From positions 3,286,001-3,350,000 of the forward strand of contig CM038916.1 of NCBI GenBank assembly GCA_021904315.1: a stretch of 64,000 nucleotides of DNA. The letters are read 5' to 3'. Shown piece after piece: positions 1 to 64,000 of the stretch. Positions within the stretch are counted from its first letter, which is position 1; every line of letters starts with the position of its first letter. The notes beneath the pieces are model-generated. The model was given only the letters and a program-made list of their open reading frames with translations, made no database searches and was not told where the DNA came from. The position numbers and the translations under genes were made by a program. Origin of the DNA: Sphagnum magellanicum (lineage: Eukaryota; Streptophyta; Sphagnopsida; Sphagnales; Sphagnaceae).

Positions 1-815
1 AATCAAGGCCTCTTGCTCCAATGTTAAGATATTGTTGTTTGTGCACCAAATGAGCTTTAATGGATTGCATGACAAATTCATGAACATCTAGTTTCACTTT
101 GTGGGAACAAATTTTAATAAAAATGTTGAACTTCAATCCTGGTGTTGCACATGTTTCAACGATATGTTGCTTTTGCCTAGCCCATATGAGTCGGTTAAAG
201 GTGCATAGCATATTTGAAATCATTGTGGGAGGTTAAAGATTGTTATCTTGTTCATCACCAAAACCATGAAAAATTTAACATATTCACAAAAGGAGCAAGA
301 TCTTTTTGTTTTAAAAAAATCCTACTATGAAGATCATTATAATAATCATGATGTTTACATAAATCTCTAAAGGCATTTTCACCCATGTCTCTCACTACTT
401 AAACTTCCATTACCAAGTTTTAAAACATTTTGGAATTTGACAAGTTCTAAATCTTGAAATCCACATGACAAACTCCCAATATACTTTTCACTATGAGAAA
501 AAGGGGTGTTTTACAACTAGCCTTGCAACTCACTATATATATGGTGCAATTCATTACAACTCAATTGCAACTTTGTCACAACAACTTCTTTTTAATTACT
601 ATGCAACTCCCCTACAACTACAACCTTAGTGTCATGCTAACATCATTTTTCATCCATTCATCAAAATTGAACACATGGCACTATGAAGATTTTTTGTGAT
701 TTTTTTGAAATATTGATATCCATCATCCATTATGATTATTCATTTTAGATGGTCTTGGATTGTGACATGTGGCACAATCAAAAGTTGCCATGTGGCATAT
801 TATTGAATTTTGGAA

Positions 816-832
816 ACACACACACACACACA
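816..832. repeat. (CA)n microsatellite
   Basis: Uninterrupted CA dinucleotides inside module A. In A'' the same place carries an (AT)n run (about 56,350-56,371), so the microsatellite changed after the copies separated. Confidence 0.85.
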
Positions 833-857
833 GATATGTATATGTACTTGGGTAAGT

Positions 858-960
858 TGGTACATAACCATAGGTAGGTAAGTTGATATAACTCCAACCT
901 ACCTATTTACTTAACTACTTACTTACTTACTTAGGTAGGCAAGTAAGTAGGTAGGAAAGT
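858..960. repeat. GGTA/TACC palindromic tetranucleotide block
   Basis: Runs of TACC/TTAC on the left face runs of GGTA/AGTA on the right, so the strand can fold back on itself. Equivalent blocks lie in A' (about 21,865-21,990), A'' (about 56,390-56,490) and the A-type fragment at about 47,300-47,340. Confidence 0.7.
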
Positions 961-2462
961 AAAATACTAGAAGGTAGGTGAATTAAAAAATAGCCACTTC
1001 AGTTTTTAAATTTATTATGCATTTTGCATTTAAAATTAAGCTTTTATGAACTCATCCCAACATGGCACATATATTTTGATGTGAAAATGCAAGAGGAGAC
1101 ACCTCCTTTATATAATTTGTGAAATGAGATATTGAAAACAAAATATATGGGTTAAATTGTTTAGTTGCAACCTAGTTGCAATTGAAGTTGGAACTACAAA
1201 AAACAATTTTCCACATGCTTTTTGTTTAATTTAAATTCTGTAATTAATTTGAAATTTATAACTAATCATCTGACATAAATATTTGAAATTTAATTATTTG
1301 AATTCAATATATGATAATTAATTGTCTAGATTGATTATATGAATTAATTAATATAATTCAGATAACTAGCTAGTTGATTAATTCAAATAACTAATTATCA
1401 AAATAAATATTAGATGATTAATTATTTTAATAACTATTAAAAATTAATTATGTTGATAATTGATGATCTAAATTCAAATAAAATTCAATATTTACTCACC
1501 TACATTAACAAAGTTTATTATGTAAAATTATTTGAATTAATTAATTAATTTTGTATAATTAGTGAATGAGTTTAAGTAATTAGTTATTAGATAATTAATT
1601 AATTAATTAAATTTTATTAATAAATTCATATGAATAGTTTATTATCTAATATACTTAATTAGTTCATAATAATTAAATATATTGCGTATTAATTACTAAT
1701 TTAAAATTAATTAAAATTTTTATTCTGAAATATTAAATAAAAAAACATGAATTTGAATAAAAAACATTGAAGTATATAGAGACATATTCATATGTACACC
1801 CTTATTGAATGTTTAATAAAATATATACATTGCTTTTAATTTCAATTCAAAAATAGACTTTCACCTTTCATGAAAATTATGGTTTGATATTTAGATATGT
1901 ATACCAACATAATATTGTGAATTTCAATATAGTGAAATATTATTAAAACAAAAATTGACCATCAATCACAAAAAATAGGACTATAATATTTACTACATTA
2001 TTTTAAAATAATTTATTTAGATAATTATGAAAATGAATTATTTTAACTAATTTATACCAATGGTTTATTATTTAGTGTATTTTTTAGTTCACAGTAATTA
2101 AGTAAATTAGCCATAAATTAATATTTAATATGTAGTAATTATTTTTAAATATTATATATTAAATGTGCCCCAAGATATAACATTTGTGGGTGTCACAACT
2201 AGTGGCATAGTAGTGGGCAACTAGAAGTACAATAATGACCACTTAGTGGCAATATAGTGGCCAACCAATTGCACAAATAGACTTCATATTTTGAAAACCA
2301 ATTAGAAAGTTTGTACCTCATGAATGAGTTTCAAAACATAGTACCTCAATACGTGAACACCTTTGTGAGGATGCCTCACCCTATACATCAATTTCCCTCC
2401 TAGAAATATTAGAGGGCGGCACAATCATGGTAAGGGTACCCCCCAAAGAACCATAGGAAGAT

Positions 2463-5160
2463 AATGCGAAAGACCGACTCAGTACACACACAGGAACCTG
2501 TAAGAACTCGGAGGAGGAACCATGGACCTTCCCAGCAACCAGCGAGCTAGCTACTTTCCTAGTTGTTGGAAATCTTTTTTAATTCCTGGTACAGACGACA
2601 GACCAGTACATACGACTTCTGGACCCCAGGTGTCCATTTCCTGCAACTAGCGGTGATTCTCTGTTTATAAAGGAATTAGAAATGAATTTGGATTACACAT
2701 GTAGCTGACTTTATCTCAGGCACTCGAACTCCTCATTCTCCTCCCAGAAGAGAAATTAAGTTAAACTGATTTTTATATAAGGCAGTTTTCTTGTAGACGC
2801 TTTCTGTTGATTGGAGTGCATCTGGTCCTTAGAGAGACGATTATGATAACGATGATGATTATGCTACTGGCTCCTAACAATTAGTGCCAAGCTATTATGA
2901 ACCCAGCATGATTCTAGGACATTGTGGATTCTGACTACCGAAAACAAGTCAGTGTTTCTTTTTATGGCGAAATTAAAGTTGAAAGATTTTTCAGAATTTT
3001 TTTGCCAGATTTCACTAGTCAGCTAATGATACAGAACAATGCTTATATGTTTTTACTTTCATGGCTGTCTCTTTATAACCAAATTTTGCTAAATCTTCAT
3101 ACAGATTGTCAGTGGTTGATCTACATCACCAAATTGGAAAACAGGCTTTGATATAGAGCCCCGAAACAAGTTGAGTTGTGAATTCATTTCTGTGAAAGGC
3201 AAAACATCAGCTTGGGTGCAACAGCACCCACACTGGTACCATGGTAAAAGTCTTTTATTTTTTAATGTTGCTTCTAATCATTATAAATATTCCGCTCCTA
3301 CCCTAAATCAGGGTCTCTAAGTCCAAATTTATCATTTCCCCGGTTGAATATAGCCTCTAAGAGGCCTCACACTCAAGAAGGTGAAGGTACCAGTGTGGGT
3401 GCTGGTTAACCCTGGCCGGCAAACTTCCTGAAAAGCATGACCTGGATGGAAAACCAGAGACCAATTATGTCCATAGAGACATGAACGTGGAGGAGGGACT
3501 TCATTGCAAACTAGGTCATATTTTACCCATGTTTGATTTTCTTTCAAATTTCCACCAAAGCAATCACAATTAATTGTTGGGCCATGCCAAAACATCCTCA
3601 TTCACATTAATATTCCAACCCCATGTCACCTTTAGTTCACCTTTGTTTAATCCAAAAGAGAGGAAGGCACGTTAGCAAAGCCCTACAAAAGTTCTAGAAT
3701 TATTCACTTAATCCATAGCCCCCATTTTGGGTGCCTATTCACCTCTCCTATTAATCAGGTGAGGTGCTTCCAAGTCTGATTGGCCCATCACTAAAAATAA
3801 ATGAACCTATGGAGATTCCCCAAATTAGAAGGTTTTATTTTGAAGTATAGAGTTCCCGCTCTTTGGCCAAGGTATATAGGTGAAGTGAGAACAAATGTTG
3901 CCAAAGCATATGGGATAAAAGTGAGGTGCTATTGGGAACTCTTTGGGAAACATATCAAGAACTTGGGAACTCTTTGCTTTGACCCACCTCCAAGAGGAAA
4001 AAAAAAAGCTTGCTTGGAAAGTCCATTGTCTATTGTCCAAGTGGAAAGTGAACAATGGACCATTCACTCTCCACATCAAACACAACTTGAAAATAAAAAC
4101 CCTGCTCCCCTCACCCACAAGAAAAGAAGGGAGGCCCCTTCACTTCACAATGTGACTTCTCATTGGTTGCATAGAAATTGTATTCCTAAAATTGGCTGCC
4201 ACTATTTTTGGCCTAGACTAATAGCCCTTCTTATTAACTTGAACTTTGTCAATAATTTTGCCTATATTGGGAAGTTCAAGCTTTTTTTTAAATTTGATTA
4301 TTTTATTTTTATTTTGGTCTAGTACCACACCTAAATTGTGTCGTTCTGTGGTCCGATCCCAAAACATTTGAGAATCTTTATTCTGTATTAACAAGTTGTA
4401 CCAAGAATGCTTTCACTTTTGCTTTCTCATTGGGCACTTTCTGTTTATAGATCAGTTCGCATAATTTTTCGTGCCAATGATTTTTGTGCTTGTTTTCATC
4501 TATTCAAGTTGAAGGCAACATATATGTACTATCAATCTATTGTATTTTTCAGAATATAATTCTAGTAATGTTTAAGGCAGATCGTAACGTTCGAAATACA
4601 ATTGTATGTCATACATCCTTAGTGCTCAAGTCATGGGAGGAAATAGTGAATGAGATATGAGTGTTTCATTTTGGGATGTGATAACTTTTGAGTTGTTGAA
4701 ACCAGTTAGATGCATACAGATATTATTTGGGGATAGTGATCTCTGAAGCAATCATCTTATTTGAGTCATTAGTCAAGCCACCAAGGGTTACATTGAAATT
4801 GCATTTAGTGTGTTAAATGTTCCAACAAGGTCCGCTTGAATATTGTGACTAGTGAATTTTCTTTCTTCTTTGAATAAAGTATCAAAACATGTTCCAGGGG
4901 CTTAGAAATGTAGCAGTTATGTTTAATAAATGAAAACCATTTATGTGGTGCCTTGTGAGCTTAGCATCTTTCCCTGCTCCCCCAGTTGTAGCAAGCTTTG
5001 TACTAATTGCATGCGCTGGGCACAACACTACTTCTGTACCCCATTATTCTGTACCCCAGTATTCGCATCCTAGCACTTGCGAGGATGCTGTCTTCATTTT
5101 TTATTTGTATCCACCAGTAAGGATATTCAAGACCGACTTAGTACATACCCTGCAAGCCAT
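2463..5160. repeat. Module B, proximal part, copy 1
   Basis: Collinear with 57,955-60,650 at a constant offset of about 55,490. A minus-strand 89-residue frame at 3,332-3,601 differs at only two residues from the one at 58,823-59,092. The first part (about 2,510-3,650) is an older, diverged relative of the later stretch 6,050-7,100: both hold one 175-bp-type unit followed by the same succession of motifs. Frames here look like chance openings, without family signatures. No gene supported. Confidence 0.8.
3222..3404. repeat. Perfect 19-bp inverted repeat around 145 bp
   Basis: CAGCACCCACACTGGTACC at 3,222-3,240 is the exact reverse complement of 3,386-3,404. Related forms of this motif occur at about 18,268, 19,315, 52,510, 53,590 and 58,712. 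It could be the end of a small element, but no target-site duplication is evident. Confidence 0.6.
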
Positions 5161-6226
5161 AAGATTGGGGAGGCTGGACAATGGACGTTGCCTGCAACTG
5201 GCCAGGTAACATCTTTCCCAATTGTCGGCAAGCGTTTGATTCCTGGTAGACTCCAGCATACTGTACACACGACTTTTGGAACCCAGTTTCCTTTCCTGGA
5301 GCTAGTAGTGATTCTCTCTTTATTTTCAATGCAGAAGAATTAGAAATCAAGGAAGATGGACCTATCGGGCAACCAGCCAGGTAACATCTTTCCCAATTGT
5401 TGGAAAGCGTTTGATTCCTGGTAGACTCCAGAATACTTTTACACACGACTTTTGGAACCCAGTTTCCTTTCCTGGAACTAGCCGTGATTCTCTCTTTATT
5501 TTCAATGCAGAAGAATTAGAAATCAAGGACGATGGACCTTTCGAGCAACCAGCCAGGTAACATCTTTCCCAATTGTCGAAAAGCGTTTGATTCCTGGTAG
5601 ACTCCAGCATACTGTACACACGACTTTTGGAACCCGGTTTCCTTTCCTAGAACTAGCCGCGATTCTCTCTGTATTTTCAATGCAGAAGAATTAGAAATCA
5701 AGGACGATGGACCTTTCGAGCAACCAGCCAGGTAACGTCTTTCCCAATTGTTGGAAAGCGTTTGATTCCTGGTAGACTCCAGAATACTGTACACACGACT
5801 TTTGGAACCCGGTTTCCTTTCCTGGAACTAGTCGTGATTCTCTCTTTATTTTCAATGCAGAAGAATTAGAAATCAAGGAAGATGGACCTTTCCAGCAACC
5901 AGCCAGGTAACGTCTTTCCCAATTGTCGAAAAGCGTTTGATTCCTGGTAGACTCCAGAATACTTTACACACGACTTTTGGAACCCAGTTTCCTTTCCTGG
6001 AACTAGTCGTGATTCTCTCTTTATTTTCAATGCAGAAGAATTAGAAATCAAGGACGATGGACCTTTCGAGCAACCAGCCAGGTAACGTCTTTCCCAATTG
6101 TTGGAAAGCGTTTGATTCTTGGTAGACTCCAGAATACTGTACACACGACTTCTGGAACCCGGTTTCCTTTCCTAGAACTAGCCATGATTCTCTCTTTATT
6201 TTCAATGCAGAAGAATTAGAAATGAA
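5160..6226. repeat. 175-bp minisatellite, six units
   Basis: The start of GAATTAGAAAT recurs at 5,336, 5,513, 5,688, 5,863, 6,038 and 6,213, giving steps of 177, 175, 175, 175 and 175 bases. The first unit starts near 5,160. The same place in B'' has three units (60,650-61,190) and in B' one unit (about 38,770-38,970). A diverged single unit lies at about 2,510-2,680. Because 175 is not a multiple of three, the similar 60-100 residue minus-strand frames shift each unit and are not a protein. Confidence 0.95.
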
Positions 6227-6251
6227 TTTATTTGGACTTTGTAGCTGCTTT

Positions 6252-7985
6252 CATGTCCAGCGCTGGAACAGTCTCCTCCTCATCCGATAGAAATCAGCCT
6301 GATTTTGATACACTTGAGGCAGTTTTCTTGCAGGCACTTTCCATTGTTTGGGGTGCATTTGGTCCTTAGAGACACACTATGATAATGACCATGATTATGC
6401 TACCAGCTACTAATAATTAGTGCAATATATTCACCAGCATGACTTTAGTAGATTGTGGCTTCTTGATGCAGACAACAGGGGAGTGTTGCTTTTCCTGGCG
6501 AAGTTAAAAATTGAGAATGCCAAAAAGATGATTTTTTGGGGGGTTGTGCAATAGTCAGAAATTAGAATTCCAATAAAATAACCCGAAAAAAAATGCCAGA
6601 TTTGTGTATTAGATTCCAGCAGGAAGCCTAAATATATAGGACGTTCAAAGGTTTTTACTTTCATGTCTCTTTCAGCTTTGTGGCCAAATTTGGCCAAATC
6701 CTCCAACAGATGATCAGCACGTGGAAGTTGGTCTACACTCCTCACCAAAAATTGAAAAAAGGGAAGAATAAAAAGAGAAAGGAGCTAGCTACAAGAGTGA
6801 GCCTCAAAAACAGTTGAGGTATAAATTCCTTTCTTTGGAAGACAAACATCTAACTTACTTCTGGCTAAGCATCACAGGGATGGAAAACCCAAGATGCCAA
6901 TATGTGCTTTTATGTGCCCCTACAAAGATGAACCTGGAGGGAGGGACTGCATGGAAAACTACATAATCTCATCCAAGTAGGAGTTTCTTTCGAATTTCAA
7001 TGAAAGGAAAACTCAACTAAAATATTGGCTGGGCCATATCAAAACATCCTCAGTGCACTATTCCGAGTCCAACCCCAACTTTGGTTCACCTATCAACAAA
7101 TGATAATGTAATTCAAATTACTTAGTTTGGGAGCACAATCTTGAGATTTTGTTTTGGGTGATAGACCTCTCTGATTGGTTTGTCACCCAAAACCAAAAAA
7201 CCCACACTTGACACACTTGACACAGTACTAACATAGAAATTGTTCACGTAACCCACTAATTGGCACTAATCTAAGTGAAAAAACTGAAACTTTCTAAATC
7301 TCCATGCACAAGACAAATTCTATTTACACTAAGCATGCAACTCTCTGGTCTCCCCATAGCATAAGGAAGAAGAAATAATAAGGGAACAGAGAAGAACAAA
7401 ATGACATAAAAGGAAAGTAATGAATTTGTGAGAAATGCTGATACAGAAAGCAAAAAAGAAGATCTAATTCTTTTGTACATGTGGTGCACCCATGTAAGTG
7501 AAAACAATAGAACTTCTTTGAACCTTCATAACCGCTTTGCAAACTAAATCAAAACAAAAGTTTACCTCTAGGGTTCTGTCCATGTGACTAATAGAGGCAA
7601 GTGAAAAGAATACGACTCTTTTGGACCTCCACAACCACCTTGCAACCAAACCAAAATAAAAGCTTGCATTTACTGTTCTCTTCTTGTGGCTCACCCATGT
7701 AAGTGAACAAAATAGAACTACTTTGGACCTTACAACCACCTTGCAAACTAAACCAAAATAAAAGTGTGTCATCACACCAAAAAGTCACCAACGACCTATT
7801 TTAATAGAGAAAATAGAACTCACAACCCCCCCCACCCTCCCCCCCCACCCCACCCTCCCAAATAAAAAAGAAAAAACTCACATCACTTGCCCCCTTCCAA
7901 AAGAAAAAAATCTTAGGCCTGAGGTGCATGTTGCATCTCCTCATTGGCTCAACAGGATTTGATTCTTAAATTTGTTGGCCATTTT
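6252..7985. repeat. Left arm of long inverted repeat, copy 1
   Basis: Reads as the reverse complement of 11,987-13,633 with many substitutions and small indels. Matching landmarks are the outer CATGTCC / GGACATG, the GGCTGGGCCATATC region near 7,035 against GATGGCCCAGCC near 12,850, and the inner block GTGCATGTTGCATCTCCTC near 7,925 against its inverse near 12,030. The same arm is at 38,999-40,686 and 61,215-62,848. No gene is supported; the frames at 7,271-7,791 are repeat-derived. Confidence 0.85.
7826..7859. repeat. C-rich tract (G-runs on minus strand)
   Basis: Long runs of C broken by single A or T. The corresponding tract is longer at 62,690-62,726 and short in B' (about 40,558-40,567). 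The minus strand has four or more G-runs, enough for a G-quadruplex in principle. Confidence 0.85.
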
Positions 7986-10900
7986 CTCGCCCACAATAAT
8001 GCTAGGGGCACTAATTGGGGTACATAGTTTATTCCAATATAGAAGCTAGAGAAAGCATGTGAGCAAAGCTGAACAAAACCTCTAAAATGTTTGACTTGCA
8101 CTCCACATTTTATCTTGTTCTTTTTACCTTCTGTTAAATGATGGAGGAAGGTTAGCAGGTAGCACAGTTGTTCTGGGTTCAAATTGAAGAGCAAGAGATC
8201 CTTTTTCTAAGGAAAAACAATTCCCTCCTATTTGTAAATGGTCAATTCCTGGCATTTCAAAGGAACCTGAGTAAAACTAGAGCTGTAAAAATCTAGCTTT
8301 GAGAACTTGCTTTTCACGCTCACCAAAATCAACAAGCACTCCAATTTGAAGTCATGTAGAAATAACAGCTCCCATGTGTCAACCTTTAATAAATGTGATG
8401 ACCAAGTTGCTTCTAATTAGCTGAGTCAACATGAGTTTGTTGAGAAAAAATTATCCTAATACTTGTTCTACAACTTATTTACAAGTATATGTAAATCGTA
8501 AATCCTAAACATTATGCATGTCAACTTGTATTTTTGTAAATTTTTTGATGTAACAAATTAAATGGTGATGACTCATAGGAAGATTTAGTGATTAATTTGG
8601 CTACAACCTAAATATGAAAGTGGTTTCTTAAAAATATCCTTCAATATTTTTGGGTACTTACTGGAACCATGTACATAAATCTCAAAAAGAAATTTTCTTG
8701 AATTTTGGTTGAATTCTAGCTGTTGAAAATCTCAAAAAACATTTTATCACTTTTAACCTTTCATATAGCTTTTTGGCTATATATATAGCCAGAAAAAACG
8801 AGGCTAATGCATGTGTACATAGCAACAACCAGAAGTTGGCATTGTAATAATTAAGGCTCCACATGAAAATAGGCATATGTTCTTTACTTGTTAAGTCAGA
8901 AACACATTTTGCCTTCATTGAACTGCAATTATAACATGGAGTTACTACAGGCAATGTAGAAGAAAATGGATATCATCGTAAGGTTCAGTATTTATCATGA
9001 ACCATTCTTGTCTAGTGACACCCTAAAATGTACTTGCCCAACTAATGGGTTACACACATGACCACATCACTCAAATAGGATTGTAGTGAAAGTGGAGTGT
9101 GGAATAGGCCCATTGTAGATTGTAGTGCTGCCACACAGCTTTAGGGGTGTCAGGGTATCGATGCACACCTTCCCCATACATTTCTAAAAGTATTCCAACT
9201 CTTAACCTTACCCTCACATTTTACACATCCTTGATTCATGGTGGTCCAGAAGAAGACATTGCATGTGGACATTTTGTTGAACATTCCCCAATCACCCTCC
9301 ATGCTCCCCACATTTCACATGTGTATCCATGAGGCTACTGCCCACAAAGCCATCAAACTCACATCAAGTTTGAATGATCTCTTCATCAACACATCCACAA
9401 GCCTCTTTATAAGCATTATGACTTTATAAGCACACACATTTTGGTCCCCATTGAAAGTTACACAGTTTACGTGCTCCACAATTCCTACGATCTAACACTA
9501 AACAGTTCTAATGCCGTCTACCCTTCATTCACATTTCACATGGAGGAGGAAGGTGAGAACTTGGAACCAGATGTCTGTCTTGAAATACCATGATTGTTAG
9601 CATTATGGATTTTCCCATAATTCGGATGTTCTAATGAAACCGAAAACAAGGGTGTAAAAAGAAGAATCTCTTACGCAGGAGTAACTCATAGTAAAAACAC
9701 CACTCTTGGAAATCTAAACATCATTAATGAAACTTATGCCCAAAAAGAAATCTCCATATTTTATGCACTTCTCACAATTGCCGACTCACAACAGACACCT
9801 TGAAGTTGAAAGGGGAGCTGAATGTGGAACTAAATTTGGAGAAGTGTAGCCAAAAGAAAAGTTTCAGGTCAAATGTCTAAGGATTCAAGAACTTCTTGTG
9901 ATGAGACATGGAAATACAGGTTGGTTTTTGATATTCATCAAAGCAAATACCTAGCTCATAAGGATCTTGTCAAATCACAATATGTCCCCAACAAGCACAG
10001 TCGGTGTTTTGTTTGTAACCAATTTCAAAGCCTATAGGGGGTTGTTTATGAATAACCCACCCTTGGACTCTTGTTGATATCTGACCATTTTCTCCAATGA
10101 CCCACCAACACTGGACACTACCATAGCATGGGCATTCAGGGCCTGGTCAAAAGGGTTGGGTCCATCCCAAGTTCCTGTTACATTCATGGATGCAACACTT
10201 ATGCATCATGCCCTTCCTTTAGCATGGCATTTACAAGTGCATATGGGCATCATGTTGAGCATGGTCTTAAGGCCCCTTTACACTTGGAGTCAAGGCTGAA
10301 AGAACTTGGGGGCCAACTTTGAGCATCTTTGGCTTGTTGTTTGGCCCAAACTTACTAGTAAATGCTAGAACAGTCACCTCATGATATTAATAAATGCTCG
10401 AACAGTGGCCCCAAGAGTTGCAAATTGGCTTCCCAAATCCGGTGGTATCCTTTTTTGAGCCTCTGGGCCAATAGAAGGCCATAAAGTTCAACATTTATAT
10501 TAGTAAGTTGGGGCAGATTCAAAATACTTTTTCTATTTCAGCCTTGACTCCTATTGTAAGGCCCTTGGGGCTGATTTCAACTTTTGCACCAATAGGAATG
10601 CTCAATTTGAGTTGAACATTGGCCTTGACTCCTTGTGTAAAGTGGGCCTAAATGTCCTCATGGATCCTGCATTTGCTATATATGGCCACTATGCTGCTAC
10701 CTACATCCATATTTAACTCTTAGTTATTTTAGTGTACCTAGAGTATGAATATGTGTATTCTCTTCAACTGCTCATAAAACAACACATGAATTGGGTACTA
10801 CACTAACAAAAGTTTAGCTGCTAGAAGTCACGAAACCTTCTTGTGTTTGGTGACAAAGTTAAACGTGGTCTTTCAGGTTGAAGCAACACCATGAGGGATG

Positions 10901-11986
10901 GATGGTGGGAGAACAGGAAATAATTTTCTATGGGGGTCCTATCTCATGGCTAACCACATTGGTTCACCTAATTGATGTTTTTACAGTATTGCATAGCTTT
11001 TCATCCCTTGACATGGTTCTTTGCCCAGAACTTGCAATTTTTATGAAAGAACTAGTGGTTTTAAGGCCGGTAATTTGATATATTCAAGTTTTTGGTCAAC
11101 CAGGGGTGTGTACAAGAACTAGTTTTTATTTGTTTTCTGGGAGTCGTGATTAACAACCATCCTGATAATTGTCAGGGCTCAGTTAGTATCCACCTAACAT
11201 TGCTATTGACTCATTATTAGAGAACCACCAGTTCCAGTTCTTTGAATCAGAGAATTGTTAGTTCTAGGACTTTCAATAAACAATTCAGAATCAGAGAACC
11301 AACGGTTCCTGTTCTTTGAAAAAAAAAAAGATTAAAGAATCACTAGTCCTAGTTAGTTGGAAAACTTAAAAAACTGATAGTTTTCATCATGATAGAATGA
11401 GTAATCCTATAAGCGGTTAATTGATTTTTTAATTTTTTTAGAACTGTATCTATATATCGGAACTGGTTCTTTCAGATTTTCGCCAACAAATGATTATGAA
11501 TCCTAAGAATCACACTAATAACCACTAGGGCTCTGTCCTCATTTCTAATAACCGCCCAACACTCCTGTTAACAGCTATATTTACCTCCTAATCACCTACT
11601 TGCTCCTACCTATATTAGCATTGTGACGACGTTTGATCGATTGTGTGCATTGATGGTGAATTAGACTCAACTTTGGGAGTTTTACAATGTTTCATCCAAG
11701 TTGGGGACGTAGTCTGCAGATAATGAAGACAGTTACAGGGTCACATAGGTCCCCCAGCATAGTGGACATGAATCCATGTCATTTAGGACATGGGTCTACT
11801 TGGAGAAATCCACAACTTTTGCCAAAAACTTCCAAAAAAAACTTTGTACAATTCACACCGGATTTTTTTGTTTCAGCACCGTGTGAAAATTCACCCAAAA
11901 AAGAACACTACTTGTAACCAGGGTTTTTTTTAAAGTTTGTGGTTTTGAAAGTTTGGCAAATTTTTGCAAAATTAAAAAATATAAAT
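7986..11986. repeat. Spacer of long inverted repeat, copy 1 (end of B and most of C)
   Basis: Collinear with 40,687-45,220, and its first part with 62,849-64,000. Unit 2 is longer because a segment near 9,625-9,720 is replaced there by about 650 bases (42,230-42,885). No transposase, polymerase or other family signature was seen in any frame. Confidence 0.75.
11093..11545. mobile_element. Possible short hAT-like non-autonomous element
   Basis: Starts CAGGGGTGTGTAC, like the C/TAGGGGTGT ends common in plant hAT elements, and is rich in scattered AACC/GGTTC words as many such elements are. The right end is not clear and no 8-bp target duplication was found. The copy at about 44,237-44,685 is equivalent, so insertion predates the duplication. 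Low confidence. Confidence 0.25.
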
Positions 11987-13633
11987 GGCAGCCAAAAAAT
12001 TTAACAATCAAAATCCTACTCGCTTAATGAGGAGATGCAGCATGCACCCAAGAGGTCTAAGATTTTTTTCTTTTGGAAAGGGGTGGGGGACATGAATTTT
12101 CTCTTGTTTATTTTGAGTAAGGGGGGTTGTCAGTGTTTTCTTTTTTATTTTGGGTCATGGGTGGCATTTCGTGTCATGACACACATTTGTTTTGCTTTAG
12201 TTTGCAAGCTGGTTGTGAAAATCCAAAGTAGTTTTATTCTTTTCACTTACATGGGTGAATCAGATGGACAGAACACTAGAGGCAAACTTTTGTTTTTGAT
12301 TTAGTTTGCAAGGTGGTTGTGGAGGTCCAAAAGGAGTTTTCTTGGTTCACCATATGGACAGAACTCTAAAGGTAAATTTTTGTTTTGGTTTAGTTTGCAA
12401 AGTGGTTCTGGAGGTCCAAAGAAGTTCTATTCCTTTCACTTACATCATGGGTATGTCACATGGACAGAAAACTAGAGATTTTTATTGCTTTCTAATTAAA
12501 TTAACCTTCTTCATGAATTCATTCCTTTCTTATCATGTCCGTTTGTTTTTTTTTTCCTCTTATCACTTCTTCCTTGTGTTATGGAGAGACAAAAAGTTTT
12601 AGAAAGTTGGAGTTTTTCACTTAGATCAGAGCCAATTAGTGAGCTATGTGAACAATTTGTAGGTTAGGAGTGTGTCAATGTGTCAACGGTGAATTTTTTT
12701 GTTTTGGGTGATGAACTAATCAGAAAGGTCTATCACCACAAGGAAAAAAATGTGAAGGTTGTCCCACCCAAACTAATTAATACGAATCACACTATTTTTT
12801 GTTGATAGGTGAACTAAAGTTGCATTGGACTTGGAATAGTGCACTAAGGATGGCCCAGCCAATATTTTAGTTGACTTTTCCTTTCATTGAAATTTGAAAG
12901 AAACTCCTACTTGAATGAGATTATGTAGTTTTCCATGCAGTCCTTCCCTCCAGGTTCATCTTTCTATGGGCACACAAAAACACATATTGGCATCTCTGGC
13001 TATCCAGCCAAGTCACGCTTTGCAAGAAGTAAGTTAGATGTTTGTCCTCCAAAGAAAGAAACTACACCACAACTTTTTTTGGGGCTCATTTTTGCAGCTA
13101 GCTTCCCTTTGTCTTTTTATTCTTTCCTTTTTTTCAATTTTGCTGTGAGAAGTGCAGACCAACTTCCAAGTGCTAATCATCTGTAGGAAGATTCAGCCAA
13201 ATTTGGCTATGAAGCTGAAAGAAACATGAAAGTGAAAACTTTTAAACATCCTTCTATATTATTGGCTTCCTGCTGGAATCTAATACATAAATCTTGTGCT
13301 TTGTTTTGGTTATTTTATTGGAATTCTAATTTCTGACTATTGCAAAACCCCCCAAAAAATCATCTTTTTGGCATTCTCAATTTTTAACTTTGGGAGGAAA
13401 AGCCACACTCCCTCCTTGTCTGCATCAAGGTGCCACAATCTACTAAAATTTTGCTGGTGAATATATTGCACTAATTTTTAGTAACTGATGGAATAATCAT
13501 GGTCATTTTCATAGTGTATCTCTAATGGACAGATGCATCCCAATCAATGGAAAGTGCCTGCAAGAAAACTGCGTTATATCAAAATCAGGCTAATTTCTCT
13601 TGGATGAGGTGGAGGATACTGTTCCTGGACATG
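11987..13633. repeat. Right arm of long inverted repeat, copy 1
   Basis: Inverse of 6,252-7,985. The outer end stops at GGACATG (13,627-13,633), exactly where a TATG/TGTA microsatellite begins. In unit 2 the outer 0.57 kb of this arm (from 13,049) is missing and replaced by 46,299-47,940. No gene seen. Confidence 0.8.
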
Positions 13634-13715
13634 TATGTTTATGTATGTATGCATATATGTGTATATATGTGTGTAAGTGTGTATGTATGTGCATTTACAT
13701 GTATGTTTGTAGCAT
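13630..13715. repeat. TATG/TGTA microsatellite
   Basis: Imperfect TATG, TGTA and TATATG repeats on the outer border of the inverted-repeat arm. The homologous tract is at about 47,965-48,065 and is longer. Confidence 0.85.
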
Positions 13716-16700
13716 TTGCACCAATGCATTGAACGACATTATTTTTTATATACAACAATAAAATGTTGTTGCTTTCATGCAAAAAAATAAAAATCAAAGT
13801 GCACATATTTGCACAAGATGTGGAGACTAGCAAAAGCCTTTACACAAGATTGGAGTTGTCACAATTGATTGATCATTAATATATGATTAACAATGATATT
13901 AATTCATCATATCAATGGATCCAAATCATGTGAGTTAATAACTTCCCACATTTCACAAGTTCACAATTCTAATTTTGTATTTATGAGTGGGGCTTGGGAT
14001 AAGTAAATCAATAACAATGGAGTGGAAAATAAGGTGTATGCATAAATACCTAGTATGGATGGAGTTGTTGTAAGTTGTACATTTAACCCCTAAAAGCCTA
14101 TGGGGGTACAATGTTTTCTTAGATGTGTTAAGAAAAGATATTTTTCATACCTTTTTTAAATGCATTTCCGAAGACAATTTATGAAGCATAACATATGGAT
14201 GACATCCACATGGTTGAAAATTGAAACATAATGTTTTATTTTTTTAAAATAAATTTAGAAGCCTTAAACTTCAGAAATTAATTATAAATACATATTTTGG
14301 TTTATGGTAATGAAATTGAAGATAATTGGCTCAAATAAGTGTAACGTACAATAGAGGAAAGATGAAAAAAAAAAAAACACTTGAAGTGGACAAATTATCA
14401 AAATAAAAAAAATTCCAACCAAGGAAAATGTTTGGGGTCTTAACACTTGAAAGGGTGCTAAAAAAACCATAGTACTCTTTATTGATTTTCTTTTTGGAGG
14501 TAGTAGATAACTTTAGTAACTACCTTTGAGAAAAAGCAGTATGAAAAATCATCTCTTTTAAATGGACATTTGCCACCCATTCAACAAGCAAGGTATGCCG
14601 TGTCTCTCCCAACTTTTTTTATCCAAATATCATGAGAAAATTCCACTTTAAAAAATAGAGAGCTTGGTTGATGCCAAATTTTTGGCACATAATAATTGTC
14701 TTCATTAGACACATGATGCCCAAAAAAGAAATTTGAGTTTTACTTTGGCTTCCACTGGTAATAGTTGATTGAAATTGTGAAGATGGATGAAAACGTCCAC
14801 TTAGGCCTTTAGGGGTTAAGGACCACTTGATACAAATAAGTGAGGCGCATGACCATGAAAATTCTTAATAGCCCTTCAAACGCTTTCAAAGGAAATTAAA
14901 TAATTGGTAAGCACTGCTGTCATTTTCACAGTGTGGTCAGAGGGAACACCTTATAAGCATGATTTAAGTTCCTCTGCTGAGAGGAGGAACCTTGCAGATT
15001 TAGAATGTTCAGTAGCTGTGCTTTACACATGGTAAAGCTTTAGGGGGAGGGCATTCTCAAAATAAGTGCCCGACTCAGCTCAGCCACTTCTTCCGAGAAT
15101 CCCCTCCCCCTACTGCTTGACCAAACACAATTTTGGTGTGGGGTTGGGCTGTCAAGTGGTGGTGTATATGGACTTCATCAGTACCAAGTTACCATAAAGT
15201 CCAATGGAAAGTTGTCAAAATTGCCCCATTTTTGTGATTAAAAATTTTATTACCCTTTTTGGATAACCAATCAGAGCCATGTGGGCACATGGTGTAATGA
15301 TTTTTGTGCAGAATTCACTCTCTTCAACCAGCCCTAGCATAAAGCCTGTTCAAAGCCAGGATGGGCTTCACATGAAGTCCTTTACACCACAAAACATTTT
15401 CCATTTTTAGCCAAGAAGGATTCCAGGGGAACTTTTCATCCATGTGCATTTCTTTGGTCTTTCAAGGATGCACCTTTTGATGCGGAAGTGAACTAGTGCC
15501 ACTATGGCCTATCCCTCCGATCAAGGCTTTCCTATTTTAATGATCAAGGCTCAAAAAAGTCTACCAAATTATGTTGTAAGAAATTTTCTACTTGCCTACT
15601 TCATGTCCAGCATCTCTCAAACCACCATGTCTATACAGTTTCATTGGCTACTTGTGGGCTTTCTATTCTCTCTCCTCCCTTTTAAGTAGGGTGGAAGCCC
15701 ACTAGCTACTGCCAGGAACCAGTTGGCCAAACCGTGTTGCATGTGCTTTTCCAATATGTCTCAAAGTCCAACAAATTGTGTTTGTTTGTATATGGTAAAG
15801 AAGTTTTTGCCAGTATCTTGGTGGTGGGTTGGGGGATCCGGCTGAGGGTGGTAGCCCTTTACTTTGAACCCAAAAACCCATGAAGTGCCTGAATCACTCA
15901 ACTTTCTAAGGAGTGAAAGCATATAAAGTAGGCAAATTTGTGGACCTTACTTTTAAAAGTCAAAGTAACCATATAATCAATTTAATATTTCAAACTTGAA
16001 AATATTATCTATTTCAATCATCAATATGAGCATTTTAAAAATATTATTCTACTAATATTATGTTTCACATTCTTACTACCATGCATTTCAATAAATTTGT
16101 TAAATGCAAGTAAATGGAAGCAGATGTCCATAATGGTTCCAAGTGAATGAAAATAGGATTTTTATTGCATTTTTGATATTTTGAAGTTCATGGTGCACTA
16201 AAATGTTTTAATTGACTTTGTAATATTGAAGATCATATGTTATCATATTTGTAACATGAAAATAAGTTTTTGCTCAAGTTTACTAGCTAGTTGAAAAGCT
16301 AACTATTATATATTTTCTTGTATTTATGTCAAAAACATAAGATTACAATTGTCCAAGATTTTTTATTTTGGGGCCTACATTACCATGCTTTCACACATTA
16401 TATTCCCCTAATTTCCCCCACTCCCCATTCCATGTCCTTAGTTTTAGATCTTCCCTAGTTCTAAATAAATATTTCCCTTGTGACCTTAGACTCTACTAAA
16501 TCCAGAAACTTCCCATTTTTCACATCTTTCAATGTTCATTTGCCCAAATTTTGTTTGTGGATCCCATCAATCTATCCATCAATATGAATAAGCATGTTAA
16601 TTTTTTCGGTCCACAGTCATGTGCAAAAATGGCCTTGTACTATGATTTGGGCTTATTGGGATAACAAATTGCCAAAATTCTTTAGTCAAGTTTCAACAAT

Positions 16701-19700
16701 TACATCACACATCCATGTTTAGCAAATCATGGATTTATTTGCCCCAAAGCTCTAAGATGCATGGTGATCCCCATGGGAATTTGATGTAAAAGATAAATCA
16801 TGTTCATGGCACGTTATTCCATCAAGCATTTCTTTTCATTCTTAGAATATTAGGACATCAAAACTATGAATACTAATAATTTCCTAATAAGGACTTAACA
16901 AAACTTCTCATCAAACTTGTTAAAATAGGACATCAAGGCTATGAAATTTCATGTACCTACTTTAAAGGCCAATTTAACTATTTTCCCAATTCCGCAACAC
17001 CTAACACCTAGAACTTTTTCAAGGGCCCTAATTTCCCTTGTTTGAGATCTTCTCCAAATTTTTAATGAATTCTGTAAATTTTTATGTTCTTCCAAAAAGG
17101 GTTTATATTCAAGATGATCATGTAATGCAATCTTTCATTTATGAGAATCTTGGAAGGCTTTTCCTGTATCATTCTCAAAGAATCATTGTCCTCAACCCGA
17201 TACCAATCTTCATGTTCTTGGATGTTATAATCCTCTACACTTAAAATTTTGTCCATTTTGCAATGTTTTTGGTCTACCACATGAACTTTGTAGAACCACA
17301 TTCACTTTCATGTCTAATGACCATAACATTGGCAAATATCAAGACCAAGGGCATAAGTGTTCATTGAACATTTTGATACGGTATAAAGGAAGAGCTTTTG
17401 AATTGTTATAGTATGAATTAACACTAGTTCCAATTCCCTTCAACTTCAAGGGGATCCTACAAACACTAAGTTATGAGTATGTACTATACATTACATTTGA
17501 GTCAAGGCTAGTGACTTTTTTTTTTTTTGCATTTTGGATACCCAAAAAAAATGGGAAAGTTTGATTCAAAAAAATAGTTGCCAAAAACTTGGGAAATTTT
17601 TGAAAATTTCAAGAACAAAACTTAGGGGGGGTGGAAGTGTCAAAGTGTGAGAAACTAAATCATGAATACCTGAAACTTGGTTTATTCACTATCCAAATCA
17701 TTACAAACATGAATAGGATTGCTTTGAGCAAGATGCTACACAAGCATAATGGATGAAAATTCATATTTTCAATTAGTGCAATGGATATGCATAATGGTTC
17801 TAGGAGCATTAGGCTTTAGGCATATGCTCATGTTGAGTGTTCAAGTTTCAAGAATATATTGCATGTTTCTACATTCAAATTTCTTACTAGAAAAAACTCA
17901 ACATGTATTTGGGACACCGTCAAATTTTGGGACATTAATTATTCAACAAACATGTGTTGAAGTTGCCAAGGTATTCTTTTCAATTAATTAGTTGTGTGGA
18001 TAAGTAAAAAGTGATTTTTTTGGAGGTGATGTGCCTCTTTGATTGGCCTACAACCAAAAAGATCACCCACGCATTGATCTTTTAAAAATAGAAGATTGTA
18101 AAACTTTATTATTTGGCCTCAGTTTAAAGGGTCGAAATGTAGGCAAAGGGTATGGGATAATGTGCAATGCTTTGGGATCAGCTTGGGGGACACCTGGGAA
18201 CTTGGGCAAGACAGTGGCATCGTCATGCCAGAAAATTGGGAACTTCCTGGGACACTTTAGGGGCCAGGGTGAACCAGCACCCACAAAGTAGGCACCTTCA
18301 CCTTCTTGAGTGAAGCCTTTTAGTGGCCATATTAGCCCCCAGAAATGTTAGAAACGGACCCCTGTGGATGCCCATTGAGCCATTTCACTGCCTACATGAA
18401 GTTTCTGTGCATAAAACTACATTTTTATTTTATGCCATCCTCCTAAGAGGGCAGGTACCTATGTCACATTTAAACAATCTTTTGTGTAAAACTAAAGATA
18501 AAGTTTTAGGTGAGTTCTTTCATTTCCAGACAGCATGGATTTTTGCCATTTGCCAAATATATGTTTTCAAGAAAAATTATACTTCCAAATATTCCTTTTT
18601 GCAAATCTCCAAAATTTGAAAAAAAATCTTCAAAATCACCATGTTTCTACACATTGTTAAAGCAAATAGCCAGGATATAAAAGGATTTTTCTAAGTTTTT
18701 CACTTTCATAGCTGGTCTATAGCCGAATGTGGCTAAATCTCCTTGTGGATGATTGCCAGTGCAACAACATCACACAATTGAAAACAACAAATCACTATTT
18801 GTTGTGGGTCCCCTTTCTTGAAAATGTTTATATCAATCCACAGCAACGTTTTTATTTTGTGCGCAATTTCGCCAAAATGAAATCTGAAAATGTCGTGCGA
18901 ACCCTCTCAAACGGTTTTTTTGGTATTTTTTCAAAGGTTTCGCCAGGAAAATAAGAAAAAAGGGTTGAGTTCGCCACATTCAGACTACCTATCTTTTCCT
19001 ACCGGTAGCTAAAAAATAGCAGGATTCTGAAAATAAAGTTACCTTCTTATCTGTCCTGTAGCGAAACTCTGCTAAATCTTCCTATGGATGGTTGAGAATG
19101 TGAGTACATCACAAAATTGATAAAAAAAACACTGATCCACAGCAGTGTTTTCTTCTCATATTTGTGACATGAAATTTGCGAATTTTGCTCCAAAAATAGC
19201 AAAAATGTTCAGAATTACAATAGAAAAATACATTTTTCTTAGATTTTTTTGTTTGAAAAAAGGGAAAATTCGGTGAAGAAAAAAACATAAATCCAAAGTA
19301 CCCAAAGCATTGGGTGAACCAGCACCTACACTCACTGTACAAACTAAAAACTCCAAATCTTTTTTGGTGGTAATAAGTATCCCATCCTAAAAACATAAAG
19401 CACTCTGAAATCTGTAGTGTACCTATTTGGATGGCACCTTGTATCCATAAACGACTGGAAAGAAATTTCCTTTGTGGTTGGGGGTGGATTACATAGAGGA
19501 AGCACACCTTTGCCTAAGATCCTTTGGGCAAGGGTTGTAATCTGTAATCAGCTTGAAACAGGTGTATCCTTTGCAAGTCAAAATTTCTTTATTTTTCCAT
19601 CTTTACAATGAGTTTTTCTTTTCTACAACAAGACATCTTGATTCTTTTCAATATATTGTTTAAGTGCAAGCTTTAAATCGGAGGATCAGGTGCATTGGTT

Positions 19701-20980
19701 TTATTTCAAATCTGTGAGATCTAAAAAATGGTAATAGATGTCAAAAAAAAAAAAAATCAATCACAATTGCATTGAAAAATCAAAAACTTCCAACTATTCC
19801 ACAAACGTTTATTGCCACAGTGTGGGAATTCACCCAAAAAAGAAAACCATTGATCAAGTATCTTGCATCAAATTCTTGCATCAAATCAACATATATGGTA
19901 GAGGAAAATTATTTTGGTGTTCTCTAAAATCACCACGAATTTATTCTATTCAAATGGCAACCAATTTCCATGTATCCGTGTAAGCTCCCTGCCTTAGTAT
20001 TCTCACCAAAAAAACTACAAGCAATCCAATCCTTCAAACAATCATTTACTTCCTATTCTTTACAACTTGAATCTCTTTATAGTCATCACAAAGCAATGAA
20101 TCATTCAAAGTACTTTTCTTGAAATATTGCATGATTGTAACAACATCAAGCATCTTGAAATCTTTCAAAAGAGAAGCAACCATTGTTGGATCTAGAAACA
20201 TCAAATTCACATGTTGTGAAATTCATGACCAATTTGATTACTTGAACTTGCATGTGAATCCTTAATTGTAGTAGATGATGGTTCTTCAACAAGTTTCTTC
20301 CTTGTTATAGATTGTTCATGCTTCTCAATAAGATTAGAAATGGTTTTCAAACCCTTTAGACTCTCCCATAATTTCATATCAAACATTGAAAATGTAACTT
20401 CCCTCTATTCTTAAGGAGTAGGTAAAAAAACACATTAGTAATTTATTACAAACATTAATTCCAGATTGAAGATGTTCAACTCCCTTCACTTGGACTTCCT
20501 AATAAGAGGTATGCAATAATAGATTTAGTATCTTAAATGAAGTTTTTTTTTTTTTTTTCAAACTTTTTTTTATATTATTGTGTTAAGATTTGCATTAGAA
20601 TTTTGCGGAAAAATGCCACATGATCATTTTTTTCCCAAATCCATTTACTAGTCTTTTAATTGTTTAAAAACATTAGTTATAGTGCTTTAAAAGTGATTTT
20701 ACACATTTTCACATCACTAAATTTATTTCAAATTTATTTACATGTTCCCATGATATATGTGAATGTTGTCATATAAGTAAGTTGAACAATTTCAATTCCA
20801 AATTAAATTATCAATCTGAAAACATGAAAAACTAAGCATTAGTTACATTTAGTGTTTTTGCCCACACCCACCTATCGCATTTCTTGGCTAGTTCGAATTA
20901 GAATAAACTAAGTGCAAAGATATATGAATTTGTTGTTCAATCCTCGAGGAATCTTCAATGAACATTGATTTGATGCTAAA
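13716..20980. repeat. Module D, copy 1
   Basis: Collinear with about 48,066-55,533. Named differences: about 85 bases present at 14,650-14,735 are absent in D'; 14,783-14,905 is inverted in D'; about 325 bases at 19,337-19,660 are absent in D'; and about 640 bases present in D' (54,485-55,125) are absent at a T-run near 20,545-20,572. No gene supported. The minus-strand stretch about 20,100-20,390 matches the coding-like frame at 54,095-54,322 but is not open here. Confidence 0.85.
18715..19200. repeat. Two degenerate tandem sub-repeats with hairpin
   Basis: 18,715-18,960 and 19,045-19,200 share a succession of motifs: GGCTAAATCT-type core, a CATCACACAATTG-type block, then ATCCACAGCA followed by a T-rich stretch. 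The second ends in a hairpin at 19,126-19,151 (AAAACACTG / CAGTGTTTT, loop of 8). D' carries both (about 52,970-53,220 and 53,320-53,470). Confidence 0.6.
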
Positions 20981-23900
20981 ATCAAAGGCTCTTGCTCCAA
21001 TTTTAGGATATTGTTCTTTGTGCCCCAAATGAGCTTTAATGGATCACATGACAAATTCATTAACAACCAATTTCACTTTGTGGTAACAAATGTTAATTAA
21101 AATGTTTAACTTCGATCCTAATGTTGCACATGTTTCAATGATATGTTCCTCTTACCTAGCCCATATGAGTCGAGTAATAATGCATAACATATTTGAATTC
21201 ATTGTGGGAGGTTAATGATTGTTGTTTTGTTCATCATCGAAACCATGAAAAGAGTTAACATATTCACAAGAAGAGCAAGATATTTTTGCTAAAAAAGTCA
21301 TCACTATGATGATCATTACAATAATCGTGATGTTTATGTAAATCTCTAAAAGCATTTTCACCCATGTTTTTCATTATTTAAACTTCTATTGCTAAGTTTT
21401 AAAACATTTTGGACTTTGACAAGTTCCAAATTTCAAAATCTACACGATAACCTCCTAATATACTTTTCACTATGAAAAAAAAGGGTGTTTTGTAACTAGC
21501 CTTTCAACTCAATTTTTGAGTTGCATCGGACACTTGCAATTCACCATATATATGGTGCAACTCATTACAACTCAATTGCAACTTTGTCACAACAACTCCT
21601 TTTCAACTACTATGCAACTCCCCTATGACTACAACCATAATGTCATGTTAACATCATTTTTCATCCATCCATCAAAATTGAACACATGGCACTAAAAGAT
21701 TTTTCATGATTTTTTTTGAAATATTGATATCCATTGTCCATTATGATTATTTGTTTTGGATGGTCTTGGATTATGACATGTGGCATAATAAAAAATTGCC
21801 ACATGGCATATTAATTGAATTTTGGAAACAAATATATGTATGTACGTAGGTGGGTTGGTACATAACCATAGGTAGGTAAGTTCATGTAACTCCAACCTAC
21901 CTACTTATGTAACTATTTATTTACTATCTAGGTAGGTAGAAAACTAGGACCTACTTAGTTAATTAGGCAAATAGGTAGGTAGGAAAATTAAATACTAGAA
22001 AGGAGATGAACTAAAGAATAGCCACATAAGTTTTTTAATTTGTTATGCGTTTTGTCTTTGGGGTTAAGCTTTTATGAACTCATTGAAACATGGCACATAT
22101 ATTTTAATGTAAAAATGCAAGAAGAAACACCTCTTTTATATAGGTATGAAATGAAATATTGAAAACAAAGCATATGACTTAAATATTTTAGTTACACCCT
22201 AATTGCAATTGAGTTGTAATTACAAAAAAATAATTCCCACATGTTTTCTGTTTAAATTTAATTTTGTAATTAATTTGAAATTTATAACTAATTATCTAAC
22301 ATAATTATTTGAATTCAATATATGAGAATTAGTTATTTAGATTGATTTTATGAATTAATTAATATAATTCAGTATTATGTAGTTGACTAATTCAAATAAT
22401 TAATTATCAAAATGAATATTAGATGATTAATTATTTAAATAACTCTTAGATAATTAATTATGTTGATAATTGAATATCTGAATTCAAATAAAATTCAATA
22501 ATTACTTACTTACATTAACAAAGTTTATTATTTAAAATTATTTGAATTAACTTTATATAATTATTTCATGAGTTTAAGTAATTAGTTATTTATTATCTGA
22601 ATTAATCAAATAATAATTATTTATATTTTATTAATAAATTCATATGAAATTTTATTATTTATTTTACTTAATTAGTTCATAATAATTAAGTATATTACAT
22701 ATTAATTACTAATTTAAAAATTGATAACAAATAATTCATTCTGAAATATTAAATAATAAACATGAATTTGAATAGAAGACATTGAAGCATATAGAGACAT
22801 ATTCATATGTACACCCTTATTGCATGTTTAATAAAAAATATATATTTCTTTTAATTTCAAATCAAAAATAGACTTTCACCTTTCATGAAATTTTATGGTT
22901 TGATATGTATGTATACCAACATATTATTGTGAATTCCAATGTAATGAGATATTATTAACACAACAATTGAATATCAATCACAAAAAAATAGGACTATAAT
23001 ATTTACCACATTATTTAAATTTTATTTATTTAGATAATTACAAATTTTAATTATTTTTATTAATTCATCAAAATTTTGAATTATATTTATTAATTTGTAC
23101 TAAGGGCTATTTTTTTGTCTATTTTTAGTTCACAATAAATTGGCCATTAATTAATATTTAATATGTAACAATTATTTCTAAATATCATATATTAAATCCG
23201 CCACAAGATATAACCTTTGTGGGTGCCACAACTAGTGGCATAATAGTGGCATAGTAGTGGGTAACTAGTAGTACAATAATGACTACTTAGTGGCAAAATA
23301 GTGGCCAATGAGTTGCACAAATAGACTTCATAGTTAAAAACCAATTACAAAGTTTGTACCTCATGGACGATGAGAATGTGGACACATGGCATAATCACAC
23401 ATATGAAAACTATACCCCAATTGTAAAAAAGTTGTTCAATATGTAGTCCATTTTTAACAATTGTAAATTAGTTGCACGTTATAATTGCAATGCAATTCCT
23501 CAAAAAATCAAACATAATTTATTACATGTGTAACTATGGTGCATATAAATTATTGTATATGAAACACATTTAGAACTACAATGTAACTACCAAACAATTA
23601 GCTTATTTTCTAACATGGAATTTTATTTATTAAATGATTGTATTTATAAAATGTAGTTGCATAGGAGTTACATTTTGAAGGATTTAGTTGTAACATAGTT
23701 ATATTTGAGTGGTTTTTGAGCTCTAGTTTTAGGGGAATGTGGTCTCCACATACATGATTTTTCATAATGTTTGAACAACATCATGAATAACATTCTTATT
23801 TTCTTCTTCTTCATCCTTTAATTCAAATTCCACGAGTTCATCTCCCATAGGAATGAAAGACTCTTCAAAAGTTTCATCCAAAAGTTGATTCAATTTTTTT

Positions 23901-24810
23901 ACTTTTGTTTCAACTTGTGAAGTAGAATTCAAAACCTTTGTGCTTTTGACACTAACAAGATCGTCAATTGTGAAATTATCACTTTCAACAAAGAAAATAA
24001 ATATATGACACACCGTTTACAACCAATGATGAACCAAATGTGATAGAAGGTTTAGGTGTATTAGCAAATTGTGAATCAACTATGATAGAAAGTGAAACAT
24101 TATGATTAGATTATAACTCTACAACAAGCTATGAGATTTTCAAATTAAATGGATTGTCAAATGCAACATTTCATTTTGAAAAATCAAGGTTAGGAGACAA
24201 ACTTGTCATGAACTTCTTAGGGGATAGAACAACAAGAGCTCTCACACATTTCTAATTCAACATGATTCTTTTAATAACACCACATAGATTACTTATGTTT
24301 TCATCATATGAATGCTACACAAACAAAAATCAACATTGAACATCCATCAATCTACTAACAATATGCGCCATGAAATTCATTTATATGAAACTTAATCACA
24401 TTGAAATGCAAAATCACAACAAAATCAAAATAGAAATGAAAGAATTAGTGCAACATAATAGAAAACATGAATAAACTAATGTGAAGTTTGTTTGCACACA
24501 CAAATGACACAAATCATCATATCTTGTTTTCAAATTTAAGGTCATATGTCATAGGTCATGTATCATAAACAAAAAATTCTTTCCAAAGATTTCTTTTTAG
24601 TGCTTTACGTAAGGTGAAGCATCTTCATGCGAGTGGGCTAGTATTGAGGTCCTATGAAACAAGGGTAGAGTCCAAGTTTTAGAGTACGATACATCAATAC
24701 TTGAACACCTTTGTGAGGATGCCTCACCCTATATGTTAGTTTCCCTCCTAGAAATATTAGGAGGGGGCATCATCATGGTAAGGGTACCCCCCAAGGAACC
24801 ATAAGAAGAT
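20981..24810. repeat. Module A' (longest A-type copy)
   Basis: Same order as 1-2,462 and 55,534-57,954 but clearly more diverged from both than they are from each other. It carries about 1.3 kb (23,368-24,683) that the other two lack, including an open coding-like stretch. Homology to A and A'' stops sharply at 24,810 (after ...CATAAGAAGAT), which is the left border of the single-copy NLR-bearing interval. Confidence 0.85.
23762..24013 (-). pseudogene. Coding-like fragment, unrecognised, in module A'
   Basis: An 83-codon open stretch that opens with GTG rather than ATG, so it is more likely an exon or a fragment than a whole gene. The composition is protein-like: an acidic tract (DEEEENK) near the C-end, a Lys/Leu-rich middle, and few low-complexity residues despite A+T-rich DNA around it. 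Just upstream on the minus strand a T-rich stretch ending TTGAAAG could be a splice acceptor. Other coding-like scraps on the same strand in A/D-type sequence (54,095-54,322; 55,437-55,751) suggest one old element read right to left. I do not recognise the family. Confidence 0.3.
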
Positions 24811-27800
24811 ATAGGACTTTTTCCATTATCTACCAAAATAAGAATCTAAATTGCACAAACTTAATTGAAAAAAATTTAACAATTCAAATTAAGATAATTT
24901 TTATGGTAGTGATGATTTTTCACATGTGTACATTGTCTTAGACCTATATTTTGGTTAAAAATTAGAATTGCAAAAAATGTTGATATAAATTTGAATTAAA
25001 AAATTAATATTTTTTTATGCATGATTAATTCATGAAAATGTGACGTGCACTCAGGCTATAAATTATAAGCCCAATGAATACAAAAATCAACAAAATGTTT
25101 TCGAAAAAACATATTTTCCTTGCAACCCCAAAAAGGGAATTTTTTGGCCTTAAATATTTTTCATATGGTTTATAATTGAATCAAGTGCATTTGATGAACA
25201 TTGCTAAAAAATTTAAATATTATTTATCCATACACAAAAGTTGAAATTAATTTTATTTATTAATACATTCCTTTTCATTCCTAATAATAATAATAATTAT
25301 AAATTTCAAATTATAATTAATGAACTAACAATTGTTATTGAAAACTAAATTCGTACATGATTTTTATAAATAAGTCATATTAAACTAGTCACATTAATTA
25401 TTATATAACCAGATTTATTATTGTAAAAACATTATTGGTCAAATATTTTTTTTCCTATTTATAATTATTAACTATAAATGCAATAATTTTCTCAACACAT
25501 CGTTAATTTTTATAATTAAAATAAAATTACTGTAAAAATATTTATCATAAATAAATAATTACAGATTTTTTTAAAAAAAACTTAACTAACTTCATAATAA
25601 TACCTGAAATTATAATCCTTATAGTAGTTATTTTAACTACATTATAATTTTTCCAAAATTGTAATTCAGATTTAAAATTATAAATTACATGTTGTGAATA
25701 ATTATGTTCAATTAAAAAATAATTATGCATATCCTATGATTAATTCTTATCTTAAGTAATTAGAATGATTTTAAAGAAATGTAACATTAATTACAGTAAT
25801 TCATTTCTTATACTATCAAAATATAAATTATACAATATAAAAATCTGTGTTTTAACAATAAATGTTTAGTGGAACTTATAATTAATGAATATAATCTTTT
25901 ATAATTATTTATAAAAGTGATTTATTATGGATAACAATCATAAAAAAAACCCTTAAAACTCAATCAATAATTTTCTGAATGAAAACATTATTCTTGATAA
26001 TAATTTGGAATTGAAATTTTGACTTTGAAATCAAATAATTTTCAAAAATTTAAATTAAAAAATTCACAATTGAAATTCTAATTTTTAGAACCAAAAATGA
26101 TAATTTAAAATTCAAATATCAAAATTTAGATCAAATAAACTTTTTGAATTTTTATAAATAACTTAAAATTCAAATCATTTTTGTAAAGAATTGAAATAGT
26201 AATTTTCAAAATGGAAATATTAATTTTTAGATTCATTATATGAACAATATAGATACATGCGCATAATTAATATACACATTAATATTTTTTTTGATATATG
26301 TAACATATCATAAATATAATTTTAATACATACATAAAATACACCCCTATGTTATCGTAAAATACTTTTAAGATAAAATTAATTTGGTGACTATGCAACTA
26401 ATGGGACATGTCAATCTAATAATGGATGAAAATAGATTTAAAGTTATCCAACCAATAAACTGAAATTTGCAATAGTTGCATCATAGTTGTAAAAATGATC
26501 AAAATACTTAAATTTAAATGTTGTTGTAAATATTCCCAAACTTAATCAAAAACGATTACAAGTCATATATAATTGCAAACGGAGTGGTTACATTTTGGTT
26601 GATGTCTACTAGTGTTGTGACAATCAAAATAACAAGTTACAAATTTCAAAATTTTAAAGAACCTACCTTAAAAATGGCTCAAGTTTTAAAATTGAACCTT
26701 AATTAGAACCAAAGTTCCCCAATCTCAAAAACCAAAACTAAAATGAAATCAAGGTTCCAACTATGTGTGAAACTAGAACCAAATCTAGTTTACAATTTTT
26801 TACTTCTAAAATGAAGTCTATAATCATGAGTAATCCACTTATAACCCACCAATTTTGGTATAACCACTAATGGGTTACTTAGAACTAGATTGGGTTCTAT
26901 TCCATTTTTTATTTTCATAATTGAAATCAAAACCAAAATTAACTTTTTAATTGTTGAATAACCAAACCCCAAAACCAATTTGTAGGTTCCACTTAACCCC
27001 TAAACATTAGAACAAACCATTTTTGGTTCACTCCTTCATGTTTTCTTACTTACATTATATTGAGTTTAAAATCGACACCCTTACGATATAAAATCATGTT
27101 AGACATTTTTTATCACCCTTGTGAGGTTGCATTTGAGTTTTTCAAGTTGATTGACAAATGTTTTTGAAACTTGAGTAACGTCTAATTTGTACAACCAAAT
27201 TACAAAAACATTTGTGCCCATGCTACAAAATAAAATAGTGGAATCTAGGAAAGAGGTGAGTTTATACAATGTGCTTATAACGAATGTTATGAATTATCCA
27301 AATAGTTGTGAAATTTTTTTGCCTAAATTTTTTTAAACATTTTGTGCACATTGGATGATCAAGTTTTGACCATTCATTTCTCGTTTATTTTTATTCTTTT
27401 TTTAATAGTTTTTTTTTCACATGATTCATATGCATTATTTCTATTTGATGACAAAAATTATCACAGGTGAAGCACAACATCGTGTTCCAATTCTTCAAAA
27501 ATGTGAAATTCTGAAAGCTTCTAATTTTTTAAAAAAATTTCAGCAATGAAGTTTTTTTCATTTCTCTTTCAAATCTTTCTTTTAATTTATAATTGAAACA
27601 TTCAACTTGAAATCCTTTATGACTTTACACAGTCAAAATTTCAAGTTTTGTCATTTTACATGACTTGTGAATGGCCTTGTAATGATTGGTTCAACTTTTG
27701 GATCATAATTATTTTGGTCAAATGTCAATGAAGGTTTATTATCGCCTTTTATAAAAGGCTAGTTATTTTTTGCTACTCCAACTACACTACTAATTTGGAA

Positions 27801-28429
27801 ATAAAAAACACACACACAAAGTCATTTTATACATCACTTGATAGCCTATGGCTTCACAAAATTGATTATTGAATTTCCATGTGAAGAATTATTTAGGCCC
27901 ATGAACATGATAATTTTAAAAGCCCTTAAATGTACAACTTACACAATGCAAAAGTTTATCAAGTAATTTCTTCACATAATGACAATACTTTTTAACCTCC
28001 ATGTCAAAGTAGCCCAAGGAAACTTAAATTGTACTTGCAAATGTAATCAATTTAAGTTCAAAGTCCAATGTCCAAACCATGTTGGGGGGTTCTACTATTT
28101 TTACAAAGAACCCTTTATTCCTATTTTTTAATATAAAGTTATTTCTTTTTTGGTTTTTGTTTGTTTTTAAATATAAATTTTCTTTGGGTTTTAGTTCCCT
28201 ACTTGAGTAACCTTTAGGCAACCCTGCGACAAAACTCTTTTGCCATTGAAAAAATAAAAAAATAAAATCTTGGCAACTTTGTTTTCAAAAAATATAAATT
28301 TTTTGCTAGATTTAAAAAATTATGGTCACCCCAAAAGAAATGATTGAATGGATTTAGTTATAGTACCTTAACATAAAATCTAAAAGTACCCTTCAATTGT
28401 GTTTCAAAAAAGATAATTATTTCTTTCAT
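24811..28429. other. Very A+T-rich single-copy interval without genes
   Basis: Found once in the window. From about 24,900 to 26,400 it is mostly A and T, with many AATAAT and TTATAAT words. I see no coding frame with family features; the open frames are short and low in complexity. Such DNA can act as a matrix-attachment region, but that is only a possibility. Confidence 0.6.
26612..27087. mobile_element. Possible small hAT-like non-autonomous element
   Basis: Left end TAGTGTTGTGACAAT and inverted right end TAAGGGTGTCGATTT share part of the TAGGGGTGTCAAT pattern of plant hAT ends. The interior is rich in AACC and GGTT words, also usual for such elements. The flanking 8 bases do not match, so if real it is old. 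No coding sequence inside. Confidence 0.3.
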
Positions 28430-30020
28430 AGATAAGCAAAAAATTCCAACACAAGGCATAAATTCACTCTCTTTCACCAAGCCTAGCATAAAATCCATTT
28501 TACAAAAGCATGGGATTTGCACAAAATCTATAATACCAAAAAATGTTTTCCATTTTTAACTATGAAAGATTGTGTGTCACTTTTCATCCCCTTGCACTTT
28601 TTTGGTTTTTTAAAGATGCATATTTCCATGTGAAGTGAACTAAATAGCATTCCTAAAACATGTCCTTCAAATCAAGGCTTCCCTATTTTAATGATCAAAG
28701 TTTAAAAGAAGTTTCTACCAAACATGGTTATTGTCACAATTATGCAATTTTCTATTTGTCTAGGTACTTGTTGTTCAGTTTTTTCTCCTTTGCTCAAACC
28801 ATATTGTATGTATTGTATTATGGACCTTTTCATTTGTTTACTTCTTGGCCATGCATTCACTCTCCTCCACTCTAAACAACATGGAAGCCCACTACCTATT
28901 GTTAGCCCAACAAGTTAGGCAAGCCATGTTGCATGTGCTTTTCTAACATGTTTCAAAATCTAGGGAATTGCATAAGGAACTTTTTCCGAGGATCTTTGTG
29001 TGGTTTAAGGCCCATTCAATAGTGGGTAGCCCCTAACATTGGGCACAAAAACTCACAAAGTTTTGAAATCATTCAACTTTGTTAGGTGAAAACATGTTAA
29101 TGTATACAAATTTGTGGACCCTATTTTTTCAAAAATAGAATAATCATATAATAAATTTTAATATAAAAACTTTGAAATAATGTAGTACCTTGGCCATTTC
29201 AACACATGTCCATCGAATAATTAATTAATTTTCAAGTATTCATTTCAACAAATGGAATTTCATGTTTTTGAAGATTCATTATTTTCCTTCACAAAATGTT
29301 GTGATTTAGATTTTTTTTTAAATTTTAAGATTAATTTAATTAATGTCAAACTCACCAACATTCAAATGTATTATCTATTATGATGATCAATATTAAGATG
29401 TTTTTTAACATTGTTTTAATCATATTATGTTTCACATTCTTGCTATGCATTTTAGTAATTTTCTTAAAATGCAAGTAGATTATAGGTGTCCATAATGGTT
29501 TTAAGTAAATGAAATTAAAATTTTAATTACACTTTTGGTAATTTCAAGTTGACGGTGCACTAACATATATTAATTATTTTTAAAAATTCATATCAAAGAT
29601 CATACTTTATCAAATCTTTAACATAAAAGTGGGTTTTAGCTCAAATTTACCAATCGGTTAAAAGCCTATTCATCATTTATATTTCTATATTACTTAATTT
29701 TTTTTGAAAGTTGGTATTCAACTCACCACAAACTTAATGGAATGCATTATGATATCATAATGAAACTTTTTAAAAAATTGAATATACTTTTTACATGTAT
29801 GTCAAAAAGACAAGATTAAAAGTATTGAATAAGCTTTTGTTTTGCCTTACTTTATCATGATTTCACCCATTGAATCCTCCCCAAATTTCCCTATTCACTA
29901 CTCTACTTCATAATCCCCCAATCTGCTCATTCCTTGAACTTCCCATTCTCAACTTCTTTTAATGTTCATTTGCAAAAATTTTGTTAGTGAATCACATCAA
30001 TCTATCAACTAATATGAATA
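28430..30020. repeat. Diverged relic of module D
   Basis: Runs parallel to 15,285-16,600 and 49,555-50,830 with many changes: the ATTCACTCTCTTTCACCAAGCC block (28,467) matches ATTCACTCTCTTCAACCAGCC (15,313); ATCAAGGCTTCCCTATTTTAATGATCAA (28,673) matches 15,521; and GGACCC with an A+T-rich tail follows in the same order. It is much older than the D/D' pair. A weak match to the segment upstream of it lies near 27,895. Confidence 0.6.
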
Positions 30021-30339
30021 AACACCATTTGTGGTGTCCCAATAACTTTAGTATTTACTGGTGATAATTTTGATCTCCTATTCAAATTTCCTCTTGCCAA
30101 AAATCTACTTGATCCATAACTCACATTTATTGCAGATTTAATAACCAATCCCCTTTTGACAACATTCCTGCTATGCACAACAACCATTTCTACTCTTATG
30201 GTTATTATGAGCACATTAAATGATTAAATAACTTTTATCTTAGCAAGTTGTGTCTGGGTTTCAACAATTGTAGCTTTTGACATTCTTAGTGAAGTTGTGT
30301 TCATTCAAGTCTGAGAATGTTCCATTTCATGGTTACCCA

Positions 30340-30786
30340 TTTGTAACTTTTGTGGTGTAGAATGTGGATGTGAATACATCTTTCGTTTTCTGCTCTTGAA
30401 CTGCATGGATGGACGAATTTATCGATTCTATGGTCCTAATTGGCTTCCCAATTCCATGCTTTTCAATCTATTCTAGATTAGAGGAATTTTTGGTTCTTCT
30501 TCTTGTGGTTGATCCATTAATGTTTTTGCCACAATTTGTAACTCCACATGTTTAGGAGACTTGCTTTGATGTGGAAACGCACAAAAAGACAATCCATAAT
30601 TGCATGTCCTTCTTCCTCATAGAACGCATAAACTTTTGAAAATAATCTAACTACCTCCAAATCCAAAGATTCATTCATTTTCTGAAGATCTCGAGTCCAT
30701 ACTTCACGCCATACCACCTTTTGTGGTAGAAACAACCTATGCCCTGTAAGTTTTTCCTTTGTTTTGAGAACCTGTTTGTCCAACAT
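30340..30786 (-). mobile_element. Broken retrotransposon gag-like fossil
   Basis: The minus strand encodes a protein-like stretch with a zinc-knuckle-like GHxxxDC motif of the kind found in gag proteins of plant LTR retrotransposons, followed by a Pro/Glu-rich segment. It is broken in at least a few places and no complete LTR pair was found, so family (Ty1/copia or Ty3/gypsy) is unknown. Probably old. Confidence 0.3.
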
Positions 30787-32496
30787 CAGATTTTGATATG
30801 GGGTTTTATAAGCCTTACATAGTCTTCTCCATTTTCAAAATTGTCTTATGTTTGTCTTTTAATGATTTAACAATTTACTTCCAAGTCTATTTTTTATTGT
30901 AAACTTTAGGTCACCATTTGATTCATCTTATTTTACGGTCTTTTATTTTCAAAGTTTATACATCGTTTTGTAGTCCGTACGGTGTCAACCATTTAGACCT
31001 TTAATATTTTTTGACATACCCTCTTAAATTTAGTGTCATATCCTTAACATTGGATTCACGATGAAGTGTGAAGTGTAGAGGCCCATGAGGCCGAGAATGT
31101 GTTTAGGTGTGAAACACATTTTCACAAATGGGGGAGAGTGCAAGGGCGAATGTTCGAAGCTTTAATTAGAAATGCAAACAAACACCAAATTGAGCTTCAT
31201 GACACCATTAGAAAAGAATTTTTCGTAGCTATACGATATTGCCTTCCTTTTCTCAAAACAAACTTGATTTGAAAAAAATATAAACGATCAAAGTTTTGAG
31301 GCAACAAAAGTCCCAATTTTGGGACTCCCACTTAAGAGTCCCGGGGAAAATTGACATTTGAATGTAATCCCCACAGAAAGGCACATAATATATTATAAGG
31401 AAAAGAATGATGCCTCCTTCTGAAGGTTGTGAGCCATGTATGCGTTAATGTCATCATGATAATGCAAGTTTACTAAATTATTTTGGTCTTATGCAATACC
31501 TTCATGCCTTTAGAGATTTTTTAGTTTATGAAAAATCCATATCATATTAATGTACAATTATTTTCCACTTGACTTATACATCTTTATTATTCTAAACATG
31601 ATTCATTAGAGATCCCAAAGTTTTAAATACATAAGACAAATATATTGTAAAAACAAATCCATATGCATGATTTTATAGGTAGTGACCAAAACTATGGCCA
31701 ACCTTGTAAAGTCTATTGCTCATTGTGCATTCATAACCTTGACATGGTTTTTACATTGTTCAAAAGCTAACTATGTTAACTTCACATAATTGAATTCCCA
31801 TTTTAAATTTCACAAAATAAAATTTAACATATGACACAACCAAAATGAAGAGATGTAAAACATAAATTTAAAAAACCCTTATCGTTATTATAAAAGAACA
31901 AAAGAAAAAAATTCCCACAAGATGGTCACCAAATGGTAGAAATGACTTTAGTTCTTGTGATATTTTTCCATTTTACTATAATAACAAATTTGCATTATCA
32001 TATGCACATTCATAAATTTTGTTTTGATTTTAAACACACCTAATAGTACAATTCATTAAAACATTAGATTAATACTTATTTCATACAACTAGAATTTACA
32101 ATTTAATATATAGTGTAGAAAAATCTAGAAACAAGATTTGAATTCATTTCATTAGATTTTCATGCCACAAAAAATTCCCACAACAATATGGATATGTAAA
32201 TTCTTACAAAGCTTTATAGTTTTCTATTTTGATGAAACTCAATCATAATTACCATAAAATTTCATGTTTTTTTAAAAGGAAATCTAAACAACAAAATAAA
32301 ATTTGTGATATTTCAAAATCGGATCTGTGGTTTTTTACTATAAAATATGTATTCCTTTTCCCAAAAAAGTGTCTAAGAATGAAATCTTTTTCTCAAGAAG
32401 TCCTATCTTTAAGTAGTCATAGGTCACATCATCATAATTCAAAACCAACAAGAATTCAACATTCAAATTTGCAATGTTCCATGATCAGTTCCTATT
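30787..32496. other. A+T-rich interval downstream of the NLR, no gene seen
   Basis: Contains the presumed 3' untranslated end of the minus-strand NLR just below 32,497. No perfect AATAAA polyadenylation signal stands out close to the stop; variants may serve. The rest is ordinary A+T-rich DNA with short meaningless frames. Confidence 0.5.
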
Positions 32497-35400
32497 CTAG
32501 ATGCTTTGTGCGTACAAAAGCTCCCAAACATGATTTTCCTCTTTTGACCTAAATTTTCCCGAAAGCCATGTGTTTTCAAACTTCTCGCACAAGTCATCAA
32601 ATCTACCCTCCCAAATGTACACTACCTTTAGGTTTTTGAGGTAGATCAAAGTATCGGGCAAGCTCTCAATATTTGTGCAGTCTAAATTCAATATTTGCAA
32701 CTTGGGCATAGCACCATCTTCCACCTCTGGGAACTCAACTAACCCAGAACGTAAACAATCCAAAATTTTCAAACTTGGAAAGGCACCTGATGATGTGAAT
32801 GAATCTGGAAGCTTCTTAAATCCACAGCAGCTAATTCTTAAAGTTGACAACATCTTCAGAGTGTTCAATGCTGGAAGACTTTCCAAGGAGAACATGTTCT
32901 TTAATAAGAGCACCTTGAGTTTTGAAAACAATGTGATGACTGATGGTAGAATTTTGATGTTTACACAATTACTTACTGAAAATTCTTCAAGATGTACCAT
33001 TGATTGGATGGCATCTGGCAATGTTTCTAATAGATAGAAGTGTCGAATGTGAAATGACTTCAATTTGTCCAACTTTGATACCAACTTCAATAGTTGGTCA
33101 CATTGCTCCAATATCCCACAAGTCTTTCCAGACATGTGGAGTTCTGTACGAGTAGTCAACTTGCAAATATAAGCTGCAAATGCTTGGACCTGTATTTTTG
33201 TACTTGGACTACACCCATTAGGAGATGAAACCTCTAGGTTGAGGTATTGAAGGGATCTTAGGTCATCCACTGTAGAAGGGTGGTACTTGAGATTACTACA
33301 GAATGAAAGGTTAAGATAGACCAATTGTGTAAGTTTCCCAACCTCTTTGGGCAAAGATTCCAACTGGTCACAATGGTGAAGGTCAAGATGGGTTAATTGC
33401 CTCAGATTCCCAATCTTTCTAGGCAAAGATTTCAACTTGTCACAATGTTGAAGGTCAAGATGGGTTAATTGTGTGAGTTTCCCAATCTCTTTGGGCAAAG
33501 ATTCCAACTGGTCACAATGGTGAAGGTCAAGATGGGTTAATTGCCTCAGATTCCCAATCTTTCTAGGCAAAGATTCCAACTTGTCACAATGTTGAAGGTC
33601 AAGATGGGTTAATTGTGTGAGTTTCCCAATCTCTTTGGGCAAAGATTCCAACTTGTCACAATGGTGAAGGTCAAGATGGGTTAATTGCCTCAGATTCCCA
33701 ATCTTTCTAGGCAAAGATTTCAAGTTCCCACAGGATTTAAGGTGTAGATGGGTTAACTGCCTGAGATTCCCAATCTCTCCAGGCAAAGATTCTAACTTGT
33801 AACAATTACTCAAATCCAAATGCTTGAGATTTTTAATGCCCTTCCAGAATTGTTTTGGCATAACCTTCAACCCCCGATTCTTAGAAAGAAGTAAAACCTC
33901 CAATTTGGGTGCAGAAAAAATCACATCATTGAGTGTGGTCAAGTCGTTCTCCATAAGTGAAAGATTGCGTACTTCATAAAGTTCACTCTCGAATGTCCGG
34001 ATCCAATCTCTAGGAAATTCCACCAGCTTTTTGCCTGGTCGATAGAGACAAGTTATTGGTTTTTCCCCTTCTATTATGTGAAGAGCCAAATCTCTCATCA
34101 CGTCATGCACTTTGCATCCGTATAAACAATCATCGCCAACATTAGTTTCGTCCACTTCATCTTCTTCGTTTCCGGCGACTTCAATCAATGAACGCGCTAC
34201 CAACAACCCCACCAAATAGTATGCAAACCGTGTAAAATCATCCCCAAACATTTTTGTACCATCGTCCAACAACCCTTGTCCTTTCCACAATTTAATCAAC
34301 TCTTTTATCTCCACAACACGATCTTCAGGAAATGCAGCAAAACCAAGAAAACACTCCTTGGATACGGGATTGTCATTATCCAAATTGTCATAGCTGAGTT
34401 TGAGACGACCAAACAATTTTTCTTCCTCCTGCTGCTCCGGTAACTTGCGTGACTCCCGTAAACAATTCAGTTGGAATTCCCATTCTGGACACGTGGTCTT
34501 CCCGACCATTAATCCACCGATGACCTTGAGCGCCAAAGGAAGACCTTTACACTCGTCAGCAACCAACTCAGCCACTCCCTGTAGTTCACAAGGAATGTTT
34601 GAAAATCCCCTAGAGAATGCATGGACACAAAATAGCTTCCAACTATCCTCCTGTGAAAGGACACCTACCTGCAATTCATCTTCGTCTATCACTCCAGCTT
34701 TCTTCAACACAAGCTGGTTTCTACTGGTCACCAATGTGACACTGCCTCGGCCCTTCGCCAGGTCAAGTTGCTCCAAAACTCCTTTGTTCCAAACATCATC
34801 TAGAACAAGGAACACCCTCCTCCTCAAAAACTCGTTGTAGAGCCTGGTCCTGTACTCTTCCAGTTGTGCAAAACTCATCGGCATAAGACCCAACTGCCTA
34901 CAGAAGCTATCATATAGTCCTTTGATGTTGGGAGTTTGGCTCACCGTGAGCCAAATCAACTTGCCTTCTTTAAAGTGCTCGCGTACCTCCCTACTATTGT
35001 AGGCAATTTGGGCAAGAAGCGTCTTTCCCGCACCACCCATGCCCCAAACTCCAACACATCGAGGTTTGGCATCAATGCTACTAGAGGTTATGGATTGTTG
35101 CAATCTCATAGTAAAATTGTCCAAACCGAACACAAGTTGTGGCACTTCTTGGATGTCTGAAAGTTTGTGCGCATCTTCATTCACTATTAGCTCCCGTGGG
35201 CAAGATGATGACGTAGATGCTCCTGTGCCCACCCTTGACATATTGTCACTAGGTCCAAGTGACAAATAATGCAAGAGATTGTGCAATGCAGATTTTATTG
35301 CACTGGTAATCCCTTGAGCACTACTTGTTGTGCAGTTCTCTTGAAGAGATTCTTGTGCGACAGTTGCGAATTCAATTCGCTGTGCAGTAGCACCGAGGTC

Positions 35401-35868
35401 ATATATCATCTGATGAATCTCCTGCATCATCTTCTCCATTTTTTGGGCTCGTGAGGATTCCGAGAACGTCACAACCAACCCGACAAAACTTGCTTGCTGT
35501 AAGAGCTTCTTCACACTCTCTGTCACGTCTAGGATTCTCTTGCCTGTATTGTATCTGGACACAGGATTGAGGTCCGGCTGTTGCTTGATGCACTTGTTCA
35601 CTTCCACCGCTGCTCTCTTCAACGTGCCTTCTAATTCATCCAACCAATCATGCACTGCACTCCGAGGTCTCTTAAAAGCGTTGTCAAAATTGCTTTGCGA
35701 GATTTGGCGGACGGCATGGTCCACAATGGGCTGCAACTCCTTAAGAAGGGCATGAAGAACCTTGCAGCACTCGTTGCAACTTATGGCAATTTTTGTCGCC
35801 TCCATCACTTGCTCCAACAGCTTTGAAGCCACCATGCCGGCAACGGAAAGAGCTATGGGCTCTACCAT
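32497..35868 (-). CDS. RPW8-like CC_R / NB-ARC / LRR immune receptor (helper-NLR type)
   Basis: Complete 1,123-residue protein in one uninterrupted coding exon. The start is the ATG at 35,866-35,868: an in-frame TAA lies 27 bases before it (35,896-35,898), and the only longer opening begins with TTG. Domains: RPW8-like helical domain, about residues 1-160; linker; NB-ARC about 240-590 with P-loop GMGGAGKT (276-283), kinase-2 VFLVLDDVW (352-360, the Trp typical of CC-type rather than TIR-type NLRs), RNBS-B VTLVTSR, GLPL CKGLPLAL (440-447), RNBS-D CFLGFAAFPED (506-516) and an MHD-type motif reading VHD (587-589); then LRRs about 630-1,090. Eight LRRs of exactly 24 residues lie at about 681-872. 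By family knowledge such proteins bind ATP/ADP, oligomerise and trigger immune cell death at membranes. All key NB-ARC motifs are present, so it looks functional. It is the only intact gene in the window and is G+C-richer than its surroundings. Confidence 0.95.
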   Translation of the reverse strand: MVEPIALSVAGMVASKLLEQVMEATKIAISCNECCKVLHALLKELQPIVDHAVRQISQSNFDNAFKRPRSAVHDWLDELEGTLKRAAVEVNKCIKQQPDLNPVSRYNTGKRILDVTESVKKLLQQASFVGLVVTFSESSRAQKMEKMMQEIHQMIYDLGATAQRIEFATVAQESLQENCTTSSAQGITSAIKSALHNLLHYLSLGPSDNMSRVGTGASTSSSCPRELIVNEDAHKLSDIQEVPQLVFGLDNFTMRLQQSITSSSIDAKPRCVGVWGMGGAGKTLLAQIAYNSREVREHFKEGKLIWLTVSQTPNIKGLYDSFCRQLGLMPMSFAQLEEYRTRLYNEFLRRRVFLVLDDVWNKGVLEQLDLAKGRGSVTLVTSRNQLVLKKAGVIDEDELQVGVLSQEDSWKLFCVHAFSRGFSNIPCELQGVAELVADECKGLPLALKVIGGLMVGKTTCPEWEFQLNCLRESRKLPEQQEEEKLFGRLKLSYDNLDNDNPVSKECFLGFAAFPEDRVVEIKELIKLWKGQGLLDDGTKMFGDDFTRFAYYLVGLLVARSLIEVAGNEEDEVDETNVGDDCLYGCKVHDVMRDLALHIIEGEKPITCLYRPGKKLVEFPRDWIRTFESELYEVRNLSLMENDLTTLNDVIFSAPKLEVLLLSKNRGLKVMPKQFWKGIKNLKHLDLSNCYKLESLPGEIGNLRQLTHLHLKSCGNLKSLPRKIGNLRQLTHLDLHHCDKLESLPKEIGKLTQLTHLDLQHCDKLESLPRKIGNLRQLTHLDLHHCDQLESLPKEIGKLTQLTHLDLQHCDKLKSLPRKIGNLRQLTHLDLHHCDQLESLPKEVGKLTQLVYLNLSFCSNLKYHPSTVDDLRSLQYLNLEVSSPNGCSPSTKIQVQAFAAYICKLTTRTELHMSGKTCGILEQCDQLLKLVSKLDKLKSFHIRHFYLLETLPDAIQSMVHLEEFSVSNCVNIKILPSVITLFSKLKVLLLKNMFSLESLPALNTLKMLSTLRISCCGFKKLPDSFTSSGAFPSLKILDCLRSGLVEFPEVEDGAMPKLQILNLDCTNIESLPDTLIYLKNLKVVYIWEGRFDDLCEKFENTWLSGKFRSKEENHVWELLYAQSI
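33333..33764 (-). repeat. Three 144-bp repeats inside the LRR region
   Basis: The block beginning GTTTCCCAA recurs at 33,333, 33,477 and 33,621, exactly 144 bases (two 24-residue LRRs) apart, with very few differences. The protein alternates LTHLDLHHCD and LTHLDLQHCD repeats. This is recent in-frame duplication or homogenisation within the gene. Confidence 0.95.
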
Positions 35869-35899
35869 GATGCAATTTTCTCTTTGCAATTGTCTTTAT

Positions 35900-35915
35900 G
35901 TGCGCTTGGGCGCAC
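35900..35915 (-). promoter_or_regulatory. Small G+C hairpin in the NLR leader
   Basis: GTGCGC and GCGCAC pair around a 4-base loop, about 32 bases before the start codon. It could slow scanning ribosomes if transcribed. Confidence 0.4.
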
Positions 35916-36042
35916 GTTCCACTTCAGTACGTGCAAGACTAGATCCAACGGAAGGTTCCCCTTCTCTCTTAACTTTTCTTTGCTGGATTCTCTCCGAAAG
36001 AAAATCCCTGGCGATGTGCAGCAAGTTGATTCAGCAAATTCG

Positions 36043-36105
36043 TTATCGAAGTGCTTTAATGCACTTCCCAGTGCATTTTAAAATCTCTTGAAAACGCAAA
36101 GTCAT
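36043..36105 (-). other. Upstream ORF of 20 codons, with a hairpin inside
   Basis: ATG at 36,103-36,105 and TAA at 36,043-36,045, peptide starting MTLRFQEILK. It lies about 175 bases before the NLR start in the presumed leader. Inside it, 36,058-36,077 is a perfect 8-bp stem with a 4-base loop (AATGCACT / AGTGCATT). Both could lower translation of the receptor; expression is unproven. Confidence 0.4.
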
Positions 36106-36363
36106 CGAGTTAGCTACAATCGAATGTTCTCCATCAGAGCAGCAAAAACCTGTCCAAAATTCGAGATTCTACATGCATGGTCAGCAAGTATGTGACTCAA
36201 ATTGCTGAATGGATGGAACAGTGCAGTGAGCGCAATACTTACAACAAGCTATATCCTAGTCGTTCTCGCAGTCATTGTCCGAACACCAAAGCTAGAACAT
36301 GAGACGTGTTGCCAGGGCTACTGCTGATGGAAACTAAAAACAAGACATGAAAAATATAATTAC

Positions 36364-36515
36364 CCAATCTGTGAATGTTGTCACAGAGAACTCAAGTGCA
36401 CCTTTAGCTATCAATCTTGCTCGTCGTTGAACCCATAGCTTTTCTACTAGATCAAGCTTACTACTACATCTATCGACGTTGTTTTGATCCGAAGCAAACT
36501 TGATAAGTACTGAAC
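36364..36515 (-). other. Exon-like segment C (50 codons)
   Basis: Bounded by an acceptor (GAGAATTAG) and a donor (TGG/GTAATT) on the minus strand. One frame is open for the whole 152 bases and reads like protein (SVLIKFASDQ ... FTTDW-like end, Arg/Lys-rich middle QRRARLIAKG). I do not recognise a domain. Its frame does not join neatly to segment B, so it may belong to a leader or to a decayed gene. Confidence 0.3.
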
Positions 36516-36614
36516 CTAATTCTCACACAAGTTAAATCAATGGTGTTCAGTAATTCCACTAAAGTCTAAGACCCTCAAACATCCTGGGCGCTGAACATTT
36601 CATTCACATATTAC

Positions 36615-36751
36615 CTGAACGTGCTTGCCATGATCCTCCCGTTCACGAAATAGCTTTCGATCGCCTTTTCCCCCGCAACTCGCATCCACCTCCTCTGACT
36701 TCATGTTCAAGGTGCTCCAAGCCGCGCTCAAAGCCGTGTGCACTTCGCAAC
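36615..36751 (-). other. Exon-like segment B (45 codons)
   Basis: Acceptor GTCTGATTAG, donor CAG/GTAATA, 137 bases, open in only one of three frames. The frame starts CEVHTALSAAW and ends FREREDHGKHVQ, with normal amino-acid mix. It is the most G+C-rich stretch of the upstream region. Function not recognised. Confidence 0.3.
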
Positions 36752-37838
36752 CTAATCAGACGTATAACATCATGTTGTAAATCAAGTTGCTACAAAAGAC
36801 AGATTATGCATACCCAAATACTAAACCTCATACAACACATAAAACTACTTGATGGTATACGCCGACGACCGACTGTCATCAAAACAAAATGAATAGTAGA
36901 GAAGCCCTCCATAGCCTAAAAAAAACAACTTCACTACTAGAAAAACTCTCCATATCCTGATAAGAACAACTTGAATGAAAACCAGCTTATCAGACACTTG
37001 TCGTGACACATTTATCCCTCCTCCTTCAAAGACAGATTGCAGCCTATTCAGTCTAGCATGCATCTTAAATCATGTCGGGCTGCGAACGGTATATTACCAG
37101 TTCCCAGTTTGCAACCTCACACTATTGACAAATCTACTAGGACACACTGGGCACAGAGCTATGAAGACATACCCCGAGGAGAAACTGGCAACAGAAGAAA
37201 TGGATATCGAATAAGCGTTCAGTATGCCGACTTAAAGAAGAACACATGAACGAAAACCTTGACACAGGAAGCGCCTATCGTCAACACTTCTACTACTCCT
37301 AGGTCGCAGTTACAACATGCAGTAATAAATCATCTGACTAGACGAGAAAATGCTATATTGCCAACACCCCTGGCTACCGAACATCACCCTACTCATAGAA
37401 CTACATAGGCATATTACCCAGGTCCTAGACGAGAGACTGGCACCCCAAAAAAAAGAAGAAAGTACTATAGTAAGCACTCCGTATTGTGGAAATACTCATT
37501 GGAATGAGAATCCCATGAAGCACTTACCGTCAACACTGAACACTCCACTCCTCCTTCAGGTGACAGGATGCAGAGCTGAAGTCCAAGGAGGAGAAGCAGA
37601 GCGCGAGGTGAGTAAAACAGAATAGACTGCCTGGCAGTGTGAATAAGTAGGAATAGATATAGTGTGCACACCCAAATCTTTGAAGCTTGGAGGAATACTA
37701 AGGTTGGGGAGTAAGAGTAGACTAGTGGAACTTCGTTGCAGAGTGCAGCAGAGTCCCTCCCTCACACTGCAGGAAAGAGAAGCAAAGAAGAGCAAAGAAG
37801 TAGAGTGAAAAGTGAGTAAGAAACCACGTCGTTTCTCC

Positions 37839-37846
37839 TATTTAAA
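37839..37846 (-). promoter_or_regulatory. TATA-like box of the NLR promoter
   Basis: Reads TTTAAATA on the minus strand, followed within 15 bases by a GACGTGG ACGT-core motif (37,824-37,830 region) and then a pyrimidine-rich stretch suited to a transcription start near 37,810. Two CCAAT boxes lie 50-130 bases upstream. Confidence 0.4.
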
Positions 37847-37860
37847 CTCTTCTCTACGCG

Positions 37861-38012
37861 CATTTCTTTAAAGAGATTTGCTGTGTGGTTTCCTTTCATT
37901 GGCAGCCGCTGCCCAGGAAAACACATTTTGCACAAGCATTTCTTCGAAGAGATTTGCTGGGTGGGTTCTTTTCATTGGCAGCCGCTTTCCGGGAAAACAC
38001 ATTTTGCACAAG
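37861..38012 (-). promoter_or_regulatory. Two tandem 76-bp promoter repeats, each with a CCAAT box
   Basis: 37,861-37,936 and 37,937-38,012 are the same 76-bp sequence with about eight differences. Each has ATTGG on the plus strand (37,898-37,902 and 37,974-37,978), i.e. CCAAT in the sense of the NLR, next to a GCGGCTG word. A duplicated proximal promoter element is the natural reading. Confidence 0.55.
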
Positions 38013-38640
38013 CAGTGGGAATTGATCATCCTTAGGGTACAGAGTGTGAATTCTATGAATTAGAGGGGCCACCTCCCAAGTTCAAATTGTTTATTTATTA
38101 TTATCATTGTTTTGCAACGAGCCAGCTTGATTGGCGTATCACCACAAAAAAAATCTGAAAGCATGGAGACTCAAAATTGAATGTTCCATTTGGAAATATT
38201 ACAGTTCTCCCCGAAATTGGACCATCTACATATGTAAAAGGAGGACAACATTTGCCAAATCATATCAGATAAAACTGAGGTGCTATTGGGAACATATTAG
38301 GGAACACAATGGGAACAAGGGAAACTTGCAGTCCCACTCCTCCCCGAAATCCAAAAGAGAAACATTGGGGCTGTTGAGTGCATGTTGTGCGTTCTCACTG
38401 GTTGCATGTTATTTTCATTTTCACCTAGGCTAAATGGCCAGGGCACAAACATACATAATTGATGCTGGTGAACTATTTTTCTTCTGCCTGCCTGGATATC
38501 CAAACATTTCTACCTTCAAAAAGAAAACTATGACCAGCTTTGGTATTTAACAAAAACCATCCCTGTTGGTCTTTGCTGCAGAGAAAGAAAATCCGACACA
38601 AGATTATCAATTTGAAATATGAAACTACTAGATTTCAACA
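38013..38640. repeat. Right border of the NLR interval; diverged B-type sequence
   Basis: From about 38,130 the order of 3,765-4,230 returns (GATTGG..ATCAC, then GAGGTGCTATTGGGAAC near 38,277, then CTCANTGGTTGCAT near 38,394), but with many more differences than the rest of B'. A closer match to B starts at about 38,640. Some 700 bases of B (about 4,300-5,000) are missing. Confidence 0.6.
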
Positions 38641-38998
38641 GTTTCATTATCTAAAGCACAACACCGCTTCTGTACCCCAATATCCGCGTCCTAGCACTTG
38701 CAAGGATGCTGTCTTCATTTCTCATTTGTATCCACGAGTAAGGATATTCAAGACTGATTTAGTACATACCCTGCAAGCTGTAAGATTGGGGAGGATGGAC
38801 CATGGACCTTCCCAGCAACTAGCCAGGTAACGTCTTTCACAATTGTCAGAAAGGGTTTGATTCCTGGTAGACTCCAGAATATTGTACACACCACTTTTGG
38901 AACCCAGTTTCCTTTCCTGGAACTGGCAGTGATTCTCTCTTTATTTACAATGCAAAAGAATTAGAAATGAATTTATTTAGACTTTTTGTAGCTGCTTT
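38640..38998. repeat. Module B', with a single 175-bp unit
   Basis: Close match to 5,010-5,180 followed by one minisatellite unit at about 38,770-38,970 and the flank that follows the array elsewhere. This is the single-unit, presumably ancestral, state of the 175-bp array. Confidence 0.8.
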
Positions 38999-40686
38999 CA
39001 TGTCCAGGCACTGGAACAGTTTCCTCCTCATCCAAGAGATATTAGCCTGATTTTGATACACTTGAGGCAGTTTTCTTGCAGGCACTTTCCATTGATTGGG
39101 GTGCATTTGGTCCTTAGAGACACACTATGATAATGACCATGATTATGCTACCAGCTACTAACAATTAGTGCAATATATTCACCAGCATAACTTTAGTAGA
39201 TTGTGGTTTCTTGATGTAGACAACAGGGGAGTGTCGCTTTTCCTGGCGAAGTTAAAATTGAGAATGCCAAAAAAACGATTTTTCAGGGGGTTTTGTAATA
39301 GTTAGAAGTTAGAATTCCAACAAAATAACCCAAAAAAAAATGCCAGATTTGTGTATTAGATTCCAGCAGGAAGCCAAAAATATAGGACATTCAAAAGTTT
39401 TTACTTTCATGTCTCTTTCAGCTTTATCGCCGAATTTGGCTGAATCCTCCAACATGTGGAAGTTGGTCTACAATCCTCACCACAAAATTGAAAAAAGGAA
39501 AGAATAAAAAGAAAAAGGAGCTAACTACAAGAGTGAGCCTCAAAAAAAGTTGAGGTATGAATTCCTTTCTTTGGGAAACAAACATGTAACTTACTTCTGG
39601 CTAAGCATGACATGGATGGAAAACCCGAGATGCCAATATGTGCTTTTATGTGCCCCTAGAAAGATGAACCTGGAGGGAGGGACTGCATGGAAAACTACAT
39701 AATCTCATCCAAGTAGGAGTTTCTTTCAAATTTCAATCAAAGGAAAACTCAACTAAAATATTGGCTGGGCCATATCAAAACATCCTCAGTGCACTATTCT
39801 GAGTCCAACCCAACTTTAGTTCACCTATCAACAAAAGATAATGTGATTCATATTACTTAGTTTGGGGGGACAATCTTGACATTTTTTGGTGATAGACATC
39901 TCTGATTGGTTTGTCACCCAAAACCAAAAAACCCACACTTGACACACTAACATAGAAATTGTTCACGTAGCCCACTAATTGGCACTAATCTAAGTGAAAA
40001 AACTGAAACTTTTGTAAAATCTCCATCCAAAAGACAATTTATATTTACACTAAGCATGCAACTCTCTGGTCTCTCCATAGAACAAGGAAGAAGAAATGAT
40101 AAGAGAACAAAGAAAAACAAAATGACATGAAAGGAAAGCAATGAATTTGCGAGAAATGCTGAGAAAATCAAAAAGCAAAAAAGAACCTCTAATTCTTTTG
40201 TACATGTGGAGCACCCATGTAAATGAAAACAATAAAACTTCTTTGAACCTTCATAACTGCTTTGCAAACTAAATCAAACCAAAAGTTCACCTCCAGGTTT
40301 CTGTCCATGTGACCAATAGAAGCACGTGAAAAGAATACAACTCTTTTAGACACTCCACAACCACCTTGCAAACAAAACCAAAACAAAAGCTTGCCTCTAT
40401 TGTTCTTTTCATGTGGCTCACCCATGTAAGCGAACAAAATAGAACTACTTTGGACCTTAACAACCACCTTGCAAACTAAATCAAAGAAAAGTGTGTTATG
40501 ACACCAAAAAGTCACCATGACCAATTTTAATAGAAAAGAAAAAACTCACTACAAACACCCCCCCCTAAAAAAAAAACCAAAACTCACATCACTTGGCCCC
40601 TTCCAAAAGAAAAAAATCCTAGGCCTCAGGTGCATGTTGCATCTCCTCATTGGCTCAACAAGAATTTGATTCTAAATTTGTTGGTC
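38999..40686. repeat. Left arm of long inverted repeat, copy 2
   Basis: Collinear with 6,252-7,985 and the inverse of 45,221-46,298. The C-rich tract is reduced here to about ten bases. No gene seen. Confidence 0.8.
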
Positions 40687-43600
40687 ATGTTTTTGTCCAC
40701 AGTAATGCTAGGGGTACTAATTGGGGTACATAGAGTATTACAATATAGAGGTGAGAGAAAGCATGTGAGCAAAGCCATACAAAATCTCTAGAATATTTTA
40801 CTTGCACTCCACATTTTATCTTGTTCTTTTTACCTTCTCTTAAGTGGTGGAGGACGGTTAGCAATAGCACAGTTGATCTGGGTTCAAATTGAAGAGTAAG
40901 AGATCCTTTTCTAAGGAAAAACAATTCCCTCCTATTCCGAAATGGTCAATTCCTGGCATTTCAAAGGAACCTGAGCAAAACTAGAGCCATAACACATCTG
41001 CATCAAATCTAGCTTTGAGGACTCGCTTTTCCAGCTCACCAAAATCAACATGCACTCCAATTTGAAGTCATTTAGAAATAACAGGTCCCAGTGGTCAATC
41101 TTCAATAAATATGATGACCAAGTTGGTTCTAATTAGCTGAGTCAACATGAGTTTGTTGAGAAAAAATAAAACCTAATACTTGTTCTACAACTTATTTACA
41201 AGTATATGTATATAGTAAATCCTAAACATTATGGATGTCAACTTGTATTTTTGTTAATTTTGTGATGTAACAAATTAAGTGGTGATGATTCATAGGAAGA
41301 TTTAGTGATTAATTTGGTTACAAGCTAAATTTGAAAGTGGTTTCTTAAAAATATTTTTGGGTACTTACTAGAATCATATACATAAATCTGACGAATTTTC
41401 TTGAATTTTGGTTGAATTCTAGCTATTGAAAATCTCAAACATCATTTTATCACTTTTAATTTTTCATGTAGCTTCTTGGCTATATGTATATCCAACAAAA
41501 AAGAAGCTAATGCATGTGTATGTAGCAATAACCAGAAGTTGGCATGATAATAATTAAGGCTCCACATGAAAATGGGCATATGTTTACTTGTTAAGTCAGA
41601 AACACATTTTGCCTTCATTGAAGTGTAATTATAACATGAAGTTACTATAGGCAATGTAGAAGCAAATGGATACCATGGTAATGTTCACTGTTTATCATGA
41701 ACCATTCTTGTCTAGTCAAACCATAAAATGTACTTGCCCAACTAATGGGTTACACACATGACCACATCACTCGAATAGGATTGCAGTGAAAGTAGAGTAT
41801 GGAATAGGCCCATTGTTGCTTGTAGTGCTGCCACACAGCTTTAGGGGTGACGGGGTACTGATGAACACCTTCTTCATACATTTCTAAAAATATTCCAACT
41901 CTTAACCTTACCCCCACATTTTACACATCCTTGGTTCGTGGTGGTCCAGAAGAAGACATTGCATGTGGACATTTTGTTGAACACTCCCCAATCCCCCTCC
42001 ATGCTCCCCACATTTCACATGTGTATCCATGAGGCTATTGCCCACAAAGCCATCAGACTCACATCAAGTTTGAACGAAGAGAATGATCTGACACTAAACA
42101 GTTCTAATGCCTTCTACCCTTTTATCCACATTTCACATGGAGCAGGAAGGTGACAACTTGGAACCAGATGTCTCTCTTGAAATACCATGATTGTTAGCGT
42201 TCTGGATTACCCCATAATTCAGATGTTCTAGAACCTTGGTTATTGTCAACAAAGACATTGGAACCCACTTGAGTGAGCTGGTCATGAACATATCTACCTC
42301 TCTTGCACTGCACAGGTGGTAGTCACCACAGCCACTATAATGATATAAATTTAGTCCATCCCTTCCTTTCCCATACATTGATACAATGCTAAAGCCTTCT
42401 GCCCTTCACCACAGTTTAACTTGTCCCTGAATGACAGTAGACCCTGAGACCACGTCTTGTGTCAATGTCCTTTTGAACATCTTGCCAAGCATTTTCGATG
42501 CTCCCACATTTGGCAGACATGTATATGTCTAGGAGACTATATAACTTGCAAAGACAGGGTAATGACACGAGTTAATCTATTGAGGTACAGATGCTCTCAT
42601 CAAGTGAGCCTAAGATGACACTAACAGTGTTGGCCAGTTCTTCCAAGTTGGCAGGGCAGGGTCTTTGTGAAATTATTTTTTATGTGCCACAAAGGGTGTC
42701 AAATAATTGGGTTTTGAAATTTCATGAGACCTACCTAGGTATTGCTTCTTTAAGCAATACCTCCATCATCAAATTCCCTGTTTTTGGTTTATTGATAATA
42801 CTTACCAGTACACATAAGTGTTGGTTTTGAAATACCCAGCCTAATACCCAAGTTATAACCACCTAGTATTATGTCAACCTGTAGGTCTTTTTAATGAAAT
42901 TTATGCCCAAAAAGAAATCTCCATATTTCATGCACTTCTCACAATTGCCAACTCACAAAAGACACCTTGAACTTGAAAGGGGAGCTGAATTTGGAACTAA
43001 ATCTGGAGAAGTGTAGCCAAAAGAAAAGTTTCAGGTCAAATGTCTAAGGATTCAAGAACTTCTTGTGATGAGACATGGAAACGTACAGGTTGGTTTTTGA
43101 TATTCATCAAAGCAAATATCTAGCTCGTAAGGAGCTTGTCAAGTCACAATATGTACCCAACAAGTACAGTCGGTGTTTGGTTTGTAACCAATTTCAAAGC
43201 CTTTAGGGGGTTGTTTATGAATAACCTACCCTTGGACTCTTGTTGATAACTGACCATTTTATCTAATGACCGACCAACACTGGACACTACCATAGCATTC
43301 AGGGCCTGGTCAAAAGGGTTGGATCATCCAAGTTCCTGTTACATTCATGGATGCAACACTTATGCATCATGCCCTTCCTTTAGCATGGCATTACAAGTGC
43401 ATATGGGCATCTCATTGAGCATGCTCTTAAGGCCCCTTTACATTTGGAGTCAAGTGTGAAAAAACTTGGGGGCAACTTTGAGGGTCTTTGGCTTGTTGTT
43501 TGGCCCAAAGTTACTAATAAATGCTCGAACATTGGCCCCAAGAGTTGCAAATTGGCTTCCCAAATCCTGTGGTATCCTTTTTTTGAGCCTTGGGGCCATA

Positions 43601-45220
43601 TAGAAGGCCATAAAGTTCAACATTTATATTAGTAAGTTGGGGCAGATTCAAAATACTTTTTCTATTTCAGCCTTGACTCCTATTGTAAGGCCCTTGGGGC
43701 TGATTTCAACTTTTGCACCAAATAGGAATGCTTGATTTGAGTTGAACATTGGCCTTGACTCCTTGTGTAAAGTGGGCCTAAATGTCCTCATTGAGCCTGC
43801 ATTTGCTATATATGGCCACTATGCTGCTACCTACATCCATATTTAACTCTTAGTTATTTAGTGTGACTAGAGTATGAATATGTGTATTCTCTTCAACTGC
43901 TCATAAAACAGCACATGAATTGGGTAGTTACACTAACCAAAGTTTACCTGCTAGGAGTCATGAAACCTTCTTGGGTTTGGTGACAAAGTTAAGCGTGGTC
44001 TTTCAGGTTGAAGCAACACCCACCAGTACACCATGAGGGATGGATGGTGCGAGAACAGGAAACAATTTTCTATGGGGGTCCTATCTCATAGCTAACCACA
44101 TTGGTTCACCTAGTTGATGTTTTTACAGTATTGCTTACCTTTTCATCCCTTGACATGGTTCTTTGCCCAGAACTTGCATTTTTATGACCGAACTAGTGGT
44201 TTTAAGGCCGGTAATTTGATATATTCAAGTTTTTGGAGAGCCAGGGTTGTATACAAGAACTAGTTCTTATTTGTTTTTTGGGAGTTGTGATTAAGAACCA
44301 TCCTGATAATTGTCAGGGCTCAATTAGTATCCACCTAACATTGCTATTGACGCATTGTTAAAGAACCACCGGTTCCAGTTCTTTGAATCAGAGAATTGTT
44401 GGTTCCAGGACTTTCAATAAACAATTCAGAATCAGAGAACCAATGCTTCCTGTTCTTTGAAAAAAATTAGGATTAAAGAACCACTAGTGCTAGTTAGTTG
44501 GAAAACTTAAAAAACTGATAGTTTTCATCATGATAGAATGAGTAATCCTATAAGCGGTTAATTGATTTTTTAATTTTTTTCGAACTGTATCTACATATCG
44601 GAACTGGTTCTTTCAGATTTTCACCAACAAATGATTATGAATCCTAAGTACCACACTAATAACCCACTAGGGGTCTGTTCTTATTTCTAATAACCACCCA
44701 ACACTCCTGTTAACAGCTATATTTACCTCCTAATCACCTACTTGCTCCTACCTATATCAGCATTGTGATAACGTTTGATCCTGTGTGCATTGGTGGTGAA
44801 TTAGACTCAACTTTGGGTGTTTTACAAGGTTTCATCCAAGTTGGGGACGTAGTCTGCAGAAAATGAAGATAGCTACAGGGTCACATAGGTCCCCCAGCAT
44901 AGTGGACATGAATCCGTGTCATTTAGGACATGGGTCTACTTCGAGAAATCCACAACTTTGGCCAAAAAAACTTCCAAAAAAAACTTTGTACAATTCACAC
45001 CGGATTTTTTTTTGTTTCAACACAGTGTGGAAATTCTTCCAAAAAAGAACATTACTTGTAACCAGGGTTTTTTTTTAAAAAATTTGTGGTTTTGAAAGTT
45101 TGGCAAATTTTTCCAAAATTTTAGCAATTTTTTTCCAATTAACACTTTGAAAAAAATGTTTTCAAAACTTTCCAAATAAATTGCCACCATAGTGTGAGAA
45201 TTCACCCAAAAAATTTATAT
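40687..45220. repeat. Spacer of long inverted repeat, copy 2
   Basis: Collinear with 7,986-11,986 except for about 650 bases at 42,230-42,885 in place of about 90 bases of copy 1. That extra stretch partly repeats the order of 41,940-42,130 in diverged form (CTCCCACATTT, ACATGTATAT, AGGAGACTAT), so it may be an older local duplication lost from copy 1. No gene seen. Confidence 0.75.
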
Positions 45221-46298
45221 GGCAGCCAACAAATTTAAGAACCAAATCCCTCTCCCTTAATGAGGAGATGCAGCATGCACTCCAGAGGTCTAGAATTTTT
45301 TTCTTTTGGAAGGGGGTGGGGGATGTGAGTTTTCTCTTCTTTATTTTGAGTAAGGGGGTTTGTGAGTGTTTTCCTTTTTATTTTGGGTCATGGGTGGCAT
45401 TTCGTGTCATGACACACGTTTGTTTTGCTTTAGTTTGCAAGCTGGATGTGAAGATCCACAGTAGTTTTGTTCTTTTCAGTTACATGGGTGAATCCAATGG
45501 ACAGAACACTAGAGGCAAACTTTTGTTTTTGATTTAGTTTGCAAGGTAGTTGTGGAGGTCCAAAAGGAGTTTTCTTGGTTCACCATGTGGACAGAAAACT
45601 AAAGGGAATTTTTTGTTTTGGTTTAGTTTGCAAAGTGGTTCTGGAGGTCCAAAGAAGTTCTATTCTTTTCACTTACATCATGGGTATGTGACATGTACCG
45701 AAAACTAGAGATTTTTTTTGCTTTCTAATTAAATTAACCTTTTTCATGAATTCATTCCTTTCTTATCATGTCATTTTGTTTTTTTTGTTCTCTTATCATT
45801 TCTTCCTTGTGTTATGGAGAGATAAAAAGTTTCAGAAAGTTTGAGTTTTTTCACTTAGATCAGTGCCAATTAGTGACCTATGTGAACAATTTCTAGATTA
45901 GGAGTGTGTCAATGTGTCGACGGTGAAATTTCTTGTTTTGGGGGATGAACCAATCAGAGAGGTCTATCACCAAAAGGAATTTTTTTTTAAGGTTGTCCCC
46001 CCAAACTAATTAATACGAATCACACTATTTTTTTTGTTGACAGGTGAACTAAAGTTGGGTTGGACTTGAAATAGTGCATTGAGGATATTTTTGTGTGGCC
46101 CAGCCAATATTTTAGTTGAGTTTTCCTTTCATTGAAATTTGAAAGAAACTCCAACTGGACTGAGATTATGCAGTTTTCATCCCAGTCCTTCCCTCCAGGT
46201 CCATCTTTCTATGGGCACACAAAAACACATATTGACATCTCTGGCTGTCCATCCAAGTCATGCATTGCAAGAAGTAAGTTAGATGTTTGTCCTCCATA
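45221..46298. repeat. Right arm of long inverted repeat, copy 2, truncated
   Basis: Inverse of the inner two-thirds of 38,999-40,686. Homology to copy 1 breaks at GTTTGTCCTCCA (46,298, against 13,049). Confidence 0.8.
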
Positions 46299-47940
46299 AC
46301 ATACTTGGTATCCAAGTCATCTAGAACCATGTGGGGGCCTTTATATTCATCTACTAAGAGATATATTTATCTTTATGTTGAACACTTTACAATTAACAAC
46401 TATAAACATATAAGGGTGCAATCATAAAAATAGGAATCACAATAAAGTGTAAACAATGATTAATTTTTCATGTTTTAGTATCAAAAATTCTAATAATCTT
46501 GCAAGTGATTCAAAAGCATTTATAACAAATGTTTATGACATGAAAACATGAGGTACAATTGGGAATGGGCAAGTGATGACAACATTAAATAATTTCATTT
46601 GTGTAGATTATTTAATAGTGTGGTTAACATTAAATGATTCATCATGACACGATGTGTTTGTCTAGACACAAATGTAGCCTAGTGTCACATTAGGACCATG
46701 TCAACTTAAGTTAAAGCTCATATTGAACTACCCAAAGTCAGCATTGTCAAAACCGATGTGACATACCATTTTTGTGTCAATGGTTTTTTCAACATCAGTT
46801 CGGACATATCAATTTCTACATTTGATCTCAAAGCAAAAAAAAGCCAACTTTGTCACAATAAAAAAATTTAGAGTAGTTTTTCCTACTACTATTTATTAAT
46901 AACCTGTACATTTATGTTTTAATTACAACATAAACCCTAATATGTGGAAGTTCTAAAAAATAGGTTTTGTGATGTCAGAAATTGGAGAGTTTTTTAAAAA
47001 CGGTTTAACAAGATTTGGCTACATATTATGTGTGATTGTGTAAGAACATTCTACAACATTTCACTAGAAATTGTTGTTTTTTACTTTTTTTTGGCAAAAT
47101 TTGGCGATTTGAATGTTGTTCTTTCAAAATCTAACAAATTTTGACAATTCTGTAAAATGTCATTTGTATTGGAAGAAAAAAAACATTAGTGTTTATCAAA
47201 TATTGAATATATTCATAGAATATGTTCACCCCTTTATTGCTATGTGGCATATTAATCTAATTTTGAAACAAATATATAAATACCTAAGTAGTTGGATACA
47301 TAGCCATAGGTAGGTAAGTAGCTAGATAGGAATGTAAAATACTTGAAAATAGGTGAATTAATTATTTAGAATGATTATTTGAATTATGTAATAGAATTCA
47401 AACAATTATTTAGTTAGTTAATTTAGATAATTAATTATTGAAATAATTATTTTGATAATTCAAATAAAATTTAATAATCACTTGCCTGAATTTTAAGAAA
47501 ATATCATCTAAATTATTTGAATTAATTCATTCAATTGAAATAGTTACTTAGCGAATTTGGATAATTATTTGTTAAATAATTAATTATCCAATTTTTTAAT
47601 TTTCTGTATTAATTAACAAAATATTTCTTAAAATGAATTCATATGAATAAATGCTAATTCAGTTTAACTAATTAATTCACAACAATTCAGTATATTACAT
47701 ATTTCATAAGCCTTAGTAATTTTATATTTTTACTTATAAAATTTGTTTTTCTTTTAAATTGAATTTAGAGTAGACTACTTTTATTCTACTTACCATGCTT
47801 TTGCTTGGTCACATGGTTTTAAGTTGTAGGATCACATTAAGTTGCATTCATTAAATTCTTGAAGACTTTCTTTCATTTCTAAGTTAATAACCCCTTGGTG
47901 GTCACCGTGTCATATTTATAAATGTAATGCCTATTGAGGA
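46299..47940. repeat. Unit-2-specific replacement with an A-type fragment
   Basis: Replaces about 570 bases of the outer inverted-repeat arm. The part at about 47,225-47,720 follows module A (TGTGGCATATTAAT, GTAGGTAAGTA block, then AATTAATTA-type DNA), as a fourth, diverged A-type copy. The first 0.9 kb has no match elsewhere in the window. No gene seen. Confidence 0.65.
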
Positions 47941-47954
47941 AATTAGCTTGCACA

Positions 47955-48065
47955 AGTGCACAAGTGCATGTGTATGTATGGATATATATATGTTTATATG
48001 TATGTATATATGTATGTATATTTGTGTAACTGTGTATGTATGTGCATATACATGTATGTTTGTAG
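47955..48065. repeat. TATG/TGTA microsatellite, copy 2
   Basis: Counterpart of 13,630-13,715, longer and starting with a different flank (GCACAAGTGCACAAGTGC). Frames across it encode only Tyr/Met/Cys/Val strings. Confidence 0.85.
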
Positions 48066-51000
48066 CATTTGCACCAATGCATTGAACGACAGTATTTTTT
48101 TGTATACAACAATAAAATGTTATTGGTTTCATGCAAAATAAAAATTCTAACTGCACATATTTGCACAAGATGTGGAGACTAGCAAAAGTCTTTACATAAT
48201 CTAACCTTGATTGGAGTTGTCACAATTGATTGATCATTAATATATGATTAACAATGTTACTAATTCATCATATCAATGGATCCAAATCATGTGAGTTAAT
48301 AACTTACCACGTTTCACAAGTTCACAATTCTAATTTTGTATTTATGAGTGGGGCTTCGGATAAGTAAATCAATAATAATGGAGTGGAAAATAAGGTGCAT
48401 GCATAAATACCCAGTATGGATGGAGTTGTTGTAAGTTGTACATTTAACCTCTAAAAGCCTATGAGGGTACAATGTTTTCTTAGATGTGTGAAGAAAAGAT
48501 ATTTTTTATACCTTTTTGAAATGCATTTCCAAAGACAATTTATGAAGCATAACATATGGATGACATCCACATGGTTGAAAATTGAAACATAATTATTTTT
48601 TTAAAAAAATAAATTTAGAAGCCTTAAACTTCAGAAAATAATTATAAATACGTATTTTGGTTTATGGTAATGAAATGAAGATGATTGGCTCAAATAAGTG
48701 TAACATACAATGGTGGAAAGATGAAAAAGAAAAAAACACTTGAAGTGGACAAATTATCAAAATAACAAATTTTCCAACCCAGGAAAATGTTTGAGGTCTT
48801 AACACTTGAAAGGGTGCTATAGAAAAACAGTGGTACTCTTTATTGATTTTCTTTTAGGAGGTAGTAGTTAACTTTAGTAACTACCTTTGAGAAAAAGCAG
48901 TATCAAAAATCATCTCTTTTAAAGGGACATTTGCCACCCAATAAACAAGCAAGGTATGCCATATTTCTCCCAACTTTCTTTATCCAAATATCATGAGAAA
49001 ATTCCACTTTAAAAAATAGAGTGTTACTTTGTCTTCCACTGGTAATACCGATTATATAATTTCCTTTCAAGGCGTTTCAAGGGCTATTAAGAATTTTCAT
49101 GGTCATGGACCTCACGTATTTGTAGCAAGTGGTCCTTAACCCCTAAAGGCCTAAGTCGACATTTTCATCCATTTTCACACTGTGGTCAGAGGGAACAGCT
49201 TATAAGCATGATTTAAGGTCCTCAGCTCTTAGAGGAGGAACCTTTGACATTTAGAATGTTCAGTAGCTGTGCTTTACATATGCTAAAGCTTTAGGGGGGG
49301 GCATTCTCAGAATAAGTGCCTGACTCAGATCAGCCACTTCTTCCGAGAATGCCCTCCCCCTACTGCTTGACCTACACAATTTTGTGTGGAGTTGGGCTGT
49401 CAAGTGGTGTATATGGACTTCATCACTACCAAGTTAACATATAGTCAAAAGGAAAGTTGTCAACATTCCCCCATTTTTTGTGATTAAAAATTTTATTACC
49501 CTTTTTGGATAACCAATCCGAGCCATGTGTGCACATGGTGTAACGAATTTTGTGCGCAATTCACTCTCTTTAACCAGCCCTAGCATAAAGTCTGTTCAAA
49601 GCCAGGATGGGCTTCACATGAAGTCCTTTACACCACAAAACAGTTTCCAATTTTAGCCAAGAAGGATTCCAGGGGAACTTTTCATCCATGTGCATTTCTT
49701 TGGTCTTTCAAGGATGCACCTTTTGATGCAGAAGTGAACTAGTGCCACTATGGCCTATCCCTCCGATCAAGGCTTTCCTATTTTAATGATCAAGGCTCAA
49801 AGAAGTCTACCAAACTGTGTTGTATGAAATTTTCTACTTGCCTACTTCATGTCCAGCAACTCGCGGACCGCCATGTCTCTACAATTCATTGGCTACTTGT
49901 GGGCCTTGTATTCTCTCTCCTCCCCTTTAAATAGGGTGGAAGCCTACTTAGGCTACTGCCAGGAACCAGTTGGCCAAACTGTGTTGCATGTGCTTTTCCA
50001 ATATGTCTCAAAGTCCAACAAATTGTGTTTGTTTGTATATGGTAAAGAAGTTTTTGGGAGGATCTTGGTGGTGGGTTGGGGGATCGGGCTGACGGTGGTA
50101 GCCCTTTACTTTGGACCCACAAACCCATGAAGTGCCCGAATCACTCAACTTTCTAACGAGTGAAAGCATATAAAGTAGGCAAATTTGTGGACCTTACTTT
50201 TTAAAGTCAAAGTAACCATATAATAAATTTAATATTTCATACTTGAAAATGTTATCTATTTCAATCATCAATATGAGCATTTTAAAAATATTATTTTACT
50301 AATATTATGTTTGACATTCTTACTACCATGCATTTTCAATCAATTTGTTAAATGCAAGTAAATGGAAGTAGATGTCCATAATGGTTTCAATTGAATGAAA
50401 ATAGGATTTTTATTGCATTTTTGATACTTTCAAGTTGATGGTGCACTAAAATGTATTAATTGACATTGTAATATCGAAGACCATATGTTATCGTATTTGT
50501 AACATAAAAATAAGTTTTTGCTCAAGTTTACTAGCTGGTTGAAAAGCTAATTATTGTATATTTTCTTGTATTTATGTCAAAAACATAAGATTACAATTTT
50601 CCAAGATTCTTTTATTTTGGGGCCTACATTACCATGCTTTCACACATTATATCCCCCATTTTACCCCACTCCTCACTCCATGTCCTTAGTTTTAGATCTT
50701 TCCTAGTTCTTAGTAAATATTTCCCTTGTGGCCCTAGACTCTGCTAAATCCACAAACTTCCCATTTTTCACATCTTTCAAAATCATTTGCCCAAATTTTG
50801 TTTGTGGATCCAATCAATCTATCCATCAATATGAATAAGCAGGTTAATTTTTTCGGTCCAAGGTCATGTGCAAAAATGGCCTTGTACTATGATTTGGGCT
50901 TATTGAGATAACAAATTGCCGAAATTCTTTAGTCAAGTTTCAACAATTACATCACACATCCATGTTTAGCAAATCATGGATTTATTTGCCCCAAAGGTCT

Positions 51001-54000
51001 AAGATGCATGGTGATCCCCATGGGAGTTTGATATAAAAGATAAATCATGTTCATGGCACGTTGTTCTGTGAAGAATTTCTTATCATTCTTTGATTATTAG
51101 GACATCAAAATTATGAATCCTAATAATGTCCTAATAAGGATTTAACAAAACTTCTCATCAAACTTGTTAAAATAGGATATCAAGGCTCTGAAATTTCATG
51201 TACCTACTTTAAAGGCCAATTTAACTATTTTCCCAATTCCCCAACACCTAACACCTAGAACTTTTTCAAGGGCCCTAATTTCCCTTGTTTGAGATCTTTT
51301 CCAAATTTTTAATGAATTCTCTAAATTTTTATGTTCTTCCAAAAAGGTTTATATTCAAGATGATCATGTAATGCAATCTTTCATTTATGCCGATCTTGGA
51401 AGGCTTTTCCTGTATCATTCTCAAAGAATCATTGCCCTCAACCCGATACCAATCTTCATGTTCTTGGATGTTATAATCCTCTATACTTAAAATTTTGTCC
51501 ATTTTGCAATGTTTTTGGTCTACCGCATGAACTTTGTAGAACCACATTCACTTTTATGTCTGATGACCATAACATTGGCAAACATCAAGACAAAGGGCAT
51601 AAGTGTTCATTGAACTTTCTGAGATGGTATAAAGGAAGAGCTTTTGAATTGTTATAATATGAATGAACACTAGTTTCAATTCCCTTCAACTTCAAAGGGG
51701 TCCTAAAAACACTAAGTTATGAGTATGTACTATACATTACATTTGAGTCAAGGCTAGTGACTTTTACTTTTTTTGCATTTTGGATACCCAAAAAAATTGG
51801 GAAAGTTTGATTCAAAAAAATAATTGCCAAAAACTTGAGAAATTTTTGAAATTTTCAGGAACAAAACTTGGGGGTGGGGGAAAAGAAACCTTGTGAAAGC
51901 GTGAAAAACTAAATCATGAATACTTGAAACTTGGTTTATTCATTATCCAAATCATTACATACATGAATAGGATTGCTTTGAGCAAGATGCTACATGAGAA
52001 TAATGGATGAAAATTCATATTTTCAAATAGTGCAATGGATATGCATAATGGTTTTAGGAGCATTAGGCTTTAGGCATGCTCATGTTGAGTGTTCAAGTTT
52101 CAAGAATATATTGCATGTTTCTACATTCAAATTTCTTACTAGAAAAAACTCAACGTGCCTTTGAATCACCATCAAATTTTGAGACATTAATCATTCAACA
52201 AACATGTGTCAAAGCTGCCAAGGTATTCTTTTCAATTAATTAGTTGTGTGGATAAGGAAGAAGTGATTGTTTTGGATGTGACGTGGCTCTTTGATTGGCC
52301 TATAACCAAAAAGATCACCCAAACATTGATATTCTAAAAATAAAAGATTATATAACCTTATTATTTGGTCTTGATTTCAAGCGTTGAAATGTAGGCAAAG
52401 GGTATGGGATAATGCACGGTGCTTTGGGATGAGCTTGGGGAACACTTGAGAACTTGGGCAACACAGTGGGAGCATCATGTCAGACAACTGAAACTTCGTG
52501 GGACACCCTATGGGAAAGGGTGAACTAGCACCAACAAAGTTGGCACCTTCACCTTCTTGTGTGAGGCCTTTTAAAGGCCATATTAACCCCCCAAAATGTT
52601 AGAAACTGACCTCTGTGGATGCCTGTTGAGCCATTTCACTCGCTGCATGAAGTTTCCATGCATAAAACTGGTCATCACCATTTTTACTTTATGCCATCCT
52701 CCTAAGAGGGCGGGTACCTATTTCACATTTAAAGAATATTTTGTGTAAAACTAGAGATAAAGTTTTAGGTGAGTTCTTTTATTTCCAGACAGCGTGAATT
52801 TTCTCCATTTGCCAAAAATATATTTTCAAAAAAAAATTTATTTCCAAATATTCCTTTTTGTAAATCTCCAAAATTTGAAAAAATTCTTCAAAATCACCAT
52901 GTTCTTACACATTGTTAAAGCAAATAGCCAGGATATAAAAAGGATTTTTTGTAAGTTTTTCACTTTCATAGCTGGTCTACAGCCAAATGTGGCTAAATCT
53001 CCTTGTGGATGATTGCCAGTGCGACGTCACACAATTAAAAAAATAAAATCACTGTTTGTTGTGGGTCCCCTTTCTTGAAAGTCGTTTATATCAATCCACA
53101 ACAGTGTTTTTATTTTGTTCGAAATTTCGCCAAAATGTGAAATCTGAGAGTGTCATGCGAACCTTCTCAAACAGCTTTTTTTTTGGTATTTTTTCAAAAA
53201 CTTCGCCAGGAAAGTAGAGAATAAAGGGTTGAGTTCGCCACATTTAGACTACCTATCTGCTCCTACAAGTAGCTAAAAAATAGCAGGATTCGGAAAAAAA
53301 GTTACTTTCCTATCTGTCCTGTAGCCAAATTCTGCTAAATCTTCCTATGGATCGTTGCCAATGTGAGTACGTCACAAAATTGAAAAAAAAAACACTGATC
53401 CACAGCAGTGTTTATTCCTCATATTTGTGACGTGAAATTTGCCAGAATTTTGCTCCAAATTAGCAAAATTGGTCAGAATTATAATAGAAAAACACATTTC
53501 TCCAAATTTTCTTAGATTTTTTTGTCGAAAAAAGGAAAAATTTGCTGGAAAAAAAAACCCGGATCCAAAGTACCCAAAGCATTGGGTGAACCACCACCTA
53601 CACTCAAGTGCAAGCTTTAAATCAGACGATGAGGTCCATTGGTTTTTCTCAAATCTGTGAGATCTAAGAAATGGTAATAGATGTCCCAAAAAAAAAATTC
53701 AGTCCAAATTGCATTGGAAAATCAGAAATTTCCAACTGTTCCACAAACATTTATTGCAACAGTGTGGAAATTCACCAAAAAAAGAAAACCATTGATCAAG
53801 TATCTTGCATCAAATCAACATATATGGTAGAGGAAAATTGTTTTGGTGTTCTCTAAAATTGCCATGAATTTATTCTATTCAAATGGCAATCAATTTCTAC
53901 CTATTTTGTGTAAGCTCCCTGCCTTAGTATGCTCACAAAAAAACTACAAGCAATCCAATCCTTCAAACAATCATTTACTCCCTATTCTTTACAACTTGAA

Positions 54001-55533
54001 TCTCTTTATAGTCATCACAAAACAATGAATCATTCAAAGTATTTTTCTTGAAATCTTGCATGATTGTAACAACATCAAGCATCTTGAAAAATTTTCAAAG
54101 AGAAGCAACCATTGTTGGGTCCAAAAACATCAAATTCACATGTTGGTAATGGGGAAATTGATGACCAATTTGATTACTTGAACTTGCATGTGAATCCTTA
54201 ATTGCAATAGATGATGGTTCCTCAACAAGTTTCTTCCTTGTTATAGATTGTTCATTCTTCTCAATTAGATTAGCAATGGTTTTCAAACCATTAAGACTCT
54301 CCCATAATTTCATATCAAACATTGAAAATGTAATTTTCTTCTATTCTTAAGGAGAAAGTACAAAAACATTAGTAGTTTATTACACACATTAATTCCATAA
54401 TGAAGAGGTTCAACATCCTTCACTTTGACTTCCTAATAAAAGGTATGCAATAATAGATTTAGTATCTTAAATGAAGTTTTATTTTATTTTTCAAACTTTG
54501 ACATTTCAACAATCAACAAAATAATCTCAAATAGTTAACATAAATCAAATAAATCAATACCTCTATGGCTTGCTACTTAACATTTCTTGATTTAAGACCT
54601 CTTGGTAGGTGAGGTTATTTCCATGAAAAGTTTCCATTACAATTATGTGTTGCAACGTTTCATCAATGATCGTCTTTTTAGTCTAATTGCACTTGCTATA
54701 ACTACATAGTGGATGCCAATGTGTTTTTTCCAATGGTTGTGTTTGAAAACCAAACATCATTAGATGGTTTGATTGATTTCTTTCATGTTTGAAACATCAA
54801 ATGTAGTCTTGGTTCTTTTTCAGACCAAACACATCTACATGTTTCATTAGCTCCTTATAACATTGTACAACCATAGGATCTAGAAAATCAAGTGGTTGGT
54901 CATTGGTTTCCCACTCCACAATGATTAACATTGATTTTTAAATTTTTTGGTGGAGACGAATTGTATCACAAAAAATTTCCTTAACTATTAACATGTGGAG
55001 AAAACTTCACATTGTATATCTAGGTGCAAACGAGATAATAGGACCCATTTAAGCATTTTTCGTGACTACTTTAAAACTTGTATCCTAACAATATTTTGTA
55101 AAAAATGTTTTTAATCATTGAAATTTTTCTTTATATCATTGTGTTAAGATTTGCATTAAAATTTTGCCAAAAAATGCCACATGATCAATGTTTTTCCAAA
55201 TTCATTTATTAATCCTTTCACTACTTAAAAACACTAGTTATAGTGTTTTAAAAATGATTTTACACATTTTCAAATCACTATATTGATTTTAAATTTACTT
55301 ACATGTTCCCATGATATATATGAATGTTGTCATATAAGTAAACCGAACAATTTCAATCCGAAATTATTTATTTAAAAACATGAAAAATTAAGTACTAATT
55401 ACATTTAGTGTTTTTGCCCACACCCACTTGTTGCATTTATTGGCTAGTTTGAATTAAAATAAACCAAATGCAAAAATATATGAATTTGTTGTTCAATCCC
55501 CAAGGAGTCTTCAAAGACCATTGATTTGATGTT
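48066..55533. repeat. Module D'
   Basis: Collinear with 13,716-20,980; the indels and the inverted segment (49,050-49,171) are listed with the findings. The stretch 54,485-55,125 has no counterpart in D. No intact gene. Confidence 0.85.
54095..54322 (-). pseudogene. Coding-like 75-codon frame, unrecognised
   Basis: Starts with ATG (54,320-54,322). The N-end MFDMKLWESLNGLKTI looks like an amphipathic helix; a Ser-rich, charged middle follows. The homologous place in D (about 20,150-20,390) is not open. Probably part of an old mobile element together with 55,437-55,751. Family unknown. Confidence 0.25.
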
Positions 55534-55751
55534 AAAATCAAGGCCTCTTGCTCCAATGTTAGGATATTGTTCTTTGTGCACCAAATGAGCTTTAATGGAT
55601 TGCATTCATGAACATCTAGTTTCACTTTGTGGGAACAAATTTTAATAAAAATGTTGAACTTCAATCTTGGTGTTACACATGTTTCAACGATATGTTGTTC
55701 TTGCCTAGCCCATATGAGTCGGTTAAAGGTGCATAACGTATTTGAAATCAT
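55437..55751 (-). pseudogene. Coding-like 104-codon frame across the D'/A'' border, unrecognised
   Basis: Starts with ATG (55,749-55,751) and stays open for 104 codons with a fairly balanced composition (TCVTPRLKFNIFIKICSHK near the middle). Equivalent stretches in A (1-215) and A' (20,890-21,200) are not open to the same extent. Same strand as the other A-type coding-like scraps. I cannot name a domain, so this may be chance. Confidence 0.25.
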
Positions 55752-57954
55752 TGTGGGAGGTTAGAGATTGTTATCTTGTTCATCACCAAAATCATGAAAA
55801 ATTTAACATATTCACAAAAGGAGCAAGATCTTTTTGTTTAAAAAAAGTCATACTATGAAGATCATTATAATAATCGTGATGTTTACATAAATCTCTAAAG
55901 GCATTTTCACCCATGTCTCTCACTACTTAAACTTCCATTTACCAAGTTTCAAAACATTTTGGAATTTGACAAGTTCTAAATCTTGAAATCTACATGACAA
56001 ACTCCCAATATACTTTTCACTATGAGAAAAAGGGGTGTTTTGCAACTAGCCTTGCAACTCACTATATATATGGTGCAATTCATTACAACTCAATTGCAAC
56101 TTTGTCACAACAACTTCTTTCCAATTACTATGCAATTCCCCTACAACTACAACCTTAGTGTCATGCTAACATCATTTTTCATCCATTCATCAAAATTGAA
56201 CATGTGGCACTATGAGGATTTTTTGTGATTTTTTTGAAATATTGATATCCATCATCCATTATGATTATTCATTTTAGATGGTCTTGGATTATGACATGTG
56301 GCACAATCAAAAGTTGCAATGTGGCATATTATTGAATTTTGGAAACACACGCACATATATATATATATATATGTACTTGGGTAGGTTGGTACATAACCAT
56401 AAGTAGGTAAGTTGATATAACTCCAACCTACCTATTTACTTAACTACTTACTTACTTAGGTAGGCAAGTAAGTAGGTAGGAAAGTAAAATACTAGAAGGT
56501 AGGTGAATTAAAAAATAACCACTTAAGTTTTTTAATTTATTATGTGTTTCGCTTTTATAATTAAGCTTTTATGAACTCATCCCAACATGGCACATATATT
56601 TTGATGTGAAAATGCAAGAGGAGACACCTCCTTTATATAGTTTATGAAACGAGATATTGAAAACAAAATATATGGGTTAAATCTTTTAGTTGCAACCTAG
56701 TTGCAATTGAAGTTGGAACTACAAAAAACAATTTCCCACATGCTTTTTGTTTAATTTAAATTCCGTAATTAATTTAAAATTTATAACTAATCATTTGACA
56801 TAAATATTTGAAATTTAATTATTTGAATTCAATATATGATAATTAATTATCTAGATTGATTATATGAATTAATTAATATAATTCAGATAACTAGTTAGTT
56901 GATTAATTCAAATAATTAATTATCAAACTAAGTACCAAATAATTAATTATCAAAATAAATATTAGATGATTAATTATTTTAATAACTATTAGAAATTAAT
57001 TATGTTAATAATTGATGATCTAAATTCAAATAAAATTCAATAATTACTCACCTACATTAATAAAGTTTATTATGTAAAATTATTTGAATTAATTAATTAA
57101 TTACATTTTATTAATAAATTCATATGAATAGTTTATTATCTTATATAATTAATTAGTTCATAATAATTAAATATATTACATATTAATTATTAATTAAAAA
57201 TTAATTAAAAATTCATTCTGAAATATTAAATAAAAAGACATGAATTTGAATAGAAGACATTGAGGTATAGAAAGACATATTCATATGTACACCCTTATTG
57301 AATGTTTAATAAAATATATACATTGCTTTTAATTTCAATTCAAAAATAGGCTTTTACCTTTCATGAAAATTATGGTTTGATATTTAGATATGTATACCAA
57401 CATAATATTGTGAATTCCAATATAGTGAAATATTATTAAAACAAAAATTGACCATCAATCACAAAAAATAGGACTATAATATTTACTACATTATTTTTTT
57501 TAAAAATTATTTAGATAATTATGAAAATGAATTATTTTAACTAATTTATACCAATGGTTTATTATTTAGCCTATTTTTTAGTTCACAGTAATTAAGTAAA
57601 TTAGCCATAAATTAATATTTAATATGTAATAATTATTTCTAAATATTATATATTAAATGTGCCACAAGATATAACTTTTGTGGGTGTCACAACTAGTGGC
57701 ATAATAGTGGGCAACTAGAAGTACAATAATGACCCTAGTGGCAATATAGTGGCCAACCAATTGCACAAATAAACTTCATATTTTGAAAACCAATTAGAAA
57801 GTTTGTACCTCATGGATGAGTTTCAAAACATAGTACCTCAATACGTGAACACCTTTGTGAGGATGCCTCACCCTATACATCAATTTCCCTCCTAGAAATA
57901 TTCGAGGGCGGCACAATCATGGTAAGGGTACCCCCCAAAGAACCATAGGAAGAT
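55534..57954. repeat. Module A''
   Basis: Near-identical to 1-2,462 (offset 55,529-55,491) and shares with it the lack of the 1.3-kb stretch present in A'. Includes an (AT)n run at about 56,350-56,371 and the palindromic GGTA block at 56,390-56,490. Confidence 0.9.
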
Positions 57955-60650
57955 AATGCGAAAGACCGACTCAGTACACACACAGGAACCTGTAAGAACT
58001 CGGAGGAGGAACCATGGACCTTCCCAGCAACCAGCGAGCTAGCTACTTTCCTAGTTGTTGGAAATCTTTTTTAATTCCTGGTACAGACGACAGACCAGTA
58101 CATACGACTTCTGGATCCCAGGTGTCCATTTCCTGGAACTAGCGGTGATTCTCTGTTTATAAAGGAATTAGAAATGAATTTGGATTACACATGTAGCTGA
58201 CTTTATCTCAGGCACTCGAACTCCTCATTCTCCTCCCAGGAGAGAAATTAAGTTAGACTGATTTTTATATAAGGCAGTTTTCTTGCAGACGCTTTCTGTT
58301 GATTGGAGTGCATCTGGTCCTTAGAGAGACGCTTTTGATGACGATGATGATTATGCTACTGGCTCCTAACAATTAGTGCCAAGCTATTATGAACCCAGCA
58401 TGATTTTAGGACATTGTGGCTTCTGGCTACCGAAAACAAGTCAGTGTTTATTTTTCTGGCGAAATTAAAGTTGAAAGATTTTCCAGAATTTTTTTGCCAG
58501 ATTTCACTAGTCAGCTAATGATACAGAACAATGCTTATATGTTTTTACTTTCATGGCTGTCTCTTTATAACCAAATTTTGCTAAATCTTCAGACAGATTG
58601 TCAGTGGTTGATCTACATCACCAAATTGGAAAACAGGCTTTCATATAGAGCCCCCAAACAAGTGGAGTTGTGAATTCATTTCTCTGAAAGGCAAAACATC
58701 AGCTTGGGTGAAACAGCACCCACACTGGTCCATGGTAAAAGTCTTTTATTTTTTAATGTTGCTTCTAATCATTATAAATATTCCGCTCCTACCCTAAATC
58801 AGGGTCTCTAAGTCGAAATTTATCATTTCCCCGGTTGAATATAGCCTCTAAGAGGCCTCACACTCAAGAAGGTGAAGGTACCAGTGTGGGTGCTGGTTAA
58901 CCCTGGCTGGCAAACTTCCTGAAAAGCATGACCTGGATGGAAAACCAGAGACCAATTATGTCCATAGAGACATGAACGTGGAGGAGGGACTTCATTGCAA
59001 ACTAGGTCATATTTTGCCCATGTTTGATTTTCTTTCAAATTTCCACCAAAGCAATCACAATTAATTGTTGGGCCATGCCAAAACATCCTCATTCACATTA
59101 ATATTCCAACCCCATGTCACCTTTAGTTCACCTTTGTTTAATCCAAAAGAGAGGAAGGCACGTTAGCAAAGCCCTACAAAAGCTCTAGAATTATTCACTT
59201 AATCCATAGCCCCCATTTTGGATGCCTATTCACCTCTCCTATTAATCAGGTGAGGTGCTTCCAAGTCTGATTGGCTCATCACTAAAAATAAATGAACCTA
59301 TGGAGATTCCCCAAATTAGAAGGTTTTATTTTGAAGTATAGAGTTCCTGCTCTTTGGCCAAGGTATATAGGTGAAGTGAGAACAAATGTTGCCAAAGCAT
59401 ATGGGATAAAAGTGAGGTGCTATTGGGAACTCTTTGGGAAACATATCAACAACTTGGGAACTCTTTGCTTTGACCCACCTCCAAGAGGAAAAAAAAAGCT
59501 TGCATGGAAAGTCCATTGTCTATTGTCCAAGTGGAAAGTGAACAATGGACCGTTCACTCTCCACACCAAACACAACTTGAAAATAAAAACCCTGCTCCCC
59601 TCACCCACAAGAAAAGAAGGGAGGCCCCTTCACTTCACAATGTGACTTCTCATTGGTTGCATAGAAATTGTATTCCTAAAATTGGCTGCCACGATTTTTG
59701 GCCTAGACTAATAGCCCTTCTTATTAACTTGAACTTTGCCAATAATTTTGCCTATATTGGGAAGTTCAAGCTTTTTTTTAAATTTGATTATTTTGTTTTT
59801 ATTTTGGTCTAGTACCACACCTAAATTGTGTCGTTCTGTGGTCTGATCCCAAAACACTTGAGAATCTTTATTCTGTATTAACAAGTTGTACCAAGAATGC
59901 TTTCACTTTTGCTTTCTCATTGGGCACTTTCTGTTTATAGATCAGTTCGCATAATTTTTAGTGCCGATGATTTTTGTGCTTGTTTTCATCTATTCAAGTT
60001 GAAGGCAACATATATGTACTATCAATCTATTGTATTTTTCAGAATATAATTCTAGTAATGTTTAAGGCAGATCGTAACGTTCGAAATACAATTGTATGTC
60101 ATACATCCTTAGTGCTCAAGTCATGGGAGGAAATAGTGAATGAGATGTGAGTGTTTCATTTTGGGATGTGATAACTTTTGAGTTGTTGAAACCAGTTAGA
60201 TGCATACAGATATTATTTGTGGATAGTGATCTCTGAAGCAATCATCTTATTTGAGTCATTAGTCAAGCCACCAAGGGTTACATTGAAATTGCATTTAGTG
60301 TTTAAATGTTCCAACAAGGTCCGCTTGAATATTGTGACTAGTGAATTTTCTTTCTTTTTTAAATAAAGTATCAAAACATGTTCCAGGGGCTTAGAAATGT
60401 AGCAGTTATGTTTAATAAATGAAAACCATTTATGTGGTGCCTTATGAGCTTAGCATCTTTCCCCGCCCCCCCAGTTGTAGCAAGCTTTGTACTAATTGCA
60501 TGCGCTGGGCACAACACTACTTCTGTACCCCATTATTCTGTACCCCAGTATTCGCATCTTAGCACTTGCGAGGATGCTGTCTTCATTTTTTATTTGTATC
60601 CACCAGTAAGGATATTCAAGACCGACTTAGTACATACCCTGCAAGCCATA
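57955..60650. repeat. Module B'', proximal part
   Basis: Near-identical to 2,463-5,160 at offset 55,490, including the 19-bp inverted-repeat motif, which has lost one base in its left half here. No gene supported. Confidence 0.9.
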
Positions 60651-61190
60651 AGATTGGGGAGGCTGGACACTGGACGTTGCCTGCAACTGGCCAGGTAACA
60701 TCTTTCCCAATTGTCGGCAAGCGTTTGATTCCTGGTAGACTCCAGCATACTGTACACACGACTTTTGGAACCCAGTTTCCTTTCCAGGAGCTAGTAGTGA
60801 TTCTCTCTTTATTTTCAATGCAGAAGAATTAGAAATCAAGGAAGATGGACCTATCGGGCAACCAGCCAGGTAACATCTTTCCCAATTGTTGGAAAGCGTT
60901 TGATTCCTGGTAGACTCCAGAATACTTTACACACGACTTTTGGAACCCGGTTTCCTTTCCTAGAACTAGCCGTGATTCTCTCTTTATATTCAATGCAGAA
61001 GAATTAGAAATCAAGGACGATGGACCATTCGAGCAACCAGCCAGGTAACGTCTTTCCCAATTGTTGGAAAGCGTTTGATTCTTGGTGGACTCCAGAATAC
61101 TGTACACACGACTTCTGGAACCCGGTTTCCTTTCCTTGAACTAGCCATGATTCTCTCTTTATTTTCAATGCAGAAGAATTAGAAATGAAT
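60650..61190. repeat. 175-bp minisatellite, three units
   Basis: GAATTAGAAAT starts at 60,826, 61,001 and 61,176: steps of exactly 175. Three units against six in B; the offset to copy 1 falls by 527 bases across the array, which is three units. Confidence 0.95.
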
Positions 61191-61214
61191 TTATTTAGAC
61201 TTTGTAGTTGCTTT

Positions 61215-62848
61215 CATGTCCAGCGCTGGAACAGTCTCCTCCTCATCCGATAGAAATCAGCCTGATTTTGATACACTTGAGGCAGTTTTCTTGCAGGCAC
61301 TTTCCATTGATTGGGGTGCATTTGGTCCTTAGAGACACACTATGATAATGACCATGATTATGCTACCAGCTACTAATAATTAGTGCAATATATTCACCAG
61401 CATGACTTTAGCACATTGTGAATGCCAATGTGGCTTCTTGATGCAGACAACAGGGAAGTGTTTCTTTTCCTGGCGAAGTTAAAAATTGAGAATGCCAAAA
61501 AAATGATTTTCTGGGGGGTTTTGCAATAGTCAGAAATTAGAATTCAAATAAAATAACCCCCAAAAAAATGCCAGATTTGTGTATTAGATTCCAGCAGGAA
61601 GCCTAAATATATAGGACGTTCAAAAGTTTTTACTTTCATGTCTCTTTCAGCTTTATGGCCAAATTTGGCCAAATCCTCCAACAGATGATCAGCACGTGAA
61701 GTTGGTCTACACTCCTCACCACAAAATTGAAAAAAGGGAAGAATAAAAAGAGAAAGGAGCTAGCTACAAGAGTGAGCCTCAAAAATAGTTGAGGTATGAA
61801 TTCCTTTCTTTGGAAGACAAACATCTAACTTACTTCTGGCTAAGCATGACATGGATGGAAAACCCGAGATGCCAATATGTGCTTTTATGTGCCCCTACAA
61901 AGATGAACCTGGAGGGAGAGACTGCATGGAAAACTACATAATCTCATCCAAGTAGGAGTTTCTTTCAAATTTCAATCAAAGGAAAACTCAACTAAAATAT
62001 TGGCTGGGCCATATCAAAACATCCTCAGTGCACTATTCCGAGTCCAACCCAACTTTGGTTCACCTATCAACAAATGATAATGTGATTCAAATTACTTAGT
62101 TTGGGAGCACAATCTTGACATTTTGTTTTGGGTGATAGACCTCTCTGATTGGTTTGTCACCCAAAACAAAAAAACCCACACTTGACACACTTGACACACT
62201 ACTAACATAGAAATTGTTCACGTAGCCCACTAATTGGCACTAATCTAAGTGAAAAAACTGAAACTTTCTAAATCACCATGCAAAAGACAAATTCTATTTA
62301 CACTAAGCATGCAACTCTCTGGTCTCCCCATAGCATAAGGAAGAAGAAATAATAAGAGAACAGAGAAGAACAAAATGACATAAAAGGAAAGTAATGAATT
62401 TGTGAGAAATGCTGATACAGAAAGCAAAAAAGAACATCTAATTCTTTTGTACATGTGGTGCACCCATGTAAGTGAAAACAATAGAACTTCTTTGAACCTT
62501 CATAACCGCTTTGCAAACTAAATCAAAACAAAAGTTTACCTCTAGGGTTCTGTCCATGTGACTAAACAAAATAGAACTACTTTGGACCTTAACAACCACC
62601 TTGCAAACTAAACCAAAATAAAAGTGTGTCATCACACCAAAAAGTCACCAACAACCTATTTTAATAGAGAAAATAGAACTCACAACAAACCCCCCCCCCC
62701 CCCCTCCCCCCCCACCCCACCCTCCCAAATAAAAAAGAAAAAACTCACATCACTTGCCCCCTTCGAAAAGAAAAAAATCTTAGGCCTCAGGTGCATGTTG
62801 CATCTCCTCATTGGCTCAACAGGATTTGATTCTTCAATTTGTTGGCCA
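61215..62848. repeat. Left arm of long inverted repeat, copy 3
   Basis: Collinear with 6,252-7,985, with about 75 bases missing near 62,565 (in the region matching 7,590-7,700). Its right arm would lie beyond the window. No gene seen. Confidence 0.85.
62690..62726. repeat. Expanded C-rich tract, copy 3
   Basis: An uninterrupted run of about 15 C, then further C-runs split by single T or A. Longer than its counterpart at 7,826-7,859. Confidence 0.85.
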
Positions 62849-64000
62849 TTTTCTCGCCCACAATAATGCTAGGGGCACTAATTGGGGTACATAGTTTATT
62901 CCAATATAGAAGCTAGAGAAAGCATGTGAGCAAAGCCAAACAAAACCTCTAAAATGTTTGACTTGCACTCCACATTTTATCTTGTTCTTTTTACCTTCTG
63001 TTACATGATGGAGGAAGGTTAGCAGGTAGCACAGTTGTTATGGGTTCAAATTGAAGAGCAAGAGATCCTTTTCTAAGCAAAAACAATTCCCTCCTATTTG
63101 TAAATGGTCAATTCCTGGCATTTCAAAGGAACCTGAGTAAAACTAGAGCTGTAAAAATCTAGCTTTGAGAACTTGCTTTTCACGCTCACCAAAATCAACA
63201 AGCACTCCAATTTGAAGTCATGTAGAAATAACAGGTCCCATGTGTCAACCTTTAATAAATGTGATGACCAAGTTGCTTCTAATTAGCTGAGTCAACATGA
63301 GTTTGTTGAGAAAAAATTATCCTAATACTTGTTCGACAACTTATTTACAAGTGTATGTATATCATAAATCCTAAACATTATGCATGTCAACTTGTATTTT
63401 TGTTAATTTTGTGATATAACAAATTAAATGGTGATGATTCATAGGAAGATATAGTGATTAATTTGGCTACAACCTAAATATGAAAGTGGTTTCTTAAAAA
63501 TATCCTTCAATATTTTTGGGTACTTACTGGAACCATGTACATAAATCTCAAAAAGAAATTTTCTTGAATTTTGGTTGAATTCTAGCTGTTTAAAATCTCA
63601 AAAAACATTTTATCACTTTTAATCTTTCATATAGCTTTTTCGCTATATATATAGCCAGCAAAAAAGAGGCTAATGCATGTGTACATAGCAACAACCAGAA
63701 GTTGGCATTGTAATAATTAAGGCTCCACGTGAAAATAGGCATATGTTCTTTACTTGTTAAGTCAGAAACACATTTTGCCTTCATTGAACTGCAATTATAA
63801 CATGGAGTTACTACAGGCAATGCAGAAGAAAATGGATATCATGGTAAGGTTCAGTATTTATCATGAACCATTCTTGTCTAGTGACACCGTAAAATGTGCT
63901 TGCCCAACTAATGGGTTACATACATGACCACATCACTCAAATAGGATTGTAGTGAAAGTGGAGTGTGGAATAGGCCCATTGTTGCTTGTAGTGCTGCCAC
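62849..64000. repeat. Start of inverted-repeat spacer, copy 3
   Basis: Collinear with 7,986-9,130 up to the window end. No gene seen. Confidence 0.85.

Follow-up and report, generated by a model that had tools for sequence, protein, structure and literature searches.

Clusters of NLR genes of this sort are well known from flowering plants, and fine-scale views of their turnover have come mostly from that group. In the SH3-CNL locus of coffee, as described in the available part of that account, a cluster of CC-NLR paralogues has been shaped by duplications, deletions and sequence exchange between paralogues, and positive selection acts on solvent-exposed residues of the LRR (PMC3113787). Here I describe a locus in the moss Sphagnum magellanicum, starting from a stretch of 64,000 nucleotides (the window) on contig C10 (CM038916.1), to which all kb coordinates refer (window position 65,974 is C10 3,351,974). 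The window very probably belongs to an array of about 0.4 Mb of NLR-bearing cassettes on one chromosome, with homologous exchange between the copies, and the repeat pair about 55 kb apart within it would be one exchange of about 16 kb. A literature search brought no paper about the locus to my notice, which does not prove that there is none.

The NLR family and its cassettes

By its domains the window gene is an NLR immune receptor of the CC-NB-ARC-LRR class, with a predicted immune role (Table 1). The NB-ARC match reaches 148.8 bits, with the P-loop (GMGGAGKT), kinase-2 (LVLDDVW), GLPL (GLPL) and MHD-like (VHD, in VHDV) motifs all found, and C-terminal leucine-rich repeats are recognised as LRR_14 at 158.2 bits. 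The LRR pattern that is expanded in the window NLR has 0-1 matches in each of five further members of the array, although one of these five is without an LRR region.

Table 1. Features in and around the window (window coordinates unless marked C10)
Feature	Position	Strand	Evidence or remark
High-identity tract, left copy	..11,112, starting ~5 kb left of window (C10 ~3,281.0 kb)	+	1.8-3.6% substitutions vs right copy, long alignments
High-identity tract, right copy	49,496..65,974 (C10 3,351,974), runs past window end	+	flank alignment
S0, left copy, approximate limits	2,464..5,701	+	also at ~57,956-60,664, C10 3,170 kb, partly 3,397 kb
175-bp tandem array, left copy	5,176..6,223	+	6.0 units
S1, with 1.7-kb inverted repeat (6,252-7,979 vs 11,991-13,633, 78%)	5,702..13,625	+	self-alignment
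S2, interior copy	14,634..20,397	+	marker search
S3 (AT-rich), interior copy, contains a genome-dispersed repeat family	20,557..25,295	+	marker search
S4, interior copy; first ~1 kb also dispersed	25,282..30,026	+	marker: 6 array places, 2 partial
CC-NB-ARC-LRR (NLR), 1,123 aa, single uninterrupted open frame	32,497..35,868	-	NB-ARC E 2e-43, LRR E 3e-46
72/144-bp tandem LRR repeats, expanded in window NLR	33,307..33,806	-	7 LRR-pattern matches
NLR upstream region	35,869..38,629	-	89-94% in main matches to array copies and dispersed relatives
S1, second copy (C10 3,324.8-3,334.8 kb)	38,797..48,829	+	BLASTN, window vs itself
S2, right copy	49,170..53,606	+	BLASTN, window vs itself
S3, right copy	55,118..57,819	+	BLASTN, window vs itself
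175-bp tandem array, right copy	60,683..61,186	+	2.9 units

The cassette consists of the segments S1-S2-S3-S4 followed by the minus-strand NLR and its upstream region, and a variant order, S3-S0-S1, joins two half-cassettes. Judged by markers, the order S2, S3, S4, NLR and upstream region is repeated at 3,060-3,090, 3,302-3,324, 3,368-3,396 (S3 and S4 shortened) and 3,410-3,440 kb. The array sequence was read up to 3,373.0 kb and at 3,390.5-3,393.6 kb, with one aligned stretch and 2.6 kb of one NLR farther right, while the remaining copies were placed by markers, the best ~40 candidates being scored in each search. Among its best 40 candidates in the genome of 439 Mb, the S2 marker has eight array positions, one of them partial, at 3.06-3.41 Mb, and a single position at 2.46 Mb, all others being short or weak matches.

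The NLR family occupies eight places at 3.08-3.52 Mb, the window and one kinase chimera included, seven of them on the minus strand, and an additional NLR-derived frame lies at 3,220.9 kb. With several paralogues of one family, mostly in one orientation, the array fits the picture of an NLR cluster under birth-and-death evolution. Two NLRs 350.5 kb apart show 7 differences in 2,621 bases, and the NLR at 3,271 kb with its upstream region matches that of the window at 89.5% of DNA positions, its 3' LRR part at 78%. In the CC domain pN/pS exceeds 1 in 20 of 21 pairs, with a one-sided Fisher p < 0.05 in four of the 21 (uncorrected, and the pairs are not independent), which is suggestive only of positive selection on this domain.

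In two array members, both outside the window, a protein kinase is fused to the NLR front. At 3,242,337-3,245,813 the CC-NB-ARC front runs in frame into a helical-looking region and a protein kinase, which replace the LRR, and at 3,220,880-3,222,211 the CC is directly joined to the kinase region, 1,239 bases (413 codons) with the NB-ARC part being missing. An array of this kind is expected to act as a generator of receptor variants. It is conceivable, though rather unlikely, that in this haploid-dominant plant the array acts as a modular source of new receptors, in which cassette exchange would shuffle whole NLR modules and would have made the CC-NB-ARC-kinase, a duplicate of which then would have lost its NB-ARC; I infer the direction of this NLR-to-kinase change.

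The repeat pair and its flanks

A same-strand, same-order repeat connects window positions 1-9,134 and 55,536-64,000 at about 95% identity (BLASTN of the window against itself), as an earlier note on this DNA had claimed, and since kilobases match at this level, chance is ruled out as its source. The repeat falls into three same-strand blocks: 1-5,701 with 55,536-61,189 (95.4%, 159 substitutions in 5,625 aligned bases, offsets 55,488-55,552), 5,702-7,662 with 60,665-62,624 (95.0%, 70 in 1,946, offsets 54,961-54,975) and 7,599-9,134 with 62,470-64,000 (94.9%, 56 in 1,522, offsets 54,859-54,872). Three of the four offsets in the earlier note (55,529, 55,491 and 54,963) are present in these blocks, whereas 54,908 is absent. 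The largest step between offsets, from 55,488 to 54,963, equals 525 bases or three 175-bp tandem units: the left and right copies of that tandem array hold 6.0 and 2.9 units. The small frames cited in the earlier note serve as a yardstick of identity, their status as genes being putative: there are 2 differences in the 89-residue frames (3,335-3,601 minus; 5,074-5,340 plus) and 3 in the 68-residue frames (493-696; 6,013-6,216), and alternative pairings among the latter within the tandem array give 6-7. A Pfam scan gave no match for three further small frames of the repeat (173 aa, 3,801-4,319; 117 aa, 6,434-6,784; 121 aa, immediately to the left of the window), and I dropped these three as genes. 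Divergence is greater for the interior copies, as was also noted before, with 91.3% between 14,921-19,334 and 49,170-53,606 and 81.8% between 1-2,322 and 20,980-23,365.

The pair had been read as one full period of a ~55-kb tandem duplication containing the NLR. The direct repeat and the NLR-bearing array stand, and the flank sequence shows that the homology extends past the window on both sides, but high identity is confined to a tract of about 16 kb (3,281.0-3,297.1 kb vs 3,335.5-3,352.0 kb) that excludes the NLR and is set in unevenly diverged sequence. Under one tandem duplication of 55 kb, the whole second unit should be about 97% identical to the first, and neither the flank alignments nor the NLR search found uniform identity across a whole ~55-kb unit including the NLR; I therefore dropped the uniform unit on this flank evidence. 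Past the tract, the right flank is collinear with the window interior (S1-S2-S3-S4-NLR) at 6.1-8.4% substitutions in the longer alignments, above the values within the tract. Moreover, the best partner of 3,367.4-3,373.0 kb lies 254 kb off, with 3.05% substitutions vs 8.4% to the window interior. Same-strand NLRs, predicted at about 55 kb to either side, do exist on both sides; however, the nearest are spaced at -47.7 kb (82% protein identity over residues 1-696, LRR part 68%) and +72.0 kb (76% over residues 1-762, LRR part 63%). One recent duplication of about 55 kb including the NLR, later disrupted by decay and by insertions, among them a 7.8-kb LTR element, could draw on that left-hand NLR and on the right-hand collinearity, which reaches an NLR while the offset grows from 54.9 through 62.7 and 66.5 to 72.0 kb. 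Nevertheless, I consider it very improbable, as the uneven divergence, the switching partner and the distant NLR proteins indicate a mosaic array instead. In practice, the repeat distance seen in one window tells how far apart the two copies of one tract lie, and should not be taken for the array's period.

Probable exchange between copies

A same-strand paralogue of at least 400 bp exists for 492 of the 646 half-kilobase pieces of a 323-kb stretch, and for 120 of the 128 in the window. Partner tracts within this stretch are found at offsets of 22.3 kb (94%, 20 pieces), 55.5 kb (96.2%, 19 pieces), 125 kb (95-97%, the longest of 24 pieces) and 254 kb (96.7%, 11 pieces), and a gapless pair 350.5 kb apart differs at 34 of 4,524 bases. 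The nearest partner of the segments shifts along the chromosome, being 22, 55, 125, 254 or 350 kb distant. In S1, scored from the left copy as nearer to the right copy or the one at 3,103 kb, 161 sites form 58 runs (shuffle mean 80), and scored from the right copy with the same three sequences, 133 sites form 37 runs (mean 59); in both cases all 5,000 shuffles gave more runs. With the copy at 3,173 kb as the third sequence the S1 runs test gave no signal (93 runs vs 94 expected). The partner tracts and two of the three runs tests, which used one set of three sequences between them, point to mosaic relationships between the copies. An appearance of partner switching could also arise where mutation or alignment is patchy in AT-rich stretches.

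The mosaic is probably the work of repeated homologous exchange, judged from paralogues rather than directly watched, as a single assembly was examined. Misaligned copies would exchange by homology, through unequal crossing-over and, for shorter patches, gene conversion, and repeated exchanges would duplicate, delete and overwrite stretches. The 55-kb pair would be one such event, superimposed on a collinear higher-order repeat of greater age (NLR-S1-S2-S3-S0-S1-S2-S3-S4-NLR).

The limits of the tract bear on this reading. On the left it starts at about 3,281.0 kb, in S2. On the right it stops no more than a few hundred bases from 11,112, a point at which the alignment to three other copies continues (86-100% per 150-base step), so that both ends fall in sequence common to other array copies. 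That the limits are fairly sharp, and that a piece of about 0.5 kb (3,285.0-3,285.5 kb) has only one other copy within the 323-kb stretch, would suit a single segmental duplication by end-joining or template switching, independent of exchange in the array. I regard this as very improbable, since both limits lie inside sequence homologous to same-register copies, as homologous exchange would give, and no non-homologous junction was seen at either limit. The LTR retroelement is inserted at the end of the right copy (C10 3,351,974), almost exactly at the tract's right end, and an insertion-linked rearrangement may have made that limit. The left copy is without the element, which also argues against an assembly artefact, as do the substitutions and many indels scattered throughout the tract. 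A false or haplotype duplication might be suspected, as the S. divinum assembly was made from PacBio continuous long reads, but the source plant, if it is S. divinum, was haploid (both from the available part of PMC9946827), and I give this explanation hardly any weight. Homologous exchange within the array remains the preferred explanation.

Comparison with known systems

The window NLR resembles RPW8-type NLRs (the ADR1 family etc.) in a weak RPW8 match, and RPW8-type NLR entries are among its better PDB matches; however, at 22.9 bits the match stays under the Pfam gathering cut-off of 30.4, and I rejected this type. Seven array members start with MV(E/D)P, judged by eye against the N-terminal MAEPL motif. 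With NB-ARC and LRR and a start of MVEP(I/M), the CC-type NLR of this array may belong with the MAEPL-type CC-NLRs of non-flowering plants, whose motif is defined by an HMM (PMC11218826). A bryophyte array whose partner tracts grade in identity from 99.7% into the low nineties would make it possible to measure exchange in haploid gametophytes, without allelic confusion. Compared with the coffee locus, as far as its available description goes, the moss array has tracts of at least 10 kb that span non-coding segments, and positive selection on the LRR is reported from coffee, while in the moss array LRR dN/dS exceeds 1 in one of 10 pairs. Both are nonetheless clusters of one CC-NLR family with duplications, deletions and exchange between paralogues (PMC3113787).

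Extent of the 55-kb pair and change of partner

The window was placed at C10:3,286,001-3,350,000 (C10 being its contig) in the 439.0-Mb, 31-contig genome and compared with 236 kb to its left and 23 kb to its right, with 3.1 kb at the next NLR (a CC-NB-ARC-LRR immune-receptor gene) on the right, 2.6 kb of the NLR at 3,434 kb, and short loci including one at 3,415 kb (L003). Self-comparison of the window bore out the direct repeat that an earlier note had described, with its two frames and all but one of its offsets. This 55-kb pair extends from ~3,281.0 kb with 3,335.5 kb on the left to 3,297.1 kb with 3,352.0 kb on the right, and its five long alignments show 1.8% to 3.6% substitutions, a figure from which shifted units of a 175-bp array (5.5%, 7.6%) and other internal paralogues (~20%) were set aside.

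The same note had supposed a ~55-kb tandem duplication containing the NLR. Divergence varies along this unit: past the tract, the longer alignments put the right flank 6.1-8.4% away from the window interior, and the final 0.6 kb 11% away, against 1.8-3.6% within the tract. Near ~3,351.97 kb, where an LTR retroelement is inserted, the left copy ceases to be the closest partner of the right copy. The terminal repeats of this element are ~97% alike, visual inspection shows a short target duplication, and the left copy carries the empty site; the frames of the element, RNase H- and integrase-like, resemble Ty3/gypsy frames.

Past the element, the flank keeps the order of the window interior, that is the recurring cassette segments S1 and S2 (by sequence), then S3, S4, the NLR and its upstream region (by marker). 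The stretch at 3,367.3-3,372.5 kb differs from the window interior by 8.4%, and 3,367.4-3,373.0 kb differs from 3,113.4-3,118.9 kb by 3.05%, and in the latter two copies the S3 and S4 matches are shortened in the same way, as judged by markers. The closest pair among those examined is formed by 3,410-3,440 kb and 3,060-3,090 kb, with an offset of 350.50-350.54 kb constant across five markers; 34 of 4,524 letters differ in one comparison, and 7 of 2,621 in another, of the NLR, five of these seven being amino-acid-changing.

As an observation in its own right, S1 holds a 1.7-kb inverted repeat (78%; window 6,252-7,979 with 11,991-13,633), present also in the matching S1 copies; it could give a hairpin transcript.

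Positions and identities show that partners switch along the array. An older higher-order repeat, NLR-S1-S2-S3-S0-S1-S2-S3-S4-NLR, has probably been overwritten tract by tract through exchanges at several distances, with the 55-kb pair as one such tract. For one triple, viewed from either side, runs tests supported a patchwork (58 runs vs 80; 37 vs 59), and for another they gave no such support (93 runs vs 94). The agent of these exchanges was presumably unequal crossing-over or conversion, and the array could convey some benefit in immunity.

The NLR family

A single 1,123-aa open frame makes up the window NLR, which has matches to NB-ARC, winged helix and LRR and keeps its signature motifs intact. 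Among 41 candidates scored in an NLR search of the genome, its closest family occupies at least eight places between 3.08 and 3.52 Mb, a count that includes the window and one kinase chimera, with seven of the eight on the minus strand; further contigs carry more distantly related NLRs. Among these candidates, the nearest are 47.7 kb to the left and 72.0 kb to the right. The predicted same-strand copies do exist on both sides, but the agreement does not extend to distance or identity.

The window NLR has seven LRR pattern matches, versus none or one in five other array members, one of which, the 3,242-kb chimera, is without an LRR region. Synonymous distance climbs along the gene (CC 0.01-0.09, NB-ARC 0.06-0.17, LRR 0.06-0.41), a gradient that fits either exchange or constraint being stronger at the 5' end and is a test of neither. 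In the CC domains of seven array members of the family, amino-acid-changing differences per site exceed silent ones in 20 of 21 pairs (p < 0.05 in four of the 21, uncorrected). If real, this would be an unusual site for diversifying selection.

Features of the array and locations of further close NLR members
Feature	Location	Strand	Remark
LTR retroelement, 7.8 kb (L033)	C10:3,351,966-3,359,798		right copy, very end of 16-kb tract
AP2-like open frame, repeated	C10:3,056,276-3,057,523 (L009); similar at 3,142,988 (L018), 3,152,406 (L019)		near left side of array
Large ankyrin-repeat-like frames (L020)	C10:3,165,976-3,169,030	minus	by eye; many tandem units
NLR-kinase chimera (L028:2337-5813)	C10:3,242,337-3,245,813	minus	single open frame
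Second chimera (L026:1-2211)	C10:3,220,000-3,222,211	minus	duplicate of 3,242-kb chimera
PP2 (phloem protein 2)-like frames	C10:3,239,177-3,239,620; 3,216,635-3,217,165	minus	downstream of both chimeras
72/144-bp tandem LRR units	window 33,307-33,806		expanded in window NLR, not in five other array members compared
Close NLR member	2.47 Mb		with stop
Close NLR members	8.65-8.88 Mb		one with stop
Close NLR member(s)	C8		with stops
Close NLR member(s)	C13		

NLR-kinase chimeras and known clusters

The more unusual part is the NLR-kinase chimeras, which neighbour the window outside its limits. In the 3,242-kb chimera, the place of the LRR behind the CC-NB-ARC front of the NLR family is taken by a region that looks helical and a protein kinase (Pkinase, 155 bits). 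At C10:2,789,704-2,791,265 there is a stand-alone relative of the joined part (91% and 87% in two pieces), with more distant relatives on several contigs. The 3,220-kb chimera, at an offset of 22.3 kb and 96.5% identical on the kinase side, has the helical/kinase region attached straight to the CC, and its frame is interrupted within the kinase and resumes in a different one. The PP2-like frame that was scanned scored 38.4 bits; near the left side of the array, the AP2-like frame tested reached 33.6 bits versus a cut-off of 33.3.

NLR clusters of the same kind, which undergo duplication, deletion and conversion, are known, for example at coffee SH3 (PMC3113787). As such clusters have been described, the window is a further example of an already known kind.
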